The position numbers were made by a program, and so were the translations under genes. DNA of 64,000 nt, taken from a virus. This document shows, piece by piece, positions 1-64,000 of the stretch. The DNA lies in the IMG/VR virus record IMGVR_UViG_3300037493_000871, positions 1 through 64,000 of that record; one strand, given 5' to 3'. Positions within the stretch are counted from its first letter, which is position 1. The number at the start of each line of letters is the position of its first letter. The notes beneath the pieces are model-generated. The model was not told the origin of the DNA and searched no databases. It saw nothing but the letters and a program-made list of their open reading frames with translations.

Positions 1-270
1 TTAAATAAAAATAATTATATTATCTCTCTCTCTCTCTCTTGTTTTCCCTGCTTTTTACTGCCTTCTGTGGCCCTTAGTTCTCAAAAGGGATGTAGCAGTG
101 CCATTTGTAACATTGCGTTACATCGGTTACAAGCTTTCTTGTTGCTTTAGTTCTCACTCTCCCCCGCTTTTGTGCTCGCTCTCGCTCTCACACTCTCCCT
201 CTCGGTCGTACTACTATGACGTTGCGCCCTTAGGACGCATGGTGGGCACGCAGGTGCCAAACTCCAGACG
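1..270. other. gene-free left end, pyrimidine-rich
   Basis: No convincing gene is seen here. The first 22 bases are nearly all A/T, followed by eight TC units at 23-38. A second C/T-rich stretch lies around 150-207. A small inverted repeat GGCAC-GCAG-GTGCC lies at 245-258. The short frames that can be opened are low-complexity and lack family signatures. The region may be a contig edge or part of an untranslated region downstream of the leftward gene at 338-874. Confidence 0.6.
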
Positions 271-294
271 AAAAAAAGCCCCGCGTGGCGGGGC
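271..294 (-). terminator. strong rho-independent terminator for the 338-874 gene
   Basis: Read on the minus strand, a perfect 7-bp stem GCCCCGC / GCGGGGC with loop CAC is followed directly by seven T residues. It lies 43 bases after the stop codon of the leftward gene. Confidence 0.88.
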
Positions 295-313
295 GATAGG
301 TATCTATTATTAG

Positions 314-331
314 AACCCCCTTGCGGGGGCT
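314..331 (-). terminator. second, weaker hairpin after the leftward gene
   Basis: A five-pair C/G stem with loop GCAA (minus strand CCCCC-GCAA-GGGGG) followed by TTCTAATAA lies just past the stop codon. The U tract is poor, so it may only reinforce the stronger terminator at 271-294 or protect the 3' end. Confidence 0.45.
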
Positions 332-337
332 TGGGGC

Positions 338-874
338 TTACTTGGTCAACACGGTTTCCACGAAGTCGGGGAACGTATCGCGGTACATGTCCGACAACTC
401 AGCGGCAAACGCTACATGCTTCAAGATGCGAAGCTGCACCAACACTTTAGAAAATGTCTTGTCGGTTTCGGCTTGGCTGGTGCTTTTCACCGTGCCCGAC
501 TTGGTGCCTGATGCCGTGCCGGCGCTTGGTGTCGCAATGCCGGCAGCTTCTTTGCCTTGCTTGGTGAAAAGCGAAGTAGCGAACGGTACGTTATGCACGA
601 ACGCCAGCTTCACGCTCATGGGGTAGTTTTTGACGGCGGATTCTTCTAAGCCCGCTTTAGTGAAAACCTCCATACACGCGGCACGGGCTTTGCTGGTGTC
701 GAAGAACTTTGCTTTATCAGCAATGTCGCAAGCCGCCGACAATTCATCAGCCATGCGCTGGCCTGCTTGGTTACGGTTGGCTTTGGCTGTCAGGTCAGCC
801 TTGGCGGCCTTGTTGAATGACGACACGGCAAACGATGTAGTGGACTTGGAGAATGAGAAAATGGACTTGGCCAT
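338..874 (-). CDS. unknown 178-residue protein, isolated leftward gene
   Basis: I do not recognise the family. The ATG at 874 is chosen because AAGGA lies 8 bases upstream; a longer reading frame to 949 would start inside the promoter. The protein is Ala/Lys/Ser-rich and mostly helical-looking. A low-complexity Gly/Thr/Ser linker lies around residues 115-140, between a basic N-terminal half and a C-terminal helical segment. It stands alone: a sigma70-like promoter at 921-949 and a strong terminator at 271-294 make a one-gene unit facing away from the structural genes. That layout suits an abundantly made early protein. Function unknown. Confidence 0.8.
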   Translation of the reverse strand: MAKSIFSFSKSTTSFAVSSFNKAAKADLTAKANRNQAGQRMADELSAACDIADKAKFFDTSKARAACMEVFTKAGLEESAVKNYPMSVKLAFVHNVPFATSLFTKQGKEAAGIATPSAGTASGTKSGTVKSTSQAETDKTFSKVLVQLRILKHVAFAAELSDMYRDTFPDFVETVLTK

Positions 875-920
875 GTAGGTTCCTTGGTTGTTGTGTTGGT
901 CTGAATTAACCAACAACTCA

Positions 921-949
921 AATGTACCATAGCTAACCTTACCTGTCAA
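921..949 (-). promoter_or_regulatory. sigma70-like promoter of the 338-874 gene
   Basis: On the minus strand TTGACA (949-944) is separated by exactly 17 bases from TACATT (926-921). The -35 is perfect and the -10 matches 4 of 6. The leader to the ATG at 874 is about 40 bases. Confidence 0.75.
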
Positions 950-1193
950 CTAATAATAGATGGCCGGTCGGCATGGGGCGGCACGAAATCCCGGCTGGCA
1001 GCGACCCACCGCACCCCCACCTCCACTTATGGCAATGGGACTCCGCCCGTCCGCTTACGCTGAGCGCACGATCCTCCAACACAAAGTCCCCACATTTATT
1101 CCGTATCCTTCACTTTTTTGTAACCCCTGCAGACCCCACCCCCTTCATACAGGAAAGGCCCCCCATCAAAAATAAAACACATGCGAAAAATTT

Positions 1194-1202
1194 TGCTATA
1201 CA
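1194..1202 (+). promoter_or_regulatory. possible extended -10 promoter for the late block
   Basis: TGCTATACA resembles an extended -10 element and lies 33 bases upstream of the small terminase start. No good -35 hexamer sits 17 bases upstream, so the call is tentative. Confidence 0.3.
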
Positions 1203-1235
1203 ATCCGCTCAACATCACAAGGCTGCTACTCCGCC

Positions 1236-1805
1236 ATGTACCCACTGTCAATTGACTTCGACATCCCGCTTGCAAAATACACACCCACGTTTGAGGCTCT
1301 CGAAGATCGCGTGGCGACTGCCATTGCATCGCTGGTAGACATAAACGCCCTGCCACAACCGAACGAAATCACGGATGCCGAGCGGAAACTGTCCCAAGAC
1401 ATCTTCTCTGGCAAGCAACTTGCCTCCGATGTGGACCTGTCAAGCCCCGGGGTGGTGGCGCACTTAGCAGGAATGCTCAACGAGTACGACAAAACCGTCG
1501 TGCAATCGGCTGGGCAACTGCGAACCTACGTTACGAACAAGCTTTTGCTGGAAACTGAGCACCCCGATGCCAGAATCCGCATGAAATCCCTTGAATTGCT
1601 GGGCAAAATCTCGGATGTGGGGCTGTTTACGGACAAAACCGAGATCACGATGCGCCATAAGCCTACAGAAGAGCTGGAGCAACTCCTGCGCGAGCGCCTG
1701 ACCCGGGTAATCGAGGGAGAAACCTCCACAGCTCCCCCTGCAAGGGTGCGGCCCAACATTTCGCCGGGCGAAAGACTCGACATGTCGGGGATAACGGATG
1801 TCTAA
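1236..1805 (+). CDS. probable terminase small subunit
   Basis: This 189-residue acidic protein directly precedes and overlaps by 8 bp the large terminase, the usual place of the DNA-recognition subunit. It is predicted largely helical. A conserved-looking stretch around residues 105-130 (HPDARIRMKSLELLGKISDV) resembles the segment found in small terminases of podovirus-like phages, with a basic C-terminal tail. I see no clear N-terminal HTH. The assignment rests mostly on position. The AAGG upstream is 14 bases from the ATG, a long spacing. Confidence 0.62.
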   Translation: MYPLSIDFDIPLAKYTPTFEALEDRVATAIASLVDINALPQPNEITDAERKLSQDIFSGKQLASDVDLSSPGVVAHLAGMLNEYDKTVVQSAGQLRTYVTNKLLLETEHPDARIRMKSLELLGKISDVGLFTDKTEITMRHKPTEELEQLLRERLTRVIEGETSTAPPARVRPNISPGERLDMSGITDV

Positions 1806-3318
1806 CCTGACTCCTGCCATCGTTGAGCGCATTATTAAGGGGATGCCCCCCGAAGAAGCTGCTGAATTGCTGGCCATGTTCGACTTGATCGAAGACCGCA
1901 AGCGGATTGAAGCTGCCCGCAGCGATTTTCTGGCGTTTATTGCCGCCATTGACAAGAATTACAAGTTCGGAACCCACCTGCGCCGGCTTGGCCACCTCCT
2001 AATGGACGTGGAAGAGAACACAAAGAACCGAATTGCCGTGTCTATGGCCCCTCGGATGGGTAAATCCCAGATGATTTCCATCTATTACCCGGCTTGGTAC
2101 CTCGGATTGCACCCCGAACACAAAGTAATTGTCGCCTCCCACACGTCTGATCTGGCCGTCGTAATGGCCCGAAAGGTGCGAAATCTGATCGCATCTGCAG
2201 AATACAAGGCCATATTTCCCGGTACAAGTATTGCGTCCGACGCCAAGGCGGCGGGCCAATGGAACACTACCAAGGGCGGCGAGTATTTTGCGATCGGTGT
2301 GGGGGGCGCACTTGCGGGCCGCGGGGCCCACTTGATTATTGCGGACGATCCGCTGTCCGAGCAGGACATCAAGGCGGGGAACACGAACTCACTGGACACT
2401 GCCTACGAATGGTTCAGTGCCGGCCTGCGTACCCGGTTGATGCCCGAGGGGAAAATCTGCGTGCTGCATACGCGCTGGCACCAGCGGGACTTGATTGGCC
2501 GGCTGATTAAGGACTCTGCCAGCAACGAGGGCGGAGACAAGTACGAGACGTTTGAGTTCCCTGCCATTCTGAACGAGGGCACCGACAACGAAAAGTCGAT
2601 CTGGCCAGAGCAGTGGAGCGTCGAGAGTCTGCAGCAAACCCGGGCGTCCATGCACCACATCATGTGGCAGTGGTATGCGCAGTACCAGCAAAACCCCACG
2701 GCAGCCGAGGCTGCGATCATCAAGCGCGATTGGATTAGGTGGTGGAAAGAGGAGCGGCCCCCGACTATTGACTTCATCGTGCAGGCGTTTGATACGGCGC
2801 TCACCACCAAGAACCGGTCCGACTATTCGGTCTGCCACACATGGGGTGTATTTACGAACGAGCAGGACAGCAGCTCCAACGTCATCTTGCTCAACAAGGT
2901 CAAGGGCAAATACGAGTTTCCCGAGCTCAAGGCCATGGCGCACGAGCAGTACCAAGAGTGGGACCCAGACAGTGTGATCGTGGAGGCCAAGGCCAGCGGG
3001 CAGCCGCTGATTGACGAGATGCGCCGCTCCGGCATATTCGTGCAGGACTTCAGCCCGGGTAAGGGTCAGGACAAGATCGCCCGGCTCAACGCCGTTGCTG
3101 ACATGTTTGCATCGGGGCACGTATGGTTTCCCGAGACGTCTTGGGCGGCGGCCACCGTGGAGGAGATTTTGGCGTTTCCTGCCGGCGAGCACGACGACGA
3201 GGTTGACACAATGACGCTGGCACTGCAGCGAATTCGCAAGGGCGGCCTGTTGCGCCTTTCCACAGACAAAGACGATAATACGCCATATATGCCGCGGCGC
3301 GGCGCATCGTATTACTAA
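1798..3318 (+). CDS. terL: terminase large subunit (packaging ATPase/nuclease)
   Basis: 506 residues, normal length for TerL. The N-terminal ATPase has a Walker A variant MAPRMGKS at about residues 83-90 and Walker B LIIADD ending near residue 184. The C-terminal RNase H-like nuclease begins with FDTA (Asp near 332) and ends with GEHDDE near 463-468, the expected acidic residues. It pumps DNA into the procapsid through the portal and cuts the concatemer. The ATG overlaps the small subunit by 8 bp, suggesting translational coupling. The portal follows after 8 bp. Confidence 0.95.
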   Translation: MSNLTPAIVERIIKGMPPEEAAELLAMFDLIEDRKRIEAARSDFLAFIAAIDKNYKFGTHLRRLGHLLMDVEENTKNRIAVSMAPRMGKSQMISIYYPAWYLGLHPEHKVIVASHTSDLAVVMARKVRNLIASAEYKAIFPGTSIASDAKAAGQWNTTKGGEYFAIGVGGALAGRGAHLIIADDPLSEQDIKAGNTNSLDTAYEWFSAGLRTRLMPEGKICVLHTRWHQRDLIGRLIKDSASNEGGDKYETFEFPAILNEGTDNEKSIWPEQWSVESLQQTRASMHHIMWQWYAQYQQNPTAAEAAIIKRDWIRWWKEERPPTIDFIVQAFDTALTTKNRSDYSVCHTWGVFTNEQDSSSNVILLNKVKGKYEFPELKAMAHEQYQEWDPDSVIVEAKASGQPLIDEMRRSGIFVQDFSPGKGQDKIARLNAVADMFASGHVWFPETSWAAATVEEILAFPAGEHDDEVDTMTLALQRIRKGGLLRLSTDKDDNTPYMPRRGASYY

Positions 3319-3326
3319 GGACTCTC

Positions 3327-5888
3327 ATGGCTACAAACATGTTCCCCTCCCTGTCGCAAGCCCCACTAGGTTTGGACGCGCTGACCCCAGAACCCCAAGA
3401 CTTTGAAGATGGGCCCGGCGTTGAGATTGTGATCGAGGACCCCGAGGGCGTGCATATTGGCATGGACGGCTTGCAGATTGATATGGAGCCGGGCGAAGGC
3501 ACGGACGAAGATTTTGATGCCAACCTTGCAGAGTTCATGGACGAGTCCGAGCTGCAGAAAGTAGCGGGCGATATTATTGCGTTGGTCGATGCCGACATCA
3601 ACTCGCGCAAAGACTGGGTAGAAGATTACGTCAAGGGCCTTGATGTGCTGGGCATGAAGTACGAAGAGCGTACGGAGCCGTGGCTGGGTTCTTGTGGAGT
3701 GTTCTCCACCGTGCTGACTGAAGCGGCCATCCGCTTCCAGAGCGAGACAATCATTGAGACGTTCCCGGCTGCCGGCCCAGTGAAGACCGAGATCGTGGGT
3801 GCGATCGACAAGCTCAAAGAAGAAGCCGCCGAGCGCGTCAGAGAAGACATGAACTACCAGCTCACCGAGGTGATGACTGAGTACCGGCCCGAGCATGAGA
3901 AGATGCTGTACAGCTTGGGGTTGGCCGGCAGCGCGTTCAAGAAGGTGTATTTTGACCCGTCAATGGACCGCCAAACATCGACGTTTGTGCCATCCGAAGA
4001 CATCATTATTCCGTACGGCTCCTCGGACGCCAGCACTGCAGAGCGTGTCGCGCACATCATGCGCAAGACCAAGAACGACATCCGCAAGCTGCAGGTAGCA
4101 GGGTTCTACCGCGACATCGAGCTGGGCGAGCCCACCCAAATCCACACCGATGTGGAGAAGAAAAAGGCTGAAGACCAAGGGTATTCCCTTACGGACGATG
4201 AGCGCTATCAGACGCTGGAGATTCATATCGACTACGATATGCCCGGCTACGAAGATGAGGACGAGATTGCATTGCCCTACGTGGTGACGATCGACCGCGC
4301 AACGACCAAGGTTCTGGCCATCTACCGTAACTGGGAAGAGGGCGACAAGACCAAGGCGAAACGCCAACACTTCGTACAGTACACGTACATTCCCGGCTTT
4401 GGCCCCTATGGCATGGGCCTGATTAACCTGATCGGTGGCTATGCCCGCGCAGGCACAAGTATCATTCGCCAGTTGGTTGATGCCGGCACACTGAGCAACT
4501 TGCCCGGCGGCCTCAAGACCCGCGGCTTGCGTACCAAGGGAGATGACACCCCGATCGCTCCGGGTGAGTTCCGTGACGTGGACGTGCCAAGCGGCTCCAT
4601 CCGCGACAACATCATGGCCCTGCCATACAAGGAGCCAAGCCAAGTCCTGCTGGCCCTGCTGAACCAGATCACCGACGAAGCTCGCCGGCTGGGTTCGATC
4701 GCGGACATGAACATCAGCGACATGAGCGCGAACTCGCCCGTGGGCACAACCCTCGCGCTGCTGGAGCGCCAGCTCAAGACCATGAGCGCGGTGCAGGCCC
4801 GGGTCCACTACAGCATGAAGCAAGAGTTCCAGCTCTTGCGCGACATCATCCGGGACAACACCCCCAAAGAGTACAGCTTCGACCCCTCCAGCGGCACCCG
4901 CAAAGCCAAGCAGGAAGACTACGACATGGTGTCGGTCATTCCAGTCAGCGACCCCAACAGCTCGACCATGGCCCAGCGAATCATGCAGTACCAAGCTGTG
5001 ATTCAGTTGTCGCAAAGCGCCCCACAGATTTATGACCTGCCCCAGTTGCACCGCCAGATGATTGAAGTGCTGGGCATCAAGAACGCAGACAAGCTGGTGC
5101 CGTTGGAAGACGACATGAAGCCCCGCGACCCGGTGTCCGAGAACATGGCCTTCCTGAACGGCAAGCCAACCAAGGCGTTCATCTACCAAGACCATGAAGC
5201 GCACATCGCTGTTCACACCAGCATGATGCAGGACCCACTGCTCATGGCCCAGATTGGCCAGAACCCACAAGCGCAGAAGATGCAGGCCGAGATTCAAGCG
5301 CACATGTCTGAACACTTGGCGTTCGCGTACCGCAAGAAAGTCGAAGAGCAGTTGGGCGTGCCCCTGCCACCACCCGACGAGCAAATGCCAGAAGAAGCCG
5401 AAGTCATGCTGTCGCAACTGGTCGCCCAAGGTGCCAAGCAACTGCTGGCGCAGAGCAAGAGCCAAGCTGCCCAACAGCAAGCGCAGCAACAAGCCCAAGA
5501 CCCGCTCATCCAAATGCAGCAAGAAGAGCTGAAGATCAAGGCGCAGGACGCCAAGACCAAAGAACTCAAGGTCCGCGGCGACTTGCAGATCAAGGCCGAG
5601 GAGCTGGCGCTCAAAGCACGCGAGAGCGCGTCCAAGGTTGGCGAAGACCCGAACATGGCCGCCATGCGCACGCAGCAAGAACTCATGCAAGCCCAAGAGT
5701 TGCACGCGCTAGAGGTCGCCAATCAGCAGCAAGCACAGCAGGCGCAGGGGCAGCAGGCCGCTATGGCCATGGGCCAGCAGGCTCAGGCTCACGCTCAGAA
5801 GATGGCCCACGGCGGGGAAGTGCATAACCAGAAACTGCGCCACGCCGAGATGGCGGCCAACCAACCCACAGAAACAGGTAACGAATGA
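3327..5888 (+). CDS. portal protein with long Gln-rich tail
   Basis: An 853-residue protein placed directly after TerL, in the size class of portals of large-portal podoviruses. The first 70 residues are acidic. The core (about 80-640) has the mixed alpha/beta character of portals. From about residue 700 the chain is Gln/Ala/Lys-rich, predicted as a long helical coiled coil, matching the C-terminal barrel of P22-like portals. The portal dodecamer is the DNA channel at one capsid vertex. The stop overlaps the next start (ATGA). Confidence 0.88.
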   Translation: MATNMFPSLSQAPLGLDALTPEPQDFEDGPGVEIVIEDPEGVHIGMDGLQIDMEPGEGTDEDFDANLAEFMDESELQKVAGDIIALVDADINSRKDWVEDYVKGLDVLGMKYEERTEPWLGSCGVFSTVLTEAAIRFQSETIIETFPAAGPVKTEIVGAIDKLKEEAAERVREDMNYQLTEVMTEYRPEHEKMLYSLGLAGSAFKKVYFDPSMDRQTSTFVPSEDIIIPYGSSDASTAERVAHIMRKTKNDIRKLQVAGFYRDIELGEPTQIHTDVEKKKAEDQGYSLTDDERYQTLEIHIDYDMPGYEDEDEIALPYVVTIDRATTKVLAIYRNWEEGDKTKAKRQHFVQYTYIPGFGPYGMGLINLIGGYARAGTSIIRQLVDAGTLSNLPGGLKTRGLRTKGDDTPIAPGEFRDVDVPSGSIRDNIMALPYKEPSQVLLALLNQITDEARRLGSIADMNISDMSANSPVGTTLALLERQLKTMSAVQARVHYSMKQEFQLLRDIIRDNTPKEYSFDPSSGTRKAKQEDYDMVSVIPVSDPNSSTMAQRIMQYQAVIQLSQSAPQIYDLPQLHRQMIEVLGIKNADKLVPLEDDMKPRDPVSENMAFLNGKPTKAFIYQDHEAHIAVHTSMMQDPLLMAQIGQNPQAQKMQAEIQAHMSEHLAFAYRKKVEEQLGVPLPPPDEQMPEEAEVMLSQLVAQGAKQLLAQSKSQAAQQQAQQQAQDPLIQMQQEELKIKAQDAKTKELKVRGDLQIKAEELALKARESASKVGEDPNMAAMRTQQELMQAQELHALEVANQQQAQQAQGQQAAMAMGQQAQAHAQKMAHGGEVHNQKLRHAEMAANQPTETGNE

Positions 5889-6085
5889 TGGACGAACGTG
5901 TTCTGGACATTTTGAATAAGAAGCTTGAAGTCCAAGTCGAGGGCTTCAAGTCGATTTTGTGTGATGGAGGTGCGAAATCCTTCGATCACTACAAAGAACT
6001 GAGCGGGACCATCCGGGGTCTCCAACTCGCTCAGTTAGAACTTGGGGACCTCGTGCGTAAACTGAAAGATATTGACGATGAATAA
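5885..6085 (+). CDS. small conserved-looking protein after portal
   Basis: 66 residues, charged and helical, no Cys pair or membrane segment. The start overlaps the portal stop (ATGA). Its 3' end overlaps the next gene by 8 bp, so it is translated as part of the head operon. Tiny acidic proteins in this slot are common in podovirus genomes, but I know no function. Confidence 0.7.
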   Translation: MMDERVLDILNKKLEVQVEGFKSILCDGGAKSFDHYKELSGTIRGLQLAQLELGDLVRKLKDIDDE

Positions 6086-6476
6086 ATTCGACGTCCAAGC
6101 GGTCGATTTGTCGGGCCTACTCAACAAGCCTGTTGAGGATAAAGCCAAGCAGATTCCTGACCCAGTGACCTACCACCTTCTGTGCATGCTCCCAGAAGCC
6201 AAAGAGGAATACGAAGGCGGTATCCTCAAGTCAGCCCAAGCCATGATGCATGAAGAGCTCCTGTCTCCCGTGCTGTTCGTGGCGAAGATTGGCCCAGATG
6301 CCTTCAAAGACACCGCACGGTTCCCGTCCGGCCCGTCTTGCGCTGTTGGCGACTTCATTTTGGTTCGGCCAAACACCGGCACCCGAATGAAAATCCACGG
6401 TACTGAATGGCGGCTCATCAATGACGACTCGGTGCAGGCGGTCATCCAAGACCCCCGTGGCATCCAGCGTCCATAA
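6078..6476 (+). CDS. GroES-like co-chaperonin
   Basis: 132 residues. The C-terminal two thirds show the GroES pattern: LFVAKIGPDAF (about 66-76), VGDFILVRPNTGT (90-102), then KIHGTEWRLINDDSVQAVI (105-123), the order of beta strands in Cpn10. Residues 42-60 would be the mobile loop. Phage Cpn10 homologues such as T4 gp31 replace host GroES so that GroEL can fold capsid protein. The location between portal and scaffold genes supports a head-assembly role. The ATG at 6078 is preferred over an upstream in-frame TTG at 6072. Homology is judged by pattern only. Confidence 0.7.
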   Translation: MNKFDVQAVDLSGLLNKPVEDKAKQIPDPVTYHLLCMLPEAKEEYEGGILKSAQAMMHEELLSPVLFVAKIGPDAFKDTARFPSGPSCAVGDFILVRPNTGTRMKIHGTEWRLINDDSVQAVIQDPRGIQRP

Positions 6477-6485
6477 GGAGTAATC

Positions 6486-7445
6486 ATGGCTGGTTTTGAA
6501 AAAACAGAATTTGAGTTCCCCGATATGGTGGAAGAAAAAGCCTCTCGTGCCGGCAGCAAGGTTGTAGAGCCTGAGTCCGACCAACCGGAAATCGAAGTCG
6601 TTGACGACACCCCGGAACAGGACCGCAATCGCAAGCCGATGGCGGAAGCCCCCAAGGATGTGACCGACGACGAGCTGTCCAAGTACGATGAGGGCGTCCA
6701 AAAACGCATCAAGCACTTTACGAAGGGCTACCACGAAGAGCGCCGCGCCAAAGAGTCCGCGGAACGTGAGCGCGAGGAAGCCTTGAAGTTTGCGCAAACC
6801 ATGGCCGAAGAGAACAAAAAGCTCAAGGGCTCTTTGCACCAAGGCCAGAACGCTTTGCTGGAGCAGGCCAAGAAAGTCGTGGCCAATGAGCTCACTGACG
6901 CCAAGCGCAAATACAAGGAAGCCTACGAAGCCGGCGACTCGGACGCCCTCGTAAACGCCCAAGAAGAACTCACCAATGTGAAGATGAAAGCCGACCGGGT
7001 AAATAATTTCCGGCCTGCCCCTTTACAGGAAGAAGAAAATACAGTACAACCTGTACCACAGCCCCGACAGGCTGCGCCTCTTGATAACAAACTACTTGCT
7101 TGGACTGACAAAAATCAGTGGTTTGGTACCAATAAGCGCATGTCAGCATATGCCTTGGCATTGCATGACGAACTTGAAGGGGAAGGCATCCCGGCAGGAA
7201 GCGACGAATACTACCGACGTATCGACGCAGAAATGCAGGAGCGCTTTTCGGACCAATTTGGAACCGATGAGCCCGCTGAAGCGACAAAATCTCAGCGTAC
7301 CAAATCCAATGTTGTTGCACCTGCAACCAGAAGCACTGCGCCCCGCAAGGTCGTGCTAACTCAGACACAGGTGAATCTCGCCAAGCGGCTCGGCGTTCCT
7401 TTGGAACTCTATGCTCGTAAGGTTGCGGAAGAAATGAGGAAATGA
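6486..7445 (+). CDS. probable capsid scaffolding protein
   Basis: 319 residues between the portal cluster and capsid gene, as in T7 and P22. The N-terminal 60 residues are very acidic and likely disordered. Residues about 70-175 are a charged Glu/Lys/Arg helix, probably coiled coil. The C-terminal part is basic, the usual capsid-binding end. A good AAGGAG lies 7 bases before the ATG. Scaffold guides procapsid assembly and is not expected in the mature virion. Confidence 0.75.
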   Translation: MAGFEKTEFEFPDMVEEKASRAGSKVVEPESDQPEIEVVDDTPEQDRNRKPMAEAPKDVTDDELSKYDEGVQKRIKHFTKGYHEERRAKESAEREREEALKFAQTMAEENKKLKGSLHQGQNALLEQAKKVVANELTDAKRKYKEAYEAGDSDALVNAQEELTNVKMKADRVNNFRPAPLQEEENTVQPVPQPRQAAPLDNKLLAWTDKNQWFGTNKRMSAYALALHDELEGEGIPAGSDEYYRRIDAEMQERFSDQFGTDEPAEATKSQRTKSNVVAPATRSTAPRKVVLTQTQVNLAKRLGVPLELYARKVAEEMRK

Positions 7446-7447
7446 AA

Positions 7448-7900
7448 ATGGAAAAATCAGCTCGCCCAAGTCGTGATCTTGAAACCCGTGAAATCAAGGA
7501 GCGCCCAAAACAGTGGCTGCCTCCCCAATTGTTGCCCGACCCTAACCCGGAACCCGGCTACGCATTTCGTTGGATTCGAGTGAGCACATTGAACAAAGCC
7601 GACGCCACTAACGTTTCGTCAAAACTCCGCGAAGGTTGGGAACCTGTAAGGGCTTCGGACCATCCTGAAATCCGCCTGTTTGGCTCGACCAATGGTCAGT
7701 TCCCAGATAGCGTGGAAGTCGGTGGCCTGTTACTTTGCAAGACCCCGGTGGAATTTACTGAACAGCGTGACGCGTACTACCGCCAACAAGCGGATGCGCA
7801 AATGCAGTCAGTGGACAACACCTTCATGCGCGAAAATGACCCGCGGATGCCTATGTTCAAAGAACGTAGCTCTAAAGTCACTTTCGGAAAAGGTATTTAA
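7448..7900 (+). CDS. unknown head-cluster protein
   Basis: 150 residues, not recognised. It has a Pro-rich segment (about 22-40), a compact central part with the words FRWIRVSTLNKAD, and a charged C-terminus ending in KVTFGKGI. The ATG at 7448 is chosen because GAGGAA lies 6 bases upstream; an ATG at 7442 overlaps the scaffold stop but would sit on the Shine-Dalgarno. It lies between scaffold and the two capsid-surface genes, so a minor head role is inferred from position. Confidence 0.68.
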   Translation: MEKSARPSRDLETREIKERPKQWLPPQLLPDPNPEPGYAFRWIRVSTLNKADATNVSSKLREGWEPVRASDHPEIRLFGSTNGQFPDSVEVGGLLLCKTPVEFTEQRDAYYRQQADAQMQSVDNTFMRENDPRMPMFKERSSKVTFGKGI

Positions 7901-7917
7901 TTTTTTGGAGTATTCAC

Positions 7918-8496
7918 ATGGCTTATCCTACAGTCAGCGCTCCGTATGGTTTGAAAGCCGTCAATTCCCTTGACGGCAAGCCCTACGCAGGCGCAATCCG
8001 CCAGATTCCTATGGCATCTGGCTACACTGCCACCTTTTTTGGTGACACAGTGCTCATCGTTGACGGCTACCTGAATAAGGACACCGGCACCACAGCAGCT
8101 ACCCCTTGCGGCGTATTTGTTGGCGGTTCCTACGTGAACTCAATGGGTCAAACCGTTTACGCCCAGAACCTGCCAGCCGGCGCTACTAGCCCTATCGGCT
8201 ACGTGGTTGACGACCAGCAAGCTCTGTTTAAAGTGGCCGTTGTGTCGGGTACTACCGTGATTGCTGGCGTGAGCCGCAGCGTGGTCGGTTCCAACATGGC
8301 CTTGGTGCAGAACGCAGGTAACACCACAACTGGTGACTCCGGCATCGCAGTGTTGTCCACCAGCACAAACACCACCGCCACTTTGCCAGTCCGTGTCATC
8401 GACGTTGTGCCTGACACAGCCACCGGTTCGGATTCGTATGTGGAACTGTTGGTGAAAATCAACACCCACCAATACAACAACACCACTGGTGTTTAA
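7918..8496 (+). CDS. probable head decoration or accessory capsid protein
   Basis: 192 residues, rich in Thr, Gly, Val and Ala with alternating beta pattern, starting MAYPTVSAPYG. Proteins opening this way, with a GKPYAGAIRQIPM-like segment, often precede capsid genes in aquatic podoviruses. It is 12 bp upstream of the major capsid gene with a good ribosome site, indicating high expression. A decoration role is inferred from composition and place. Confidence 0.6.
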   Translation: MAYPTVSAPYGLKAVNSLDGKPYAGAIRQIPMASGYTATFFGDTVLIVDGYLNKDTGTTAATPCGVFVGGSYVNSMGQTVYAQNLPAGATSPIGYVVDDQQALFKVAVVSGTTVIAGVSRSVVGSNMALVQNAGNTTTGDSGIAVLSTSTNTTATLPVRVIDVVPDTATGSDSYVELLVKINTHQYNNTTGV

Positions 8497-8507
8497 GGAG
8501 CTAAATC

Positions 8508-9419
8508 ATGGCAATTTCACGCGCACAACTGCTCAAAGAACTGCTCCCGGGCCTGAACGCATTGTTCGGTCTGGAGTACGCTAAGTACGGCGAAGAGCAC
8601 AAGGAAATCTACGAAACCGAATCGTCGGAGCGTAGCTTTGAAGAAGAGACCAAGCTGTCGGGCTTCTCTGCTGCACCTGTCAAGAACGAAGGCTCTGCCC
8701 TGAGTTATGACAACGCACAGGAAGCATGGACTGCTCGTTACACCCACGAGACCATCGCAATGGGCTTCTCCATCACTGAAGAAGCTGTGGAAGATAACCT
8801 GTATGACAGTTTGTCTAGCCGCTACACCAAAGCTCTGGCTCGCGGTATGGCGTACACCAAACAAGTTAAAGGCGCTTATGTGCTGAACAACGCGTTTACT
8901 GGTGGCCCTACCTACGGTGACGGTGTGGTTCTGTGCTCTACAGCACACCCATTGATCTCCGGTGGCACTAACAGCAACCGTCCTTCGACCGGCGCTGACT
9001 TGAACGAAACTTCGTTGGAAAACGCAGTTATTCAAATCGCAGGTTGGACCGATGAACGTGGTCTGTTGATCGCTGCCAAGCCCAAGAAATTGGTCGTTCC
9101 TCCAAGCCTGATGTTCGTGGCTACCCGCCTGCTCGAAACCGAGTTGCGCGTTGGTACAACCGACAACGACATCAACGCCTTGAAGAACAACGGCTCGATT
9201 CCTGAAGGCTACACCGTTAACCACTATCTGACAGACACCAACGCTTGGTTCTTGATGACTGATGTGCCAAACGGCTTGAAGCATTTTGTTCGTACCTCGC
9301 TGCAAAACTCAATGGATGGAGATTTTGATACGGGTAACGTTCGCTATAAGGCTCGCGAGCGTTACAGCTTCGGCGTTTCGGACCCATTGGGCATCTTTGG
9401 ATCGCCCGGTTCGTCCTAA
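8508..9419 (+). CDS. major capsid protein
   Basis: 303 residues. An acidic N-terminal region with Glu/Ser repeats (about 24-50) is followed by a typical HK97-fold style core: a long helix around 95-135, a Gly/Thr-rich loop 140-165, and a C-terminal segment YKARERYSFGVSDP. It is preceded by AAGGAG and followed by a strong terminator (9445-9466), as expected for the most abundant late product. Placement after scaffold supports the call. Confidence 0.88.
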   Translation: MAISRAQLLKELLPGLNALFGLEYAKYGEEHKEIYETESSERSFEEETKLSGFSAAPVKNEGSALSYDNAQEAWTARYTHETIAMGFSITEEAVEDNLYDSLSSRYTKALARGMAYTKQVKGAYVLNNAFTGGPTYGDGVVLCSTAHPLISGGTNSNRPSTGADLNETSLENAVIQIAGWTDERGLLIAAKPKKLVVPPSLMFVATRLLETELRVGTTDNDINALKNNGSIPEGYTVNHYLTDTNAWFLMTDVPNGLKHFVRTSLQNSMDGDFDTGNVRYKARERYSFGVSDPLGIFGSPGSS

Positions 9420-9444
9420 TAATTGGGTCAAAAGACTTAATATG

Positions 9445-9466
9445 GAGGCCCTTCGGGGCCTCTTTT
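9445..9466 (+). terminator. rho-independent terminator after capsid gene
   Basis: GAGGCCC-TTCG-GGGCCTC stem with a stable UUCG tetraloop followed by TTTT, 25 bases past the capsid stop. Confidence 0.92.
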
Positions 9467-9491
9467 CATTTCTGAATCCTTGTGGTACATT
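9463..9491 (+). promoter_or_regulatory. promoter upstream of HNH endonuclease gene
   Basis: TTTTCA (9463-9468) and TACATT (9486-9491) are separated by 17 bases. The TGGTACATT core matches that of the leftward promoter at 921-949. The -35 overlaps the terminator T tract, so transcription can restart straight after the capsid terminator. Confidence 0.55.
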
Positions 9492-9518
9492 ACCTGTTAC
9501 TAAGTCACAGGAGCCAAC

Positions 9519-10121
9519 ATGGACACCACAACCCTACCTAAAACCCGTGCTGAAGCCAAAGCTGCCGGTGCTACGCACTACTTTACCGGGGAGCCGTGTA
9601 AGCACGGGCATATTGCCCCGCGCAAAACCAAAGGTGCCTGCATTGAATGCCTCAAAGTAGAGTGGCAGCAAGCTGCTGAAACCCGCGCCGATTACTTCCG
9701 GGAGTACAACAAACGCGAAGACATCAAAGAGCGCAAGCATGAATGGTATGCAGAGAATCACGAGCAGGTTAAACAAGCCGCAGCTACTCGTCCCTTGCAC
9801 GTAAAACGGGAGTATCAGAAGACGTGGAAGGAAAAGAATGTCGTTTGGGTTCGGGCAGATACAAAAGCCCGCCGCCGCAAACATAGAGACGCCACCCCAC
9901 CATGGCTTTCTCGGCAACAAAAAACCGACATCCGCCAGCTCTACCAAATCGCTATTACGATGACCAAGACGACCGGGGAACAGTACGTGGTAGACCACAT
10001 TGTTCCATTGCGCGGGGAGTCCGTGTGCGGGCTGCATGTGCCATGGAACCTCCGCGTGATTACGCAGGAAGAAAATTTGGCCAAGTCAAACAAACTTCTT
10101 GCAACCCCCACCGACAACTGA
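9519..10121 (+). CDS. HNH endonuclease, free-standing homing type
   Basis: 200 residues. An N-terminal zinc knuckle with Cys27-x-His29 and Cys41-x2-Cys44 is followed by a very basic helical region. The HNH core lies at about 157-190: VDHIVPLRG with Asp159-His160, then Asn177 and NLAKSNK. Such enzymes cut DNA at specific sites and spread as mobile genes. It sits between a terminator and its own promoter, inside an otherwise compact head-gene cluster, which fits insertion as a selfish element next to the capsid gene. Confidence 0.88.
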   Translation: MDTTTLPKTRAEAKAAGATHYFTGEPCKHGHIAPRKTKGACIECLKVEWQQAAETRADYFREYNKREDIKERKHEWYAENHEQVKQAAATRPLHVKREYQKTWKEKNVVWVRADTKARRRKHRDATPPWLSRQQKTDIRQLYQIAITMTKTTGEQYVVDHIVPLRGESVCGLHVPWNLRVITQEENLAKSNKLLATPTDN

Positions 10122-10127
10122 TATATT
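10099..10127 (+). promoter_or_regulatory. sigma70-like promoter for 10216 gene
   Basis: TTGCAA (10099-10104) and TATATT (10122-10127) with a spacer of exactly 17. It overlaps the end of the HNH gene and reads into the structural genes from 10216, restoring expression downstream of the inserted endonuclease. Confidence 0.65.
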
Positions 10128-10215
10128 GGCTCATCCGGGTCTTCCGGTGCGTCAAACTGTCCCGGCAGACTTACATGCAAGATTGACGCACCTAAAACTG
10201 CATGAAGGAAATATC

Positions 10216-10680
10216 ATGGGATTCGCAACTCACCTCGGCCCTTGGCTGCTCGGCACTGTTAAAAACACAACCGGCACCACTGCTGCCGCCACTCGCAATA
10301 CAGGCTGCACCGTTGTTTCGCAAAGCGCAAACGTCGTGTTCGGCACCCTGACCGGCAACGCCATCGCAGTCCCTGCCGGCTCGCAAATCACCAGCGTCAC
10401 CGTGGTAACTACCACTGTTTTTAGCGCAGCAACAACCGTGGCTTTGAGCATTGGCGGCACCGCGTTTACCACCACAGGCACAATCACTGACGTGGGAGGT
10501 ATCGTGTTGAGTGCAAACGCCACGACTCCCGGCGGTTGGTTGAATGTTGGTTCCACCGATACTTTTATTACGTACACAATGGCCGGTACAGCACTGACCA
10601 CTGGCGCGGCCACAATCATCATCAACTACTCCGTTCGTAACTCGGATGGTGCTCAGGCTCAAGCGGCCCAGCAACAGTAA
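10216..10680 (+). CDS. Thr/Ala-rich virion protein, unknown
   Basis: 154 residues composed mainly of Thr, Ala, Val and Gly with alternating hydrophobic pattern, so a beta-sheet surface protein is likely. The ATG at 10216 has AAGGAA 6-7 bases upstream; upstream in-frame codons lie in the promoter leader and are rejected. The C-terminus ends in an Ala/Gln run. It is a single-gene unit between a promoter and a terminator. A head or tail surface role is inferred from composition only. Confidence 0.65.
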   Translation: MGFATHLGPWLLGTVKNTTGTTAAATRNTGCTVVSQSANVVFGTLTGNAIAVPAGSQITSVTVVTTTVFSAATTVALSIGGTAFTTTGTITDVGGIVLSANATTPGGWLNVGSTDTFITYTMAGTALTTGAATIIINYSVRNSDGAQAQAAQQQ

Positions 10681-10688
10681 TTGACTCC

Positions 10689-10706
10689 GGGGGCTTCGGC
10701 CCCCTT
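10689..10706 (+). terminator. rho-independent terminator
   Basis: GGGGGC-TTCG-GCCCCC stem with TTGTTC after it, directly following the 10216-10680 gene. The U tract is imperfect, so some read-through to the next gene is likely. Confidence 0.75.
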
Positions 10707-10725
10707 GTTCTAAAGGAGATTGATT

Positions 10726-11478
10726 ATGGCAAATTTAAGCGTAATGAGTTCGATCACCCGCATGGGCACGATTGAGCCATTTGATTTGCAAGTAGCTCGG
10801 GGTCAGATTACCGGCCATGAGCCGCTAAACGTGTTTGGCTACTCCACAGCCACCCCCAATTCCGCGTTTATCGCCGCATGGGAAAACAATACGGCTTATG
10901 CGTTTCCAACAGTGGCCTCGACCATGCTGGTCACCAGCAGCTCTGCTTCTGACACTGCCGTTACCATTTTGATTACTGGCTTGGACTCTGGCTACAACGT
11001 CATTTCTGAGTCGGTAACTTTGGCCGGAACTGACGCAGTTACGACCACAAATGTGTTTTGGCGAATTAACGGCGTAACGACCACCGCAGGCAATGCCGTG
11101 GGCACCATATACGTCAAGAACGCTGGTGGCACCACCTATGCGCAAATTGCAATTGGTAGCGGCAAAACCAATATGTCAATTTACACGGTTCCCGCTGGAT
11201 ACACTGCGTACTTGACTCAGTTTGATGCGTTCTCGTCCACCTCGGTTACGTCTGGCGTGTACGCAACATTCCGCGCATTACGCACATCGGTTACTGGCGT
11301 GAACACCATTGTTCTTCAAGTTCCGTTTTTGAACGATTACTCAATCACACGCCAATATCCGCTTGTGTTGCCAGAAAAAACAGACTCGCAATGGCAGTGC
11401 AAATCCAGCGGCGCTGGGCTTGGCATCGGTATTGTGGTGCTTGGCGTGTTGATTAAAAACTTCAACACGGCTCCATAA
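10726..11478 (+). CDS. virion structural protein, unknown role
   Basis: 250 residues, beta-rich (many Thr, Val, Ser, Gly), ending in a Gly-rich hydrophobic stretch GAGLGIGIVVLGVLIKNF. The ATG at 10726 is preferred over an in-frame TTG at 10720 because AAGGAGA sits 7 bases upstream. Similar proteins occur downstream of capsid genes in aquatic podoviruses. The stop overlaps the next start (TAATG). Confidence 0.68.
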   Translation: MANLSVMSSITRMGTIEPFDLQVARGQITGHEPLNVFGYSTATPNSAFIAAWENNTAYAFPTVASTMLVTSSSASDTAVTILITGLDSGYNVISESVTLAGTDAVTTTNVFWRINGVTTTAGNAVGTIYVKNAGGTTYAQIAIGSGKTNMSIYTVPAGYTAYLTQFDAFSSTSVTSGVYATFRALRTSVTGVNTIVLQVPFLNDYSITRQYPLVLPEKTDSQWQCKSSGAGLGIGIVVLGVLIKNFNTAP

Positions 11479-11741
11479 TGGCAACCGCAAAGAAAAAAGG
11501 TCCGTCCTTGGCCGTTGGTCGAGGCGAGAAGTTGTCTGTGTCTAAGGGCGCAGGGCTGACCGCCAAAGGCCGTGCCAAGTACAACGCTGCCACTGGCAGT
11601 AACCTCAAGGCCCCACAGCCCCAAGGTGGCCCCCGTAAAGATTCGTTCTGCGCTCGGATGTCCGGTATGCCCGGCCCGATGAAAGACGAAAAAGGCAAGC
11701 CTACCCGCAAGGCGGCGTCACTCGCAAGATGGAAGTGCTGA
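11478..11741 (+). CDS. small basic DUF6321-like protein
   Basis: 87 residues, strongly basic. The words GLTAKGRAKYNAATGSNL (about 27-44) and DSFCARMSGMPGPMKDEKGK (about 55-74) match my memory of the DUF6321 family found in phages and some bacteria, with a C-terminal RWKC. Function unknown; the charge suggests nucleic acid contact. It starts inside the previous stop (TAATG), so it is translated with the structural genes. Confidence 0.68.
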   Translation: MATAKKKGPSLAVGRGEKLSVSKGAGLTAKGRAKYNAATGSNLKAPQPQGGPRKDSFCARMSGMPGPMKDEKGKPTRKAASLARWKC

Positions 11742-11742
11742 T

Positions 11743-11934
11743 ATGACCGAACACAGTGAAACAACAAAACATGTGGTGGACGCTCTATCGTTCATTACTG
11801 TACTAGGGACTTTGGCAGACATGCTTCCTTCAATCGCAGCACTATTCACGATTGTGTGGACCAGCATCCGCATTTGGGAAACCCCAACAGTACAAGGTTG
11901 GCTTGGCCGAACCGGGGGCAGCGATGCCGAGTAG
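11743..11934 (+). CDS. small membrane protein, holin candidate
   Basis: 63 residues with two hydrophobic stretches (about 14-28 and 30-46) separated by a short turn, and polar ends. This shape fits a small holin or another inner-membrane phage protein. It lies far from the muramidase, however, and a second candidate at 20425 directly precedes that gene. A role in lysis is therefore uncertain. Confidence 0.6.
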   Translation: MTEHSETTKHVVDALSFITVLGTLADMLPSIAALFTIVWTSIRIWETPTVQGWLGRTGGSDAE

Positions 11935-12274
11935 TTCCAAAAAACAACACAACTTCATGCAAGCGATCGCGCACTCGCCTTCGTTTGCCAAGAAGGTAGG
12001 CATCCCACAGTCCGTGGGCAAAGACTTTTCAACTGCGGACAAGGGCCGCAAATTCTCCAAAGGTGGCGATATGAAACATGAAGACGTGAAGATGGACAAA
12101 GCCATGATGCAAAAGGCTGTGAACAAACACGAAGGCCGTTTGCATAAAGGTGAGCCCATGACTAAGCTGGCTAAGGGCGGCTTTACTCGCGCTGCTGATG
12201 GCATTGCCAGCAAAGGCAAAACCAAAGCCAAGCAAATCGTCATGTGCGGTGGCGGCATGGCCAAACGTAAATAA
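11924..12274 (+). CDS. small basic protein with ADGIA-GKTK motif (1 of 3)
   Basis: 116 residues, highly basic. The start at 11924 overlaps the previous gene by 11 bp; the longer frame back to 11852 is rejected as overlapping coding sequence. Near residues 86-100 it carries FTRAADGIASKGKTK, a motif repeated in the genes at 12285 and 14057. Gly-Gly words follow before a C-terminal AKRK. The family is common in phage structural regions but uncharacterised. Confidence 0.68.
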   Translation: MPSSSKKQHNFMQAIAHSPSFAKKVGIPQSVGKDFSTADKGRKFSKGGDMKHEDVKMDKAMMQKAVNKHEGRLHKGEPMTKLAKGGFTRAADGIASKGKTKAKQIVMCGGGMAKRK

Positions 12275-12284
12275 GGAGAATATT

Positions 12285-12500
12285 ATGGCTGAAAAACAAA
12301 TGAGTCCCGCTGAGCAAGAAGCCCGAGGCATGATTGCCGACATGAAGCTGCAAAAAGCGTCTGAAAAAGCTTATGACAAGGCTGACAAAACGCCCGCAGC
12401 GCCGGCCCCCAAAAAAGCATTTGCTAAAGGAGGTTCTGTGTTCCGGGCTTCGGCCAATGGTATCGCTCAGCGCGGCAAGACTCGTGGGAAAATGTGCTGA
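12285..12500 (+). CDS. small basic protein with ADGIA-GKTK motif (2 of 3)
   Basis: 71 residues. An acidic/helical N-terminal half is followed by a Lys/Pro/Ala linker. The C-terminal motif FRASANGIAQRGKTRGKMC is the relative of those in the 11924 and 14057 genes. A good AAGGAG lies 6 bases before the ATG at 12285. Function unknown. Confidence 0.68.
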   Translation: MAEKQMSPAEQEARGMIADMKLQKASEKAYDKADKTPAAPAPKKAFAKGGSVFRASANGIAQRGKTRGKMC

Positions 12501-12501
12501 T

Positions 12502-12735
12502 ATGATGGCCAGCCGCGGCATGGGAGACATCGCCGCCTCCAAGATGCCCAAAGGCGTCAAGAAAGCGCGTCGGGACGACACGGACTTTACTCAGTACGCT
12601 GAAGGCGGAAAAGTGGGCCTGTACGCAAATATCAACGCAAAGCGTGCCAAAGGTGCGAAAATGCGTAAGCCCGGCCAAAAAGGTGCCCCCACCGCTCAGG
12701 CTTTTATTGACTCTGCAAAGACGGCTAAATCATGA
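12502..12735 (+). CDS. small basic protein
   Basis: 77 residues starting MMASRGMGDIAASKMPKG, strongly basic with Gly/Lys words and a helical C-terminus. Its beginning almost abuts the previous stop and its end overlaps the next gene by 4 bp, so it is part of the same translation chain. No known fold recognised. Confidence 0.62.
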   Translation: MMASRGMGDIAASKMPKGVKKARRDDTDFTQYAEGGKVGLYANINAKRAKGAKMRKPGQKGAPTAQAFIDSAKTAKS

Positions 12736-13658
12736 CCACTACCGGCTCGACTCTCTTCAACATGGATTTCACGGAGATTGCCGAGGAAGCATGGGAGCGT
12801 GCGGGCCGGGAGATGCGTTCGGGCTACGACTTGCGCACGGCGCGTCGTTCCATGAACCTGATGACGATTGAGTGGCAGTCCAAGGGCATCAACATGTGGA
12901 CAATGGAGCAGGGAATCATCAACCTGACTCCGGGTTTGGCTACCTACGCATTGCCCACGGACACTATTGACCTGCTGGAGCATGTGGTTCGCACGGGCTC
13001 CAATACGGCTTCCACTCAGGCAGACTTGACCATCAGCCGTATTAGTGTTTCTACCTATGCCACAATCCCAAACAAGCTGCAGCAAGCCCGGCCCATCCAA
13101 GTGTGGGTTCAACGCCTGTCCGGTGAAGTCAACCCTACAAGCTCTACGCTGTCTGTGGGCATCAACGCAACCGACACCACGATCACGCTTAACACGGTGG
13201 TTGGCCTAGCCAACGCGGGCTTCATTCGTTTGGATGCAGAAGACATTTACTACACCTACGTCACTGGCAACGTGCTTGGCGGGGTGTTCCGTGGCCAGAA
13301 CAATACGGTGGCTGCCTCGCATATTGCGACGACTGCTGTGTTCGTTCCGCAGCTTCCTGCTGTAACTGTGTGGCCTACCCCGGACAACTCGACACCCTAC
13401 CAGTTCGTGTACTGGAGACTTCGCCGCGTCCAAGACGCCGGGGCTGGTGCTGAGACTGCTGATATGAACTTCCGCTTCCTGCCGGCGCTGGCCGCCGGCT
13501 TGGCGTACCACATTGCTGTGAAGGTTCCTGAGCTGATGGAGCGCGTGCCCATGCTCAAGCAGATGTACGACGAGACGTTTGAGATCGCTGCCGGCGAAGA
13601 CCGCGAGAAGGCCGCCATCAGATTCGTCCCACGCCAGATGTATATCGGGGGCTCATAA
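12732..13658 (+). CDS. probable head-tail adaptor / tail connector
   Basis: 308 residues. The first 70 residues are helical with LRTARRSMNLMTIEWQSKG, typical of the helical bundle of head-tail adaptors (P22 gp4 / T7 gp11 class). A beta domain (about 120-210) inserts before the C-terminal helices, where YHIAVKVPELMERVPMLKQ lies. It would bind below the portal. The order adaptor, zinc protein, second adaptor (14518) is consistent with a connector cassette. Confidence 0.62.
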   Translation: MTTTGSTLFNMDFTEIAEEAWERAGREMRSGYDLRTARRSMNLMTIEWQSKGINMWTMEQGIINLTPGLATYALPTDTIDLLEHVVRTGSNTASTQADLTISRISVSTYATIPNKLQQARPIQVWVQRLSGEVNPTSSTLSVGINATDTTITLNTVVGLANAGFIRLDAEDIYYTYVTGNVLGGVFRGQNNTVAASHIATTAVFVPQLPAVTVWPTPDNSTPYQFVYWRLRRVQDAGAGAETADMNFRFLPALAAGLAYHIAVKVPELMERVPMLKQMYDETFEIAAGEDREKAAIRFVPRQMYIGGS

Positions 13659-14047
13659 TGGGTAACCGCTTCGCGTCTGGCAAGAAAGCGATTGCGGAGT
13701 GTGATCGGTGCGGCCAACAGTTCAAGCTGAAGAAGCTCAAAACCGAGATCATCAAGCAGCGCAAATATGAGCTGCTGGTGTGTCCGGAATGCTGGGACCC
13801 CGATCAGCCGCAGTTGATGCTTGGCACGTTTCCGGTAGATGACCCGCAGGCACTGCGCAACCCCCGGCGAGACACGACATACGTGACGTCCGGGACTAAC
13901 GCAGCAGGCAATCTGTCCGGTGGCTCGCGGGATATTCAGTGGGGCTGGAGTCCGGTTGGCGGGTCCAGTAATTTTGATGCGTCGTTGACCCCCAACTACT
14001 TGGTGGGAACGACATTTGTTGGTACAGTTACAGTATCCGTTTCTTAG
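13658..14047 (+). CDS. zinc-ribbon virion-cluster protein
   Basis: 129 residues. Two Cys pairs, CDRC (about 16-19) and CPEC (about 42-45), form a likely zinc ribbon at the N-terminus, followed by an Asp/Pro-rich middle and a Ser/Thr/Gly-rich C-terminal end. Its start overlaps the adaptor stop (TAATG). A role in head completion is possible from position, but no direct evidence exists. Confidence 0.65.
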   Translation: MGNRFASGKKAIAECDRCGQQFKLKKLKTEIIKQRKYELLVCPECWDPDQPQLMLGTFPVDDPQALRNPRRDTTYVTSGTNAAGNLSGGSRDIQWGWSPVGGSSNFDASLTPNYLVGTTFVGTVTVSVS

Positions 14048-14056
14048 GAGAAAATC

Positions 14057-14245
14057 ATGGCATTCACACGATCTGCAGACGGCATTGCTAAGCAAGGCAA
14101 AACCAAAGGCAAAAACTTGGGCGATAGCGGCCCGGCAGTTGGCCTCATGGCCGGCGGCAAAGGCAAAGGCGGCGGCAAGACTAACGCCAACATGAAGGCT
14201 ATGGGTCGTAATCTGGCCAAAGTCGCAGCGCAAAAGCGAGGCTAA
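14057..14245 (+). CDS. small basic protein with ADGIA-GKTK motif (3 of 3)
   Basis: 62 residues, net charge strongly positive. FTRSADGIAKQGKTKGKN at residues 3-20 is the third copy of the motif seen in genes 11924 and 12285, here at the N-terminus. A Gly/Lys run follows. AGGAG is 6 bases upstream. Unknown function. Confidence 0.68.
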   Translation: MAFTRSADGIAKQGKTKGKNLGDSGPAVGLMAGGKGKGGGKTNANMKAMGRNLAKVAAQKRG

Positions 14246-14247
14246 TC

Positions 14248-14514
14248 ATGGCTACATTTAGCAAAAAACTGATGGGCAAAGAAGTTGGCTCCGCCAGCAC
14301 TTACGCCAAACCGCACACCATGAGTGGCAAAGCTGTTGCTATGGAAACCAATCCCGGCAAAGCACCCAATCGCAGCAAGCTCGATGAGTATGATGTGAGC
14401 CTCGGCGCTATCAGCAAGTCTGCCGGCGATGAGCAAGTCAAGACCAGTGGCATCAAGGTTCGTGGAACTGGCGCGGCCACAAAAGGTTTGATGGCCCGAG
14501 GCCCGATGGCGTAA
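14248..14514 (+). CDS. unknown small basic protein
   Basis: 88 residues, Lys/Gly/Ser-rich, probably disordered, with the word SGIKVRGTGAATKG at the C-terminal end. Two bases separate it from the previous gene and three from the next. Not recognised. Confidence 0.65.
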   Translation: MATFSKKLMGKEVGSASTYAKPHTMSGKAVAMETNPGKAPNRSKLDEYDVSLGAISKSAGDEQVKTSGIKVRGTGAATKGLMARGPMA

Positions 14515-14517
14515 GAC

Positions 14518-15171
14518 ATGACCTACACCGAACTCGTCACTCAAGTCTCCAATTACTTGGAGAACACGTTCGACACTGATGTCATGGATACCATGATTCG
14601 TCAGGCAGAGCAGCGTATTTACAACACGGTTCAATTGGCGAACCTGCGTAAAAACGTGACGGGTACCATCAGCGCGAACAACCAGTACTTGGCATGCCCT
14701 GACGACTTTCTGTCAACATACTCACTGGCGGTATTCCCTGAAGGCGGTGGAGACTACCTGTACTTGCTGAACAAGGACGTGAACTTCATGCGGGAAGCGT
14801 ACCCAAACCCGGCAACTACGGGCAAGCCCAAGCACTACGCAATCTTTGGGCCACAAAGTGCCAACGTCAATGAGTTGGCGTTTTTGGTGGGCCCCACCCC
14901 AAGTATCACGTACAGCGCAGAGCTGCACTACTACTATTTCCCCGAGTCAATCGTGACTGCAGGAACTACGTGGCTAGGCGACAACTTTGATTCTGCGCTG
15001 CTGTACGGCACGATGTGCGAGGCAATCACCTACATCAAGGGTGAGGCCGATATGGTCAAGCTGTATCAAGATCGCTATGTGCAGGCTATTGCGCTGCTCA
15101 AGAACTTGGGTGACGGCAAGCAACGCGCCGATGCCTACCGTGACGGGCAAGCTAGGATTCAGGTCTCATGA
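14518..15171 (+). CDS. second head-tail adaptor-like protein
   Basis: 217 residues. The N-terminus MTYTELVTQVSNYLENTF followed by a helix with DTMIRQAEQRIYN is the pattern of phage adaptor proteins, with a central beta region and a C-terminal helix containing LYQDRYVQAIALLKN. It lies 860 bp downstream of another adaptor-like gene. Two connectors would fit a podovirus neck. The stop overlaps the next start (ATGAG). Confidence 0.68.
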   Translation: MTYTELVTQVSNYLENTFDTDVMDTMIRQAEQRIYNTVQLANLRKNVTGTISANNQYLACPDDFLSTYSLAVFPEGGGDYLYLLNKDVNFMREAYPNPATTGKPKHYAIFGPQSANVNELAFLVGPTPSITYSAELHYYYFPESIVTAGTTWLGDNFDSALLYGTMCEAITYIKGEADMVKLYQDRYVQAIALLKNLGDGKQRADAYRDGQARIQVS

Positions 15172-15587
15172 GCTCGATTGCCCAAACGCAAACCACCAGC
15201 TTCAAAAAAGAGCTGTATCAGGGCATCCATGACCTGTCTACCGACACGATCTACATCGCCCTATACACTGCTGCCGCTGACCTGAACCAAGCCACTACCA
15301 TATACAGCGCAACCAATGAGGTTGCGGCCTCTGGCTACACGGCGGGCGGGCAGGTTATGACTGGTGTGTCGATCAGCTCCGATGGCTATACAGCCTATGT
15401 CAACTGGGACAATGTGAGCTGGACAACAGCGGTTACAGCCCGGTGCGCGTTGATCTACAACGTCACGCAAGGCAACAAGTCGGTGGCAGTGCTGGACTTT
15501 GGTTCAGACAAGACATCGACAACCACGTTCCTCATCACCATGCCCGCCAATACGGCAACGGCAGCCCTTATCAGGAGTTCAAATTGA
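15168..15587 (+). CDS. structural beta protein, paralogue of 15788 gene
   Basis: 139 residues, Thr/Ser/Ala/Val-rich. Shared words with the 15788 gene are YSATNEV, SGYTAGG, ALIYN and ITMPANT, in the same order. Such small proteins lie between adaptors and fibres and may decorate the tail. The upstream gene overlaps it by 4 bp. Function is inferred from position only. Confidence 0.68.
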   Translation: MSSIAQTQTTSFKKELYQGIHDLSTDTIYIALYTAAADLNQATTIYSATNEVAASGYTAGGQVMTGVSISSDGYTAYVNWDNVSWTTAVTARCALIYNVTQGNKSVAVLDFGSDKTSTTTFLITMPANTATAALIRSSN

Positions 15588-15778
15588 TCGTTACCACCAC
15601 CAAAGGCGACATGGACGACTCCTTACTTGAGCGTAAGGATGGGGCCGTAGACAACGACAATGAGCACACCACTTGGGTGGAGTATTGGCTGGATGGCGAA
15701 TTGGTTCACCGTTCGGTGCATGTGACTTTAAAGAAAACACCCACTTTTGCTGTTGCTGAAGCAGCGGCTATCGCATAA
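15584..15778 (+). CDS. small protein with TTG start
   Basis: 64 residues beginning at TTG 15584, which overlaps the previous TGA (TTGA). AGGAG lies 6 bases upstream, making this start better than the internal ATG at 15611. The sequence contains DNDNEHTTWVEYWLDGELVH and a helical end. It separates two paralogous structural genes. Not recognised beyond that. Confidence 0.65.
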   Translation: MIVTTTKGDMDDSLLERKDGAVDNDNEHTTWVEYWLDGELVHRSVHVTLKKTPTFAVAEAAAIA

Positions 15779-15787
15779 GGAGCCACC

Positions 15788-16264
15788 ATGGCAAACACGC
15801 AAAGCATGACAACCAGTTTCATGGGCGAGCTAATGACAGCTACCCACAATTTTGGCGTTGCCCCAATCCGCGCAGCGACCACCGCTGACACCTTTAAGGC
15901 GGCGCTGTACTTGACCAGTGCCACAGTCAACGCGGCTACTACTGCGTACTCGGCAACCAACGAAGTCTCCGGCGCGGGCTATACGGCTGGCGGCGTTGCG
16001 GTAACCAACGCAACTCCTCCTACGGCGACCAACAGCTCGGCCACTGCAGGCGTAGCATATTGGACCCCTTCTGCTTCGATCACGTACACCTCGGTGACCT
16101 TGACGACCGCCTTTGATGCAGTCCTGATATACAACAGCACGCAGTCCAACAAAGCAGTGTCAGTGCATACGTTTGGTTCACAGACCATCACCGCGGGCAC
16201 GTTTGTATTGACCATGCCAGCCAACACCACTTCAACCGCATTGTTGCGCTTGTCTACAACCTGA
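15788..16264 (+). CDS. structural beta protein, paralogue of 15168 gene
   Basis: 158 residues with a longer N-terminal part than its paralogue at 15168. The shared C-terminal domain includes YSATNEV, GYTAGG and TMPANTTSTALLR. AAGGAGC precedes the ATG. The pair looks like an old tandem duplication, now split by the TTG-start gene. Confidence 0.68.
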   Translation: MANTQSMTTSFMGELMTATHNFGVAPIRAATTADTFKAALYLTSATVNAATTAYSATNEVSGAGYTAGGVAVTNATPPTATNSSATAGVAYWTPSASITYTSVTLTTAFDAVLIYNSTQSNKAVSVHTFGSQTITAGTFVLTMPANTTSTALLRLSTT

Positions 16265-16274
16265 TAGGTGAGCC

Positions 16275-17162
16275 ATGTCTCTCGGCTGGGGTGACGGCGC
16301 GTGGGGAAGTAATGGCTGGGGCGGTACTCTTGACGCTACTGGCGTTGCGGCTACCGGCGCAGTCTCTTCAGTCACGCCTGTCATTTCGATTGCGCTCACG
16401 GGCGTGGGCGGGGACGGCGCAGTAGGGACTGTTGAAGAGTCGATCCGCGTTCCCGAACTTGGCGATTCCGCGGTAGGGACGGTGGGGGTTGTTGGCCCGA
16501 TCATCTCTGTGGCTATAACAGGTGTTGGAGCCTCCGGCGCTGTAGGCTCTGTCGTCAAGAGTCAGTCCGTGGCGCTAACAAGTGCATGGGCCACAGGCGC
16601 AGTCAACTCCGTCATACACTCGGCCACGGTAGCTTTGGCAGGCGTGCCCAGCGCGGGCTTGGTCGGCACGGTCAGCCCGGATAAAAGCATTGGGCTCACA
16701 GGAGTTGGCGCAGACGGCGCAGTTGGCACCGTAACGCAATCCGCTACTGTTGAGCTGTTGGGTGTTTCCGGTATTGGCACCGCGGGGCAGGTCATTGTCC
16801 CGCTACTTCCTGTTATAGCCGCAGGCGACATTGGCTCGGTGGGGCCGGTTATTTCGATCGAACTGACTGGCGTAGGCGGTAGCGGCGAGCTAGGGGCTAT
16901 AGAAATGGCTCCGCGTAGTTTTGCACTGACAGGCGTCTTTGCGCAGGGTGCAGTGGGTGATGTGATCGCCGTATACTGGAAGCCAATACCGGACGACCAA
17001 AACCCTGATTGGCAAAATATCAATAATGCGCAGACTTCCGGTTGGGCATTAATAGGTGACACGCAGACTCCAAGCTGGCAAAATGTGAGTAATTCGCAAA
17101 CGCCCGCTTGGGGCGGTGTTGAAACAGTACAGACCCCCGAATGGGAAGACGTCGTAACTTGA
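16275..17162 (+). CDS. repeat-built virion protein
   Basis: 295 residues beginning SLGWGDGAWGSNGWGG, a Trp/Gly motif. About ten imperfect 20-26 residue repeats with the core ALTGVGADGAVGTV then run to about 235. The last 60 residues change to Trp repeats of the type TPSWQNVSNSQTPAW. Both parts look like stacked beta turns, so a fibre or surface protein is likely. It directly precedes the tail fibre gene. Confidence 0.7.
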   Translation: MSLGWGDGAWGSNGWGGTLDATGVAATGAVSSVTPVISIALTGVGGDGAVGTVEESIRVPELGDSAVGTVGVVGPIISVAITGVGASGAVGSVVKSQSVALTSAWATGAVNSVIHSATVALAGVPSAGLVGTVSPDKSIGLTGVGADGAVGTVTQSATVELLGVSGIGTAGQVIVPLLPVIAAGDIGSVGPVISIELTGVGGSGELGAIEMAPRSFALTGVFAQGAVGDVIAVYWKPIPDDQNPDWQNINNAQTSGWALIGDTQTPSWQNVSNSQTPAWGGVETVQTPEWEDVVT

Positions 17163-17172
17163 GGTTTACATA

Positions 17173-19755
17173 ATGACTACAGCATACTCACCACTCTTGG
17201 GCTTGGCCCTGCCGGTCACGGGCGAACTCAGCGGCACATGGGGCGATATCGTAAACAACTCGATTACGTCCCTGCTGGACTCCGCGGTGGCGGGCACTAC
17301 GACCCTGAGCACTGACTTAGACGTTACGTTGAGCACCACTACAGGCGCATCCAACACGGCGCGTGAGGCTATTCTGTTGTTCTCTGGCGCACGCACTGCA
17401 TTGCGCACCATCACTGCCCCGGCTCAGTCCAAGATTTACACCGTCATCAACGCAACCACTGGCGGGTTTGGCGTGAACGTTGTTGGCGCTGGCCCGACTA
17501 CCGGCGTGACCATTGCTGCGGGCGAATCCGCCGTCATTGCATGGAACGGCTCCGACTTCATCAAGATCAGCAACACTTCGGGCGCAGGCGTCTTTACGTC
17601 CCTCACCAACACCAGCTTGACCTCTGGCCGGGTGGTCTACAGCACCACCGGTGGCCTTGAGACTGATTCCGCAAACTTGGCTTTCACCGGCACCCAGTTG
17701 GTCATTGGCGGCGGTTCTGCGGTCACCAAGCTGACCGTTGCCGGAGCTTTAAGCTCAAGCGCTTCCGAGGCGGTGACCTACACAACATCGGGTAGCACCG
17801 CCACAGCCAATACAAGCCTGTTCATTACGTCCCCAGTGACGTTGGGTACAAACGTATCGTATGGTTCGCTGGTCAACCAAACAATTACTGGGACATCTTC
17901 GTCTGGGTACAACTCTACTGGCTATAGCACAGTTCAAAAATTGGGGGCGGTAACCGGCGCTTCGCCACAGGCTTATGGTTTTGGGGCCACTATATCTCGC
18001 GGGGATGCCTCAGATACTGCAACAGGGGCTACCCTGCGTGGTGGGTCTTTCTCGGTATTCACGGAGCCAACCTTAAATAGTGCGGCTACAGTTAACGTGC
18101 TAATGGGGCTTAACACGCAATCAACTGTGGACAGTCCCGGTTTAATTACACTCTTAGGGGGGGTAAACGCGCCTGTTTCTCTTAGTTCGCCCACTGCCAC
18201 AACCAATACAAATGCAACCTCCGTTACTGGGGTTTCAAGTTTTATCAATGTCGGAATTAACACAGGCACAGCAGGGCTAACACATACAGTTGGGACAATT
18301 TCCGGGGTCTCCTTGGGGGGGAATATCGGGTCGGGCACAGTCGCATCTACAACAAACGTAACCACCGTTTACCGTTTCAATTCTGGGGTATCAACTATTG
18401 GTAGTGCCACCGCCACTGCAACAGTGACAAACTGGTATGGGCTAAACATTGGGGCCATGACTTTAGGAGCCCTTGGCACAATCACAAACCGCTATGGCAT
18501 CTATGTGGCTGACACTGTTGCCAAGAACTACTTCGGTGGCTTTGTGGGCATCGGCAACACGGCTCCCGCATTTAACCTTGATGTGACCGGCACGGCCAAC
18601 ATTACAGGCGCTGTGACGCTTGCTGGAGGCACTGCCAATGGTGTCGCCTACCTGAACGGCTCCAAGGTGCTCACAACGGGCGCTACGCTGGTCACTGACG
18701 GCACAAACTTGCTGGTCAATACCGCAACTGCGGTTACCAAACTGACGGTCAACGGGGCTCTTAGCTCGGGTGCTTCTGAGGCTGTAACGTACACCACATC
18801 GGCAGGCACGGCCACCGCTAATACCAGCCAGTTCATTAACTCGCCCGTTACGTTGGGCACAAACATTTCAATTGGCTCGTTGGTCAACCAAGCGATTACT
18901 GGGACATCTTCGTCTGGGTACAACTCTACTGGCTATAGCGCAGTTCAGAACATCGGCGCTATTACAGGTACTGGGTCATTGACTTATGGTTTTAGCTCCA
19001 TTATTTCTCGTGGGAATGCCTCAGATACTACAACTAATGGACAAATTTATGGGTTTTTCTCACAACCTCAAACTTTATCAACATTGCCTAGTTCTGCCAC
19101 CACTAATTTGATTGCTGGGTATATTACGAGTCCAGCTATCAATGGCGGGGGATTAGTAAGCGGCATGAACGGTTTACGCGCAACAATGAATCAGGCCACA
19201 AACCCTGCGGCTAATACTTCATCGACAACTGTTTGTGTGGCTCAAGGAGGAATTAACTTTGCCATATCTACGGGAGTTGCTACAACGCACACTACAACAA
19301 CGGCAGCACACTATCTTGCCATTATGAATTTCGGAAGTGGAAGTTCCGGCAGCACGTCTACGGCAACGACCTATTTCCTTGTTGGAAATCTATCATCGCC
19401 TACCATTGGCAGCGCTACTGACACTGCAACAATCACGAATTGGTACGGGGTGAACTTGCTGGCTCCAACCGTAGGAGCCCTTGGCACAATCACGAACCGC
19501 TGGGGTATCTACTCATCTGACACAGTGGCTAAAAACTACTTCGGCGGCACTGTGGCCGTAGGAACAACAACGCCTTCTGCTTCGGCTATTTTGGACGCGC
19601 AAAGCACCACAAAAGGTGTGCGCATGCCCAACATGACCACCACCCAGAAGAACGCCATTGCAAGCCCCGCAGCGGGCCTGATGGTGTTTGATACCACCCT
19701 CGCAAAACTCTGCGTTTATTCTGGCGCTGCTTGGCAGACCATCACTTCAATCTAA
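17173..19755 (+). CDS. tail fibre protein
   Basis: 860 residues, Thr/Ser/Gly/Ala-rich beta repeats. The N-terminus MTTAYSPLLGLALPVTGELS with GTWGDIVNNSI resembles fibre virion-attachment segments. Residues about 185-270 and 520-605 are internal duplicates (KLTV-GALSS-ASEAVTYTTS). The C-terminus ILDAQSTTKGVRMPNMTTTQ followed by FDTTLAKLCVYSGAAW is the common terminal element of phage fibres. It probably binds the host receptor. Confidence 0.8.
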   Translation: MTTAYSPLLGLALPVTGELSGTWGDIVNNSITSLLDSAVAGTTTLSTDLDVTLSTTTGASNTAREAILLFSGARTALRTITAPAQSKIYTVINATTGGFGVNVVGAGPTTGVTIAAGESAVIAWNGSDFIKISNTSGAGVFTSLTNTSLTSGRVVYSTTGGLETDSANLAFTGTQLVIGGGSAVTKLTVAGALSSSASEAVTYTTSGSTATANTSLFITSPVTLGTNVSYGSLVNQTITGTSSSGYNSTGYSTVQKLGAVTGASPQAYGFGATISRGDASDTATGATLRGGSFSVFTEPTLNSAATVNVLMGLNTQSTVDSPGLITLLGGVNAPVSLSSPTATTNTNATSVTGVSSFINVGINTGTAGLTHTVGTISGVSLGGNIGSGTVASTTNVTTVYRFNSGVSTIGSATATATVTNWYGLNIGAMTLGALGTITNRYGIYVADTVAKNYFGGFVGIGNTAPAFNLDVTGTANITGAVTLAGGTANGVAYLNGSKVLTTGATLVTDGTNLLVNTATAVTKLTVNGALSSGASEAVTYTTSAGTATANTSQFINSPVTLGTNISIGSLVNQAITGTSSSGYNSTGYSAVQNIGAITGTGSLTYGFSSIISRGNASDTTTNGQIYGFFSQPQTLSTLPSSATTNLIAGYITSPAINGGGLVSGMNGLRATMNQATNPAANTSSTTVCVAQGGINFAISTGVATTHTTTTAAHYLAIMNFGSGSSGSTSTATTYFLVGNLSSPTIGSATDTATITNWYGVNLLAPTVGALGTITNRWGIYSSDTVAKNYFGGTVAVGTTTPSASAILDAQSTTKGVRMPNMTTTQKNAIASPAAGLMVFDTTLAKLCVYSGAAWQTITSI
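17884..17928 (+). repeat. 45-bp direct repeat in fibre gene, copy 1
   Basis: This segment is identical at 18895-18939, offset 1011 bp (337 codons, in frame). It encodes ITGTSSSGYNSTGYS in both places. The surrounding code has diverged more, so conversion or selection has kept this block. Confidence 0.85.
18895..18939 (+). repeat. 45-bp direct repeat in fibre gene, copy 2
   Basis: Second copy of the repeat at 17884-17928. Confidence 0.85.
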
Positions 19756-19763
19756 GGACACCC

Positions 19764-20150
19764 ATGACTACTTACACTTGGAAAATCAACCAACTCGAAT
19801 GCACCCCAGCCGTGGGTGACAAGACAAACGTGGTCGCTTGCGTCCACTGGACTTGCGAGGGCACTGACGGCGTTGTGACCGGCCACCACCATGGCGTTAC
19901 AGGCTTCATGTACAAGGAAGGCGGCAGCTTCACGCCGTTTGCCAGCCTGACCCAAGATCAGGTGTTGCAGTGGGTGTTTGGCGCTCTGGAAAAAGAAGCC
20001 GACGACGCTTTTGAATCCTTGGACGAAGAAGAGAAAAAGAGCCAGACCCGCATGGGCGGCGTGGAGCGCGTGCAGGGCTTTGTTGCCGATCACATTCGCC
20101 ACATTGCGCGTCCGGTTAAATCGGCTGTGCAGTCGCCTTGGGTGGCATAA
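19764..20150 (+). CDS. DUF7936-like small protein after tail fibre
   Basis: 128 residues starting MTTYTWKINQLECTPA with a VHWTCEGTDG word near 34-43. This matches my recollection of the DUF7936 group that follows fibre genes in many phages; a fibre-assembly or tip role is a guess. The C-terminal half is helical and charged. The ATG at 19764 has AAGGA 6-7 bases upstream; an in-frame upstream start overlaps the fibre end and is rejected. Confidence 0.65.
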   Translation: MTTYTWKINQLECTPAVGDKTNVVACVHWTCEGTDGVVTGHHHGVTGFMYKEGGSFTPFASLTQDQVLQWVFGALEKEADDAFESLDEEEKKSQTRMGGVERVQGFVADHIRHIARPVKSAVQSPWVA

Positions 20151-20202
20151 TCGCCCCGGGGTTACACGGCTTCCCCATTTAAGCCGCTGCTGGAGTTGAT
20201 AC

Positions 20203-20385
20203 ATGAACGAAGAACTGAACACGCCTATCGAATTGAAACTGCCTTTGGGCGCTGTCAATATCGTGCTGGCTGCGTTGGCTAAAGCCCCTTATGAGCAAGT
20301 TGCTGATTTGGTGCAAACCATCCGTGAACAGGCAATCCCGCAAGTCCCTAAGCCTGCCGCCGCGCCGGCTGCAGCCGAAGACTAA
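20203..20385 (+). CDS. small acidic protein
   Basis: 60 residues: a helix with LPLGAVNIVLAALAKAPYEQ, then a Pro/Ala tail. Such short proteins often precede holins in podovirus lysis regions; function unknown. A terminator follows 5 bases after the stop. Confidence 0.62.
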   Translation: MNEELNTPIELKLPLGAVNIVLAALAKAPYEQVADLVQTIREQAIPQVPKPAAAPAAAED

Positions 20386-20389
20386 ATTA

Positions 20390-20409
20390 ACGGCCTTCGG
20401 GCCGTTTTT
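20390..20409 (+). terminator. rho-independent terminator before lysis genes
   Basis: ACGGCC-TTCG-GGCCGT stem followed by TTTT. Confidence 0.9.
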
Positions 20410-20424
20410 CACATAGGAGTTCCC

Positions 20425-20592
20425 ATGAAAACTTATCTGCTTGAACGCGCAAAAGAGCCCTCTACTTGGCGTGGGGCTGTGCTGCTGTTGACCGCTATCG
20501 GGGTTCCAATTGCGCCCGCAATGGTTGAGTCCATCGTCTCCGTTGGCCTGTCTTTGGCCGGCCTGATTGGTATCTTCGCTGCCGACAAATGA
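20425..20592 (+). CDS. probable holin
   Basis: 55 residues. AGGAG lies 6 bases before the ATG. The protein is MKTYLLERAKEPSTWRG, then two hydrophobic segments (about 18-33 and 36-52) separated by a short polar turn, ending AADK. It overlaps the muramidase start (ATGA). Small two-segment holins starting with a KEPSTWRG-like amphipathic part are widespread next to muramidases. It would open the inner membrane at lysis. Confidence 0.78.
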   Translation: MKTYLLERAKEPSTWRGAVLLLTAIGVPIAPAMVESIVSVGLSLAGLIGIFAADK

Positions 20593-21101
20593 GACAGAAC
20601 TTTGCCCAAGCCCTGCAAGCCGTCCTGAAACACGAAGGCGGGTTTGTCAACAACCCCAAAGACCCGGGCGGCATGACCAATCTTGGTTGCACCAAAGCCG
20701 TTTGGGAAGAGCACTGCGGCCACCCGGTCGAAGAGAAAGCCATGCGGGCGTTGACACCTGCTGATGTTGCGCCGCTGTACAAGCGCAAGTACTGGGATAA
20801 GGTCCAAGGCGACGAGCTGCCAAATGGCGTGGACTATGTTGTTTTTGATTGCGCTATCAATAGCGGCCCCGGGCGTGCGGCGAAGATGCTGCAAGCTTGC
20901 GTTGGAGTTGAACCTGATGGCGGCATCGGGCCAAAAACGCTTGCGGCAGTAAGGGCTGCGGACCCCCAGCAGCTCGTAAAAGACTATGCGAAACGTCGGT
21001 TATCCTTTATGATGGACTTACCTACTTGGGGTACGTTTGGCAAGGGCTGGACTCGCCGGGTAAACGAAGTAGAGGCAGTCGGCCTCACCATGACAAAGTG
21101 A
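20589..21101 (+). CDS. endolysin, N-acetylmuramidase (GH108 type)
   Basis: 170 residues, the normal length. The N-terminal KHEGGFVNNPKDPGGMTNLG (14-33) is the hallmark of the GH108/ZliS muramidases, with catalytic Glu16. A C-terminal peptidoglycan-binding helical part contains DCAINSGPGRAAKMLQ and GVEPDGGIGPKT. No signal peptide, so a holin is needed for release, in line with the overlapping 20425 gene. Confidence 0.92.
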   Translation: MRQNFAQALQAVLKHEGGFVNNPKDPGGMTNLGCTKAVWEEHCGHPVEEKAMRALTPADVAPLYKRKYWDKVQGDELPNGVDYVVFDCAINSGPGRAAKMLQACVGVEPDGGIGPKTLAAVRAADPQQLVKDYAKRRLSFMMDLPTWGTFGKGWTRRVNEVEAVGLTMTK

Positions 21102-21109
21102 GGTAGCCA

Positions 21110-23011
21110 GTGCTCAAGAAAATTTTGTTCAGACCCGGCGTTAACCGGGAGAACACCCGATATGCTTCTGAAGCTCTGGGTTCTGTGCAGGGCGCTGCGC
21201 AGTCAGTTGGCGGTTGGTACGAATCAAACAATGTGCGTTTTCGCCAAGGCACGCCCGAGAAACTCGGTGGCTGGGTCCGGCTGTCTTCTTCGTTTTTTCT
21301 TGGCGTGTGCCGCACATTGTGGAACTGGATAACCCTTACAGGGCAAAACCTGTTGGGGGTAGGCACAAATTTGAAGTTCTATATTGAGAACGGCGGGGCC
21401 TACATCGACATCACTCCGATTCGTGCAACAATAACGCTGGGTACCGACCCCTTTAGCACCGTATCAGGGTCCACTACGGTTACCGTAACCGACGCCACGG
21501 GCGGTTGGGTTAGCGGCGATTTTGTCACGTTCAGCGGCGCTACCGCCGTGGGCGGGTTGGTGATAGTTGGGGAGTATCAGCTCTCCATCATTGGCACAAG
21601 CGTCACGCAATACACAATTCAAGCGGACAGCGCCGCATCCTCGACAGCTACGGGCGGCGGGGCTGCCGTCGAAGCGCAATACCAAGTTAACGTAGGGCCG
21701 GCGTTCGCGGTTCCGGTGGTCGGCTGGGGCGCGGGCGCTTGGGGCTCGGGCGAGTGGGGTATTGGCACAACTACAACGTACCCTATGCGGTTGTGGAACC
21801 AAGATAACTTTGGCCAAAACCTTATCTTCGGCCCTCGCGGGGGCCCGATGTACTACTGGGAAGCCGTGACCCCGATCAACACTCGCGGGGTGTTGATCTC
21901 TAGTTTGATGGGGGCCGACGCTGATGTGCCGTTGGTGCAGAACTACTTGCTGATATCGGATACCTCGCGGTTCGTGTTCGCCTTTGGGTGCAACGATTAC
22001 TCCGATACCGTCCAGAACCCCATGCTAATTCGGTGGTCGGACCAAGAGTCGGTCATTACGTGGACCCCAGCGCCCACAAACCAAGCGGGTAGTTTGCTGC
22101 TCTCTCACGGCTCTCAGATCATTACGGCACTGCAAGGCCGCCAAGAAATTTTGGTGTGGACAGATTCGACCCTTTACTCCCTGCAGTATTCAGGCCCGCC
22201 AGCCGTTTGGGGGTCTCAGTTGGTGGGGGACAACATTTCCATTGTGGGCCAGAACGCTATGGCTCTAGCTTCGGGCGTTGTATATTGGATGGGCGTGGAT
22301 AAGTTTTACAAATACGACGGCACCGTAAAAACGTTGCGTTGCGATTTGCGCCAGTATGTGTACAGCGACATTAACCTGTTGCAGAAGGCCCAGTTCTTTG
22401 CGAGCACCAATGAAGGATTCAACGAAATCTGGTTCTTTTATTGCAGTGCCGACTCAGTTCTGATCGACAAGTACGTGGTGTACAACTACGCGGAAGATAT
22501 CTGGTACTACGGCCTCATGGGGCGCACGGCATGGTTGGACTCTGGCCTGCGGGATACCCCGATTGCAGCTACTTACGCAAACAACCTTGTCAACCATGAA
22601 AGCGGGGTCGATGACAATACGCTGGCTACCCCGCAGCCAATCACGGCGCTAATTGCGTCGTCGGAGTTTGATATCGACGATGGCCACAACTATGGGTTTG
22701 TTCGGCGTATCCTGCCTGACTTGACCTTCCGTGGGTCTGCCAACAACATCACTCCGCAAGTGACGATGACCTTGATCCCCTTGGCGAGCTCTGGCTCTGG
22801 GTACACGACTCCGGCTTCCGAGGGCGGAACTAACATTGCAACTGTTCAGCGTATTACGACTGCGCCTGTGGAAGAGTTTACGGGGCAAGTTTTTATTCGT
22901 GTGCGGGGCCGGCAGATGGTGTTTCGCATAGACTCAAACCAGCTCGGTTGCGCTTTTCAAATCGGGGCTCCGCGAATTGATTTGCAGCCGGATGGCCGCC
23001 GGGGGAGGTAA
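21110..23011 (+). CDS. tail nozzle-like protein (tail tubular protein B / gp10 class)
   Basis: 633 residues starting MLKKILFRPGVNRENTRY, with NNVRFRQGTPEKLGGW at about 40-55. The middle has repeated blade-like beta units and ILVWTDSTLYSLQYSGPP, resembling the beta-propeller of P22 gp10 and T7 gp12, the tube below the adaptor ring. A GWGAGAWGSGEWG segment at about 205 echoes the Trp/Gly motif of the 16275 protein. Role inferred. Confidence 0.65.
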   Translation: MLKKILFRPGVNRENTRYASEALGSVQGAAQSVGGWYESNNVRFRQGTPEKLGGWVRLSSSFFLGVCRTLWNWITLTGQNLLGVGTNLKFYIENGGAYIDITPIRATITLGTDPFSTVSGSTTVTVTDATGGWVSGDFVTFSGATAVGGLVIVGEYQLSIIGTSVTQYTIQADSAASSTATGGGAAVEAQYQVNVGPAFAVPVVGWGAGAWGSGEWGIGTTTTYPMRLWNQDNFGQNLIFGPRGGPMYYWEAVTPINTRGVLISSLMGADADVPLVQNYLLISDTSRFVFAFGCNDYSDTVQNPMLIRWSDQESVITWTPAPTNQAGSLLLSHGSQIITALQGRQEILVWTDSTLYSLQYSGPPAVWGSQLVGDNISIVGQNAMALASGVVYWMGVDKFYKYDGTVKTLRCDLRQYVYSDINLLQKAQFFASTNEGFNEIWFFYCSADSVLIDKYVVYNYAEDIWYYGLMGRTAWLDSGLRDTPIAATYANNLVNHESGVDDNTLATPQPITALIASSEFDIDDGHNYGFVRRILPDLTFRGSANNITPQVTMTLIPLASSGSGYTTPASEGGTNIATVQRITTAPVEEFTGQVFIRVRGRQMVFRIDSNQLGCAFQIGAPRIDLQPDGRRGR

Positions 23012-23012
23012 C

Positions 23013-23273
23013 ATGACAATTACAGCCAAGGTGAACGTAGCCCCACCAAATCTTCCGCTTGCGCCCCTGCAGTATGACCGCGAGTATTTTGACCAACTTA
23101 CCAAGATTTTGCGGTTGTACTTTAACCGCATCAGCGTTCCGCAGGACTACGCTATGAGAACCTTTAGCGTGGACGTAGAGCGCATGCCCACCGAAGCCGA
23201 CGTGGCTAACCTGCGTGTTGGCGATGTGTACAGAGATACCACTGCGGACAACGCACTGAAAGTGAAGGTTTGA
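23013..23273 (+). CDS. small protein before internal virion genes
   Basis: 86 residues with a helical middle (DREYFDQLTKILRLYFNRIS) and a charged C-terminal half. GGGAGG lies 5 bases upstream. Two bases separate it from the 1584-residue gene. Not recognised, perhaps a tail-tip accessory. Confidence 0.65.
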   Translation: MTITAKVNVAPPNLPLAPLQYDREYFDQLTKILRLYFNRISVPQDYAMRTFSVDVERMPTEADVANLRVGDVYRDTTADNALKVKV

Positions 23274-23274
23274 A

Positions 23275-26200
23275 ATGGCAACCTCTTTTGTTGATTCCTT
23301 AAAAAGTGCGGCGCAAGCGGCTCAAGAAAGATTGCAAGCCAGAAACGATGCTGTAACCATATTAGCCAACAACATCGTTGCTCAAAACACGATGGACAAG
23401 TGGTCCACCGGCTCTGGATTGAGCAAGGAAGCCGCCGCCCGAATGATGGCGGAGAAGATGTATGACCAAGCCGGCATCACGCGCTTGGAAGACTTTGGCA
23501 AAGTTCCGGTCAAAGAGACGTTGGACGTCGCCAACCAAAACGGCGTTTCCGGCTACTGGACTCAGCAAGGCCAACAGGTCGAAATGGGCGATGGGTTTGG
23601 CACTGTTTATTCTGACGTATTTGTCCCCCTAACTCCAGCCGAACAATCGCAAGTCAAAGACGGCAAGCTGGTGCGTGACACCGGCCAGACCACCTACGGC
23701 AACAAGGTAACCGGCCAAACCATTCCAATGGAGTACGACCGCGCAAAACCCAATGACTGGGGCGGTACGTTTGCTGGTGATAGTAGCTCAGGCTTTGGTG
23801 TGCAGTTCAATGAACTTGGCATGCCCATGTTCTATACGCACTACGACGTGGACAACGGCCCGTGGGGAGCTATCCTTTCTATTGCTTCGTTGGTTCCGGG
23901 CCCGCAACAGCCGTTTTTGATGGCTGCAAATGCTGCGCTGCAGTACGAACAGGGCAACACCACCGGGGCTTTACTGAGCGCTCTTGGAGCGGCTGCCGGG
24001 TTTGGCAGTCAGGCTTTGAATACAGCCGCGCAAGCGGATGCTGCGGCAACCGCCGCACAACTTGGAATGACCGCCGAGCAAGCGCAGGCCATGGGCCTTG
24101 TGGCATCTTCTTCGTCCACGATGTCCGCCGCACAGTTTCTGTCTACCGTGCAAACAGCCCAGCAGGGGGTTGCAGTGCTCAACGCACTGAACAGCAAAAA
24201 CTTTGCGGGTTTGATTGGGTCCTTGACAAACCTTGCGCCCCAACTTGGGGTCACAATCCCCGAGGATTTAGTGAAGCCGATTCAAGTTGCTGCTATTGGC
24301 GCGGCGGCCAGTCGGGGGGACTGGGCTGCTATGGCGAACGCCGCAGGAACGCTCACAAAAAGCTCTGACTTGGCGCTCGCCAGCAAGGGCATCAGTTTGG
24401 TAAATGCGGTTAAATCCGGCAATCCCGCCGCCATGATGGCCGCTGCTGTAGGCTTTGGGAAGCAAGCCGGGCTAGATAGCTCCGTTGCTAAAGCCACCCT
24501 TAAAAGTGCCGGCGTTGCCGCAAACGATGCGCAAGTTGCGGCCATTACAAATGCCGCGGACCCTACGAAAGCCGTGCAGTCCGTCATTGATGAAAACGAA
24601 GTTCTCAAGAAGTTATACAAAGAAGAGACCGGCTCAGAAATTTCATTTGACACGTTAACGGCTGCAGTAAATACGACAGACCCAACCAAAGCCGTTGATG
24701 CTTTAACCGCTACAAAGGACGAAGCCGCTGCAGAGTTCAAGTCTGTGTTTGGCCGTGAAGGTACGGCTGCGGAAATTGCAAAGTATGTGGGGCAGCCTGA
24801 AGATACATCGTTTGCGGCGATCCAAGGGGATAATACAGCTATTGACAGCGGGTTCAAAGACTCGCAAGACATGCAAGCCGCTACAACGGCGGGTTTTACC
24901 GATGCAAAAGATTGGACGCAATATCAAGGGTTGTCCGCGGGCGCAAAACAAAACTACGCGGACCTTGTACAGATGGGCACTGATACCGGGAACGCCATGG
25001 CCATGGCGGGCGCGTTTGATACCAATTACTCCCAGTGGTCTGAGGGGGACCAGTACGCGGCGCTGTCTAAATCCAATGATGCGGCGATGACCGCTTTAAA
25101 ACCCGGCACCGCCGGGTTTACGAAAAAATTCAATGCTATTCTTGAAAACGAAATTGCATTGGGTAGCAAGGGGTACATGCAGCCCATTGGGAACGGCACG
25201 TATTTGAATGCCGACATATTGTGGTCAAAAGACGCTAAAGGAAATTGGAAGAGCCAAGTGCTAACCCCTGCGCAAGTTGGGGAGTACACCACCAATGCAA
25301 TTTTGAACAGCGTCGCAACGCCTACTACGCCGGATACTTCTGCTCCTCCCGCAGAACCTAACTTCCTTGAAAAGTACGGCGCGATATTTGGTATGGGTAC
25401 TTCAGACCCTACGGCCCAAAAAGCTGCTATGTTTGGCGGCGGGGCTTCCTTCAACAATGGCACTTCGGACGGGTTCTCACTTTTTGCTACCGATGGCGAA
25501 AAGAAAGAAACCATTGTTTGGTACGAAACCAAACTTGCCGATTTACAAAAAGACCCAACCGTGCCTGCAGCCGACGTGGCCAAAGCCAAAGATATCTTGA
25601 AGACCATGGAAGATACGCCCGTGGTTCCGCCGGAGAAAGCCGTGGAAGTCGCTAAGACGGTCGTAGCAGAAGATACGAAAACGGTAGAAACTGCCAAGAC
25701 AGTCGCGGACAAATCCGCCGCGGCGGCAATAGAAGCGGCTCAGGACCCCAAATCGTCGCCTACGCAAATAGCTGATGCGCAAGTACAAGCCATCATTGAC
25801 GCTCAAGCTTACCAAACTGCGCAGGATAAGGCCCAAAAATCTACTGCCAATGTGCAAGTAGCTACCAACGCCGCTGCCGCCGCACAAGCTGCTGCGGACG
25901 CTAAGGCCGCTGCCGACGCTAAGGCCGCTGCCGACGCTAAGACTGCTGCGGATGCTAAAGCCGCCGCTAACGTTAAGGCCGCTGCTGACGCTAAGGCTGC
26001 TGCCGACGCACAAGCCGCTAAGGCTGCTGCTGACGCCAAGACTGCTGCCGCCGCACAAGCCGCTGCCGCTAAGGCCGCTACGGATGCCAAGACTGCCGCT
26101 GACGCTAAGGCCGCTGCCGACGCTAAGACTGCTGCTGATGCACAAGCCGCTAAGGCCGCTGCCGACGCTAAGACTGCTGCTGATGCACAAGCTGCTGCTA

Positions 26201-28029
26201 CTGCCGCCGCAAAAGCTGCTGCGGATGCTAAGGCTGTGCAAGACTCCAAAGATTTGCAGGATTTAAAAAATTCTACGCAGACCGGGTTTGAAGGGGTGCG
26301 CAATGAATTAGCTACCGCCATCAAGGCCGCGACGGACATGGGCCTGAAGGGTGATGCTGCGCTGCAAGCAGCGATCGACTCCGTAGCCGCTACGCAAAAG
26401 ACCAGCTCTGCTGATTTGCTGGCCAAGCTGGGAACCACGACCGCTGACTTGAAGAGCCAGTTCTCCGCCGATTTAGCCAAGTCGCAAACCGCTACGCAAG
26501 CGAGCATAGAGGACGTAAAAATAAGCTTGTCGGCTGCCATCAAAGCCGCTACGGACGCCGGACTGACCGGGGACGCAGCTCTGCAGAAGGCCATAGATTC
26601 CGTAGCCGCTACGCAAAAGACCAGTTCTGCTGATTTGCTGGCCAAGCTGGGAACCACGACCGCTGACTTGAAGAGCCAGTTCTCCGCCGATTTGGCTGGT
26701 GTCAAGACCACCGTAGCGAACATGCAAGCCCAACTGTCGGATGCCATCAAGGCCGCGACGGACATGGGCCTGAAGGGTGATGCTGCGCTGCAAGCAGCGA
26801 TCGACTCCGTAGCCGCTACGCAAAAGACCAGTTCTGCTGATTTGCTGGCCAAGCTGGGAACCACGACCGCTGACTTGAAGAGCCAGTTTGCTACGGATTT
26901 GGCCGGGGTTCAGACGGGGCTGGAAACAAGCATAGCGGGCACGCGCACAGCCCTTGAGACTGCAATCAAGGCCGCTACGGACGCTGGACTGAAGGGTGAT
27001 GCTGCGCTGCAAGCAGCGATCGACTCCGTGGCTGCCACTCAAAAGACCAGCTCTGCCGAGTTGCTGGCCAAGCTGGGGACCACAGCCGCTGACTTGAAGA
27101 CCCAGTTTGCTACCGGTTTGGCCGGCGTATCTGCAGACGTTCAGGCAAAGTACGACACGCTGACCGCCGCGCAAAAAGCCACTGCGGACGCTTTGGTAAA
27201 ACAAGGGGCGGACCTCGCCACGGCAATTGCTACCGCGCAAACTCAAACCACGCAACAGATCGCAAACCTTGGCACTGGCCTGAACGCACGGATTGACGAG
27301 TTGGTAAAGCAAGGTCAGACTCAGCAGGCCGCTACGCAACAAGCATTTGCCGAACTGAATGCGCAAAACCAGACTTTGACGGGCCAGATCGGAACTCAAG
27401 GCCGCACTGCTACGCAAGCCGATATCGACGCTTTGACCGGCATGGTAAGCGGCCAGACTGCGCCAAATCTGTCCTACGATGTCAACGGCGACAAGCAAAT
27501 CACGCAAGCCGATATTGACTTTTTGTCGGGCGTGGTGTCTGGCAAGACAACAAATTGGCGGCCAACAACCGGGTCCCCATGGGCAGCAACCGGACTGTAC
27601 GGCCAAATTCAAACCGGCCAGTGGGGCCAAGAAGACGCCGCCGCTGCCGCTGCGGGGGAAGCCGCCAAACAAGCTGCTGCTCAACGAGCCTCCGCCGCTG
27701 CCGCTGCCCAACAAGCCGCTGCAAATGCACGGCAAGCTCAAGGCACTGCGCTCAAAGGTCAAGCCCAGCAAGGCACGCAAAACGTCATGCAGCAACTGCA
27801 GGCAATGCAAACCGCTGGGTCCGCGGCAGCGCCCGCTGTGCCTTTGGTGGAGGCCGGCCCCGGGTTCAACGTAGAAGACGAGCTGAATACCAACTTTTTC
27901 AGTGACTTCTTTGCTAAAAAACCCCAGCAAACTTCTACGCAGACGACTAAAATCGCTTCTGGCGGGTACCTTGACGACTTGCTGGCGGGGACTTCATCGG
28001 CAGACGACCTGCTGAATCTCTTACGCTAA
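23275..28029 (+). CDS. giant repeat-rich internal virion protein
   Basis: 1584 residues. Residues 1-850 are Ala-rich and helical. Residues about 861-989 are an almost pure Ala/Asp/Lys tract (AADAKAAADAK), a long single helix or coiled coil. Four repeats starting at residues 1023, 1096, 1165 and 1238 share GDAALQ, AIDSVAATQKTSS and LLAKLGTT. Near 1380 and 1402 are dockerin-like loops (ATQADIDAL; DVNGDKQITQADIDFL). The C-terminus is Ala/Gln-rich. Its place before two other such proteins and the 2412-residue gene suggests an ejection protein. Function inferred. Confidence 0.75.
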   Translation: MATSFVDSLKSAAQAAQERLQARNDAVTILANNIVAQNTMDKWSTGSGLSKEAAARMMAEKMYDQAGITRLEDFGKVPVKETLDVANQNGVSGYWTQQGQQVEMGDGFGTVYSDVFVPLTPAEQSQVKDGKLVRDTGQTTYGNKVTGQTIPMEYDRAKPNDWGGTFAGDSSSGFGVQFNELGMPMFYTHYDVDNGPWGAILSIASLVPGPQQPFLMAANAALQYEQGNTTGALLSALGAAAGFGSQALNTAAQADAAATAAQLGMTAEQAQAMGLVASSSSTMSAAQFLSTVQTAQQGVAVLNALNSKNFAGLIGSLTNLAPQLGVTIPEDLVKPIQVAAIGAAASRGDWAAMANAAGTLTKSSDLALASKGISLVNAVKSGNPAAMMAAAVGFGKQAGLDSSVAKATLKSAGVAANDAQVAAITNAADPTKAVQSVIDENEVLKKLYKEETGSEISFDTLTAAVNTTDPTKAVDALTATKDEAAAEFKSVFGREGTAAEIAKYVGQPEDTSFAAIQGDNTAIDSGFKDSQDMQAATTAGFTDAKDWTQYQGLSAGAKQNYADLVQMGTDTGNAMAMAGAFDTNYSQWSEGDQYAALSKSNDAAMTALKPGTAGFTKKFNAILENEIALGSKGYMQPIGNGTYLNADILWSKDAKGNWKSQVLTPAQVGEYTTNAILNSVATPTTPDTSAPPAEPNFLEKYGAIFGMGTSDPTAQKAAMFGGGASFNNGTSDGFSLFATDGEKKETIVWYETKLADLQKDPTVPAADVAKAKDILKTMEDTPVVPPEKAVEVAKTVVAEDTKTVETAKTVADKSAAAAIEAAQDPKSSPTQIADAQVQAIIDAQAYQTAQDKAQKSTANVQVATNAAAAAQAAADAKAAADAKAAADAKTAADAKAAANVKAAADAKAAADAQAAKAAADAKTAAAAQAAAAKAATDAKTAADAKAAADAKTAADAQAAKAAADAKTAADAQAAATAAAKAAADAKAVQDSKDLQDLKNSTQTGFEGVRNELATAIKAATDMGLKGDAALQAAIDSVAATQKTSSADLLAKLGTTTADLKSQFSADLAKSQTATQASIEDVKISLSAAIKAATDAGLTGDAALQKAIDSVAATQKTSSADLLAKLGTTTADLKSQFSADLAGVKTTVANMQAQLSDAIKAATDMGLKGDAALQAAIDSVAATQKTSSADLLAKLGTTTADLKSQFATDLAGVQTGLETSIAGTRTALETAIKAATDAGLKGDAALQAAIDSVAATQKTSSAELLAKLGTTAADLKTQFATGLAGVSADVQAKYDTLTAAQKATADALVKQGADLATAIATAQTQTTQQIANLGTGLNARIDELVKQGQTQQAATQQAFAELNAQNQTLTGQIGTQGRTATQADIDALTGMVSGQTAPNLSYDVNGDKQITQADIDFLSGVVSGKTTNWRPTTGSPWAATGLYGQIQTGQWGQEDAAAAAAGEAAKQAAAQRASAAAAAQQAAANARQAQGTALKGQAQQGTQNVMQQLQAMQTAGSAAAPAVPLVEAGPGFNVEDELNTNFFSDFFAKKPQQTSTQTTKIASGGYLDDLLAGTSSADDLLNLLR
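25860..26240 (+). repeat. imperfect tandem repeat (Ala/Asp/Lys tract)
   Basis: A low-complexity stretch of units close to GCCGCTGCCGACGCTAAG, about 380 bp, encoding AADAK repeats of the 1584-residue protein. Confidence 0.8.
26341..27115 (+). repeat. four long tandem repeats, unit 207-219 bp
   Basis: Repeat cores begin at 26341, 26560, 26767 and 26986. Copies 1 and 3 are nearly identical over more than 100 bases, while copies 2 and 4 have drifted. Units stay in frame (69 or 73 codons). High identity indicates recent expansion or conversion. Confidence 0.88.
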
Positions 28030-28039
28030 AGGAATTACT

Positions 28040-29995
28040 ATGAGCGGCTATTACGACGAATACTCGGGAGACTGGGTTGACCTTGGCGATGAGTTTGCAG
28101 GGTTTGAGCAACTGGACAATACGTCTGGTACACAAACAATCGACAACCTTGGGCAAACTACGTACACCTACGACGACGGCTCTACACTGATTGTTGACGA
28201 TAGCGGGAACCCCATTAGCAGTACCGAAAGTACGGACTCTACGGGAAGTTCAATTGCTGCTAACAGCGCCCTTGCTTGGATCAATAAGAACTTAGGGTCA
28301 ACCGCTGCCTCTGCCTTCACCAAAATGATGGCGTCCCCCGGAGCTACTCTGGGTACTGCTTTGGCGGCTGCCAAAATGCTCAGTGGCGGCAACGCCGTTC
28401 AAACGGGTGGGTACAGCAAAGCCATTCCTAAGATGGAGCAAGTGCGCCAGCAGGTGCAATACAACGACCCTAACCGGGTGCCCGGTTCTGCAGGCCGCCA
28501 GTATTTTACAGATGCCCAATACATCCCTCAGGGCGACGAAGCCGCCAAGACCGCGGCTATGGCAACGGCCAACACGCAAGCTCAAGGCATACTGGCTGCT
28601 CGTCCTGCTGCGGCTGCGCCTGCGGCTAACCCCTATGCGGGCAAAATGAACCGCGGTTTTGCGGCTGCTCCTGTTGCTGCGCCTGCCCCTGCCGGCCTGC
28701 CGGCATCCAGCGTTATCCAGACAAACCCTATCCCCCCAGCACAAGGAACAAAAATGGCACATGGAGGCATCGCGGGCTTTGCGCATGGTGGCCGGTATCT
28801 GCAAGGCAATACCGATGGTATGGCTGATGAGCTGCCCACTTCGATCGACGGTAAACAACCTGCGGCGCTGAGCCATGGTGAGTTTGTAATTCCTGCGGAC
28901 GTAGTGTCTCATTTAGGCAACGGTAACTCCGACGCTGGCGCAGAGAAGCTGTACGACATGATGTCGCGCATCCGCAAAGCCCGCACGGGTAACGAGAAGC
29001 AAGGCAAAGAAATCAACCCGGACAAGTTTATGCCCGGTGGTTTGGCTGCAGCTTACGCCGCTGGCGGCTCCGTTCGTGGTTTTGCTACTGGCGATTTGGT
29101 CCCCGGCGCTACGTCTCCTACCGCAACTCCTGCCGCTTCGGTCCCCAGTTATGGCAGCTCCACATCGTCTAGCCTGTCTCCATGGGCCGGTGATTACGTG
29201 ACCAACATGCTGGGCCAAGGCCAAGCGGCTGCGGCTGCGCCGTACCAAGCCTACACAGGTCAATTGACCGCGGGCCCATCCAACTTGCAGCAGCAAGCGT
29301 TTACCGGCGCAAGCGAGAACGTCCAAGGCGGGTACAACCCGACGACCTTTACTGGTGGGGCATTCAATGCGCAAGCCGCGCAGCAGTACATGAACCCGTA
29401 CTTGCAAGCATCCCTTGACCCGCAGTTGAAAGAGCTGCAGCGCCAAGCTCAGATCGGCAACATGACTGACGCAGCCAAGCTGACTCAAGGCGGGGCCTAC
29501 GGCGGCGGACGCCAAGCCGTTTTGATGGGTGAGCAAAACCGCAACCTTCTGGACAAATCCAGCGGCCTGTTGAGCAGCGGGTACAACACTGCGTTTACCA
29601 ACGCGCAGCAGCAATTCAATGCCGATCAAGCTCGCAACCTGCAGACCCAACAAGCCAGTGAAGCATCTCGTCAGTACGGCGCGGATTACGGCCTTAAGGC
29701 GTTGGACCAGTTGTCCGGCATGGGCGCTACGCAACGCGACATCACCCAGCAAGGGCTCACCGCAGATCAGAAGCAGTTTGAAGAGCAGCGCGATTACGCA
29801 CTCAAGATGCCGCAGTACCAGAAAGACTTGCTCACGGGCTTGCCTATTACGACAAATGCAACGACGTCAAACACCACGCAGTTGGGGCAGATCGGGTCCT
29901 CGATCAGCAACTTGCAATCTTTGTACGACCAACTTGCTAAGCTTGGCGTGACCCCTGAAGCGGCTACTCCGACTACAACTACACCTGCGAAGTAA
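28040..29995 (+). CDS. internal virion protein with AHGG/SHGEFVIP module
   Basis: 651 residues. N-terminal acidic part with DDGSTLIVDDSGNP; Ala-rich middle. Residues about 239-317 carry MAHGGIAGFAHGG, then ALSHGEFVIPADVV and a helical DMMSRIRKAR, a module I recall from ejection-type proteins of aquatic phages. The C-terminal half is Gln-rich with AQQYMNPYLQASLDPQLKEL. AAGGAA precedes the ATG. It lies within the series of giant virion genes. Confidence 0.72.
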   Translation: MSGYYDEYSGDWVDLGDEFAGFEQLDNTSGTQTIDNLGQTTYTYDDGSTLIVDDSGNPISSTESTDSTGSSIAANSALAWINKNLGSTAASAFTKMMASPGATLGTALAAAKMLSGGNAVQTGGYSKAIPKMEQVRQQVQYNDPNRVPGSAGRQYFTDAQYIPQGDEAAKTAAMATANTQAQGILAARPAAAAPAANPYAGKMNRGFAAAPVAAPAPAGLPASSVIQTNPIPPAQGTKMAHGGIAGFAHGGRYLQGNTDGMADELPTSIDGKQPAALSHGEFVIPADVVSHLGNGNSDAGAEKLYDMMSRIRKARTGNEKQGKEINPDKFMPGGLAAAYAAGGSVRGFATGDLVPGATSPTATPAASVPSYGSSTSSSLSPWAGDYVTNMLGQGQAAAAAPYQAYTGQLTAGPSNLQQQAFTGASENVQGGYNPTTFTGGAFNAQAAQQYMNPYLQASLDPQLKELQRQAQIGNMTDAAKLTQGGAYGGGRQAVLMGEQNRNLLDKSSGLLSSGYNTAFTNAQQQFNADQARNLQTQQASEASRQYGADYGLKALDQLSGMGATQRDITQQGLTADQKQFEEQRDYALKMPQYQKDLLTGLPITTNATTSNTTQLGQIGSSISNLQSLYDQLAKLGVTPEAATPTTTTPAK

Positions 29996-30003
29996 GGACC
30001 CCT

Positions 30004-31719
30004 ATGAATCTCGTCAAAGCACAAGAGCTGCTCAAGGGCATGCCCATTCCAGAACTGCAGAAGTACGCCAACGGCTTCAGCCCCGAGATGATTCCACCAT
30101 GGCTGGCCATGGGCGAGATGAACGCCAAGATGGAGCAGCAAAAGAAAATGGCCGCCATGCAAGGCGCAGCCAGCGGCCCACAGCCTAGCGTCAAAGAACA
30201 GATCGAGCAAAAGGCCGGTCTGATGGCGTACCAAGCGCAGCAGCAAGCTCAAGCGCAGCAGCAGATGACGCAGCAAGCCCAGAATGCCCCCATGCCAGCA
30301 CCCGCAGGTGTCCCGCAACCGCAAGGACAACCGCAAGCACAAGCTCAACCGGAACAGCCCGCTATGATGGCTTCCGGCGGTCTGGCTGGGGCCCCCATCC
30401 GCTTCAACTTTGACGGTGGCGGTATCGTTGCGTTTGCTGATGGTGGAAAAACCCAGTACACATTGCAGCAGCAAGGCGCTGATTGGGAGGCTAGACGCCA
30501 AGCAGCTAGAGACGCAAAAGCTGCGACGCCTGAATCGGTATCAAGTGTTGCCGACGAATTGAAGTCCTTGCAAGAAGCCCGTGAACGCTATATTCGCGCC
30601 GGCTCCGACACTTCCGCAATCGACCAAGCTATTGCTAAGCTGTCGGCACAAATGCGGCCCGTTATGCAGGATGACCCGCGTCTGCAGCCTCCACCCCCAG
30701 TTGCTTCGGGTACACCTAACTTGCCCGTGACTCCTAGTGCTCCCCCTGCGGGACTACCCGCTGCCGTGGCCGGCGCAACCCCACCTCCTGCAGCTCCACC
30801 CGGGGCTCCACCCGGGGCTCCACCCGGGGCCCCACAGCCACGCCCACCCGGTCTTCCCGGCGCAATGGCACCACGGCCCCCAGCAGCTCCAACCGCGCCA
30901 CCCGGCCCAGCTCAAGGTAGCGCAGAACAAATGGCCTTGCAGGCTGTGAAAGAGCAGCGCACCGCGATGACCCCTGAAGCTGCTATGGGTCAAGAGAAGC
31001 AGTTTGCGGCCAACTACGGGCTGGACAAACCCCAAGACACCGAGCAGCGCGGCTTGCTGGCTGCAATGAAGCAGCGCAATGAGCAGTACATGGCTGGCCG
31101 CCCGATGGCGGAGTTGGGCGCAACACTGCGCGGGTTTAGTGAAGGCCACGGCGGCGCAGGCGCAGCAAGTGCTCGCGCACAGCAGGAAACTTACAACACT
31201 GACATGGCCAACCAACGGGAGCAGTTGAACGCCATTGATGCGTTGAGCAAGCGCAACCAAGAACTCAACAAGAACCGGTACACCTCTGCCGGAAGCTTGT
31301 TTGGCGAAGACAAAAAGTCCGCGGACGCCTTTAACAAAGATCGCATGCAGACTCTGGGCACTATGTCCAATGCGGCGACGCAAGAGCGCAGTAATAAATA
31401 CAGCGCTGACATGCACTACAAAGCTGCATTAGCGCAAATTAGCGCTGCCGCAGCACGAAACAATATGGACTTGACGCAAAACCAAAAAGCCCAGCTTGCC
31501 GACAAAGCTATGGACAACGTAACCGCGCAAATTAAAGCCAATATGAAGCTGCAAATGGATGTGGCCAAGAACCCGGCAATTCTGCAAGAGATGGTTCGCA
31601 AAGAAACTGACCGCTTGATGTCGGCTGCCGGCGGCACTACAATGGCCCCAGCCCCCGGCGCAGCAAGCCCCGGCGGAACCAGTACCTCCGGTTGGGGAAA
31701 AGCCTCAGTCGTTAAATAG
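30004..31719 (+). CDS. internal virion protein, Gln/Pro-rich
   Basis: 571 residues starting MNLVKAQELLKGMPIPELQK. Residues about 60-125 are a Gln-rich coiled segment. FADGGK (about 142-147) recalls the GG words of the preceding protein. A PPGA repeat (about 264-275) and long helical C-terminal part follow. Composition suits a partly disordered ejection protein. Immediately upstream of the polyvalent-type 2412-residue gene. Confidence 0.72.
   Translation: MNLVKAQELLKGMPIPELQKYANGFSPEMIPPWLAMGEMNAKMEQQKKMAAMQGAASGPQPSVKEQIEQKAGLMAYQAQQQAQAQQQMTQQAQNAPMPAPAGVPQPQGQPQAQAQPEQPAMMASGGLAGAPIRFNFDGGGIVAFADGGKTQYTLQQQGADWEARRQAARDAKAATPESVSSVADELKSLQEARERYIRAGSDTSAIDQAIAKLSAQMRPVMQDDPRLQPPPPVASGTPNLPVTPSAPPAGLPAAVAGATPPPAAPPGAPPGAPPGAPQPRPPGLPGAMAPRPPAAPTAPPGPAQGSAEQMALQAVKEQRTAMTPEAAMGQEKQFAANYGLDKPQDTEQRGLLAAMKQRNEQYMAGRPMAELGATLRGFSEGHGGAGAASARAQQETYNTDMANQREQLNAIDALSKRNQELNKNRYTSAGSLFGEDKKSADAFNKDRMQTLGTMSNAATQERSNKYSADMHYKAALAQISAAAARNNMDLTQNQKAQLADKAMDNVTAQIKANMKLQMDVAKNPAILQEMVRKETDRLMSAAGGTTMAPAPGAASPGGTSTSGWGKASVVK
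30793..30828 (+). repeat. three perfect copies of GCTCCACCCGGG
   Basis: The 12-bp unit occurs at 30793-30804, 30805-30816 and 30817-30828, encoding APPG repeats. Typical of slipped-strand expansion. Confidence 0.88.
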
Positions 31720-31728
31720 AGACGCATC

Positions 31729-34700
31729 ATGCCACTTTATCGCATCACAGCACCCAACGGACAAACCTACCAAATAGAAGGCCCAGAGGGGGCAAGTGAT
31801 GCGGATGTGGCCAATGCGGTCATGGCACAGCACCCCGGCGCAGGGGCTGCGGCCCCCAAACAAGCTCCGTTCTCCCTCAAAGATACCGCAGTTGCGGCAG
31901 GGCAAAGCGCTCTTGGTGCAACCAAATCTATTGCTGAAGCGTTTGGTGCGGGCAACGCCCCCGCTGAGTACCTTGAGAATCTCCAGAAAGGTTTGGGCAC
32001 ATATCTTTCCCCAGAAAGGCAAGCTGAGCAGCAGCGCCGCGCTGAAATGGAAAAAGCCGCTGCCAAATCGGGCTCCGCGCTCAACGAAGTTGGTACCTAT
32101 CTGGGCGGCGTAAAAGAAGCCCCAATTCAAACCGTTGCGCAAGGCGTGGGGTCTATGGCCCCAACAGTTCTATTGGGCATGGGCGCTGCCGCTGCCGGTG
32201 CTGCATTGGGTGCCCCAGCCCTTCTGGCCGGCGGAGTTGGGCTTGGGGTCAAATGGTTGGCGGGTGCCCTACAGGGGGCGGGCGAAATCAAAGGTTCTGT
32301 GTACGACGCGGTTCGAGAAGGGCTGGAACAGCAGGGCATGTCTTCTGCGCAGGCAAAGACTCGGGCCCGCGAAGCTCAAAATTACATCGGTGAAAACTGG
32401 GGGACGATCGCTGCGGGCGCGGGCCTTGGCGGTGTTGCTGCAGGTACCGGAGCTGAACAAGCGCTGCTTAGCAAGTTTTCCAAACCCGTGGCTGCCAAAG
32501 TCGCTGCCCAGATGGGCGAGGAAGCCGCGCTCAAAGAAGCCGGCAAGGGCACAATTCGCAAGTACGGTGAAGCCGCGCTCAAGGAAGCAATTCCAGAAGG
32601 TGCGCAAGGCGGGCAAGGGCAATACGCCGAGAACGTAGCGATGACTCGTGCGGGTATGGCTACTCCGGCAATGCAAGGCGTGTTGGGGGCTACTGCGCGT
32701 GACGCCGCCATGGGGTCCTTGGCCGGCGCTGCTGTTCGTCCGTTTACGGGGCCTGATTCTTTTGATGCAATGGGTAATCTAACAGCAGCAAAACCGCCTA
32801 CACCGGAAATACAGCCCGGCCCACAACTCACTCCCGAAACTCCTGCAGGTACGCAGGGTGCGTTGTTCACGCCCGAAGAGATGGGCCCCGCAGTCAAAGC
32901 CCCCGCGGTTACGCCTGAACCGGCTCCACAAACCAAAGCACTGCCCGGCCAGCAAGACCTCGGCCTAGACTTTGCCCGCACAGCGGAAGATGCCACACTG
33001 GAGCGCGAACGCCTCAAGCAGCAGCCGCAAACCCCAGAGGTCAAGGCCCGCATTGACGATCTCAACGCTCAGTTGTTGCTGTCTACTCAAAGCGAAGTGG
33101 AAGCAATCCGCGCCGATAAAGAGCGTACGGCTGCCGATGCCGAACAAGAAGCCAAGGCCCGCAAGAAGTTCCCCGGGTTGGCCAACGCACCTGATTTGAT
33201 GGCCGCCCCTGATGTGGTCAAAGCTCGCACGCAAGGTGAGTTGTTTCCCGCCGAAGAATTGGGCGGCGAGTTTGCGGGCCCACAAATTCCTGCTGACGCA
33301 AAGATTCCAGAGCCGACGCTCAAAGAGAAGAAGCCCCTGCAGTACAAGATGCCGCTGCGCACTGTGCAGGAAGGCCGCACTCCGAACCGCGACTTGACCA
33401 TCCCGGCCCGCCCCGGTGAAATTACTTTGCAGAATTTGCAGGACACTGGCGTGCCTATGCGCACCTCAAAGACTTGGCTGGAGCAGAATGTTATTGGCAA
33501 AACCGTGCCAGAAATTCAACGTCTTGTTGACAAAGACCCCACCCTTACTGTGGGCCCGGGCCAACGCGCCAAGATGCTGCGAGAATTGCTCGCCCCACAA
33601 CCTACAACTTTTAAGGAGCCCCCAAGTGTCACGACCCCTACCGCGCCGCCTGCAGTTGAGCAAGGAAATCAGCCCCGAGCAGGTGAGCCAAGCTTGGGAG
33701 TTCCTAGTGAGCCTGCAGCCCCCGTCGTCGCTGAACCCGTACCCGGAACACCCGGACCCACCGGAGAGCCTGTCGCACCTGTCGGAAGCGGATTGGTACC
33801 TGCTGGACGGCCTGCTGGCGAGGGAAATGCTCCTCAAGGAAGCCAGCCGGCTGCAGTAAAACTTTTCGACCGCATTGGTCTCCCCGAAGGGCCGGCACAA
33901 GCTAATGCGGCTAACCAGCCGCTTGATGTGGATGATGCTGTATTACTGAAAAAAATGATTGTCAAAACCGTGGAAGATGGTTTGGCATCAGGAAAAACAC
34001 GCCAACAAATTGCGCAGCAGTTGGAATCGTTGACTAAAGGCGGGATTAAGCCGTCGGACTTCAACCGTATCCATGATTACTTAACTGAGCAGGGAGTTAC
34101 AGAAACTCCGCAGAAGCCGGCGGCCTCAACTGCACCGGATGTTGACTCGATCAAATCGTTCCCTGCCGGCCCATCCCGCATTACCCCCACGGTCATCGCC
34201 CGGGACAAACCAACGTACACGGAAACCAACGCTGCGGGGTTGGAAGACTTGGCTCGCTACGACAAACAGTTTGAATACTCTGGCGCATTTGTTTCGGACA
34301 ACCCAGACCTTGCCTTAGGTCAAGGGGACAACACTGGGGTGTTCATTGAGTTCCGCCCCAATTCAATCAGCGGCCAAGTTCATGCCAAGCTAGGTACGTC
34401 TCCTGCTACGGGGCAAGAGTACAAATCCGATGTGGTCGCTCCGAAAGCAATTAATGTAGTGACAATCAAAGACCCCGCAGGATTTAAACCGGGGCCTATG
34501 GCCACTCGCCTTCTACGGGCCGAATTTGATAAAGCTACATTACCAGATGGGTCGGTGCAGTACACCCGCAAAGGCGTCACCGCAACCAAAGCACTGCCAA
34601 TTACACAAGCCCCTACCGCTGAAGACCTCCATACACAAGTACGTGCGTTAGAAACTGAGCAACAAGCTTTGCTTACCAAGGCAGGGCGTGTACCTGCGGT

Positions 34701-37700
34701 AAATTCCAAAGCCCGTGATAAATGGGATGCGCTTGGCGAACAAATCGTACAGAAAAAAGCAGAGCGTGATGCGCTCGATAGAATTGAACGTACTGCAAAG
34801 AAAACCAATGCACCTAAAACCACACCACCAACGCAAGCTCGTAAGCCTGCTCCTGCACCTGCCGCTCCCGCAGCGCCTCAAACACCATCTTCTGCTGTCG
34901 CTGCTGAAACTGTAGCCGAAGAGGCCGCACGCAAAGCCGAAGCTGACGATTTCAAGCGCCGTCTGGAAGCCGTGGAGCGCAAGCAGAAAGAAACGCCGCC
35001 TGCACCTAAAGCAGAAGCGCCCAAGGCCGAGAAGGCTACGCCCAAAGAAATCCCTGAGAAATTGCGGGAGCCTATTGGCACGTCTGAGTTTGGCATGGAA
35101 GAAGGCCAGAAGGAAATCTTGCGCGGCCCACAAGGCATGCTGTTCCCGATGTCCAAGCGTGAAGAGATTGAATACGCTGAGCGGAAACAACCAGAGGAAC
35201 CCAAGGAAAAACCCAGCGCGGCTATGCCTGCAAGACAACTGGAGTTGGACTTTACAAAAGCCCCGGAAAAGGCGGACCGACTTGCCGTAGAGGCAACATG
35301 GTCTGATAAACACCAAGGGGGCACTCGCCAGATCGTGTACGAAGATAACGAAGTTGCGTTGTTGCGGGCGCTGAATATGCTTCAGGAACCGGTTTATGTT
35401 GCAGTCAGTCGAGCCGGACAAGTAGCGTCACGTTCGCTCGGTTCTAAGTTGTCCATGCAACCTACGTGGTTGACTTCTGAGCAAGAAAAACGGTTGCTTG
35501 CCGCTAGGGACGTTGCAATTGCAAAAGAAGCTGAACTGGCGAACACCTATGTCAATGGGCCCTTTACTGCCGAAAAGCTTGTTGTGGCCACAGATACCGT
35601 GGGCCCCAAAATGGAAGGGTACGCCAAAAACATCATGCAGTCTTTGGGCTTAGGGCACATTCGGTTGTTTATTTACAACGCGCCAAAAGCAGATGACGCC
35701 GGGTACGTAGACCGCTACAAGCTGTACGGCCCGCTGGCTCGCCTTATCAAAACTCAAAAGGAACGCTTAAATGGGTCTGCCGCGCCAATCGGCAAAGATA
35801 CTTACGCGGTCTATATTAACCCTAAGCTGAGTGAGTCCCGGGCAATAGAAATTTTGGCACACGAGTTGGGGCACATTGTGGAACTGACGGCGTACGACAA
35901 CGCCGATGCCGCAACCCGCAAAGCCATCCAAGATGAATATTTGGCATGGCGAAAGCAAGCGAAGCTGGCTACCAACAGCGAGTTGATGCACATGCTGCGT
36001 AACCGCGAAGACGCTGAAGACAACGCCCGAGTTGCTGCGATCAACAAAGAGGAAGATTTGCTGGCGGCGCAAACATTGAAAAATTTTGACACCTACTGGA
36101 CGTCCTTCAGTGAATGGTTTGCGGATAACGTGTCGCGTTGGGCTACCACCAACGAAAAGCCGTTGAGCATTGCAGACAAGTTCTTCTCCAAAGTAGCGCA
36201 AATGATGCGGGACTTGGTGGCTATCACCACGGGCCGCAAGTACCCCCCTGCTAAATCCGTTGCCGATTTCTTGAACACAATAGGCCCCGCTAACTTCGCC
36301 CCACAAGCAAGCATGGGGGTACCCCTCAATGCGCCCGTAAAAGAACAGTTTTCCGTGTCTGCCGGCACCGAGTCCCTCGTGGACTCCATGGGCCCACTGG
36401 ATGCCCAAGACAAGTCTGGGTTGAGCAAATTGATTACGGGCGTGAAGGCCAACCCAGATGTGGATTACGTCACCAAGTTCCGCACGCAGACTGCCGACAT
36501 TGCCGCAACGATTGAACAGCGCTTACGCAACAAGTTTGACGGCGCTGTGCGCGACTCACTGGGCAACATCAACCCCATGGGCTTGTACCGTCAAGCGCAG
36601 GATTACTCCAAGATGCTGCTGGAATACTTCCAGACCGGCACGTTGTCCAAAGACCCCACAACTGGTTTGTGGAAGTCCGGCATGGGCAAGGGCGTGCGCC
36701 CACCATCAGAGGTCTACGCGCTGATCGACAAGTGGGCTGAGAAGAACGGCTACACCCGCGAACGCGCAACGCAGATCGCAAGTCGTGTCCTCGAAGGTGT
36801 TCGTCTAGATGGCATGCGGACTTCCAACAAGACCGGCGCTACGAACTTCAAGCTGCATTTGAACGACGCCGAGATCGACCAGTTGTTGCGAGAATACAAC
36901 GCAGACCCGGACCTGAAGGAAATGAGCAAGCTCATGGACGAGGCCCGTATTGCAATGGTGGACAACTTGGTCAAGGTGGGCCGGCTTACCAAAGAACAAG
37001 GCGCTGAGTGGAAATCCGTCGTAGGCTACGTGCCGTTCGATCGTATTGAAGACTTTGCTACCAAGTACAGTTCCGCTAAGAAGATCAGCACCAAGGGCTT
37101 GTCCCAGCTCGGCAAGTTGCCCGAGTTGATTGGCTCCGATGTGCGCCCTGTTGGCAACGTGTTTGACAACTACATCAACACCCTTGGCTGGATGGTCGGC
37201 CAGACCTTGAAGACCGATGCCACTGTGCAGACCCTGCGGGCGCTGGAAGACATTGGCCAAGCCAAATACTTGGGTCGTAGTTCACAAACAAAACCCAACA
37301 CGGTCGGTGCCTACATTGACGGGGAGATGATGTACTGGGAGCTGCCAAGCAAGTACGACTTGATGGCGTTCAAAGACCTGACGGCACCAAAAGCCGGCTG
37401 GATTCGCGCCATGGGTGAGTTCTCCAATGTGTTGCGTAAGAGCGTCACTGTGCTGCCTCCCTTTGCCTTGAAGCAGGTCACTGATGACGTGCAGCGAGCC
37501 ATCCTGACTTCCGGTGTGAAGAACCCCGGCGCGTTGATTCGCATGTCGCTGACCAACTTTGGCGGTATGGCATGGGCTGAGCTGCGGGGCATCCAGCACC
37601 CATCGGTCAAAGAGTTTGGTGCCTTGGGCCTGACTGGTGAGTATGACTTCCAAGCAGGCAAGCCTGCCGCCTCATTGCTCAAGGACTTGGGCTACAAGAA

Positions 37701-38967
37701 GCGCGGCAAGTTTGAAGCTATTCTGCACCGGCTTGACGGCATCACACGCGCCTCGGACTTGGCAGTGCGCAAGGCCATCTACGACCAGACCCTCAAGGAA
37801 GGCGGCGACACGCTGTTGGCGCAGACCCGGGCCCGAGAGTTTATCAACTTCCGCCGCCGCGGTGCCAACCAGTTTATTGGCGATATGGTCACGACCATTC
37901 CGTTCTTTAACGCCTACATACAAGGTATGGATGTGCTGTACCGTGCAGCCTCCGGCAAAGACTCTAGCTCGTCGGTCGATCGGGCCCAAGCCCGCCGTAT
38001 GTTCTGGAGCCGCGCCAGCACAGCGTTCATGCTGAGTTCCCTGTATGCGTTGGGTAAGGATGACGACGACGAAGACTACAAAGAGATGGACCTGCGCACA
38101 CGCGATAGCAACTGGATTCTTCCGGGCGGCTACAAGATTCCTGTGCCGGGCGAACTGGGCGCAGTCTTCAAGGTCATCCCCGAACGCATCGTGGAATACA
38201 TGCGCCGCCAAGGCACGCCAGAAGAGCAGACTGCATTTGAAGCCGTGCGCACCACACTGAGCTACATGTTTGAACAGTACCTTGGCCGTGTGGTGCCTGT
38301 GCCGCAAGCCATCAAACCTGTAATAGAAGCGTGGGCAAACAAGTCGTTCCTGACTGGCCGGGCATTGGAAGGTTTCCACCATCAAGCCATGGACCCCAGC
38401 ATGCGGGTAACGGAGCAGACTTCGGAATTGGCCAAAGCCATTGCAACTTTCAGCCGCGATACGATCGGAGTGGAGACTTCCCCCATCATGATTGACAATG
38501 CATTGCGCGGGTACTTTGGCTCTTCGGCTGCCATGGCCACGATGGTCACGGATAGCTTGCTCAACCCAACGCGAGTCGATCGCCCACTGCATAAATACGC
38601 ACTGCTCAGCAACTACTTGTACGACCCAGTGGGCACACGCCGCATGACGGAGTTCTACGAAGAACGCGAGAAAGTTGGCAAGGCAAACACCACGCTGAAT
38701 GACTTGATGAAAACTGACTTGCCCCGTGCCGAGCAGTATGCCAACGACCACCAAGACGAGTTGATGCTGGAGAGCTCAATCAACTCCACGCTGAATTACT
38801 TGGAAGGGACCCGGGCGTACCGCAAGTTCTTGAACAGCCCAGAGGGAGCCAAAGAAATGGACGCTGACGAACGCGAAGCCGCACTTAAAGAAGTCAAGTC
38901 CATGGAAGTGGAATACGTCAAGTGGGTGCGTGAAGCCAAGGCTGAACTGGCCAAAGCCCAGCGTTAA
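31729..38967 (+). CDS. giant polyvalent ejected protein with zinc-peptidase motif
   Basis: 2412 residues. N-terminal YRITAPNGQTYQIEGPEGAS, then a Gly/Ala hydrophobic stretch at about 150-195 that could span a membrane. Residues about 820-970 (PTYTETNAAGLEDLARY; GAFVSDNPDLALGQGDNTG) resemble ADP-ribosyltransferase-like domains of polyvalent proteins. HELGH lies at 1378-1382, with Glu1462 in SEWFAD as a likely third zinc ligand. The C-terminal 500 residues resemble LPD38-type large polyvalent domains. Proteins of this design are packed in virions and injected with DNA to act early. No RNA polymerase motif seen. Domain names are from memory. Confidence 0.82.
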   Translation: MPLYRITAPNGQTYQIEGPEGASDADVANAVMAQHPGAGAAAPKQAPFSLKDTAVAAGQSALGATKSIAEAFGAGNAPAEYLENLQKGLGTYLSPERQAEQQRRAEMEKAAAKSGSALNEVGTYLGGVKEAPIQTVAQGVGSMAPTVLLGMGAAAAGAALGAPALLAGGVGLGVKWLAGALQGAGEIKGSVYDAVREGLEQQGMSSAQAKTRAREAQNYIGENWGTIAAGAGLGGVAAGTGAEQALLSKFSKPVAAKVAAQMGEEAALKEAGKGTIRKYGEAALKEAIPEGAQGGQGQYAENVAMTRAGMATPAMQGVLGATARDAAMGSLAGAAVRPFTGPDSFDAMGNLTAAKPPTPEIQPGPQLTPETPAGTQGALFTPEEMGPAVKAPAVTPEPAPQTKALPGQQDLGLDFARTAEDATLERERLKQQPQTPEVKARIDDLNAQLLLSTQSEVEAIRADKERTAADAEQEAKARKKFPGLANAPDLMAAPDVVKARTQGELFPAEELGGEFAGPQIPADAKIPEPTLKEKKPLQYKMPLRTVQEGRTPNRDLTIPARPGEITLQNLQDTGVPMRTSKTWLEQNVIGKTVPEIQRLVDKDPTLTVGPGQRAKMLRELLAPQPTTFKEPPSVTTPTAPPAVEQGNQPRAGEPSLGVPSEPAAPVVAEPVPGTPGPTGEPVAPVGSGLVPAGRPAGEGNAPQGSQPAAVKLFDRIGLPEGPAQANAANQPLDVDDAVLLKKMIVKTVEDGLASGKTRQQIAQQLESLTKGGIKPSDFNRIHDYLTEQGVTETPQKPAASTAPDVDSIKSFPAGPSRITPTVIARDKPTYTETNAAGLEDLARYDKQFEYSGAFVSDNPDLALGQGDNTGVFIEFRPNSISGQVHAKLGTSPATGQEYKSDVVAPKAINVVTIKDPAGFKPGPMATRLLRAEFDKATLPDGSVQYTRKGVTATKALPITQAPTAEDLHTQVRALETEQQALLTKAGRVPAVNSKARDKWDALGEQIVQKKAERDALDRIERTAKKTNAPKTTPPTQARKPAPAPAAPAAPQTPSSAVAAETVAEEAARKAEADDFKRRLEAVERKQKETPPAPKAEAPKAEKATPKEIPEKLREPIGTSEFGMEEGQKEILRGPQGMLFPMSKREEIEYAERKQPEEPKEKPSAAMPARQLELDFTKAPEKADRLAVEATWSDKHQGGTRQIVYEDNEVALLRALNMLQEPVYVAVSRAGQVASRSLGSKLSMQPTWLTSEQEKRLLAARDVAIAKEAELANTYVNGPFTAEKLVVATDTVGPKMEGYAKNIMQSLGLGHIRLFIYNAPKADDAGYVDRYKLYGPLARLIKTQKERLNGSAAPIGKDTYAVYINPKLSESRAIEILAHELGHIVELTAYDNADAATRKAIQDEYLAWRKQAKLATNSELMHMLRNREDAEDNARVAAINKEEDLLAAQTLKNFDTYWTSFSEWFADNVSRWATTNEKPLSIADKFFSKVAQMMRDLVAITTGRKYPPAKSVADFLNTIGPANFAPQASMGVPLNAPVKEQFSVSAGTESLVDSMGPLDAQDKSGLSKLITGVKANPDVDYVTKFRTQTADIAATIEQRLRNKFDGAVRDSLGNINPMGLYRQAQDYSKMLLEYFQTGTLSKDPTTGLWKSGMGKGVRPPSEVYALIDKWAEKNGYTRERATQIASRVLEGVRLDGMRTSNKTGATNFKLHLNDAEIDQLLREYNADPDLKEMSKLMDEARIAMVDNLVKVGRLTKEQGAEWKSVVGYVPFDRIEDFATKYSSAKKISTKGLSQLGKLPELIGSDVRPVGNVFDNYINTLGWMVGQTLKTDATVQTLRALEDIGQAKYLGRSSQTKPNTVGAYIDGEMMYWELPSKYDLMAFKDLTAPKAGWIRAMGEFSNVLRKSVTVLPPFALKQVTDDVQRAILTSGVKNPGALIRMSLTNFGGMAWAELRGIQHPSVKEFGALGLTGEYDFQAGKPAASLLKDLGYKKRGKFEAILHRLDGITRASDLAVRKAIYDQTLKEGGDTLLAQTRAREFINFRRRGANQFIGDMVTTIPFFNAYIQGMDVLYRAASGKDSSSSVDRAQARRMFWSRASTAFMLSSLYALGKDDDDEDYKEMDLRTRDSNWILPGGYKIPVPGELGAVFKVIPERIVEYMRRQGTPEEQTAFEAVRTTLSYMFEQYLGRVVPVPQAIKPVIEAWANKSFLTGRALEGFHHQAMDPSMRVTEQTSELAKAIATFSRDTIGVETSPIMIDNALRGYFGSSAAMATMVTDSLLNPTRVDRPLHKYALLSNYLYDPVGTRRMTEFYEEREKVGKANTTLNDLMKTDLPRAEQYANDHQDELMLESSINSTLNYLEGTRAYRKFLNSPEGAKEMDADEREAALKEVKSMEVEYVKWVREAKAELAKAQR

Positions 38968-39230
38968 TAGAGCCGCCACACCCTGACACCATACCGCCCG
39001 TACTCGCAACGGGCGTGTATCTCTGTCTTAAAGCCTAACTGCTCGAAGGTGTATGCCAGCACCTCCTTGACCTGCGAAGGCGTGGCTGTGGTGGGAATAA
39101 AGAACGAGTAGCCGTACCCCACTCTGCGCCAGTCAATGTAGTACTCGACGCCGTGTATCTCAAATACACGGATATCGTTACGGTGTCGGTGCCGAGAAGG
39201 CGGTTTGGTCGATTCCAATTGCTTCCCCAT
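38964..39230 (-). CDS. small protein at convergence point
   Basis: 88 residues, last gene of the leftward block. It overlaps the primase 3' end by 53 bp and shares 4 bp with the stop of the convergent 2412-residue gene. GVEYYIDWRRVGYGYSFFIP suggests a small beta-rich fold; ends VWRLY. The ATG at 39230 is chosen as less overlapping than a start at 39260. Not recognised. Confidence 0.6.
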   Translation of the reverse strand: MGKQLESTKPPSRHRHRNDIRVFEIHGVEYYIDWRRVGYGYSFFIPTTATPSQVKEVLAYTFEQLGFKTEIHARCEYGRYGVRVWRLY

Positions 39231-42021
39231 CAAAGATGTAGCAGCGCACTGCAAGACCACTCAAGCTACCTATGGCACCTGCGCCAATACGAACAGTGAC
39301 GGACTTGCCATCATGCTTGACAATACCGGCCCGGGCCATCCGTGCCAGACTTTCTTTCACGTCCACCTGACGCGCAGAGAAGTGCTTGCGGAACTCGGCA
39401 ACAGTTACCATCAACTCCTTGGTATCAGGCTCGTAGCGCATCTTGAGCTGGCCCTTGGGGGACTGGATAGGAGCTGAAGGAATAGCGCCGCCACCTTTGA
39501 CCGGCTGGTTGATGACCAGTGCATTGTTGACGTTCTCGTTGATGAACGAAGCCAGTGTTTCCTGTGCAACCAGCAGCAAGTCACCAACCTCATTGCGGGT
39601 AGCCAGACGCGCTTGCTGTGTGAACTCAACGGCAGCGCGGTACACACGGTTGATGTCAATGTCATGCAGTCCTAAGGACTGTGCAATCTTAGCGCCCACA
39701 AACGCACAGGTCAGCAAGCATGAGTAGTAGCGATCGGTTTGATCGAACCCCAGCTCCTTGTCGATCTTGGCTTGCATGGTGTACAAGGCATCCTGCACCG
39801 CAGGTAAATTCTCCATGACGTACTGGATGAAGATAGGCCCCGCCAAACCGTAGTTGTCGTTGAGCTTGGCAAACACCACATCAATCTCAGCCTTGGAGTG
39901 ACCCGTATAGACTTGCAAAGAGATTTCAAGTAGCCGGCGCAGCTCCCCATCTGCGGTGCTTTTGAGTTGTTGCAAAGCATCAACGACTGAGGCATTACCG
40001 GAGGTGATTGTGAAGTTGCACCATGAGGTAGAGTTTGAACGCAGCTTGTTTGTCTGCGACTCCATGCGGTGCTTGCCGCGGCCAGATGTAAACCCATATG
40101 CGTAGTCGGACAGAACCTCGGGCTTGTCGTTTGTAATCTCGTCCACCGTAAACACAAGGCTGTTCATCATGCCAAGCATGTGCATCTTGGATGCGTACGT
40201 GTCTTCCTTCTTCATCAGCAGATCATCGGGGTGTCCGAAGATCGAGTTGGCTACCATCTGCGCAGTGGACTTGCCAGAGCCGGACCCGTTGTGCTTCAAG
40301 TGAACCTGCGCCCCCTTGACTGCCTTGCCGCCAATGAACTTCAACAGGGGTGAGCCGAACGCAACAAACAGTGAAAAGGCATGTGCCTCCAGCCCGGGGT
40401 TGTTGTAGAAGTTGGCCACCTGCTTCCACTCTTCCAAAGAACCAGTGGGCTTAAACGCCGAGGCCAGTTGACGTGTGCCGCTTGCAGGGGGAGCCAGCTT
40501 CGCGCCATTGACGGTGTACTCCAGCTCACCAACCACAAAGCCAAGCGTGTCGGGGGTCCAGCCCATCTGACTGCGGGTGCGGTTAGCGGAGAACTGGGTC
40601 TGAAGTTTTCTGATCGTAGATGCAAAGTAAGCCATAAGAGCGTCCAATTGTTTGCCGTAAGCGACAACTCCGTGTTTGATAAGGAGGTCGCGCATTTTGT
40701 CCTTCGTGAACAACGTAGTAATCGGCGCGTAGAAACGGCGTACGCCGTCCTTCCTCATATGCAGGTTGATGCCAACCATCTCGCCGTCACCCTCCCCGTC
40801 CATTGAGAAGTCGTAGAACCGTTCGGTTAGATACAGGTCATACGGGTAGATTTCAATGTCAATCTCTTGCTCCCCATCCGCTGCTTTCTCCTTGCGGTAC
40901 ACGCCGCCATTTGCGCCACGGAAGTACGGGTATGGGTACGCCGGAATGGTCATCGTCAGCGCCGGAGCTTCTTCGTCTGCCGGGGTTTCAATGATGTACT
41001 GGTCATCATGTACCGGCGCAGCAGGCACGATGCGGCCAAGCAACAATGGCGAGCTGACACTGTGCGGGCATTCGGCACATTGCGCTGGGTTATTGTCTTT
41101 GTACCAATTGCAGGTGTACGGGCCTTTGGTCTCCGCGGCCTTAGCCTCCGTAGTTTCAGCGGTGTATCCGGGATGCGAAGACGACACACGGTGGATAGCC
41201 TTGGCCCCATCTTCACACCGAACAGCAATGGACAAGATACCGCGCCACAGCGGCTCTTCCAAAGTATGCGCGTTCTGCATAGCATGCTTGATCTGCCCGC
41301 AGCCCTTATCCGCAAGGGAGAGTTTCACGATCTTCGTGAAGTTGCACGTAGGGTACTCCCCACCTGCCAAGTCCCGGCTGGCCTCGTCCATACCAAACTG
41401 TTTTGCAGCAGACAGATCAATAGGCGGTGGGGGCAGGAGCTTGGTGAACTCCTCAAGCGAGACTGGTAAGCCAGTCGCAATAATTTGTACGGGGCGGCTT
41501 GTGTTGTTCTTAAAGTTGTGAGTGCCGGGGACGCGCAGGATACGTGCTGCGTCTGCAGTTACCGCTGGGTCTGCGTAAAGGTTGTTCTGAGCGCACAGGC
41601 GCTTCAAAGACTTGGCATACGGCTGCCAAACGGCCACAGGGACGTCTTCGGTCAATGGCCAGTACACATGCAGCCCACCACCGGAATTGACCAGTGTAGG
41701 GCTTGGGAGCCCGGTTGCTTGCAGGAATGCAGCTACCGCTTGCGCAGCAGCAGGTTGATCGACGTAGGGCTTGCCAGTGCCGCAGTCAAGGTCAAGAAAA
41801 AAGGAGCGGAGGAATGCAGCGTTATCCACTGTCCGCGCTGACTTGTCGTTAAACGTAGCCAAAGCGAAATACGCATCCACTCCCTGCGAATCGAGCGCAG
41901 TGCTTACAGCATCTACGTCATCAACCGACCCATGAAACGTCTGCCGAACGGTACCTGCGCGAATACCGACTGTGCAATACGTCCCTTGAGTGGGCAGTAC
42001 AGAGTTGAGAAAATCAGTCAC
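39178..42021 (-). CDS. primase-helicase (AEP primase plus SF3-like helicase)
   Basis: 947 residues from a GTG at 42021, with GAGG 5-8 bases upstream. An ATG at 42117 is in frame but would put a terminator hairpin inside the gene. Residues about 74-170 carry FFLDLD (75-80), SGGGLHVYW (113-121) and DAARILRVPGTHN (157-169), the archaeo-eukaryotic primase signature. A Cys cluster (CNWYKDNNPAQCAECPH) follows. The C-terminal part has HNGSGSGKST (Walker A) and FTVDEI (Walker B), a DUF927-like SF3 helicase. It would start and unwind replication forks. Confidence 0.85.
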   Translation of the reverse strand: MTDFLNSVLPTQGTYCTVGIRAGTVRQTFHGSVDDVDAVSTALDSQGVDAYFALATFNDKSARTVDNAAFLRSFFLDLDCGTGKPYVDQPAAAQAVAAFLQATGLPSPTLVNSGGGLHVYWPLTEDVPVAVWQPYAKSLKRLCAQNNLYADPAVTADAARILRVPGTHNFKNNTSRPVQIIATGLPVSLEEFTKLLPPPPIDLSAAKQFGMDEASRDLAGGEYPTCNFTKIVKLSLADKGCGQIKHAMQNAHTLEEPLWRGILSIAVRCEDGAKAIHRVSSSHPGYTAETTEAKAAETKGPYTCNWYKDNNPAQCAECPHSVSSPLLLGRIVPAAPVHDDQYIIETPADEEAPALTMTIPAYPYPYFRGANGGVYRKEKAADGEQEIDIEIYPYDLYLTERFYDFSMDGEGDGEMVGINLHMRKDGVRRFYAPITTLFTKDKMRDLLIKHGVVAYGKQLDALMAYFASTIRKLQTQFSANRTRSQMGWTPDTLGFVVGELEYTVNGAKLAPPASGTRQLASAFKPTGSLEEWKQVANFYNNPGLEAHAFSLFVAFGSPLLKFIGGKAVKGAQVHLKHNGSGSGKSTAQMVANSIFGHPDDLLMKKEDTYASKMHMLGMMNSLVFTVDEITNDKPEVLSDYAYGFTSGRGKHRMESQTNKLRSNSTSWCNFTITSGNASVVDALQQLKSTADGELRRLLEISLQVYTGHSKAEIDVVFAKLNDNYGLAGPIFIQYVMENLPAVQDALYTMQAKIDKELGFDQTDRYYSCLLTCAFVGAKIAQSLGLHDIDINRVYRAAVEFTQQARLATRNEVGDLLLVAQETLASFINENVNNALVINQPVKGGGAIPSAPIQSPKGQLKMRYEPDTKELMVTVAEFRKHFSARQVDVKESLARMARAGIVKHDGKSVTVRIGAGAIGSLSGLAVRCYIFDGEAIGIDQTAFSAPTP

Positions 42022-42045
42022 ATAGCCTCGTAGGGTAACTGGGAA

Positions 42046-42079
42046 AGAAAAAGGGACGACGGCCTTAAACCATCGTCCC
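42046..42079 (-). terminator. terminator between HTH gene and primase
   Basis: On the minus strand a 7-bp stem GGGACGA / TCGTCCC with a 13-base loop is followed by TTTTTC. It supports starting the primase at GTG 42021 rather than upstream. Confidence 0.7.
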
Positions 42080-42088
42080 CCGAGGCGA

Positions 42089-42337
42089 TTACTTGCGCTT
42101 AGAAAGACGCGAAACAATCTTGGGCATAGCTGCCCGATGACGAGGGTGCGGCACCGTTCTTCCCGTCATCCAGTTGTACACCGTAGCGCGGGTCACACCA
42201 AAGAAACGTGCAACTTCCGTCATCGGAATACCTTTGTTGATGCAAACATCAGCCAGCAGCATAACTACCGGCGTCTGGTCTGCATCTTCAACTTTCTGAA
42301 GGAAGAGGGAGTCGTACCCCCTTTGCCTATTAAGCAT
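42089..42337 (-). CDS. HTH DNA-binding protein
   Basis: 82 residues. MTEVARFFGVTRATVYNWMT at 39-58 is a clear helix-turn-helix of Cro/MerR-like type, followed by a basic tail ending LSKRK. The start overlaps the SSB-like gene by 8 bp. A terminator lies directly downstream. It may regulate phage transcription; its target is unknown but the palindrome family (see 55711 and others) is a candidate. Confidence 0.8.
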   Translation of the reverse strand: MLNRQRGYDSLFLQKVEDADQTPVVMLLADVCINKGIPMTEVARFFGVTRATVYNWMTGRTVPHPRHRAAMPKIVSRLSKRK

Positions 42338-43232
42338 CGTCGGCCGTTGCCCAGTCGCTCAGAATGTCGGCCACGTTTTTAGGCGCGGCAGTCTCAGCCT
42401 TTGATTTCACAACACGCTTGGTCGGCTCTGGCACATCTTCGGCTTGCACCTTTTCTGCGGCTACAACAGGTGTGTCCTTGAAGGATTGAGGCAACGCGGC
42501 TTGCGTCTCGTTGCTGGCCTTGCTTGGAACCATCTTGAACTCGACTGCGTTCTTGGCATCTTCCGACTGGCTTTGCAGTTTGGCTTCTTCCCACTCGCTA
42601 CGCTCCAAAGGACGCACTGCACGAAACTTCAACACTGGCACAGCTTCGCTGGTATCGAAACGAGCTTCGGTCACGATGCCGGTGATTGGGATGCCGTGGC
42701 CCGACAGGAATTTGCCGAACGCTTGCAGAGGCATCTTCTCGCCGTCAGCTTTACCAAAGTACGACTTGGCAGGAACCGACAGGCGGTACACGTTGCCACC
42801 GATATCATCGGCCAAAGCCACAGCGATACGCTTGCTATAACGGCATGCGCGGGACTTGCCTTCGCCAGAGCCTTCGATGTTTTGTGCGCAGGTTGCGCAC
42901 GTCTTGCTTTGCGGCTCGGTGACTTCTGCATTGGGCACAACGCCTTCGGCAGACCAGCATGCTGGCTTGATGTCTTTGCCTTCTTCGTACTTCTCAGTAT
43001 AGAAGGTGCGGCTCACGCCTTTGCCAGTTGCAATGACCACGAAGTTCATTGCGCGTTCTTCGTTCTTAGCGACTTCCTCACCGCCAACGACCATGCGCCA
43101 TACGCCGCCCTTGATAGAGATTTGCTTGCCGCCGGAGCTGCCTGCAATTTCTTTAGTAGCGTCGTCTTGCACACCGCGCAGGTAGTCAGGAATAACGGAA
43201 GAGCCAGATTTGAAAAGGGATAAATTACTCAC
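42330..43232 (-). CDS. probable single-stranded DNA-binding protein
   Basis: 300 residues. A compact beta-rich N-terminal half contains Cys92, Cys112, Cys115 and Cys130, a plausible zinc site. Residues 205-280 are charged. The C-terminal end LSDWATADDA is acidic, as in SSBs that contact partners. It sits with polymerase, helicase and primase genes, in the slot used for SSB in similar phages. Assignment rests on architecture and context. Confidence 0.58.
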   Translation of the reverse strand: MSNLSLFKSGSSVIPDYLRGVQDDATKEIAGSSGGKQISIKGGVWRMVVGGEEVAKNEERAMNFVVIATGKGVSRTFYTEKYEEGKDIKPACWSAEGVVPNAEVTEPQSKTCATCAQNIEGSGEGKSRACRYSKRIAVALADDIGGNVYRLSVPAKSYFGKADGEKMPLQAFGKFLSGHGIPITGIVTEARFDTSEAVPVLKFRAVRPLERSEWEEAKLQSQSEDAKNAVEFKMVPSKASNETQAALPQSFKDTPVVAAEKVQAEDVPEPTKRVVKSKAETAAPKNVADILSDWATADDA

Positions 43233-43253
43233 TTTGATTTCCTTGATTGGAGT

Positions 43254-43646
43254 TTACTTGGATGAACGGCGAACCGTGATCGAGTACTTAGACTCGATGT
43301 TTACACCTGCGGGCATGGCGTCTGGATTCTCCTTGATGAACTGCGAGAAGTTACTCTGCGCAATCCGGCGTTCAAGGAGGTCCGGGGCGTCATGCTCACG
43401 GATGAACTTGTACATACTGTCCCAGTCGGAGGTCCAGTATCGTGTCTTGACGGAACGTGTGAACGAACCGAATGTAGTCTTGCCACCGTCTTGCCCGGTG
43501 GTCTTGCATAGCTCCAGCAGCTCTTGCTCGACTGCATCAAGCTGAACTTCCAGCTCGGCAATCTCAGCCTCCATCTGCTTCTTCTTGATATCCTTGGCGT
43601 CTCTGATCTTGATGTAGACCTGCACCAATTGCGTAGCGTCACTCAT
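43254..43646 (-). CDS. coiled-coil protein, Gam-like candidate
   Basis: 130 residues. Residues 15-50 form a heptad coiled coil (KKKQMEAEIAELEVQLDAVE), followed by TTFGSFTRSVKTRYWTSDW and a conserved-looking C-terminal domain. First gene behind the consensus promoter at 43738-43765, so well expressed. Similar small proteins accompany SSB genes and might inhibit host nucleases like Gam. The link is weak. AAGGAA lies 6 bases before the ATG. Confidence 0.62.
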   Translation of the reverse strand: MSDATQLVQVYIKIRDAKDIKKKQMEAEIAELEVQLDAVEQELLELCKTTGQDGGKTTFGSFTRSVKTRYWTSDWDSMYKFIREHDAPDLLERRIAQSNFSQFIKENPDAMPAGVNIESKYSITVRRSSK

Positions 43647-43737
43647 GGTTGTTTCCTTATGGTTGTGGTGAGGGTACTCGCTACGCTGGTACTGTCGAGA
43701 AACCGTCTTCTCAGCCTTCGCTTTCCCCTCGGTTTAA

Positions 43738-43765
43738 ATTATACACTGTAAAATTTAGCTGTCAA
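43738..43765 (-). promoter_or_regulatory. consensus sigma70 promoter
   Basis: On the minus strand TTGACA (43765-43760) and TATAAT (43743-43738) are both perfect, with a 16-base spacer. The -35 lies inside the helicase 3' end. An 85-base leader, with possible pairing AAACCG/CGGTTT and GAGAA/TTCTC, leads to the gene at 43646. It drives the coiled-coil, SSB-like and HTH genes. Confidence 0.9.
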
Positions 43766-45344
43766 TGACTTGTTTGTAGAGCTCCACCAAATCCATGTGC
43801 AAGTCGATCTTGTTCTGGAGCATGGTGTATAGCCGCCGCTCAACGGGGCTGCCCTGCAAGTGTGTGATGGTGACCTTGTTGGTCTGCCCTGCGCGGTGAG
43901 CGCGTGAGTTCGCTTGCAGGTAAATCTCCGTAGATGATACAGGCCCCCACCAGACAACTTGGTTCGCTCTTGTCAGGGTAATCCCGTGCGCAGTAGCTTG
44001 TGGAATGAGCAGTAGTACCCGTGTGGTGTCCTCAGTCTGGAACCGCTTGATGATTTCTGCACGTTGCGTAGCTGCAACACCGCCATGAATACACTCCACA
44101 TCGTACCCACTGCCATCTTCCGACAAGCCGATCAGTTTTGGTAGGCGCTTGGCCAGTTCCGTGCGCAGCATCTCCATAGTGTGCCGATACGGCACAAACA
44201 CCAGCACCTTGTGCCGGGACTCTTCGATCACGCTCATAAGTTCTTCAAGCCGGTTGGTCACATCGAACTCAACCACGTCTCCATCGTCCGTATAGACTGC
44301 GCCCTGCGATACCTGCAAGAGCTTGTTCAGCATAGCGGCTGCATTGACCGCGGTAATTTCGGAGCCGGCGGCCACGGTAATCATTTGCTTGCGCAGCGCC
44401 TCGTAGTACTTGGTCTGCTGCGGCGTAAGCGGCACCTCGCGGGTTGCGTACAGCATGTCGGGCAAGTCAAGGCACTCTTCCTTAGTGAACCGTATCGCGG
44501 GCTGCAGCACCTGATGCACGATGCTCTGAGCCTCTTGCCGTGGGGCCCACTTGTACTGAGTCAGCTTGAGCATCACACGGTCACGGAACGCGCCAAAGAA
44601 GCGCGGCACGGCATCAGGGTTCACGAGCTTGGCCAAGCCGTACGCATCAAGCGGAGACTGCGAAGCAGGTGTGCCCGTCATCATCCACAAGCGTGTCGTT
44701 GGTTTAATCAGCGTAGCGAGGGCTTTCCACCTGTCTGTCGTCACGCTCTTGACGGCATTGGCTTCGTCCACAATCACAAGATCAAACCCGCCAGCTTCCA
44801 GCTCTTCGCGCACTACCTTGACGCCATCGAAGTTGATGACAATAAAGTCATAGTTGCCCTTGATGATGTTCTGCCGTTGTGTGCGTGAGCCCTGCGCAAT
44901 GGCTACTGTGCGGTGCATGACCGTCTTGAACAAGTCCGAGCGCCATGCAGTCTCCATGATAGACACGGGGCAGATGATGAGCACCCGCTTGACCTTGCCT
45001 TGCTGCATTAGATAGTCAGCGGCCCATGCTGCGGCACTGGTCTTGCCTGTGCCGGCCTCGTTAAACACAAAGCAGCGGGGGTTCAGTGTGAGGAAGTCTG
45101 CAGTGGTGCGCTGGTGGTCAAACGGGGTGAACATGCCCGGCCATTTGTACCTGCCCACGATGGGGCTTGGCACGTCCTTGATACCCAGATTGCGAAGCAG
45201 TTGCACTTCATCAAACCCCCAGTTTACGAGGACTTGATCGACGTCATCTTTGCTCGCAAGTATTTTGCTTTTTGGGATAAGGGCAGTGATCTGCCCCGCC
45301 TTACGTGTGTTGAACATAAGGGCTTTGGAGTCAACGATTTGCAT
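43755..45344 (-). CDS. SNF2-family DNA helicase/ATPase
   Basis: 529 residues. Walker A NEAGTGKT (95-102) and Walker B VDEAN (192-196), preceded by a Q-like FDHQR near 75. Motif III MMTGTPASQ and motifs V/VI VVWWGPVSSTEIYLQANSRA, HRAGQ are complete. It would remodel DNA or recombination intermediates. No Shine-Dalgarno is obvious before the ATG at 45344, an oddity, and an internal Met at residue 10 is an alternative. Confidence 0.9.
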   Translation of the reverse strand: MQIVDSKALMFNTRKAGQITALIPKSKILASKDDVDQVLVNWGFDEVQLLRNLGIKDVPSPIVGRYKWPGMFTPFDHQRTTADFLTLNPRCFVFNEAGTGKTSAAAWAADYLMQQGKVKRVLIICPVSIMETAWRSDLFKTVMHRTVAIAQGSRTQRQNIIKGNYDFIVINFDGVKVVREELEAGGFDLVIVDEANAVKSVTTDRWKALATLIKPTTRLWMMTGTPASQSPLDAYGLAKLVNPDAVPRFFGAFRDRVMLKLTQYKWAPRQEAQSIVHQVLQPAIRFTKEECLDLPDMLYATREVPLTPQQTKYYEALRKQMITVAAGSEITAVNAAAMLNKLLQVSQGAVYTDDGDVVEFDVTNRLEELMSVIEESRHKVLVFVPYRHTMEMLRTELAKRLPKLIGLSEDGSGYDVECIHGGVAATQRAEIIKRFQTEDTTRVLLLIPQATAHGITLTRANQVVWWGPVSSTEIYLQANSRAHRAGQTNKVTITHLQGSPVERRLYTMLQNKIDLHMDLVELYKQVIDS

Positions 45345-45365
45345 ATAAATTTGAATAGAGGCGAC

Positions 45366-45395
45366 AAAAATAGCCGGGTAGCACTGCTACCCGGC
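45366..45395 (-). terminator. strong hairpin terminator upstream of SNF2 gene
   Basis: A perfect 10-bp stem GCCGGGTAGC / GCTACCCGGC (loop AGT on the minus strand) followed by TATTTTTG. It separates the HNH gene from the helicase and limits read-through. Confidence 0.9.
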
Positions 45396-45455
45396 AAAGA
45401 AAGACAACCATGAAACGACCCAACGAATACCCTCGCTAGGTGTTCAAATCTTACA

Positions 45456-45740
45456 TCACTTTTTACGTTCGCGCTTAGAAATTTGCGACTTCATTGCGCC
45501 CGTCTTGGTGCGTGAGAAACTTGTGTTTTCAGATTGCGGCGCGGCTCTAAGATTAGCCAGTGTGGATGTGCCGCCCTTGGACATTGCCTTCTTGTGGTCA
45601 ACGTCAACAGTTGCAGGCAGATCGCCGTGGGCTTTCTCATAGGCCCGCCGCGCCTTATGGCGCTCAGACTGAGCAGCCAGTTGTTTTGGGGTGCCTTGGT
45701 ACCGCTCGTATTCCATTTTGAAATTGCGTGGTTTAGCCAT
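45456..45740 (-). CDS. small HNH endonuclease
   Basis: 94 residues, very basic. DVDHKKAMSKGG (46-57) with Asp48-His49, then ANLRA with Asn63, and SENTSF form the HNH core. The ATG at 45740 overlaps the exonuclease end by 8 bp. Could be a mobile endonuclease or a packaging/recombination nuclease. Confidence 0.82.
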   Translation of the reverse strand: MAKPRNFKMEYERYQGTPKQLAAQSERHKARRAYEKAHGDLPATVDVDHKKAMSKGGTSTLANLRAAPQSENTSFSRTKTGAMKSQISKRERKK

Positions 45741-46395
45741 GATGGTGATCGCAAGAAAATACAGGACAAAATTTACAGAGGGCTGACGACCGAGGGTTCC
45801 ATACCCCCACGTCAACGGCTGCTTCGATAGCCCCGGCTCTGCCTGCCCATTTCGACAGAATCTCGGGAAGTTGTGTGCGCTTGAACTGAGCCTTGATGAT
45901 GTCCCCAACCACCACAAAAAGCAAGACCCCTTTGACGGTATCTACTGATGGGTGGTGCAGCATAATCATTGCGGCCATAAGTTCGAGCTGTGCGGTGTCA
46001 GCGAACCGGCTTGACTTGCCGGTCTTGTAGTCTGCTACGCGAGCTGTCTTGCCGTCTGGGCTGATGACGAGGTAGTCAGGTATCCCGCGCATCCATACGT
46101 CTTTGTCAAAAAATCCACACGGGCTAAAGTCAGCTCGGATGGCCATGCGCTCTTCGCATCGGATGTCTCCTGCCGCGGCAGCGAGAGGTTCCACGAATGG
46201 GCGGTACGCCGCAAAAGTTGCAGGTAGGTCGGCTCCATCTTTGATAAAGTCTTCAAACGCTTTGTGTACTGCGGTGCCATAGAGAGTTGCATCGGTGTCT
46301 TTTGATTTAAATTTTTTGAGAATACGAACTTCGTGGTAGCGCCGTGGGCACCCCTCGTAATCTTTGATGGACGAATAAGAATGAGCGAGTGCCAT
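45733..46395 (-). CDS. Cas4/RecB-like exonuclease with Fe-S cluster
   Basis: 220 residues. Cys16 in GCPRRY and Cys207, Cys210 and Cys215 near the C-terminus match the four-Cys iron-sulphur arrangement of Cas4 and AddB-type nucleases. GTAVH (40-44), Asp107 in GIPDY, Asp122-x-Lys124 in ADYKTG, and Gln136 form the PD-(D/E)XK active site. Expected to be a DNA exonuclease in recombination or replication. Adjacent to polymerase. Confidence 0.85.
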   Translation of the reverse strand: MALAHSYSSIKDYEGCPRRYHEVRILKKFKSKDTDATLYGTAVHKAFEDFIKDGADLPATFAAYRPFVEPLAAAAGDIRCEERMAIRADFSPCGFFDKDVWMRGIPDYLVISPDGKTARVADYKTGKSSRFADTAQLELMAAMIMLHHPSVDTVKGVLLFVVVGDIIKAQFKRTQLPEILSKWAGRAGAIEAAVDVGVWNPRSSALCKFCPVFSCDHHHG

Positions 46396-46402
46396 AGGAA
46401 TG

Positions 46403-46428
46403 AACTAGGTTTGTTGGGGCCCCTAGTT
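46403..46428 (-). other. inverted repeat between polymerase and exonuclease
   Basis: AACTAGG / CCTAGTT pairs across a 12-base gap at the end of the polymerase gene, with no T run after it. It may fold over the ribosome site of the exonuclease gene. Weak evidence. Confidence 0.4.
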
Positions 46429-49166
46429 TAACAGTCCCCGTACGATTCGCCCATCCCTGATTCACAGGCCAAAGGCAAGCCTGTCGCCCACTTGGGGTTC
46501 CAGCTCATGCACTCCTCCAGATAGGCTTGCGCCTCCTTGGCTTCTTCCTTCTTGGCGATGATGGCGATCGCATCATGCACAGTCAGCACCACCTTGTACC
46601 GCTTGGCTACGCGCAGCATCTGTTCGGCCACCACCTGCCTAGCTACCGCTTGGCATACGTTCTCCACGCAGTTATGAACTACAAAGGGTTCCGAATGACC
46701 TCGGACCATGAAGCGCGTTCTGGGTCCGGCGTTGAGGAGGTCATAGACAGGTTCCGGTGCCAGCGAAACGCGAGAGTCGATCTCGAAATACCCGTTACCG
46801 CATGTGCTTTCCGCAAGTCCACCGGCAGTGACCCCCTGCGGTTGGTCGCTTGTACCGCCATCGACACCCATCGGCAGTTTTCCGGGGTATACGACCCGTT
46901 GTTGTCCCGTCGATCCAACGTCAACCCCGAAGCGTAAGTTGGCCCCATGTCGGCCCAGAACGCCTCGAAAGACTGTTGCCATGCTGCGCATACAGTAACC
47001 CCACGCGCCCCGTAGTTGTGCCATGCCTGATGTGAGGGCAGTCGGCATCGGTCGCGCATCGACCTCCACACCCAATATGCGGGATGTTTGGACATTGCGT
47101 GCGTCTGGATTTTTGCCCCCACCATGCACCCGCACGAGGGGTGTCCCCCACGCTTGGCGTACTTCTCCGTGTCGATCGCTGCCCGTGTTACGCAACCCCC
47201 GCACTGGCATTGGAACTTCCACAGCGACCTGCGACCGTCCGACCCCATGTAGTGCAGGGCCGTCAGGTATCCGAACTTCTGCCCGGTGTAATCCTTCGCA
47301 CGCTGATGCATCGCGCCAACCTTTCTCTGTAAGTACTTTGTGGTCCGGCGTCATCCGAACACCGTCTACCACGATGGTATGCTTTTCGCCTTGGTATGTC
47401 AACCCGCCATGTTGCACCCATTCAACCCCGTCCCAAACTTGATCGTCTTGTCGCACCGATCCGATAGGAATCCACCCCCGATGCGTTAGGACTTGAGTAT
47501 CTCCTGCCAAACATTTGCCTCCATAGATACGCACAGGCAGCCCCTTGGATGTGTACACAAGCTCGCGCTTGCCCTCGTCGCCAATGTGAGCCCGTAGGCC
47601 CGGGTACTGGATGTGCAACCCATTGGGTAGGGTCAAGCCCGCGCCGGGTATTGCGTTCACAATGCCTATTGCATCGACCTGAATAGACTGGCCCTGCATC
47701 AACGCCGTAAGGCCGTTGCCGGCCCGTTGCCAGAACGCTGCGATGTGCCCTGCACTAGACCTGTATGCGTCAATAATGCGCTTGGCTTCTTCCAGAGTAA
47801 CTTCAACCCCTGCCTGTGTCTTTAAGAACGCCTTGAGCTTAACGTGCCCAACGCCATAGCCTGCGCCCAGCACAACCGTCTTGCCCACCTGCCGCTGGCT
47901 ACCTGCTCCGGTGGTCACCTGCTCCACGGGGATGCCGTAAATCTTGGATGCCATCAGGCTGTACACGTCCTGCTTGTCCCTGAATGCTTGCAGCAAGTCC
48001 TCCTGCCCGGCCAGCCAAGCCAGCACACGGGCCTCAATCTGCGCGGAGTCACAGTCAATCACCACGTAACCTTCTGGGGCCCTGATGGCCTTCTTGATCT
48101 TGCCAGCGTCTGCGCCGCGTGACGGCAGGTTCTGCAGGTTTACAGAGTCTTGGCCAGACCAGCGACCAGAATGGGCCCCGTAGTAACGCAGAGGTACAGG
48201 AAACTTACCTCGACCAGACATGCCAATAAAGCGTTGCGTACGAGTCTCTTCAAGTGTTGTCTTGTTTCCAAGGCGGGCGGCGACAAGCATTTGGACTCGT
48301 ACATCAGGGTGCTCCATCAACTCTTTGAATGCATCATCGGTTTTGGCAAATGCATAGGCCAGCTTCTTGGTAGTGGCGCTGATCTTCGTGGGCGGCACAA
48401 CGCCGTAGTTCTCCAGCACCAAGGCAAACTTGGGGTTTGACATGAGCAGCTTCTTGATGCCATCCATGCCCTCGCTGAAGATCGTATGCACGTACTCGGG
48501 CTCGGCGTCTTTCAGCATGAAGTCCCGCACACTCTCCATCAAGGCTTCCTTGCGGTCTTTGACTTCTTCCAGATGCGCAACCAGCATGGGTTTGTCTAAT
48601 ATTAGAACGGGGTCGATGAACATGCGCAGCGTCAGGTCAATCAGCTTGAGCTCGGACTTGGGGAACCCAAGGTTCATGTACTGCATGAACAAGTCGTAAG
48701 TCAGGTTCACGTCATTGCAGCAGTACTCACCGTAGCGTTCCAACTCATGCCATGTGAAGTCAGCGTAGTGCTTGCCCTTGGCGTTGTCCACCTCGTTGCC
48801 CTTCACACCAGCCACCATGCGTTCAGCTTGCGCTTTGAGACTGTGCGACCTCTCATGCGGGTACAGCGCACGAGACATACCCATAATGTCTACCCACGCC
48901 ATCGGGTCAACGCCGTAGTGCCACTTCAGCACAGCACCATCGAACGCAGTGTTCTGGCACACCACGATCTTGTCCGACCAATCAATGCTGGCCAGCACGC
49001 GCTCTACGTCAGGCTTAGGCACCCATACGGTTGGGCCGTTGTCGATCTTGTATGCGAACCCAATGGTTTCCCACTGGGGCCCACGCACGTACTCTTCGGT
49101 CGTCAGCTTGGAGAAGCCAAAGTCCTGTGAGTAGTAAGTTTCTAGGTCGATTGTTAGGATGCTCAT
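46428..49166 (-). CDS. family A DNA polymerase with intein
   Basis: 912-residue precursor; after splicing 631 residues. The N-terminal 3'-5' exonuclease starts ILTIDLETY (Asp7, Glu9). Polymerase motif A is DCDSAQIEARVLA (about 368-380), motif B RQVGKTVVLGAGYG (about 420-435), motif C VHDA near 862 (the usual HDE is HDA). The intein occupies residues 552-832, between YGGK and CVENVCQAVARQ, where other polymerases read KLVENV. No 5'-3' nuclease domain. One palindrome copy lies at 48595-48606. The start overlaps the next gene's stop (ATGA). Confidence 0.93.
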   Translation of the reverse strand: MSILTIDLETYYSQDFGFSKLTTEEYVRGPQWETIGFAYKIDNGPTVWVPKPDVERVLASIDWSDKIVVCQNTAFDGAVLKWHYGVDPMAWVDIMGMSRALYPHERSHSLKAQAERMVAGVKGNEVDNAKGKHYADFTWHELERYGEYCCNDVNLTYDLFMQYMNLGFPKSELKLIDLTLRMFIDPVLILDKPMLVAHLEEVKDRKEALMESVRDFMLKDAEPEYVHTIFSEGMDGIKKLLMSNPKFALVLENYGVVPPTKISATTKKLAYAFAKTDDAFKELMEHPDVRVQMLVAARLGNKTTLEETRTQRFIGMSGRGKFPVPLRYYGAHSGRWSGQDSVNLQNLPSRGADAGKIKKAIRAPEGYVVIDCDSAQIEARVLAWLAGQEDLLQAFRDKQDVYSLMASKIYGIPVEQVTTGAGSQRQVGKTVVLGAGYGVGHVKLKAFLKTQAGVEVTLEEAKRIIDAYRSSAGHIAAFWQRAGNGLTALMQGQSIQVDAIGIVNAIPGAGLTLPNGLHIQYPGLRAHIGDEGKRELVYTSKGLPVRIYGGKCLAGDTQVLTHRGWIPIGSVRQDDQVWDGVEWVQHGGLTYQGEKHTIVVDGVRMTPDHKVLTEKGWRDASACEGLHRAEVRIPDGPALHGVGRSQVAVEVPMPVRGLRNTGSDRHGEVRQAWGTPLVRVHGGGKNPDARNVQTSRILGVEVDARPMPTALTSGMAQLRGAWGYCMRSMATVFRGVLGRHGANLRFGVDVGSTGQQRVVYPGKLPMGVDGGTSDQPQGVTAGGLAESTCGNGYFEIDSRVSLAPEPVYDLLNAGPRTRFMVRGHSEPFVVHNCVENVCQAVARQVVAEQMLRVAKRYKVVLTVHDAIAIIAKKEEAKEAQAYLEECMSWNPKWATGLPLACESGMGESYGDC
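46671..47513 (-). mobile_element. intein in DNA polymerase
   Basis: 281 residues. N-terminal block A begins CLAGDTQVLTHRGW with Cys1 (precursor 552). Block B is MTPDHKVLT with Thr55 and His58 of the intein. The end is VYDLLNAGPRTRFMV then FVVHN, block F/G with the penultimate His and Asn832, followed by Cys833. No LAGLIDADG or in-frame HNH is present. About 190 residues between blocks have no family signature in this frame but are free of stops. An HNH gene overlaps this part in another frame. Confidence 0.93.
46679..47311 (-). CDS. HNH homing endonuclease nested in intein (+1 frame)
   Basis: 210 residues, same strand as the polymerase but shifted by +1. The ATG lies in the codons right after block B, with GAAAGG 8-9 bases upstream; the TAG falls 5 bases before the intein's last Asn codon. 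Cysteines 35, 37, 40, 60 and 62 look zinc-binding. The core (80-159) has WRSMRDRC, YGARGVTVC, W111, TLDRRDNNGSY and NCRWV, the hallmark of phage HNH homing enzymes. Residues about 165-185 look like a HTH. It would cut intein-free polymerase genes. Confidence 0.85.
   Translation of the reverse strand: MHQRAKDYTGQKFGYLTALHYMGSDGRRSLWKFQCQCGGCVTRAAIDTEKYAKRGGHPSCGCMVGAKIQTHAMSKHPAYWVWRSMRDRCRLPSHQAWHNYGARGVTVCAAWQQSFEAFWADMGPTYASGLTLDRRDNNGSYTPENCRWVSMAVQATNRRGSLPVDLRKAHAVTGISRSTLAFRWHRNLSMTSSTPDPERASWSEVIRNPL
48595..48606. repeat. TCTAATATTAGA palindrome, copy 1
   Basis: Inside the polymerase exonuclease region, encoding LIL of VLILDKP. The most leftward copy, 5.7 kb from its neighbour. Confidence 0.85.
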
Positions 49167-49636
49167 TTATAGAGATCCCGCGGATTGATGTTGGTAATGC
49201 CTGTGCCCGTGACGAAAGAAGCCTGTATCGCAGCGGTCATGGCCTGTTGGGTACCCACCATACTGTTCGCTATGCTTTTCCCATAATGCCGACTTTGCGT
49301 GCTGTATCGCAGTGTCTGCTCTTCCTTCTCGTCATTCGGGCGCATCATGTTGTACACGGTCGTTGCAGTGAACCGCTCTCGCTTCGCTGCGGTAAACGCT
49401 TGCTGCAGTGCCTCGCGCTCGTAAGGGGTAAGAAACCAAAACTCTACGGATTCGTCGGCTACCCGTACTGCGTTCTCGTCATCTCTGCGCGGCGCAAAAT
49501 CACGGTCCATCATGCGTTCAAGATACCGAAGCCGTGGGCTGTCGTAGACTTGCGGCGTTTGCCCACTAATTGGCCCGAAGAAGTCATCGGGTCTTGTTTC
49601 GAGGGCCTCAATAATCATTTCAATTGCTGGGTTCAT
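49163..49636 (-). CDS. unknown 157-residue protein
   Basis: Charged, helical, with an Arg-rich LRYLERMMDRDFAPRRDDEN middle and a C-terminal part rich in Ala, Thr and Gly. Overlaps polymerase and the VRR-NUC gene by 4 bp each. Not recognised. Possibly a polymerase partner by location. Confidence 0.65.
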   Translation of the reverse strand: MNPAIEMIIEALETRPDDFFGPISGQTPQVYDSPRLRYLERMMDRDFAPRRDDENAVRVADESVEFWFLTPYEREALQQAFTAAKRERFTATTVYNMMRPNDEKEEQTLRYSTQSRHYGKSIANSMVGTQQAMTAAIQASFVTGTGITNINPRDLYK

Positions 49637-49938
49637 GGTGCTACGTTCTCCGCCATTTTGATGTGAATAAGGATGTCATTTAGGTTGGCCTCGTTGACGA
49701 CTAGGGAGACCCCGCCAGCCTTTTTAATGTCTTCAAGGTGTTTGTCTTGCAGTGCAGTTGTCTTGCCCTTGCCCGCCTTGGCCTCGATCGCAATGAAGTA
49801 TCCCTTGACGCAGCACAGGAAGTCCGGCACGCCACTGTTGCCAAATGCTGAGCCAATAGGCATAGCGAAGTACACGCCATGCTCCTTCAAGATCGCCTTG
49901 ATCTTGGCTTTGACTTTTGCTTCAGGCGTTTGTGCCAT
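49633..49938 (-). CDS. VRR-NUC nuclease
   Basis: 101 residues. SGVPDFLCC (35-43) with Asp39, IEAKAG with Glu52 and Lys54, then Gln64 form the PD-(D/E)XK site of the compact VRR-NUC type. Such enzymes cut branched DNA. It overlaps the DUF3310 gene by 17 bp. Confidence 0.85.
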   Translation of the reverse strand: MAQTPEAKVKAKIKAILKEHGVYFAMPIGSAFGNSGVPDFLCCVKGYFIAIEAKAGKGKTTALQDKHLEDIKKAGGVSLVVNEANLNDILIHIKMAENVAP

Positions 49939-50179
49939 ATTTGGTTTCCATTTCGATCAGCAGGTCAACTTCATGCTTGATCTTTTGCAGGTCTTCAAAG
50001 CGTTTGCTTGCCGGTTTGTTGCGCCAGCGTGTGATGCGCTTGACGATGCAGCCCTCAAGAAAATTCAAGTTGTTCGCGGAGATGTACTCCACAGGCTGAA
50101 TAGGTTTGTCCTTGTAGTGGTTGCCCGCAACCTGCACATCCAGTGCGCTTGCTGAACCTGTGTCTGCTCGTTCAATCAT
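49922..50179 (-). CDS. DUF3310-like protein
   Basis: 85 residues. GNHYKDKPIQPVEYISANNL (19-38) and FLEGCIVKRITRW then KIKHEVDLL are the DUF3310 pattern, a family common in phages and sometimes called nucleotide kinase without proof. Function unknown. Confidence 0.85.
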   Translation of the reverse strand: MIERADTGSASALDVQVAGNHYKDKPIQPVEYISANNLNFLEGCIVKRITRWRNKPASKRFEDLQKIKHEVDLLIEMETKYGTNA

Positions 50180-50472
50180 CGTGTTACCTTTGGGTTAGGG
50201 AGGTGAATAATGGACCCTGCATGGATGTTTGCAAGGGGGAGGAGGGAGGTGTGGCCCGTACCGAACTGCTTGTACTTGAGCCCCTCATCGTCGTCGAGTA
50301 GCCCTGCCTTGTGTCGGCTCTTGAAGTGCGGGTCCGTGGCAAAGATGCTAGGGCGGGGGTCTTCTTTCCACCGAAACGGTGACAGGGGCGGAGTGGGTTT
50401 ATCTGAGCGCATCACAAAGCATCCTTTAGAGGGGTCGTATTTAATCATATCCATGACTTGAATGGTTGTCAT
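50176..50472 (-). CDS. unknown 98-residue protein
   Basis: Starts MTTIQVMDMIKYDPSKG, with Pro-rich middle and HTSLLPLANIHAG near the end. No family recognised. Overlaps both neighbours by 4 bp. Confidence 0.62.
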   Translation of the reverse strand: MTTIQVMDMIKYDPSKGCFVMRSDKPTPPLSPFRWKEDPRPSIFATDPHFKSRHKAGLLDDDEGLKYKQFGTGHTSLLPLANIHAGSIIHLPNPKVTR

Positions 50473-50681
50473 TGTTGCCTCGCTTCCAACATGGCGTCTG
50501 CCATTTCATAAGCAAATACGGACGTGACGCAGGCTTCGTGTGATGTAAGGTCAAGATTTTTATTGCGCTCCACAAGGCCCTGCATCGCCTTGGCTGCAAA
50601 GTAGTCGCGCAGGGTCATGCCAAGGTACATGGGGTCATTGGGAGTCGGGAAGGCCGCACCTCCGACGTTGTCTTTGCTCAT
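50469..50681 (-). CDS. small protein with GMTLRDYFAAKAMQ motif
   Basis: 70 residues from ATG 50681, with AAGGAG upstream. The words GAAFP and GMTLRDYFAAKAMQ occur in a very widespread phage/prophage family of unknown function. A second helix ends the protein. Confidence 0.75.
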   Translation of the reverse strand: MSKDNVGGAAFPTPNDPMYLGMTLRDYFAAKAMQGLVERNKNLDLTSHEACVTSVFAYEMADAMLEARQQ

Positions 50682-51016
50682 TTCTTCTCCTTCTTTGGTC
50701 GTGGTCGTAAGATGGGCGGGGTCTCGACAAGCCACAGTGAGTAGGACTTGGTGCGATGGTCTTTGTACTGGCGCACAGCATGCAGCTTGGTCAAGCCTTT
50801 GTTCTGCATGAAGCGATGCAACGCCTTGCGCACGGCTTGGAACTCGTCGTTGGGTATCTGGAGCGCTTGATTGAACTCAAGCAGCTTCTCGAACTTATCG
50901 TCATGCGCAGTCTTGCCCTTGATTGACCTGCCGCACACCACCGGGATGGGCACCAGCTTGACAACATCTTCGCCAGTGAAGGGGTTCACTCGCCCCACAA
51001 ATTTAGTTACGTTCAT
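50678..51016 (-). CDS. unknown 112-residue basic protein
   Basis: N-terminal beta-like words (FVGRVNPFTGEDVVKLVP), then helical, with a strongly basic C-terminal PRPKKEKK. Four-base overlaps on both sides. Not recognised. Confidence 0.62.
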   Translation of the reverse strand: MNVTKFVGRVNPFTGEDVVKLVPIPVVCGRSIKGKTAHDDKFEKLLEFNQALQIPNDEFQAVRKALHRFMQNKGLTKLHAVRQYKDHRTKSYSLWLVETPPILRPRPKKEKK

Positions 51017-51324
51017 TTGAACCCCTCCGCCTTGGCGATCGCGTCCCGGGCCAAGTCAAACGCTTTTACGATCTCGTCATTTCTGTCGGGGTCATAGCAA
51101 TGGTTCATCATGAGGTACAGCGCGGTAAGCAGCTCGGGAGCAGCGGCCATCAAGCACGCGTTTGCCTTGGCGTTTTTGAGCGTAGAACGCTTGTCGCCCT
51201 TGACTCTGGCCAATGGTGCGAACCCGCCAGACTCGCAAGTGATTGTGAACTCTCCGTTTATACCTTCACGGTAATGCCACGGTCCCGGTGTGTAAAGTCC
51301 AATGTTTTCAAATGCTTCGTTCAT
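51013..51324 (-). CDS. unknown protein with AAAPELL motif
   Basis: 103 residues from ATG 51324. TPGPWHY near 12-18 and NACLMAAAPELLTALYLM at about 56-73 match a widespread phage family of unknown role. The longer frame to 51369 overlaps the next gene more and is rejected. Confidence 0.7.
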   Translation of the reverse strand: MNEAFENIGLYTPGPWHYREGINGEFTITCESGGFAPLARVKGDKRSTLKNAKANACLMAAAPELLTALYLMMNHCYDPDRNDEIVKAFDLARDAIAKAEGFK

Positions 51325-51560
51325 TTCTCGCTCCTTGGGTGTGGTGCATCTTCGGGAGTGTCGATGCACATATAAACGGCAGTGAACTGGCCGCGCTTGG
51401 GCGCGTTCCAGCGGTCGATGTAAACACCAAACACCTTTGGCATCTGTGTGTACAGGTTAGGCACGTTGACCTTGAGCGCCGTAGCGATCTCTTCGATCGT
51501 CATGCCGTCCTCTGAGGCTTGCAGCAGCTCACGTATGGCTTGCTGTCGGTTAACGGTCAT
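51321..51560 (-). CDS. winged-helix DNA-binding protein
   Basis: 79 residues. RELLQASEDGMTIEEIATAL (10-29) then VNVPNLYTQM is an HTH, followed by a two-strand wing. Overlaps the 51550 gene by 11 bp. Possible transcription regulator of the early block. Confidence 0.65.
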   Translation of the reverse strand: MTVNRQQAIRELLQASEDGMTIEEIATALKVNVPNLYTQMPKVFGVYIDRWNAPKRGQFTAVYMCIDTPEDAPHPRSEK

Positions 51561-52020
51561 TCTTTTCTTTCAACTTGGCTTCGATGTTCTCCCAAAACTT
51601 AGCACAGTCAGCATACATTGCAAGTCCGGGCCAGCATTCAAGTGCTTCCTCATCCGTCAGTGCAATCCATGTGCGCTCTTTCTTAGGCCATGTCCTTGCC
51701 ATGTCACCACACAGCGGACAAACAATGTCTTGCATCGTCAAGGATGCCCCTTGCTGCGGCTGTGCCACCAACGCATTCAAGCGTTCAATCTCTCGTTCTG
51801 CTTTATCAAGTGCATCGCGGTCATGCACATCGCTTCCGCAAACAGGGCACCCGTCTTGCTCATGTGGCTGTGCTGGCTGTGCAAAGGCGGCTTTACCAAC
51901 TTCGTCACACACCGTACGATTTAAGTCTTTTAGGCTTTGCATGGTTGCATCTGGCAGGTCATATTGACGACTGACGTAGACCATCTTGTCGGGGTCGGTA
52001 GGGTGTGGTTTAAGTGGCAT
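51550..52020 (-). CDS. zinc-finger-like phage protein
   Basis: 156 residues with CPVCG (about 58-62) and CPLCG (about 100-104) knuckles, then a helix and LTDEEALECWPG, ending EAKLKEKNDR. The C-terminal LTDEEA...KLKEKN pattern is shared with the next gene (52010). Related proteins are common but uncharacterised. Confidence 0.65.
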   Translation of the reverse strand: MPLKPHPTDPDKMVYVSRQYDLPDATMQSLKDLNRTVCDEVGKAAFAQPAQPHEQDGCPVCGSDVHDRDALDKAEREIERLNALVAQPQQGASLTMQDIVCPLCGDMARTWPKKERTWIALTDEEALECWPGLAMYADCAKFWENIEAKLKEKNDR

Positions 52021-52333
52021 TGTTCTTCTCCTTTAACTTGGCTTCGACTGCTTTCACAAGATCAGCAGTTGGGTTCATTGGGTACACCACAAGATCGGCA
52101 ACATCCTTTGGTGTGAGCCCAACCCAAGGTCGCTGCGGTGGGGATGTGTAAAGCTTTGTTCCAACAGGCAAGTCTTTAATGTCAGTCTCATAAAAATCAA
52201 TTTCTTTATGTTGATGTGCGTATTGAACAACCCACGCCACAGGCTCTTGCTGCGGCTGTGCTTGCACCGGAATACATCCGTGACTTGAGCAATACGCTAC
52301 GGTTTCGCATTCTTTGCAAATAGTGTGTGTCAT
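52010..52333 (-). CDS. small Cys-rich phage protein, relative of 52337 gene
   Basis: 107 residues. N-terminal Cys cluster (CKEC, CSSHGC), then QQEPVAWVVQ, LYTSPPQRPWVGLT and a C-terminal VEAKLKEKNNAT. LYTSPPQ and QQEPVA words recur in gene 52337, so the two are paralogous modules. Function unknown. Confidence 0.68.
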   Translation of the reverse strand: MTHTICKECETVAYCSSHGCIPVQAQPQQEPVAWVVQYAHQHKEIDFYETDIKDLPVGTKLYTSPPQRPWVGLTPKDVADLVVYPMNPTADLVKAVEAKLKEKNNAT

Positions 52334-52336
52334 GTG

Positions 52337-52678
52337 TTACTCCTTAATGCCGTGGGCGGCTTCAATGGCTCGGGCAAAGTCAAGATCAGACCATGCTTCA
52401 TTTTTGGACTTCAGTTCTCGCCATACTTCAGTGATCTCATCATCCGTCAGCGGCTTGCGCTGTGGTGGGGATGTGTAGAGTGGGTCTTTCCAGTCCATCC
52501 CTTTTTCGTAAACAAGGTGCTTTCTCTTCACCTCATCCAAATCCTGAACACACGCCACAGGCTCTTGCTGCGTAGCAACGGGTGGCGTGGGTGCTTGCAT
52601 TGAGTATTGACACCTACACCCCTGCATCACGCTTGAGTGGGAACCCGCAATTTTTCCGCACTTTAGGCATCGGCTCAT
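52337..52678 (-). CDS. small Cys-rich phage protein, relative of 52010 gene
   Basis: 113 residues. CLKCGK and CRCQ near the N-terminus, QQEPVACVQDL, LYTSPPQRKPLTDDEI, ending RAIEAAHGIKE. The same C-terminal end and the ribosome site that follows recur in the neighbouring 48-residue gene. Confidence 0.68.
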   Translation of the reverse strand: MSRCLKCGKIAGSHSSVMQGCRCQYSMQAPTPPVATQQEPVACVQDLDEVKRKHLVYEKGMDWKDPLYTSPPQRKPLTDDEITEVWRELKSKNEAWSDLDFARAIEAAHGIKE

Positions 52679-52821
52679 GTGTTCTCCTTAATGCCGTGGG
52701 CGGCTTCGATGCGACACTTTCCCGGCCCTTTGATGCAGACGTGGTAGTCAATCATGCCCAAGCCACCGGCAATGAAGCAGAGACTGTGAAAGGCTCCGAA
52801 CATAAAAGTTATGGTTTTCAT
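52675..52821 (-). CDS. 48-residue membrane protein
   Basis: A short gene: MKTITFMFGAFHSLCFIAGG, then a hydrophobic stretch to about residue 24, Cys-containing tail and RIEAAHGIKENT. RBS AGGAG is 7-8 bases upstream. One membrane pass. The C-terminal IEAAHGIKE equals the end of gene 52337, differing by one base in the stop region, a sign of recent duplication. Overlaps the 52337 start (ATGA). Confidence 0.68.
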   Translation of the reverse strand: MKTITFMFGAFHSLCFIAGGLGMIDYHVCIKGPGKCRIEAAHGIKENT

Positions 52822-53093
52822 GTGTTACTCCTAATCGCTTTTGGTATCGCTACCGGAAACATCATGTAGCCTTCGCGTTCGTACCACTTTGCAATGCGCT
52901 CACGCTCTATTGCCACCATCTTTTCACACATCAGCGTCCACGATGCATTGGCTTTTGCGTTGGTTTCAGCGATAGCGTCTTCACGCACCAGCGCGGCAAA
53001 GGCTTCAATCTCTTTGATACCCACCAGTGCGCAAGTTAATAGAGTGCCTGTTGCACATGTGGCTTTTTGCATCATTTCTTGTATTGTTTTCAT
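52818..53093 (-). CDS. unknown 91-residue protein
   Basis: N-terminal Cys/Thr hydrophobic segment (KATCATGTLLTCALVGIKEI) then a charged helix and EREGYMMFPVAIPK. Not recognised. AGGAGTAAG precedes the ATG. Confidence 0.62.
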   Translation of the reverse strand: MKTIQEMMQKATCATGTLLTCALVGIKEIEAFAALVREDAIAETNAKANASWTLMCEKMVAIERERIAKWYEREGYMMFPVAIPKAIRSNT

Positions 53094-53296
53094 TTCTTAC
53101 TCCTCGCCTCGCGGCACAGTTGTTTTATCTCTGCTGAATAATCGGGACTAAACTCGATCAGCGAACAGTCCATCTTCTTGGCTTCGTGCATCGGTGGGTA
53201 CATCCAAGCGCATAGGAACAGCACACCGAGGAACATCACCACCATGCACACCACCAAGATGCCATCAATCAGGCACATCCAAAAAATACTTTTCAT
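53090..53296 (-). CDS. 68-residue membrane protein
   Basis: Starts MKSIFWMCLIDGILVVCMVV; residues 4-32 are one strong membrane segment, then a charged tail to the end. No lipobox. Could sit in the inner membrane with the C-terminus in the cytosol. Not recognised. Confidence 0.68.
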   Translation of the reverse strand: MKSIFWMCLIDGILVVCMVVMFLGVLFLCAWMYPPMHEAKKMDCSLIEFSPDYSAEIKQLCREARSKK

Positions 53297-53766
53297 CCCT
53301 TCTCTCCTTTAGGCCATCCCAGCTTGCTCAAACCCGCGACCACGTTGGCCAGCGCAGGTAGGTTCTTGGTGGGCGCTTCGACTGTGGGGAAATACTTCTT
53401 GAACTCAGGCAAGCGTGTCTCTAGCATCTTGAGTGTGGTGCAGGCATTGACTGCGTTGTTCAGGTTGTACTCGGCGCTGATGCGTGCGTCTTCTTCGTCT
53501 TTGAACGGCTTGGTGATTTCCTTGATGGTGTCGTCGGACACATCACCGACGATAAGCTCGCGGTGCCCGTAGTCATTGATGAAGCTGCCGAAGTACTGTG
53601 TGCGCAACGCCAGCGGGGTCTTGTTGTACACCTTGCGCACCTCTGGGCTCATGGCCTTGATGATGGCGGCTTGTATCGCGTCCTTGCGTTTGATCTTGTC
53701 AGGTTTTGGCACATCCTGCATGATGGCGCGAACGATGGCTTGGCGGTCGTATTTAGTAAGTTTCAT
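53293..53766 (-). CDS. unknown helical protein, possibly Nmad5-like
   Basis: 157 residues beginning MKLTKYDRQAIVRAIMQDVP, a start that reminds me of a nucleotide-modification-associated phage family (Nmad5), but I cannot confirm this. The rest is helical with basic patches. Overlaps the next gene by 4 bp. Confidence 0.62.
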   Translation of the reverse strand: MKLTKYDRQAIVRAIMQDVPKPDKIKRKDAIQAAIIKAMSPEVRKVYNKTPLALRTQYFGSFINDYGHRELIVGDVSDDTIKEITKPFKDEEDARISAEYNLNNAVNACTTLKMLETRLPEFKKYFPTVEAPTKNLPALANVVAGLSKLGWPKGEKG

Positions 53767-53768
53767 GG

Positions 53769-54305
53769 TTAGGCTCCGAACATTTCTTTGAGCTCGCGGT
53801 ACAGATCATGGGCTTGATACACGGACAAGTCTTCCAGCATTTTCTCAGGGCTGAAGTCTGACTTGCGAATGATGAACTTGGACTTGGCCGGGGCTTCTTC
53901 CGTGGGCCGGCGCTGCTGCTCAAGCAAAGTACGCACATCTGGCAAGTTCTTGGCACTGAACGTAGGCTTGGGCTTGTACTCAATCTTTTTCTTGGTCGGG
54001 TCCGGCATTGCAACGTACTCGGGCACAACTGCGTACAGCTGGAACCCATCTCTGCGGGTAAGACCTTTGCGGCAGAACTGCGAGATCAGGGAGGTGGTAG
54101 ATGCGACCTTGAATCCCTTGAGTTTTAAGTCTTGGATGACCCCGTTGATGGGCTTGCCCGGATGTTCTTTGATGTAGTCGAACAAAACACGCGACACATT
54201 GTTGGTTACGCGCTTGTCGGTCTTGGTTGGGGTTTGCGTCATAGTAGCCTCTGGCTTATTCCATTCGTTGAGAAGTTTGGTCATTTCGGTTTTGATGTCA
54301 GGCAT
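53769..54305 (-). CDS. unknown 178-residue protein with wHTH-like part
   Basis: Residues about 25-95 (NNVSRVLFDYIKEHPGKPIN; STTSLISQFCRKGLTRR) look like a winged helix, with a disordered linker and a charged C-terminal helix ending KEMFGA. ATG 54305 has GGAG 6 bases upstream. Could bind DNA. Unknown role. Confidence 0.65.
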   Translation of the reverse strand: MPDIKTEMTKLLNEWNKPEATMTQTPTKTDKRVTNNVSRVLFDYIKEHPGKPINGVIQDLKLKGFKVASTTSLISQFCRKGLTRRDGFQLYAVVPEYVAMPDPTKKKIEYKPKPTFSAKNLPDVRTLLEQQRRPTEEAPAKSKFIIRKSDFSPEKMLEDLSVYQAHDLYRELKEMFGA

Positions 54306-54480
54306 GGTCATCTCCAAATAAATCTTGCTGTCTAATATTAGATGGCTCAGGCATGGTGTGAGCCAAGTCCTCTACCTCGCGGATACGCATTTCAAGGCGC
54401 TCGCTTAGGGCTCGGATAAGCCCCGACTGCCCATCGGCATGTCGCAGTAGTTCTTCATCCGTCAGGTGGTCATACGTCAT
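54298..54480 (-). CDS. small acidic helical protein
   Basis: 60 residues. MTYDHLTDEELLRHADGQSG then a charged helix; SNIRQQ near 48-53 is encoded by the palindrome at 54331. Short overlaps with both neighbours. Not recognised. Confidence 0.62.
   Translation of the reverse strand: MTYDHLTDEELLRHADGQSGLIRALSERLEMRIREVEDLAHTMPEPSNIRQQDLFGDDHA
54331..54342. repeat. TCTAATATTAGA palindrome, copy 2
   Basis: Within the 54298 gene, read as Ser-Asn-Ile-Arg. Confidence 0.85.
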
Positions 54481-54791
54481 TGTTTGCTCATTTCTTTAAA
54501 GGACTCAAGGTTGTTGTTGGCATCGGTTTCAAACCATACGATGCACTCAGGTGGGGGCTGTTTGATGATGGACATATGCCCACCGATCTTGGCCATGTTG
54601 ATGATGCTTACTAACCATTCAGGCCGATTGGATATATGGCCAACCCAAGAAGTCTCGCGCCCCTCCCGCCAGCAACGCAGGTTGTACTCGTCGCCCCGCT
54701 CTTCGTACCGATACTCTCGGTGGTCCTCGGGTAGGTCATCTTGGTAGCCGAAGCTACGCTCCATCGTTCTAAGCGCGTCTCGTTTATTCAT
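54477..54791 (-). CDS. unknown 104-residue protein
   Basis: MNKRDALRTMERSFGYQDDL start, many charged residues and aromatic words (WREGRETSWVGHISNRPEW). The shorter start at 54791 overlaps the 54784 gene end by 8 bp and is preferred over 54824. Not recognised. Confidence 0.62.
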   Translation of the reverse strand: MNKRDALRTMERSFGYQDDLPEDHREYRYEERGDEYNLRCWREGRETSWVGHISNRPEWLVSIINMAKIGGHMSIIKQPPPECIVWFETDANNNLESFKEMSKQ

Positions 54792-55698
54792 CAATTCCCC
54801 AATCAAATGCAGACAGAATCTCATCGACCTTCTGCTTGGTTAATACACGGGTGCTGTCTTCTTCTCGCAACTCTTTAGGAGTTACCCCAGACAATACATC
54901 CTCAAGCTTACGCCTAGCTTTCTCAAGCGCCGGGTCTTTCGTTACGTTCATCACAGTGAGCAGATCACACAACTCCAATGCGCCCGTCACCATCGTGTCG
55001 TGGAACACACGCTTCTTGATCTTGCCGTCCTCGGTCTCCTCAACAGTCAAGCGATCGCTCAAGCGGGACAGGGCATCATGCAAGCGAGTCCACGAATCTT
55101 GGTTGGCCGCGGCCAGTTGGGCCTCGATGCGCTGCTCGTACTGTGCGATCAGTTCGCGCTGTACTGTGCTCTCAATGTCAAGTCGGAAGTCGCCCGCCGT
55201 AGGCAGTGGTGTGAAGGAAGTCTCCATGCGGAAACGCTTAGCCACAAGGTGCCGGCTAGGGTACTCAGCGCGATCAAACAACGTACCCAACTGGAATGCA
55301 GCAGCCGCTACCAGCGTGTCGTACTTGTCAAGGAACTCACCCACCAGCCGATCAAATTCAATCTTGTGGCGGCCCATGATCTTCTGGTACTCCAGCAGTG
55401 CAGCAGTAGGCAGCAAGCGGGTTCCTTGGTCGCTCCAAGGCAGTGTGAGGCGGTAGTGCTCGGCACGGGCACGGGCTTGGAACTTAGTCACTGCGTCCAG
55501 CTCTTTGCATTCGGCAAACAGGTTCTTGTACACCGATGCAGCCTTCTTGGAGTTAGACCCCTTGGCCGTTGTGACCTCGGCTTGTGTGCCCCGGTCTTGC
55601 TTGCGCCCCGAGTAGATTGCGATGTTTAGGTCTACCATCATAGCGGCGCGAGCCACACCAGCGATAGGGGAGGGGTTAGTTGTTGTCATGTAGTTCAT
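54784..55698 (-). CDS. DUF3150-like protein, partner of MoxR/VWA
   Basis: 304 residues from ATG 55698. The sequence ILSAFDWGIDE at the end, TRVLTKQKVDEIL, LTLPWSDQGTRLLPTAALLE and KFQARARAEHYRLTLPW resemble DUF3150 proteins that accompany MoxR ATPases and VWA proteins on phages and plasmids. Almost all helical. A palindrome lies 13 bases before the ATG. A longer frame to 55902 overlaps other genes and is rejected. Confidence 0.7.
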   Translation of the reverse strand: MNYMTTTNPSPIAGVARAAMMVDLNIAIYSGRKQDRGTQAEVTTAKGSNSKKAASVYKNLFAECKELDAVTKFQARARAEHYRLTLPWSDQGTRLLPTAALLEYQKIMGRHKIEFDRLVGEFLDKYDTLVAAAAFQLGTLFDRAEYPSRHLVAKRFRMETSFTPLPTAGDFRLDIESTVQRELIAQYEQRIEAQLAAANQDSWTRLHDALSRLSDRLTVEETEDGKIKKRVFHDTMVTGALELCDLLTVMNVTKDPALEKARRKLEDVLSGVTPKELREEDSTRVLTKQKVDEILSAFDWGIDE

Positions 55699-55710
55699 GA
55701 TGTTCTTTCG

Positions 55711-55722
55711 TCTAATATTAGA
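55711..55722. repeat. TCTAATATTAGA palindrome, copy 3
   Basis: Lies 12 bases upstream of the DUF3150-like ATG and carries the stop codon of the 55718 gene. Confidence 0.88.
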
Positions 55723-55960
55723 TTGGTGTATGGGTTGGTTTCTTGTGCATCTCAAGCATGAGTGCCATGAAATGTGGGGGGAACACATCGTCGTCGATGT
55801 ATATCTTGTCGGTGTCCGGGGACGGATTAAGGTGGATGATACGTACGAACCAGCCCTCCTTCTTGGCGCGTCGGGCGTAGGCCACCAGCTTGTCGCCTTC
55901 AAACATGTCCCACATGGGGCCGTGTTGCTTGGTCATTGAGAATTTCCATGTGCGGGTCAT
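55718..55960 (-). CDS. unknown 80-residue protein
   Basis: MTRTWKFSMTKQHGPMWDMF start, a compact basic/aromatic domain (KEGWFVRIIHLNPSPD) and acidic DTDKIYIDDDVFPPHF. Ends inside palindrome copy 3 (stop TAA). Not recognised. Confidence 0.62.
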   Translation of the reverse strand: MTRTWKFSMTKQHGPMWDMFEGDKLVAYARRAKKEGWFVRIIHLNPSPDTDKIYIDDDVFPPHFMALMLEMHKKPTHTPI

Positions 55961-56211
55961 GACTGCTCCGCCTGTAGTTTCTCAGCCAGCTTGAGGGTGT
56001 CGATGTAGTCTTCGTGAACCATGTTCGTGCGAAACCAGTCATGTAGCTGCATGGGCGCAATAAAGGGTTGGTAGGACGCCGTGGTTGTACTCGTGCTGCC
56101 TATGTACCTCTGCTGGAGTAACTCAGCGTCTGCAATGGCGTCAACAATCCGTGCAAGTTGTTCCGATGTGAGCAGGGCCTTTTGCCCCGAGATTTCAAGT
56201 AGGTGTTTCAT
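55957..56211 (-). CDS. unknown 84-residue helical protein
   Basis: From ATG 56211: MKHLLEISGQKALLTSEQLARI, then LLQQRYIGSTS and MVHEDYIDTLKLAEKLQAEQ. The longer frame to 56451 overlaps the 56195 gene and is rejected. Not recognised. Confidence 0.62.
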   Translation of the reverse strand: MKHLLEISGQKALLTSEQLARIVDAIADAELLQQRYIGSTSTTTASYQPFIAPMQLHDWFRTNMVHEDYIDTLKLAEKLQAEQS

Positions 56212-56818
56212 GTTCGGTTTCCTCAATTTCAAATGTGATTTCATTGCATTCGCAAGACTCAATAAAAGATTCCTCACTCGTGAGGTGCTCATACTCATTT
56301 TGCAAATCCCTATACAACTTGTTGCACTTCTCGTCCACGTAGGACTGCATCTCACCCTCAAGGCCAGCGGCGCTATGCTGCTCGTCAACAAGATCGTTCC
56401 ATGCGTCCTCGTCAAGCATGCTGAACACTCCCTCAGGGTTGGTGTTACCAATGCAGTTAGCGTCCCAACTCACACGGCCACTATTCCTTCTGTGGTAGCT
56501 GTCACCTACGTCAGCCCTATCGCCATACTCTTTCACTGCCAAGTACAGCGCAGGGTACTCAACGTCATACCCTTTGAGCTCCATGAACTCTGCCACTCGG
56601 ATTTGCCCCTCGAACGCTGCGTAGTCGCTCTGGCAATACCCAAGTGAGAAGGCGATTCGATGTACGTGAACACCCTCGGCGTCCATGTCTTCCTTGAAGC
56701 CCTCTTCCATGTAGTCCCACCACTCATCGAATGGGCCTTCTTGCGCCCACTTTGAATACTCCTTCTGGAACCTTGTTGGGTCGCACTGCTGTAGTTCTTT
56801 TACCGTAATGTTTTTCAT
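56195..56818 (-). CDS. unknown protein with GYCQSDYAAFEGQI motif
   Basis: 207 residues from ATG 56818. The motif FSLGYCQSDYAAFEGQIRV (about 59-77) belongs to a widely distributed phage/prophage group (often SQGDGA-FEG). The C-terminal half is acidic, and the last 30 residues carry several Cys and Glu. Function unknown. It overlaps the 55957 gene by 17 bp. Confidence 0.7.
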   Translation of the reverse strand: MKNITVKELQQCDPTRFQKEYSKWAQEGPFDEWWDYMEEGFKEDMDAEGVHVHRIAFSLGYCQSDYAAFEGQIRVAEFMELKGYDVEYPALYLAVKEYGDRADVGDSYHRRNSGRVSWDANCIGNTNPEGVFSMLDEDAWNDLVDEQHSAAGLEGEMQSYVDEKCNKLYRDLQNEYEHLTSEESFIESCECNEITFEIEETEHETPT

Positions 56819-57041
56819 TTGGTATATCCCTAATGTATTGAGCCGCCCTGATAGCGGCGATTGCTTTTGCTGCGTCGAACGACTCGACGTGTTGTAGGTA
56901 TTCAGAGGGCTTATCACCTGCAATGGCAATATGCCACCCCTCGTAATTCCAGATTTGGGCAACGGCAAGCTCATACTTTTTGTGCATGAGGTACCACTTG
57001 TCAAACCCATACTCGGCCCACTCGAAGTCATCGGCGGTCAT
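56724..57041 (-). CDS. small protein with FDAAKAIAAI motif
   Basis: 105 residues. FDKWYLMHKKYELAVAQIWN, then WHIAIAGDK and VESFDAAKAIAAIRAAQYIR, similar in design to the 57045 protein and to the 62-63 kb paralogues. The 95-bp overlap with the 56195 gene is long for this genome, so either the start or end could be wrong. Confidence 0.55.
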   Translation of the reverse strand: MTADDFEWAEYGFDKWYLMHKKYELAVAQIWNYEGWHIAIAGDKPSEYLQHVESFDAAKAIAAIRAAQYIRDIPNEKHYGKRTTAVRPNKVPEGVFKVGARRPIR

Positions 57042-57044
57042 AGG

Positions 57045-57362
57045 TCAATTCCTTTGTTGCATTCTTTGCAGTTCAGTGGCCGCCAATATCCGGCCTACTG
57101 CCTTTGCTGCTTTGAGCTTGTTGAAGTAGGAAATCTCGTCCCAATCGTTCTCGACGTCATCCCATACCTCCAACTTGAACGGCCCGTTGTCTTTGTCAAA
57201 CGATTCGACGCACGCTATGTAGATGCCTCCATCAGCGAAGCTATCCGTAGGCGGGTCTGCGGGAATCGTATTCAAGAACCAGCGATATATCTTCTTCTTG
57301 CTTGGTGATACGAACACCAGTGATTCCTCAACGGGGCTCCATCGTTTTCTTAGTTCAGCCAT
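57045..57362 (-). CDS. unknown 105-residue protein, palindrome-controlled
   Basis: MAELRKRWSPVEESLVFVSP start with a very good AAGGAGG 5 bases upstream; IYIACVESFDKDN near 47-60 and FNKLKAAKAVGRILAATELQ at the end resemble the 56724 protein. A palindrome sits directly before the ribosome site. Function unknown. Confidence 0.65.
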   Translation of the reverse strand: MAELRKRWSPVEESLVFVSPSKKKIYRWFLNTIPADPPTDSFADGGIYIACVESFDKDNGPFKLEVWDDVENDWDEISYFNKLKAAKAVGRILAATELQRMQQRN

Positions 57363-57375
57363 GCTGACCTCCTTG

Positions 57376-57387
57376 TCTAATATTAGA
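57376..57387. repeat. TCTAATATTAGA palindrome, copy 4
   Basis: Lies 13 bases upstream of ATG 57362, touching AAGGAGG. Its TAA is the stop of the VWA gene. Confidence 0.9.
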
Positions 57388-58552
57388 CGTCGATGTGAAT
57401 TGTTGTGCCGAACGGCGCGGACATACCTGCGGTTGTAACTGCCCACATGGTTGGGATATCCGTGTTACCCCATGAGCCTACATAGCCATCGGTGAACTGC
57501 ACGATCGCATCGGGCTTGATATTGTTTTTGCGCAAGTGATCGAACAACACCGAACCATCAGTGCCCCCGCCGCCCTTGATCTTGAGGTCTTGCACAGCGA
57601 ACTGGCCGTCCTCGAATACCTGCTCACCCGTTACCTCGGTATCCCAATAGATCACACGGCACTTGCTTGGCTTGATCTGCTCGATGATGGTCGCAATCTC
57701 AGAGACGAACCGAGTCATCTCGTCACCACCAAAGATTGAACCTGACGTGTCAAACCCGATCACCAGCTCCGTCATAGTTGTGCCTACCATTGAGGGCATA
57801 TAGACGTCATCAGCAAGGAACCTGCGGTTGGGCTTGCGCCATGAGGATTCGTCACGACCTGCACACGTCTCAGTAATGAAGTCACGCAGCACCTTACGCC
57901 AGTCAACCTTAGGCGCAAGCAAGTCACCGAACACACCGTCCTCACCGCCAGAGCCCTTGCCTTGCATCTTCTTACGCATGATCTCACCCTGACGGATGGC
58001 GCGTTGAATCTCGTTGGCTTGTGCTTGTTCTTGAGCAGGGTCACCATTGGCCTCGTTGCCCTCCCAGTCATGCTCGTCCATGCCATCGCCATCGCCCTGA
58101 CCTTGGCCATCTTTTTGCTGCTGCTTGATGTCGTCAAAGATTTGCTTGACCGACCAGCCACGGTACTTAGGCTCGGGCTTGATACCCACATCAGGCATCT
58201 TGATGAACCCCTCACCATCATCGGTGTCATGCAGCGTACCGTTGACAAAGTAGTCCGCAGCTACGTTGGCCATCATGGCATTCTCTTCGTGCAGTGCTTT
58301 CCATACATTCATGTGACGATAGGCTTTGTGCGTTGCCTCATGCAAGACAAGGAAGCGAAGCTGCTGGTCAGTCTTCATATGCTCTTCAATGAACTTGGGG
58401 TTGTATCGCACGTCCCATCCATCGGTCGCAGCCGTTGGTACTGAGTCATCCACGATCACCTTGCCGCAAGCAAGCACCCCTGAGTAGGCGCAGAACTTCT
58501 TGTGCTGCATGATGGCGATGTGTGCCTTCTTGATTCGATCTTGTACGTTCAT
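57383..58552 (-). CDS. VWA-domain protein with metallopeptidase-like motif
   Basis: 389 residues. HEATH (71-75) with Asp100 downstream is a peptidase-like zinc site (DUF2201-type). A Gln/Gly/Asp linker lies around 145-175. The C-terminal VWA domain has MIDAS DTSGS (268-272), Thr331 and Asp355 (TDGY). VWA proteins of this class work with a MoxR ATPase, here the 59425 gene, to remodel or load a metal/protein target. The palindrome at 58572 sits before its ribosome site. Confidence 0.85.
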   Translation of the reverse strand: MNVQDRIKKAHIAIMQHKKFCAYSGVLACGKVIVDDSVPTAATDGWDVRYNPKFIEEHMKTDQQLRFLVLHEATHKAYRHMNVWKALHEENAMMANVAADYFVNGTLHDTDDGEGFIKMPDVGIKPEPKYRGWSVKQIFDDIKQQQKDGQGQGDGDGMDEHDWEGNEANGDPAQEQAQANEIQRAIRQGEIMRKKMQGKGSGGEDGVFGDLLAPKVDWRKVLRDFITETCAGRDESSWRKPNRRFLADDVYMPSMVGTTMTELVIGFDTSGSIFGGDEMTRFVSEIATIIEQIKPSKCRVIYWDTEVTGEQVFEDGQFAVQDLKIKGGGGTDGSVLFDHLRKNNIKPDAIVQFTDGYVGSWGNTDIPTMWAVTTAGMSAPFGTTIHIDV

Positions 58553-58571
58553 GGTTTTTCCTTAGGTTGTA

Positions 58572-58583
58572 TCTAATATTAGA
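58572..58583. repeat. TCTAATATTAGA palindrome, copy 5
   Basis: 19 bases upstream of the VWA ATG at 58552; its TAA ends the 58579 gene. Confidence 0.9.
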
Positions 58584-58857
58584 GGAAGGTGTCGCTGTGG
58601 CCGTACTGGGCTCTTGGCTTGGGGTTCACGCGGTAGATCAAAAACGCCTCCGCTGCTGTGCGGTCGATCATCTTGCGTATTGCTTTCTTGATGCACCTAC
58701 GCTCCCACCACGTAAGCTCAATGGGGGCCTCGCGTATCTGTGTATCGTCGGTGTCAATCCGCAGTCTTGACTTGATGTGCCGTACCTCGCGGCTGCCGAG
58801 CATTTCCCATTCGTCCTCGGCCAGTGCCTGTATCACATGCTTGGCGAAATCTCTCAT
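58579..58857 (-). CDS. unknown 92-residue basic protein
   Basis: MRDFAKHVIQALAEDEWEML start, a basic middle (WERRCIKKAIRKMIDR) and a short tail. Stop codon lies in palindrome copy 5. Not recognised. Confidence 0.62.
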   Translation of the reverse strand: MRDFAKHVIQALAEDEWEMLGSREVRHIKSRLRIDTDDTQIREAPIELTWWERRCIKKAIRKMIDRTAAEAFLIYRVNPKPRAQYGHSDTFL

Positions 58858-59024
58858 GATTGTTTCCTTGCGTAGTTGAGTAGCCCTGTTTGAAGGCGAA
58901 TTGAACTGTCCGTCATGTAGTTCTTCAGCGGGGGTTGGTACCCCTTGCTGATACGGTTCGGATGCCAGTCTTTATGCAAGCGCACGATGGTGCGCCCGTT
59001 ACTTGTTTTCTCTACGATTAGCAT
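58854..59024 (-). CDS. unknown 56-residue protein
   Basis: From ATG 59024: MLIVEKTSNGRTIVRLHKDW, small basic fold. Overlaps the 58579 gene by 4 bp. Not recognised. Confidence 0.6.
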   Translation of the reverse strand: MLIVEKTSNGRTIVRLHKDWHPNRISKGYQPPLKNYMTDSSIRLQTGLLNYARKQS

Positions 59025-59025
59025 G

Positions 59026-59196
59026 TCAGCTCCTTTGGTTAAAAGAAGCCATCCACGCAAACAGCGCGACCTTTGCTTCAGCTTTACTCATGTCAAAGCG
59101 GGCTTCAAGATAGGGAACAGCTCCCCACATATTGACCTCGCTCGAATCACGCAAGTCAATTAGATAGTCGTGTATTTCTTGTGTTGTTGGTTTCAT
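59026..59196 (-). CDS. unknown 56-residue protein
   Basis: From ATG 59196: MKPTTQEIHDYLIDLRDSSE, two helices with WGAVPYLEARF. A TTG at 59208 is an alternative start. Not recognised. Confidence 0.6.
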   Translation of the reverse strand: MKPTTQEIHDYLIDLRDSSEVNMWGAVPYLEARFDMSKAEAKVALFAWMASFNQRS

Positions 59197-59197
59197 T

Positions 59198-59425
59198 TCA
59201 TTTCCCAATGTTGATTACGCCCATGATCTTCATGAGCCCAATGATTTCGGCGCGTCTAATATTAGATGCGATGGTGGTGCTGTGCTCGTCTAAGTGGGGG
59301 GAGTTCAACACGGCGTCTAAATCCCACCGCCAAGGCTTGTACCAAATACGCTGAGGAATGAGCGCGTAGTATTGATTGTCGAGGGGCATCATGTACATAT
59401 CCCCCGATTGAAGTTTCCTTGCCAT
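59198..59425 (-). CDS. unknown 75-residue protein
   Basis: MARKLQSGDMYMMPLDNQYY start, then an aromatic middle (RIWYKPWRWDLD) and SNIRRAEI encoded over palindrome copy 6. The start overlaps the MoxR stop by one base (TAATG), so the two are translated in sequence. Not recognised. Confidence 0.62.
   Translation of the reverse strand: MARKLQSGDMYMMPLDNQYYALIPQRIWYKPWRWDLDAVLNSPHLDEHSTTIASNIRRAEIIGLMKIMGVINIGK
59255..59266. repeat. TCTAATATTAGA palindrome, copy 6
   Basis: Within the 59198 gene, read as Ser-Asn-Ile-Arg. Confidence 0.85.
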
Positions 59426-60486
59426 TAGAAGAACTTACCGAGCTTGGCGCAAGCCGCGGTGAACGGGCGATGCTGACACGCCATGCTGACCTTGGACTTG
59501 TTGGATGCTACGGATGTGACGAACAGTGCATGGGCCTCGAAGGACTCACCACCCATACGATCGGCATACGCCATGACCTGAGGGATATTGGTTTCGTTGA
59601 CACGACCGGCCAACATGAACGACATGATGAACATAGCGCCGGCACCCTTGGGCAGCTTAGCTTTCATGGGGTCTTTGACGATGCTATCGAACGATGGCAG
59701 TTGATCTGCCAGATTGACAAGCGCCTCCATGTCTCGGGCTGCCGCCTCGCCTACCGTACCGGACAATGCAGGGATAAGCGCAGCGCCTAGCACGTCACGC
59801 TGAGCGATGATGTTGGATGACTTGGCAAGCGAACGGGGTGAGCAGAACGCACGGGTATTGCCCGTCAGAGGGTTGAAGATGTAGGGGTTCTTCTCCTTCT
59901 TGTCCATGTCCACGTAGCAGTCGAACACCTGCGGATACTGTTTGGCAAAGGCCATCACCTCGGGGGCCACGCCGTTGTTGGACGCCCAGTCGAGCCACTC
60001 GTCAGACGTAGGGTTCGCCACGTTGACCACAGTCATACGGTTAAACGCATGGGCAGGGATGTTGTCACCCACGCCGTCAGTGTCAAGGTTGGTTGTACCG
60101 AACACGATCGAACCCGTAGGCAACTCAACGTCACCGATGCGGTGCTCAAGGATGACAGGCAGCAGCATATTCAACACAGGGCGCGAGGCCTTGCCCAACT
60201 CGTCAAGCATCAGCACGACAGGGCGGTTTTGATTACGACCCACACCGAAGCGCACATTCGGCGCATAAGCAGTCGTCATAGTTTCTTTGTCGATCACGGG
60301 CATACCCAGATCACCAAGGTCAAGGTTAGCCACGTCGATGTAGCACACCTGATAGTCGGGCAGTTCACGCTTGAGGTCGGCCAAGATGGACGACTTGCCG
60401 ATGCCGGGCTGACCACGCAGGAGCAGTGTGTTTGTGGAGCCGATGTTACGGATAAGGGTAGATGCTTGGGAGAGAGTTACGTTCAT
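59425..60486 (-). CDS. MoxR-type AAA+ ATPase
   Basis: 353 residues, typical MoxR length. Walker A GQPGIGKS (25-32), Walker B VLMLDE (91-96), sensor-1 like FGTTNLD near 129-135, and arginine-rich motifs farther on. MoxR proteins are chaperone-like ATPases that act with VWA partners (57383 gene). Promoted by a palindrome just before its ribosome site (60509). Good AGGAA upstream of the ATG. Confidence 0.9.
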   Translation of the reverse strand: MNVTLSQASTLIRNIGSTNTLLLRGQPGIGKSSILADLKRELPDYQVCYIDVANLDLGDLGMPVIDKETMTTAYAPNVRFGVGRNQNRPVVLMLDELGKASRPVLNMLLPVILEHRIGDVELPTGSIVFGTTNLDTDGVGDNIPAHAFNRMTVVNVANPTSDEWLDWASNNGVAPEVMAFAKQYPQVFDCYVDMDKKEKNPYIFNPLTGNTRAFCSPRSLAKSSNIIAQRDVLGAALIPALSGTVGEAAARDMEALVNLADQLPSFDSIVKDPMKAKLPKGAGAMFIMSFMLAGRVNETNIPQVMAYADRMGGESFEAHALFVTSVASNKSKVSMACQHRPFTAACAKLGKFF

Positions 60487-60508
60487 GGTTTTTCCTAGGG
60501 TTGTTGTG

Positions 60509-60520
60509 TCTAATATTAGA
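60509..60520. repeat. TCTAATATTAGA palindrome, copy 7
   Basis: 22 bases upstream of the MoxR ATG at 60486, before AGGAA. No gene end here. Confidence 0.9.
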
Positions 60521-60543
60521 CGGGTGAGATTACTTGTTTAGAC

Positions 60544-61317
60544 TTACGGGTGGATTACGAGGACGTCGGTACGAACTACCTCGGTCATGTCTTTGGCGCA
60601 TTGAGCCATCAAGGACTTCCATGCATCGCGCCAGTCGTCATGCGCTTGAATTTTCATATGCCGGTTGGCATAGGCTGGGTACTTCACAAGGCCGACTACG
60701 TCGGGCCACTGGTTCACATATACGTCATCACGTACAAGCTTCTCCATCGAAGCGTTGAGCCACGATACCTCGGGCACCCCGGCAGCTTGATACAGGATAG
60801 GGAATGCATCCTTGAAGCCTGACTCGGCTACGTCCCTACGGAACTCGGCGCGTTCATCTTTGTCTGCCCGCTTGCGCTCGAATGGCACGGGGGTGCCGCG
60901 TTGGTTGCCGTATGCGTCGAACATAATGCCGTCGAAGAACATGACCGTCCCGCTAGCTCTCGTGATAGTTTGTTGGCTCATGCCGAACACACGGCGGCCT
61001 CCGACCCACATGCGCGGCCCAGTGAAGAACGACCCGAGTGCTGTGTTCAAGTTCCTGAGCGTTGTGCTTGTCCACCACCCGCCAGTGCTCAGTCGGACTG
61101 TGCCATCCTCGTATGCCGTAAGGATATCTGTGCGGTGCATACGCACCACCATTGCATTGGTTGCCTCGGTGCCATGTCCGGCCCATGAAGGTCGAGCTAC
61201 GACCCGGAAGTGTGTCTTGCTTCGCCGTGATGAGTCGGCAGGGGCCTCGCCCTTGTGCGCCCCGCGCTTGTACATATAGCGCTCCAAGTGCAGCTTGAGT
61301 TTGGTGTACGTGTTCAT
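60544..61317 (-). CDS. unknown 257-residue protein
   Basis: Basic N-terminal 45 residues; then MVVRMHRTDILTAYEDGTVR (56-75) and STGGWWTSTTL, a motif I have seen in phage proteins of unknown function that lie near MoxR genes. The C-terminal half is charged and helical. A palindrome lies 16 bases before the ATG, before AAGGAA. Confidence 0.68.
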   Translation of the reverse strand: MNTYTKLKLHLERYMYKRGAHKGEAPADSSRRSKTHFRVVARPSWAGHGTEATNAMVVRMHRTDILTAYEDGTVRLSTGGWWTSTTLRNLNTALGSFFTGPRMWVGGRRVFGMSQQTITRASGTVMFFDGIMFDAYGNQRGTPVPFERKRADKDERAEFRRDVAESGFKDAFPILYQAAGVPEVSWLNASMEKLVRDDVYVNQWPDVVGLVKYPAYANRHMKIQAHDDWRDAWKSLMAQCAKDMTEVVRTDVLVIHP

Positions 61318-61333
61318 GGTGTTGTTCCTTATG

Positions 61334-61345
61334 TCTAATATTAGA
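61334..61345. repeat. TCTAATATTAGA palindrome, copy 8
   Basis: 16 bases upstream of ATG 61317 and flanked by G/C pairs (GTCTAATATTAGAC), the most extended form. Confidence 0.9.
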
Positions 61346-61348
61346 CGG

Positions 61349-61558
61349 TTACGTTCGTTTTGGATTGAGTTGAGAGAGGGTTGCCCGATCGGTGACCAGC
61401 ATATAGTTGGACTTGTTCAGGGGCACGGCGCAGTGCTTGACGGCACGCGCTTCGCTTTCACCACACGCTTGGCATGTGGGTCGTTGCATATGTCGGCGCT
61501 TAGGCTCGACTCGCACTGCATAGCAGCACATGCATATGGGTAGATATCGTTCGTTCAT
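61349..61558 (-). CDS. zinc-ribbon-like 69-residue protein
   Basis: From ATG 61558. CMCC (9-12) and CQAC (29-32) make a likely zinc site, followed by basic residues. Function unknown. Confidence 0.68.
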   Translation of the reverse strand: MNERYLPICMCCYAVRVEPKRRHMQRPTCQACGESEARAVKHCAVPLNKSNYMLVTDRATLSQLNPKRT

Positions 61559-61560
61559 GG

Positions 61561-61827
61561 TCATGCCCACGGGTATCGGGCGAGGAACCCGCTGTGCTGT
61601 TGGGGGTACAGCTTGCGTAGTGATTCGCGCACTTCAAGGTAGCTGGCATACGTCCGTGCATAGCTTGCTTGGGCATCGAGCACCATCTCTTGCGGGGTCT
61701 CGGGGTGCCTCATTATTTCGAGCAGCGTGCCGCCCATCTCTTGCGTCTTGGCATAGAGCGCCTTGTAGTAGTCACGTACTTTGGGCAGCGCCATACGCAG
61801 CTTGAGCTGTCGTTCTTTGTCGGTCAT
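61561..61827 (-). CDS. unknown 88-residue helical protein
   Basis: From ATG 61827: MTDKERQLKLRMALPKVRDY, helix throughout, ends FLARYPWA. Overlaps the stop of the 30-residue gene by one base (TAATG). Not recognised. Confidence 0.65.
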   Translation of the reverse strand: MTDKERQLKLRMALPKVRDYYKALYAKTQEMGGTLLEIMRHPETPQEMVLDAQASYARTYASYLEVRESLRKLYPQQHSGFLARYPWA

Positions 61828-61919
61828 TAGGGTCTCCAATAAAGTAAGTCAAGTGCCACGACGATCAGGCACAGGAGGAACACGGCTCGCTCTATGCGTT
61901 GCCAAGGGGTTTTGTTCAT
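61827..61919 (-). CDS. 30-residue single-pass membrane peptide
   Basis: A very short gene: MNKTPWQRIERAVFLLCLIV, then VALDLLYWRP. A basic N-terminus followed by a hydrophobic helix and a Trp/Arg end suggests an inner-membrane peptide with cytosolic N-terminus. It overlaps the genes on both sides by 1 and 4 bases, so coupled translation is likely. Function unknown. Confidence 0.62.
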   Translation of the reverse strand: MNKTPWQRIERAVFLLCLIVVALDLLYWRP

Positions 61920-62056
61920 TTCGTCAGCCTCAGTTTTAGCATGTATGCAATGGTGTACAGCCGTGCCCATTCTTCGATGTACTTGGTGTCCTCTACGTCA
62001 GCGCGTAGTTCTTCGAGTTCTTGCAGTCGCAGGTTCAGGGTTGTCATGTCGTTCAT
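61916..62056 (-). CDS. 46-residue coiled-coil peptide
   Basis: A short gene: MNDMTTLNLRLQELEELRAD then VEDTKYIEEWARLYTIAYML, a heptad-like helix. ATG 62056 overlaps the next gene by 4 bases. Function unknown. Confidence 0.62.
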   Translation of the reverse strand: MNDMTTLNLRLQELEELRADVEDTKYIEEWARLYTIAYMLKLRLTK

Positions 62057-62337
62057 CGTTTGCTCCAGTTGGTTGTAATCATGATCTTGGCCACGGCCAA
62101 GGCGTCGTCTAATATTAGATTGTTGGGCAGCTCTGCGAACGTGCCCCCGTCATAGTTGTTGCCGGTGCTCATGTTGATGACGTACTTGTCCCTGTTAAAG
62201 CTCAGGTCTTGCAAGTACCCCATATAGAACCCGCCGTACTTGGTGTCGTGGCCGGGGTCATCCTTGTCCACGAGAAAGTACATCCCCTCGCGGTCGGTGT
62301 CGTCCATGTTGCTCTCTTGTACCCACTCTGGTGTCAT
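62053..62337 (-). CDS. small paralogue family, member A
   Basis: 94 residues: acidic N-terminal region, YMGYLQDLSF, and the shared end LPNNLILDDALAVAKIMI (about 71-88). AGGAG 6 bases before the ATG. One of four tandem relatives (62053, 62334, 62561, 62782). Function unknown; the palindrome is read within LIL. Confidence 0.7.
   Translation of the reverse strand: MTPEWVQESNMDDTDREGMYFLVDKDDPGHDTKYGGFYMGYLQDLSFNRDKYVINMSTGNNYDGGTFAELPNNLILDDALAVAKIMITTNWSKR
62108..62119. repeat. TCTAATATTAGA palindrome, copy 9
   Basis: In paralogue member A, read as Leu-Ile-Leu. Confidence 0.85.
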
Positions 62338-62558
62338 GTCGTGCTCCTGTTTGCCATGATGATTACCTTGGCTATCTCTTTGGCCTCGGTTAGGGTTAGC
62401 TCGCTGGGCAGGATCGTGAAGGACTCGCTCTTACTTAGCCATACCTTGCCGGTGGCCGGGCTCATGCTGCCTAGTGGGCGAGCGCGAGCATCTTCCATCA
62501 AGTACCACAACGAGCCGCTGTACTGCCAGTACACATTGTTTGCATCCTCTGCGTTCAT
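62334..62558 (-). CDS. small paralogue family, member B
   Basis: 74 residues: NAEDANNVYWQYSGSLWYLM start, then LPSELTLTEAKEIAKVIIMA at the end. The shared end is diverged (ELTLTEA for LILDEA) and the palindrome is lost. AGGAGATAGCA precedes the ATG. Confidence 0.68.
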   Translation of the reverse strand: MNAEDANNVYWQYSGSLWYLMEDARARPLGSMSPATGKVWLSKSESFTILPSELTLTEAKEIAKVIIMANRSTT

Positions 62559-62560
62559 TG

Positions 62561-62779
62561 CTATCTCCTATGGGCTAGTATCAGCATCCGGGCGGCAGCC
62601 AGTGCCTCGTCTAATATTAGATCGTCAGGTAGGAAGGCAATCTCGTTCCCGTTGACTGTGTACACACACCGCGAGTTACTTCCGAACGCCCCGAAGAACG
62701 CATTGGGATGCAAGTCCGCAGGGTCAACGGGGTACAGGTAGTGCAGGTTGTTCCCGCTATCGTCCCAATATGTTTCCAT
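62561..62779 (-). CDS. small paralogue family, member C
   Basis: 72 residues from ATG 62779: METYWDDSGNNLHYLYPV start and LPDDLILDEALAAARMLILA end, nearly identical in both ends to member D. The upstream AGGAGATAGCA is the same as before members B and D. Confidence 0.72.
   Translation of the reverse strand: METYWDDSGNNLHYLYPVDPADLHPNAFFGAFGSNSRCVYTVNGNEIAFLPDDLILDEALAAARMLILAHRR
62610..62621. repeat. TCTAATATTAGA palindrome, copy 10
   Basis: In paralogue member C; identical context to copy 11 (CGTCTAATATTAGATCGTC). Confidence 0.85.
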
Positions 62780-62781
62780 TG

Positions 62782-62994
62782 CTATCTCCTGTTTGCCATG
62801 ATGATTACCTTGGCCGCAGCCAGTGCCTCGTCTAATATTAGATCGTCCGGCAGGACTGCTACCGGCTTGCTGCCGCCGTCCCGCGTATACACTGCTCGGC
62901 GGTGGGAGTCGTATGCTCCTATGTAGAGGCTGCGCGGCCCCTTCTCCCACAGGAACAGCAAGCCCACGGTCGGGGTGTCCCAATATGTTTCCAT
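62782..62994 (-). CDS. small paralogue family, member D
   Basis: 70 residues from ATG 62994: METYWDTPTVGLLFLW start, then AYDSHRRAVYTRDGG and LPDDLILDEALAAAKVIIMA. The variable middle contrasts with the conserved ends. Good AAGGAG. Function unknown. Confidence 0.72.
   Translation of the reverse strand: METYWDTPTVGLLFLWEKGPRSLYIGAYDSHRRAVYTRDGGSKPVAVLPDDLILDEALAAAKVIIMANRR
62831..62842. repeat. TCTAATATTAGA palindrome, copy 11
   Basis: In paralogue member D, read as Leu-Ile-Leu. Confidence 0.85.
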
Positions 62995-63065
62995 TGCTAT
63001 CTCCTTACTGTGCATTACATAAGGCACGGATTACCCATGCCTTACAAGATAAACAGTTGTTGTTT

Positions 63066-63539
63066 TCACCCACATCGCTTTGTTTTTGCCGCAAGGTATG
63101 CAGCGTATGCCTCCTCTGCCGTATCAAACAGCCCGAGGTACTGCTGTACCCCATCGGCTTGGAAGTCCGCACGCCATTGGTTCTTATGGGCGACCACCCC
63201 GCGAAACCCGGACTTGTTATCCGCACGGGGGCCATGCTTGTTGAGGTTGTTCTCTACGCGGTTGGACAATCTAATATTAGATATGCGGTTGTCATCCCGA
63301 ACCCCATTGATGTGGTCGAGTTCGCTCTCCGGCCAGTTACCGTACACATAGCACCACGCAAGCCTATGGGCAAAACATCTATGCCCCTCCACAGTGCAAT
63401 AAATGTATCCGGCGGAATGCTTGGTGCCCACGGCTGACCCAACGGCGCGGCCTTTCACGCCAACTCGGCGCGTAAAGATACCCGTGGCTGGGGCGTAATT
63501 GAGTAGTTCCCGCAAGCGGGTAGAATCTGGTCTGCTCAT
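63066..63539 (-). CDS. HNH endonuclease with AP2 DNA-binding domain
   Basis: 157 residues. CFAHRLAW (55-62) and LDHINGVRDDNRISNIRLS (74-92) form the HNH core with His76. An AP2 domain follows at about 108-150 (SGFRGVVAHKNQWRADF; YLGLFDTAEEAYAAYLAAK). The first gene behind the early promoter, so it is expressed early. Mobile HNH-AP2 genes are common in phages. Copy 12 of the palindrome lies in the SNIR codons. Confidence 0.92.
   Translation of the reverse strand: MSRPDSTRLRELLNYAPATGIFTRRVGVKGRAVGSAVGTKHSAGYIYCTVEGHRCFAHRLAWCYVYGNWPESELDHINGVRDDNRISNIRLSNRVENNLNKHGPRADNKSGFRGVVAHKNQWRADFQADGVQQYLGLFDTAEEAYAAYLAAKTKRCG
63270..63281. repeat. TCTAATATTAGA palindrome, copy 12
   Basis: In the HNH-AP2 gene, read as Ser-Asn-Ile-Arg. 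The most promoter-proximal copy. Confidence 0.85.
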
Positions 63540-63574
63540 GTTGTCATGCCTTTACATGATGGTTTGGGAAGTGA

Positions 63575-63600
63575 CCCCGTTAGCCTGCCAGCTTTCGGGG
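63575..63600 (-). promoter_or_regulatory. leader stem-loop of early transcript
   Basis: On the minus strand CCCCG-AA-AGC-TGGCAG-GCT-AA-CGGGG folds into two stems with an A-A symmetric internal loop. The predicted start of transcription, about 7 bases past the -10, places it at the very 5' end of the mRNA. A 5' stem-loop could protect the message. Confidence 0.55.
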
Positions 63601-63608
63601 TTGCGTTT

Positions 63609-63637
63609 ATTTTACATGTTTGTATTTGAAAATGCAA
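63609..63637 (-). promoter_or_regulatory. sigma70-like early promoter
   Basis: On the minus strand TTGCAT (63637-63632) and TAAAAT (63614-63609) with a 17-base spacer. The leader to the ATG at 63539 is about 63 bases. It would drive the leftward early block. Confidence 0.75.
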
Positions 63638-63647
63638 GTCATAGCCC

Positions 63648-63696
63648 ACGTAGTAGGCTACAAGCTGGATTCTCCAGCCCAATGCCTAAGCATTGG
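63648..63696. repeat. cluster of three adjacent inverted repeats
   Basis: GTAG-TAGG-CTAC (63648-63659), GCTGGA-TTC-TCCAGC (63664-63678) and CCAATGC-CTAA-GCATTGG (63679-63696), the last two perfect and back to back. They lie just upstream of the early promoter. Confidence 0.6.
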
Positions 63697-64000
63697 TAGT
63701 GTGCGATAAGCGGTGTCAGTGCGGCATATCAGGGTTGGTTACCTTTCCGCAGCTCTAGGGTTCGTCACGGTTTCCCGGAGAGGAGCCCCGCTATTTAGGC
63801 ACATAGCGTTCGCATTACATTGTGCTATCTCGTTCGGCATCTGGGGACTGGTGTGTCCCTATACGATGCACTACTTGATACACCACACAATGTACCGACT
63901 GGATACGGTACGCCTATTCGCCAAAGGAAGTGATCGCATATCTAAGTCGGGGGTGTGTCCCACGGTCTAGCCTAATTCCTACTAGTGGCTTCTGCATTGA
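63697..64000. other. gene-free right end
   Basis: No convincing gene. Short open frames in this 304-base stretch have no family features, no ribosome site and biased composition. It may be the terminal region of the contig, or an upstream regulatory region of the leftward block. Confidence 0.55.

Follow-up and report, generated by a model that had tools for sequence, protein, structure and literature searches.

A family-A DNA polymerase gene in the stretch of viral DNA analyzed here (the window, 64,000 nucleotides in its whole length) carries an insert that is coding in two frames. In the polymerase frame the insert supplies the two ends of a predicted protein-splicing domain, and in the +1 frame it contains a complete HNH gene with its own start codon (Table 1). 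We interpret the insert as a mobile intein in which the homing endonuclease is not part of the intein protein but an HNH protein of its own, translated from an internal start in a second frame of the insert; to this reading we assign a probability of roughly 85%. A preliminary description, made from the sequence alone, had proposed an intein at 46671-47513 overlapped by an HNH gene running from 47311 to 46679 in the +1 frame, with an ATG and a GAAAGG ribosome site of its own; the coordinates and frames proved exact, and the start codon and ribosome site were confirmed in the sequence.

Table 1. Features of the intein-containing polymerase gene and of the HNH gene nested in it (window positions)
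Feature	Position	Strand	Details
Family-A DNA polymerase ORF hosting the intein	46428..49166	(-)	912 aa, open throughout; Pfam DNA_pol_A 3e-36; PHROG 17 DNA polymerase 5.8e-95
Intein (predicted)	46671..47513	(-)	281 aa, C1 to N281, equal to polymerase-ORF residues 552-832
Polymerase residue right after the intein, Cys (C+1)	codon 46670-46668	(-)	from the sequence
Splicing domain, N-terminal part, intein residues 1-89 (predicted)	47247..47513	(-)	AlphaFold; intein-wobble variation over codons 1-67
Block B TxxH (TPDH), intein residues 55-58	47340..47351	(-)	TxxH in 102/102 inteins
Splicing domain, C-terminal part, intein residues 250-281 (predicted), VYDLLNAGPRTRF...FVVHN	46671..46766	(-)	pLDDT 86-91; within the Z 15.4 alignment
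HNH endonuclease ORF	46679..47311	(-)	210 aa plus stop, ATG start; +1 frame relative to the intein, offset 202 nt from C1
GAAAGG Shine-Dalgarno-like site of the HNH ORF	47320..47325	(-)	inside the intein EKGW codons; spacer to ATG 8 nt
First dual-coding segment	47238..47312	(-)	intein codons 68-92, HNH codons 1-25; 4-fold sites low in both frames
HNH-only core	46758..47237	(-)	intein codons 93-252; intein frame merely kept open
Second dual-coding segment	46679..46757	(-)	intein codon 253 to HNH stop; blocks F/G and HNH C-terminus

The insert follows the polymerase residues RIYGGK, begins with CLAGDTQVLT and ends with FVVHN, and it is in frame with its host, as polymerase families are matched on both of its flanks. 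C1, T55xxH58, and H280-N281 are invariant in alignments A1 and A3, and the window intein also has VYDLLNAG and an HN-C junction. Recognition by standard profiles is weak: NCBIfam intein_Nterm matches the intein frame at E=0.0015, below the cut-off, and a Pfam scan of this frame returned no match. An AlphaFold model computed with 25 aligned sequences has a confident β fold at both ends, with pLDDT values mostly about 90 at residues 1-70 and of 60-70 up to residue 90, and no confident fold at residues 90-248 (pLDDT <50). When the model was compared with solved inteins, Z reached 15.4, the predicted ends aligning with the Mtu RecA splicing domain over 121 residues (rmsd 2.0) that span 1..281. By this structural prediction the insert is an intein with a HINT fold, the two ends of which together form a complete splicing domain, and it is a single open frame, not two separately encoded halves. 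Protein splicing of the polymerase precursor is inferred, no experiment having been done. The same data bear on the possibility that the insert is a group I intron, or another RNA element, with an HNH ORF and a host frame that is open only by coincidence. Phage group I introns often contain HNH ORFs, and the gp38/39 pair of Sodalis phage SO-1 is annotated as an intron, but neither the conservation of C1, TxxH, HN, and C/S+1 nor an intein fold at Z 15.4 nor a host frame without stops would be expected of such an element. Rfam intron models found nothing in the window even at E<=1, and nothing at gathering thresholds in 13 loci. A group I intron, without Rfam support, was accordingly rejected, and we regard an RNA element of any kind as extremely improbable.

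Searching both frames of the insert against protein families, as the preliminary description had suggested, gave a much clearer answer for the HNH frame, which matches PHROG 374 (HNH endonuclease) at 3.7e-54, than for the weakly recognized intein frame. The predicted HNH model is folded (mean pLDDT 80) and finds viral HNH protein structures in BFVD (E 1e-17), and the profile of the HNH family matches I-HmuI (E 0.004). Pfam scans of the HNH protein gave nothing useful, and a Foldseek search of its model, which is multi-domain with loose linkers, against the PDB returned only noise. The usual first His of the HNH motif, part of a DH pair in I-HmuI, is Arg in the nested family, with DR or ER in 88 of the 89 nested sequences in which the motif pattern was found; thus, cutting is not to be assumed from the motif, and DNA cutting or nicking by the nested protein is inferred without experimental evidence.

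Of the 76 +1 representatives, 75 have a start codon shortly downstream of block B, at nt 172-223 from C1, and 43 have an ATG, GTG, or TTG at nt 202 exactly. An SD-like 4-mer precedes the nt-202 start in 32 of these 43 loci, where the intein amino acids by themselves would give 28.8 ± 1.3, so the site is only slightly commoner than those amino acids predict, and the EGW/KGW motif nearly supplies it. At the other end, the HNH stop codon in most cases lies inside a conserved splicing motif, either VYDL[IV]N or VHN. In principle, the HNH protein could arise not by internal initiation but by programmed frameshifting off the polymerase-intein frame, as a fusion of the intein N-part to HNH, given that the HNH frame is open slightly upstream of the ATG, in most cases to nt 163 or 184 from C1. 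This would confine the slip to some 18-40 nt, however, and it would leave unaccounted for the near-universal start codon within about 172-223 nt, the SD-like site before it, and a start residue that is invariant in the HNH alignment A4, although the rows of this alignment were cut at the proposed start. We therefore judge frameshifted expression very unlikely and retain internal initiation.

To place the window intein among its relatives, phage records and IMG/VR were searched with either frame, and viral contigs and bacterial genomes were then searched with an intein profile. This yielded 102 distinct inteins in which an HNH gene is nested out of frame, 89 at +1 and 13 at -1. C1 and the terminal His-Asn are present in all 102 (the HN end also served to place the intein end), and the following residue is Cys in 99 and Ser in 3. 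Carriers of the +1 arrangement include Caulobacter phages RW, RLK, KcrB, and GB2A, several Hamiltonella APSE phages, and Shewanella phage SFCi1, and the -1 arrangement occurs in Jerseyvirus and Dhillonvirus members, Pseudomonas phage MR14, EBPR siphovirus 2, and Vibrio phage 97.13. The loci are mostly not from actinobacterial phages, and the close relatives of the window are all metagenomic. Insertion sites include no fewer than three positions within polA, as well as one region in the gene for a phage DNA helicase. Nesting probably arose more than once, because both +1 and -1 offsets occur at the polymerase motif-B site. 

Most textbook mobile inteins have their endonuclease in frame, and on general grounds, although no result here supports it, the window locus might be such an intein broken by a sequencing error or a recent frameshift mutation. 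The preliminary description had itself named relatives with HNH in the polymerase frame, or a local indel, as what would refute nesting. Among all loci found through the intein profile not one has HNH in the intein frame; this check used the HNH profile of the nested family, which an unrelated in-frame endonuclease could escape. The offset, moreover, is kept in all of the +1 and -1 inteins, the intein frame is open across HNH in every one of them, and the C-terminal splicing block and the HNH boundaries are conserved. Since the layout is kept in 102 distinct inteins, it is a real recurrent architecture and not an error; a frameshift artefact is thereby ruled out, and we give this explanation practically no credence.

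Selection acts on both frames. When synonymous HNH codons are shuffled in 80 representatives (60% clusters), 473.5 stops are expected in the intein frame, and none is observed, so the two-frame layout, kept as it is in 102 distinct inteins, is far beyond chance, even though sequences within clusters are related and the counts are not independent trials. By comparison, the third frame has 4-23 stops per locus, and free-standing HNH relatives have 7-37 stops in the frame corresponding to the intein frame. The zero count is partly conditioned by searches with intein profiles, which need a recognizable intein, but a search based on HNH only is not, as it does not select for an open intein frame; all relatives that it found at 45% identity or more nonetheless have the frame open. 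Among 11 close relatives, variation is concentrated at the intein third position in codons 1-67 (0.544) and at the HNH third position in codons 93-240 (0.54). Within the HNH frame, positions 1 and 2 are conserved and position 3 is free, indicating strong purifying selection.

Fourfold-degenerate sites resolve this pattern along the insert. Variation at intein-frame 4-fold sites is 0.645 before HNH and 0.691 in the final three intein codons, which follow the HNH stop, similar to the wobble of adjoining polymerase codons (about 0.65). In the first dual-coding segment it falls to 0.067/0.058 in the intein frame and 0.227/0.390 in the HNH frame, compared with about 0.65 where sites are free, and in the second segment to 0.242 and 0.268, respectively. 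In the core between them, the HNH frame is free (0.658-0.669) and the intein frame is not (0.057-0.118). From this distribution it follows that both frames are under constraint at the edges and only one in the core. There is thus genuine dual coding at both edges, over about 25 codons where HNH starts and about 26 where it ends, and the middle is HNH coding sequence that makes only the demand of no stop on the intein frame. A natural control is provided by differences in HNH length. In 37 inteins whose HNH ends 56 nt or more short of the intein end, the intein wobble of the last 27 codons is free (0.69-0.72); in contrast, in 31 inteins whose HNH ends only 8 or 11 nt short of it, this wobble is suppressed (0.35-0.59) at codons 4-27 from the end. 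This contrast directly supports a sharing of constrained bases between the splicing block and the C-terminus of the endonuclease, a proposal of the preliminary description that is borne out, with both frames under selection.

Several observations are those expected of a mobile element. Comparing relatives with and without the intein shows the out-of-frame HNH to be conserved and identifies 80 related polymerases that lack the insert and are 70-88% identical to that of the window. In the closest of these (locus L057, 87% over the site), RIYGGK-VVENVCQ stands in place of the RIYGGK-[intein]-CVENVCQ of the window, and the Val of this intein-free allele suggests, from sequence comparison, that the +1 Cys arrived together with the insert. 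Between the window and locus L009, nucleotide identity is 86% in the intein and 70% and 74% in the polymerase flanks, and over 72 loci the similarity of HNH agrees only weakly with that of the polymerase (rho 0.37). Intein similarity tracks polymerase similarity only loosely, as it would for a mobile element, although differing rates instead of transfer could partly account for this. In the homing cycle, rare endonuclease decay is expected. In three loci (L203, L221, and L232), the nested HNH has one stop codon and the intein frame is intact, which fits endonuclease decay after fixation, with sequencing errors not excluded. It remains conceivable that the intein is still spliced but that the nested HNH lacks nuclease activity or has a different function, for example marker exclusion between phages. 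The replacement of DH by DR/ER and the three interrupted HNH genes beside intact inteins are compatible with this, but an inactive protein would not readily explain strong purifying selection on HNH, and a patchy distribution with empty sites, together with rare endonuclease decay, is what homing predicts. We consider this alternative unlikely and favor a homing endonuclease.

If the nested HNH protein is indeed a homing endonuclease, then the following sequence of events can be envisaged. Ribosomes translating the polymerase would read straight through the insert, the two ends of which would fold as a HINT splicing domain, with the middle read as unstructured filler; the intein would then excise and the polymerase be rejoined, as inferred from the splicing residues and fold. 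Other ribosomes, again by inference, would initiate at the internal ATG just past block B, possibly aided by the purine-rich site that the EKGW codons provide, and produce the 210-aa HNH protein. This protein would cut intein-free polymerase alleles at RIYGGK/VEN. Repair of the cut would then introduce a copy of the insert and, in place of the flanking Val, the Cys required for splicing; cutting and homing alike are inferred. Selection would maintain the HNH protein, the open intein frame and, at the shared edges, both proteins.

Inteins are taught as one polypeptide that splices and, if mobile, cuts DNA. Here, splicing and cutting would be divided between two proteins read from the same bases. 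With the two jobs in two proteins, a dedicated start site can govern how much endonuclease is made, and with the same bases in two frames, neither protein mutates freely at the shared edges. The locus is also a clear example of dual coding in nature, for which the elements whose HNH stops early serve as an internal control. Like mobile inteins with an in-frame homing endonuclease, for example PI-SceI, PI-PfuI, and Mtu RecA, the window intein has the same (predicted) splicing fold, conserved splicing residues, intein-free alleles, and an endonuclease between blocks B and F; in those inteins, however, the endonuclease is in frame, whereas that of the window is a separate out-of-frame protein whose ends overlap splicing-domain codons. 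Because standard libraries barely recognize such inteins, they have been missed or mislabelled. The same architecture is already annotated as two overlapping genes in Hamiltonella phage APSE-1 (NC_000935, P45/P46, +1) and in Sodalis phage SO-1 (NC_013600, gp38/gp39, -1), in the latter labelled as a type I intron.

The preliminary description had been aware of no intein with an endonuclease nested out of frame. For an insertion with a splicing domain this stands insofar as our literature search found no paper describing the APSE-1 or SO-1 pair as an intein with an out-of-frame endonuclease, but an out-of-frame HNH as such has been published. In the gp65 methylase of mycobacteriophage ShiLan, the inserted ShiLan domain keeps the host frame open across an out-of-frame HNH and is mobile by its distribution (PMC11855218). 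It resembles the window insert in this layout and differs in that, according to its authors, it has no splicing domain, a separate intein being reported in gp65 (PMC11855218). Consistent with this, our intein profiles matched in ShiLan gp65 only an N-terminal intein block elsewhere in the protein, and the ShiLan HNH gave no meaningful match to the profile of the nested HNH family. The same paper cites Gosselin, Arsenault and Gogarten (bioRxiv 2025.01.02.630785) for frequent overlapping frames in actinobacteriophages. The title of that preprint ("Actinobacteriophage inteins: ... non-canonical architecture") and this citation, the parts of it available to us, suggest a possible overlap with the present finding, and similar cases may already have been described there.

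Split inteins, which are widely used as tools, reportedly include forms with the endonuclease gene between the halves ("fractured genes," a term associated with Dassa et al. 2009). In these the endonuclease is a separate ORF between N- and C-intein; the window intein, unlike them, is contiguous, made as one precursor and fully overlapped. Only three loci (L024, L161, and L035) look like fractured genes. They carry an upstream intein in the same polymerase, in which the N-part ends in a stop and HNH lies between the halves in another frame. In the polA split intein of L024 (1153-2107), the 105-aa N-intein ends at TAA 1468, the HNH gene (1379-2107) overlaps both halves, and the C-intein ORF starts at ATG 2061; the C-intein ORF of L161 likewise has its own start codon. 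A transition from nested to split organization is a plausible interpretation of these three loci, and nested inteins such as that of the window are plausible intermediates towards split inteins. More generally, inteins with an out-of-frame HNH might constitute a distinct class that is widespread among the replication genes of phages (polymerase and SNF2-type helicase). Nesting would have arisen at least twice in this class (+1 and -1, both at one polymerase site), and loss of the open host frame would be a route to natural split inteins whose halves flank an endonuclease gene, as the three loci suggest. We consider the arguments for and against this general scheme evenly balanced.

Other loci show further variation. 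Related mini-inteins of 119-178 aa without a nested HNH (L228, L231, L239, and L240) are possible remnants after endonuclease loss. Two Gardnerella vaginalis contigs (L235 and L237) have a nested +1 intein at the polymerase motif-B site, in which the HNH frame extends 22 nt beyond the intein into the host gene. In three loci (L014, L015, and L192), inteins with an HNH nested out of frame interrupt a phage DNA helicase; this helicase resembles the helicase ORF of the window (43755-45344), which itself is without an intein. Finally, downstream of the polymerase, the window has a second small, free-standing HNH-type ORF at 45456-45728 (-) (DVDHKKAMSKGGTSTLANL).

Follow-up and report, generated by a model that had tools for sequence, protein, structure and literature searches.

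The window (the whole 64,000-nt stretch that was analysed) belongs to a 65,570-bp viral record. Its late genes extend rightward from the terminase (1.2–3.3 kb) up to about 39 kb; its early genes start at the right end and point leftward. Also leftward is the gene at 338–874 (-). Since its homologues in relatives are placed between the terminase and the early genes, the early block probably continues across the record ends. Among the products of this block are a primase-helicase-like protein, an SNF2-type helicase, a PD-(D/E)XK-like exonuclease, a vWA-type protein, an ATPase and a DNA polymerase of the family A type that carries an intein-like insert. Genes were identified as open reading frames, with no gene finder, and both the vWA label and the intein rest on our own reading of the sequence. 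Relatives of the terminase in named phages all stay below 60% identity, the nearest listed (HTVC023P, DSL-LC04 and others) being at 38–45%; IMG/VR yielded 226 relatives. A search for integrase, resolvase, ParA and ParB (PF00589, PF00239, PF13614, PF02195) gave no match in 11 long, possibly incomplete records, and temperate life or plasmid maintenance was set aside on that ground.

The window contains 12 copies of the 12-bp palindrome TCTAATATTAGA and the full record 15, the three additional ones starting at 64032, 65039 and 65401. The twelve coordinates reported by the first-pass annotation are all exact. Several copies precede a leftward gene at short distance: 54331–54342 is 22 nt 5' of the assumed start of 53769–54308 (-), in the end of a small upstream ORF; 55711–55722 is 12 nt 5' of 54784–55698 (-) and overlaps the end of 55718–55960; 57376–57387 is 13 nt 5' of 57045–57362 (-) and overlaps the stop codon of the vWA gene 57383–58552 (-); 58572–58583 is 19 nt 5' of that vWA gene and likewise overlaps the 3' end of the ORF upstream; 60509–60520 is 22 nt 5' of the ATPase gene 59425–60486 (-); and 61334–61345 is 16 nt 5' of 60544–61317 (-). 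Others lie within genes, namely 48595–48606 in the DNA polymerase gene 46428–49166 (-), 59255–59266 in the small gene 59198–59425 (-), 63270–63281 in the HNH/AP2 endonuclease gene 63066–63539 (-), and 62108–62119 (in 62053–62337 (-)), 62610–62621 and 62831–62842, which fall, as had been suggested, within a stretch of small duplicated genes. Where the word is coding, it translates as SNIR or LIL, again as previously described, and its third reading frame contains TAA.

Dinucleotide-preserving shuffles of the window never contained the word (chance expectation 0), bearing out the rarity claimed for it, and a backwards control pattern had no match in the full record. Allowing one mismatch added a single copy to the window, TCTATTATTAGA at 303–314. 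All copies of TCTAATATTAGA are in the leftward early block and none is in the rightward block, which upholds the earlier claim of confinement provided that positions 1–1235 are counted as early block, an inference from the gene order in relatives once the record ends are joined. The spacing had been said to shrink toward the early promoter; the trend exists, but it is merely approximate (5736, 1380, 1665, 1196, 683, 1254, 825, 774, 502, 221, 439, 762, 1007 and 362 nt between successive copies).

The same word is present in the three nearest terminase relatives, in 4, 7 and 6 copies. The proposal made at first pass would have been refuted by equal frequency of the word in the rightward block or by its absence from close relatives, and within the clade neither is the case. 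About 30 more distant relatives, examined by an unbiased search for over-represented palindromes, each have a word of their own, exact or nearly so, at matching places and chiefly within the early block. We assigned word classes from the dominant words, which include TCTAACGTTAGA, TCTAAGCTTAGA, TATAACCTTATA, CTTAAGCTTAAG, TTTAAGGTTAAA, TATACCGGTATA and TATAACGTTATA and the spaced forms TCTAACNGTTAGA, TTTAACNGTTAAA and TCTAACNNGTTAGA; versions of 13 and 14 bp occur. Well-covered relatives have 8–17 sites each, and some others fewer. The cultured relatives DSL-LC04 and HTVC023P showed no comparable palindrome set in the 45–50 kb read. The repeated palindrome is genuine and is one version of a set common to a group of uncultured freshwater phages. 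The suggestion that it forms a multi-site operator of an unknown protein gains support from conservation in close relatives and cognate replacement in distant ones.

Most words have the half-site core TAA in common, and the central pair, which is TA, GC or CG depending on the phage, varies symmetrically, with both half-sites changing together; the non-palindromic centres GG and CC are found in each orientation. Such joint change of half-sites and centre makes a DNA-binding dimer the likely reader, since an RNA hairpin would need no change of this kind. Recognition of the words by a protein dimer on DNA is strongly indicated.

The protein that best fits this role is the 178-aa product of the first early gene (338–874, -), here called family 7, which is indicated as the reader by sequence comparison and prediction. 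Its gene has a strong promoter of the TTGACA-17-TAnnnT type, and in nearly all contigs read the phage's own word, often slightly degenerate, is found 0–19 bp upstream of the -35 box. In the window the sigma-70-like promoter TTGACA-17-TACATT (921–949, -) is abutted at its -35 box by a two-mismatch copy, TCTATTATTAGT (949–960, -), at the place of the cognate word in relatives. The one-mismatch copy TCTATTATTAGA comes after the stop codon and immediately ahead of a terminator-like hairpin with a T run (271–294, -) that we read from the sequence.

AlphaFold2 models of two family 7 members were helical, with a long first helix, an HTH-like pair and a C-terminal helix pair (mean pLDDT 85 and 83, pTM 0.53–0.54). 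For the window's regulator the HTH-like pair is predicted at residues 61–73 and 78–94, and the C-terminal helices are conserved. Family 7 had no match in Pfam, PHROGs, the PDB or named phages, so that DNA binding is not confirmed by any match. Its sequence search of the PDB returned nothing at E<=1, which does not show that the folds differ, and fold comparison of the two members gave no convincing PDB match and a single BFVD match to an uncharacterised viral protein. Family 7 is apparently a previously undescribed family of DNA-binding proteins, the binding being predicted.

In family 7 it is the N-terminal half, not the C-terminal part, that varies with the word. When the outer two word bases were predicted from the nearest neighbour, both the whole protein and the helix window were correct in 29/34 cases, against 15/34 for the C-terminus; the controls reached 22/37 (TerL), 20/38 (TerS) and 21/31 (family 5). 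These scores carry no correction for phylogeny, but descent alone does not account for the contrast between the two halves of one protein. The two columns most strongly associated with the word fall in the predicted recognition helix. Some single columns of families with few sequences (primase, DNA polymerase) outscore those of family 7, with scores inflated by phylogeny.

Contigs found later by word scan alone carried the expected helix in all seven cases with a family 7 gene: KT[FM]xEY with TCTAAT-type words (L346, L347, L348), N[ST]A[QR]QY with TATAAC (L473, L474, L475) and ASGAQY with mixed TATAA/TCTAA (L472). In L473 and L018 the TATAAC-type helix sits on a different protein backbone. Because L472, L474 and L475 are close to proteins already seen, the independent weight of these cases is less than seven. 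The remaining contigs of the scan, most of them fragments, had no family 7 gene.

The weakest point of the model is the divergence of the window's own regulator, which is at most 37% identical to its relatives and has the helix EESAVKNYPMS where close relatives with the same word have KT[FM]xEY. The nearest match to this helix, GESALRNYKTS in G028, goes with TCTAACGTTAGA, a word that shares only the outer TCTAA. That a protein of compatible specificity came in recently as a replacement is plausible, but a closer relative of the window's regulator was searched for and not found.

The HTH proteins put forward at first pass for binding tests fit less well than the first early gene product. The one at 51321 occurs in few relatives only, the one at 53769 is missing from several word-bearing genomes, and the one at 42089, though universal, has a recognition helix that does not track the word. 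Family 5, which we preferred at first, was demoted since one recognition helix pairs with four words.

A second early protein (65055–65570 of the full record) could instead read the sites as a KorA-like global regulator of palindromes. It combines an RHH-like N-terminus with a sigma-70-region-4/KorA-like HTH and has a weak KorA match (E 0.003), and a related HTH protein is encoded in the same immediate-early region of nearly every site-bearing genome examined. The KorA operator is itself a 12-bp palindrome, and the KorA and KorB operators of plasmid RK2 are dispersed short palindromes bound by dimeric global regulators, a dispersal that our sites share. We nevertheless regard this reader as unlikely, since the near-identical helix SEIRVHQI of the second family pairs with four words (TATAACC, CTTAAGC, TCTAAGG and TCTAAGC) and its HTH predicts the word in just 19/31 contigs. 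Unlike RK2, these phages have a KorA-like HTH protein that does not track the word, and no ParB_N or ParA domain was found in 11 of their genomes.

The placement of the sites bears on what they do. Across 20 records, 89 of 208 sites are followed on the early strand, at no more than 45 nt, by a start codon with an RBS-like sequence, most commonly at 13–24 nt; random positions gave a mean of 21 and a maximum of 36 in 200 trials, and the opposite strand gave 6. The site before the ATPase gene is kept in 23/27 contigs, that before m60544 in 19/28 (usually 16–17 nt off) and that before the vWA gene in 16/26, mostly with other words. No site precedes the DNA polymerase gene in any of the contigs compared for kept positions. 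We observe, then, a set of sites under selection, at kept positions where one word has taken the place of another. Around sites other than those of the regulator no common -35, -10 or other promoter element was found, and the possibility that the sites are themselves -10 elements or promoters was discarded, the close promoter-like pairs being mostly those of the regulator gene.

Not all sites lie before genes, and the several that lie deep inside them count against dispersed operators. Together with the dispersal of exact palindromes, they suit a role in DNA organisation or a segregation-like process (nucleoid, Noc, or ParB/KorB-like) and not one as transcription switches; KorB-type systems also have about a dozen dispersed palindromes. 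The nucleoid-like binding site suggested by the first-pass annotation is accordingly not excluded, but it leaves the placement before start codons unexplained. Sites that cluster 13–24 nt before starts, on one strand, and recur at the regulator promoter, together with the absence of ParB_N and ParA domains from 11 genomes, make such a role improbable.

The usual 13–24 nt to the start codon would also suit a word that acts in the mRNA, as a translational operator just 5' of the ribosome-binding site, and function near starts has been proposed for the start-associated sequences of cluster K phages (PMC3203893). This is more doubtful still: the site at the regulator promoter is upstream of the -35 box and hence outside the regulator transcript, the centre bases vary symmetrically though they are unable to pair in a 12-nt hairpin, and the sites within genes do not fit. 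That the phages exploit a host protein which binds the word is very improbable, because the word differs between close relatives and follows a phage gene, even though two apparently unrelated 67-kb phages (G048, G049) contain this same word in 28 exact copies, without a detected family 7 gene.

We therefore consider it probable, though far from settled, that TCTAATATTAGA is this phage's version of a dispersed set of early-block operators bound by the dimeric HTH protein of the first early gene. Mechanistically, this small dimer would occupy the palindromes throughout the early block. The word lies upstream of the -35 box of the regulator gene, which is probably autoregulated through the degenerate site at its own promoter. 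Most other sites lie between a stop codon and the ribosome-binding site of the next gene and lack a promoter, which suggests a roadblock against polymerase during elongation, as in stoperators; at these downstream sites activation is unlikely with only about 16 nt from site to start codon. Once enough protein had accumulated, bound dimers would stall elongating RNA polymerase and early genes would be shut off; a second phage of that type would be silenced by the same dimers. An autoregulated shut-off of early transcription in the manner of stoperators is the most likely function, but it is inferred, as are transcription blocking, the timing of shut-off and immunity, and no repression has been shown. 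Since word versions differ among otherwise similar phages, superinfection exclusion is an attractive, equally inferred, reason for their diversity.

The stoperators of cluster A mycobacteriophages (L5, Bxb1) are asymmetric 13-mers in one orientation in temperate phages, bound by a monomer with two DNA-binding domains, an N-terminal HTH and a stoperator domain, whose structure is solved (PMC6550527, PMC9283540). Our system has in common with them many dispersed sites, mostly in short intergenic gaps (here with an excess just 5' of starts), a site in the promoter region of the regulator gene itself (degenerate in this window) and a consensus that differs between related phages together with the regulator. 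Here, however, the sites are palindromic, no sequence relation was detected between the candidate protein and any solved chain, and integrase and parABS were not found in the 11 genomes, whose records may be incomplete. On the inferred mechanism the system would work like cluster A stoperators, yet on the features tested it is not a member of that group.

Two further repeat families are comparable. The start-associated sequences of cluster K (TM4 and relatives; 11–19 copies per genome) are likewise tied to the start codons of a subset of mostly non-structural genes, but they are asymmetric 13-mers, 3–7 bp from the start, that overlap the ribosome-binding region and have no known binder (PMC3203893), whereas our palindromes are mostly 13–24 nt away. 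The 21–22-bp repeats of T1-like phages (TLS, Stevie, T1) are also dispersed, intergenic and 5' of genes, in lytic phages, and their authors compare them with stoperators; they are asymmetric and oriented, about 76 bases upstream in TLS, with no known function or candidate binder (PMC11447400, PMC4319613), unlike the symmetric sites with a candidate binder described here.

Taken globally, we tentatively propose, as a possibility that may well fail in one of its parts, that an apparently non-integrating clade of freshwater phages uses a new HTH family with at least nine specificities, each matched to 8–17 palindromic stop sites throughout the early block, as an immunity-type system without lysogeny. 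If true, early genes would be silenced late in infection, superinfecting phages of the same specificity would be excluded, and selection would favour new words. Several lytic phages are known to carry short repeats dispersed before genes, and the authors of the TLS study name the function and the reader of such repeats as an open question (PMC11447400). This clade naturally offers at least nine versions of the word, conserved positions and a candidate reader whose predicted helix tracks the word, which makes binding and function directly testable; word swaps could show how regulator and sites change together.

The operator word TCTAATATTAGA also occurs, in a form identical to that of the window phage, in two 67-kb phages, G048 and G049 (IMG/VR records 3300036939_000039 and 3300035686_000004; loci L349-L352), each of which carries 28 exact copies. 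There the copies are spread over the whole genome, most of them flanked by G and C. No similarity to the window phage was found in either genome, and no gene of family 7, the product of the first early gene and a candidate reader of the word, was detected in them. The common word may have arisen by convergence, or else a host factor is shared.

In the window phage, the word lies within the gene of a second, fast-evolving early protein family (full record 65055-65570, minus strand, equal to L005:19055-19570, plus relatives), whose members combine an RHH-like start with one or two HTH units resembling sigma-70 region 4 or KorA. It is also present within three members of a run of four similar small genes (window 62053-63027, minus strand), being absent from 62334-62558. 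The operator-dense region further holds two endonuclease-like genes, both on the minus strand. One (window 63066-63539) encodes HNH_3 with AP2; in the product of the other (full record 64182-65027), an endonuclease VII/HNH-like domain is joined to an HTH.

The protein encoded at window 53293-53766 (minus strand) matches the Nmad5 (nucleotide modification associated) domain with an E-value of 7e-8.

In the DNA polymerase gene (window 46428-49166, minus strand), about 280 codons make up an intein-like insert. It is missing from the polymerase of most relatives; a few (such as L086-L088) match the insert-bearing polymerase along its full length.

Separately, a terminase 90% identical to that of the window phage is encoded on a 5.7-kb contig (L476, CAIRTT010000433.1). 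This contig was placed in the bin of an uncultured Armatimonadetes MAG (Kiruna), which may hint at the host or may be a binning error.

Follow-up and report, generated by a model that had tools for sequence, protein, structure and literature searches.

Our analyses revealed that a viral contig carries a dispersed set of palindromes that looks like an unknown genetic switch. As judged by comparison of related genomes, the palindromes are operators that change in concert within each genome, and their likely, putative binder is the protein encoded by the first early gene. The source is a bacterial virus known from environmental DNA only, and no description of this system was found in the open-access literature.

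The window analyzed here, 64,000 bases long, is the first part of a 65,570-bp contig (labelled G000 among the compared contigs). Terminase, portal and head genes occupy the plus strand. The early block, on the minus strand, encodes DNA polymerase A, a DUF927/primase-like protein, a SNF2-type helicase, a PD-(D/E)XK nuclease, and the DUF3150, DUF2201/VWA and MoxR-type ATPase proteins. The late block adjoins the first early gene and diverges from it, with the first late ORF starting at 1236. Both contig ends (window 1-40; 65570) lie in the regulatory DNA that separates the first early gene from a gene for a protein with ribbon-helix-helix and helix-turn-helix parts (RHH+HTH). Relatives suggest that the two ends are continuous, which makes a nearly complete, circular or circularly permuted genome probable. 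An HNH-like ORF lies in another frame within the polA gene (46679-47311, minus strand), and is possibly a homing element.

The exact 12-bp palindrome TCTAATATTAGA occurs 15 times in the contig, with 12 copies in the window, where the chance expectation is 0.00. All 15 copies lie at 48.6-65.4 kb, the last 17 kb of the contig (p ~1.6e-9 for a random spread), and no exact copy is found in the late block. An earlier note on this DNA had pointed to five copies, near the starts at 55698, 57362, 58552, 60486 and 61317. These five are indeed exact copies located 12-22 nt upstream, each followed by a Shine-Dalgarno-like stretch before the ATG and without a -35 upstream, as the note had described; its list was incomplete, the full set of 15 including copies within ORFs. 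The start codons of the DUF3150, VWA, MoxR and 61317 genes agree with those of orthologues in more than 40 related contigs, and the gene starting at 57362 has only four orthologues among them. The tight spacing between site and Shine-Dalgarno most simply results from fitting stop codon, site, Shine-Dalgarno and ATG between closely spaced cistrons.

At least six of the 12 window copies lie within ORFs, as does the copy at contig position 65401, beyond the window. Four of the six read CTA ATA TTA GAC (LILD). In this contig, 4.3% of the leucine codons are CTA and another 4.3% are TTA, and 6.1% of the isoleucine codons are ATA, so that CTA ATA TTA is expected about once per 9,000 such tripeptides (about 1e-4 for each in-gene copy). 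This use of rare codons suggests that selection at these copies acts on the DNA word rather than on the peptide. A run of small paralogous ORFs (62053-62994, minus strand) has the common C-terminal pattern LPDDLILDEA, and three of them encode the palindrome.

Table 1. Palindrome copies, associated genes and the first early promoter (window coordinates)
Feature	Position	Strand	Remarks
First early gene	338..874	-	178 aa; proposed operator-binding autoregulator; allele/helix-site covariation
Near-match TCTAATAATAGA	303..314	-	between first-gene stop and intrinsic terminator (~294-271)
Early promoter	921..949	-	-35 TTGACA (949-944), 17-bp spacer, -10 TACATT (926-921)
Degenerate palindrome TCTATTATTAGT	949..960	-	abuts -35 of first-gene promoter, one base overlapping
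Palindrome copy	48595..48606		in DNA polymerase A gene; reads CTA ATA TTA GAC (LILD)
Palindrome copy	54331..54342		upstream of winged-helix-like gene 53769-54305
DUF3150-like gene	54784..55698	-	site upstream; E=0.004, below curated cut-off
Palindrome copy	55711..55722		ends 12 nt before DUF3150-like start 55698 (-)
Palindrome copy	57376..57387		ends 13 nt before start 57362 (-)
DUF2201 metallopeptidase/VWA-like gene	57383..58552	-	site upstream; E=8e-34
Palindrome copy	58572..58583		ends 19 nt before VWA/DUF2201 start 58552 (-)
Palindrome copy	59255..59266		in small conserved ORF (~59198-59425, -); reads TCT AAT ATT AGA (SNIR)
MoxR-type AAA ATPase gene	59425..60486	-	site upstream; phrog_1297, 1e-52
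Palindrome copy	60509..60520		ends 22 nt before MoxR-type ATPase start 60486 (-)
TYTKL-type gene	60544..61317	-	function unknown; site upstream
Palindrome copy	61334..61345		ends 16 nt before TYTKL-type start 61317 (-)
Palindrome copy	62108..62119		in small ORF 62053-62337; CTA ATA TTA GAC (LILD)
Palindrome copy	62610..62621		in paralogous small ORF 62561-62779
Palindrome copy	62831..62842		in paralogous small ORF 62782-62994
Palindrome copy	63270..63281		in HNH endonuclease gene 63066-63539; TCT AAT ATT AGA frame (SNIR)

Relatives were gathered via the MoxR and VWA proteins, and their contigs were then searched de novo for palindromes. Nearly all of the 50 related contigs have their own multi-copy, lineage-specific palindrome, and the variants of TCTAATATTAGA, namely TCTAAGCTTAGA, TTTAAGGTTAAA, CTTAAGCTTAAG, TATAACCTTATA, ACTAATATTAGT and TCTAACGTTAGA, stand upstream of the same genes. 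They share the plan N2-TAA-NN-TTA-N2, with deviating spacings in G039 (GCTAAGTCTTAGC), G028 (TTTAACCGGTTAAA), G038 and G049. The palindrome is weak or absent in a handful of contigs (G025, G035, G045) and present in few copies in G016; in the stretches examined of the cultured terminase relatives DSL-LC04 and HTVC023P, no clear multi-copy palindrome was found. The lineage's own site precedes the orthologues of the MoxR gene in 39 of 48 cases, of the VWA gene in 36 of 49, of the TYTKL-type gene in 35 of 47 and of the DUF3150 gene in 24 of 44. Among 532 sites in 49 contigs, many of them related, so that the counts are non-independent, 226 (42%) lie at most 40 nt upstream of a start codon, compared to 6.9% of random positions in the same regions, with a modal distance of 16 nt; called genes contain 15% of the sites, where random positions would give 71%. 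The arrangement of a site before a terminator, as at the near-match downstream of the first gene, recurs in G037 and G042, but as a general rule it holds for only 2 of the 532 sites, not above the control. An association of all sites with sigma70 promoters was discarded because the enrichment is confounded by the resemblance of the site itself to a -10.

The two halves of the site vary independently in mixed genomes. In G017, TC/TA heterosites make up six of 12 sites; TC and TA half-sites combine freely in four genomes, and AC and TC half-sites in three others. Such combinations break complementarity, which argues against an RNA stem and is allowed by a protein that reads the halves separately. 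In most lineages, moreover, the 20-nt windows around the sites fold as RNA no better than random windows. The independence of the half-sites, together with hairpins no stronger than random, makes a dimer that binds DNA a better candidate than an RNA element or a promoter core.

Thirty contigs contain a homologue of the first-gene protein; they include members of the ACTAAT and TCTAACG lineages, where no RHH+HTH protein was detected. Three members tested had no Pfam or PHROG match, and neither profile searches nor Foldseek found a solved relative in the PDB. The best VIA-align hit, a TetR-family chain with a Z of 5.2, is not trusted. One uncharacterised viral homologue was found in BFVD, and the G022 member as query found no homologue in 50,697 phage records. 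The AF2 model (mean pLDDT 78.6, pTM 0.55) contains helices at residues 63-73 and 78-93, which are predicted to form a helix-turn-helix.

The binder assignment draws on the covariation between this protein and the site. Within one clade, the first-gene proteins of the TATAAC group share 91-92% identity with one another and 45-51% with those of groups that have other sites, and MoxR, VWA and DUF3150 stay 82-100% identical across the same clade. Given the core distance, the site correlated with the N-terminal half of the first-gene protein (partial Mantel 0.37, p=0.0002), as against 0.10 (p=0.11) for the C-terminal half; given the N-terminal half, the correlation between site and core distance was about 0. 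When the enlarged locus set was deduplicated to 29 cases, the partial correlation with the site was 0.02 for the C-terminal half and 0.344 (p=0.001) for the predicted recognition segment. The tests were devised during the analysis and the segment was first chosen by eye; a later, unbiased sliding scan with 12-residue windows peaked within residues 79-105 (G000 numbering; familywise p<=0.002), overlapping the AF2 helix 78-93. Eight control genes of the same genomes displayed no significant covariation with the site. Since the Mantel and permutation procedures control shared ancestry only partly, we regard the covariation between helix and site as strong but not final evidence. The site TCTAATATTAGA is common to G000 and G018/G037, despite first-gene proteins that are only 24-28% identical. 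A one-residue recognition code, pairing V, F or I with C at the second outer base, was abandoned because of the exceptions L302 and L330.

The promoter of the first early gene is built alike in all 26 usable contigs: an exact TTGACA, 17 bp of spacer and a hexamer resembling a -10 stand upstream of the gene, and the lineage's own site lies 0-23 bp, mostly 14 or 15, upstream of the -35, with its center at roughly -42 to -64. Compared with the median site of its genome, this head site is weaker in 16 contigs, equal in 10 and stronger in none. The layout supports autoregulation. The upstream position is not that of classic steric repression, and would also be compatible with an activator.

A conserved non-coding stretch of ~220-490 nt lies near the head of the operon in about 20 relatives. 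In G000, it covers window positions ~63690-64000 (minus strand), continues to contig position ~64020 and adjoins a palindrome copy; L110:10124-10385 and L123:12521-12752 are examples from relatives. Its predicted common fold has 39 pairs, 14 of them with double-sided changes (7 sequences), and no Rfam family matches it. It looks like an undescribed phage RNA.

On balance, we lean towards a reading in which the palindromes are the dispersed operators of one regulon, and a dimer of the first-gene protein regulates its own gene and silences the early operon in a roadblock-like manner. The protein would bind the palindromes as a dimer, control its own promoter through the upstream and often weaker site, and act on the early operon as a whole by way of 10-20 sites located between cistrons and within genes. 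As it accumulates, it would most likely silence early transcription, with initiation curbed at the head promoter and the internal sites acting as roadblocks to RNA polymerase, as stoperators do, thereby bringing about the early-to-late switch. With one protein reading all sites, a change in the recognition helix of a lineage would then be followed by all of its sites in concert. We infer direct binding, the dimeric state, the sign of regulation and its timing; the first position of the gene, its own, often weaker site, the many sites in the same operon and the lack of exact late copies fit negative feedback and early silencing.

A search of 12 contigs of 52-68 kb, which may be incomplete, yielded neither tyrosine nor serine integrases (PF00589, PF00239). 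In the same contigs, ParA (PF13614) was not detected, compared to its presence in 14 of 14 control genomes. Single-subunit RNA polymerase (PF00940) gave no match in them, nor anywhere in the control. Bacterial genomes searched with the VWA protein yielded no close relative. As no integrase or ParA was found in the 12 long contigs and no close relative in bacterial genomes, lysogenic immunity is not favoured as the purpose of the sites. The broader proposal is that a new DNA-binding family runs the early-to-late switch of apparently non-integrating phages through 10-20 palindromic operators, some within coding sequence, with its specificity repeatedly switched and the sites rewritten. This we hold more tentatively, leaning slightly against it as a whole.

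The same protein and sites could instead constitute an activator system, a possible but improbable alternative, in which the protein stimulates its own promoter from a class I-like upstream position and boosts transcription of the downstream early or middle genes or keeps it open. In most lineages, the head site precedes the -35 by 14-15 bp, where activators often bind, and sites stand before individual genes. However, activation should be superfluous at a head promoter that has an exact -35 and a 17-bp spacer, the distance between site and promoter ranges from -1 to 23 bp with no helical phasing, and no clear promoter lies downstream of the intercistronic and in-gene sites.

We consider it unlikely that the sites are read by another phage protein, the candidates being the RHH+HTH protein (contig 65055-65570), an Xre-like protein (42089-42337) and the winged-helix-like protein (53769-54305), all of which look DNA-binding. 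The RHH+HTH helix does fit the site coarsely, with N accompanying TAATATTA and G accompanying TTTAAGGTTAAA. However, its partial Mantel correlation with the site is -0.10 (p=0.95), it does not follow the site type in the largest clade, near-identical helices occur with three different sites, and the protein is undetected in ACTAAT genomes. A 100% identical Xre-like protein is found in loci with the sites TCTAAGGTTAGA and TATAAGGTTATA, and the winged-helix-like protein gave a partial correlation of 0.00 (p=0.50). These three were therefore rejected as binders.

The RHH+HTH protein (minus strand; L005:19055-19570) consists of a ribbon-helix-helix-like N-terminus and two HTH repeats, and varies in length and number among relatives. 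A second palindrome, GTTACAWTGTAAC, is present in two or three copies directly upstream of its gene in TATAAC/CTTAAG-clade relatives (G048, contig 10507 and 10645; G026, 30172, 30310 and 30571), and related GTAAC repeats lie at window ~95-130. GTTACAWTGTAAC stays constant while the main site changes, and is probably this regulator's own operator. The Xre-like HTH protein (82 aa, minus strand) is strongly conserved, in 11 of the 11 long relatives compared.

A host regulator, with lineages differing because their hosts differ, is a quite improbable reader of the sites. Many host regulators could use palindromes of such a length, but the sites covary with the predicted helix of a phage protein, change in concert between phages whose MoxR proteins are ~90% identical, and are confined to one phage operon. 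Still less probable are DNA-organising or centromere-like sites of the parS or KorB type, serving segregation or condensation rather than transcription: many dispersed palindromes would suit them, and IncP plasmids use such sites, but no ParA (PF13614) was found in the 12 long contigs, and the sites occur only in the early operon, one of them beside each first-gene promoter. Control at the RNA level, by leader hairpins bound by a regulator at ribosome sites, is the least probable of all, as the modal 16-nt distance to the start codon is opposed by site windows that fold little or no better than random, by asymmetric half-sites that break pairing, and by copies inside genes and at the promoter.

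Among the three options that the earlier note had offered, the RNA-binding regulator is disfavoured on these grounds. The non-standard promoter core fares no better: the sequence differs from lineage to lineage (TAATATTA, TAAGGTTA, TAAGCTTA), some copies are located within genes, and separate sigma70-type promoters with exact TTGACA and 17-bp spacing stand beside the head-of-operon site. The DNA-bound repressor or roadblock is best supported, by the concerted site change, the placement before the same genes and the helix covariation.

If the autoregulatory silencing proposed here is correct, these phages would provide at least six naturally occurring kinds of operator, paired with alleles of a single small protein, and the co-change of a regulator and a dozen scattered sites would become directly testable. 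The family of this protein matches nothing in Pfam, in PHROGs or among solved structures. Dispersed roadblock-type operators would also be extended from temperate phages to phages without a sign of lysogeny, where their purpose would be timing rather than immunity.

Several known systems invite comparison. Cultured homologues of the MoxR/VWA pair are mostly found in 70-78 kb phages that look N4-like (25-31% identity), and the G022 query found no first-gene homologue in the 50,697 phage records. The KorA and KorB operators of IncP plasmids are repeated 12-13 bp palindromes serving several operons, with autoregulation; here, the first-gene protein has no KorA or KorB match, and the sites also lie between and inside the cistrons of one operon. 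In phage SP-beta, one phage protein, MrpR, reads the 15-bp repeated element SPBRE at many intergenic regions (PMC10516654), as we propose for the first-gene protein and its repeated element. MrpR is a protein of ~320 aa with a tyrosine-recombinase fold from a temperate phage, whereas the present protein has 178 aa and is all-helical in its model, and no integrase was detected. Foldseek and VIA-align gave no trustworthy match for the present protein.

The stoperators of cluster A mycobacteriophages such as L5 and TipsytheTRex are a set of more than 20 short sites, found at early promoters and in the small gaps between genes; they have been proposed to halt both initiation and elongation, and diverge between phages in site motif and repressor alike (PMC9283540, PMC6550527). 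The many copies of one short site at an early promoter and in short intergenic gaps are shared by the present phages. However, stoperators are asymmetric 13-bp sites, oriented with transcription and bound by monomers, whereas the sites here are perfect or near-perfect palindromes with independent halves. The L5 and TipsytheTRex repressors combine an N-terminal HTH with a stoperator domain, and the first-gene protein has no Pfam or PHROG match in the three members tested. Cluster A phages are temperate, with integrase or parABS; no integrase or ParA was found in our 12 contigs of 52-68 kb, which may be incomplete, and the putative binder here is, unlike in the cluster A system, encoded by the first gene of the early operon. 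Because of the palindromic sites and the lack of a Pfam or PHROG match, a phage-record homologue (G022 query) or a solved relative, we file the system with neither stoperators nor SPBRE/MrpR; it also recalls the latter, but by analogy the cluster A stoperators appear to be its closest working likeness.
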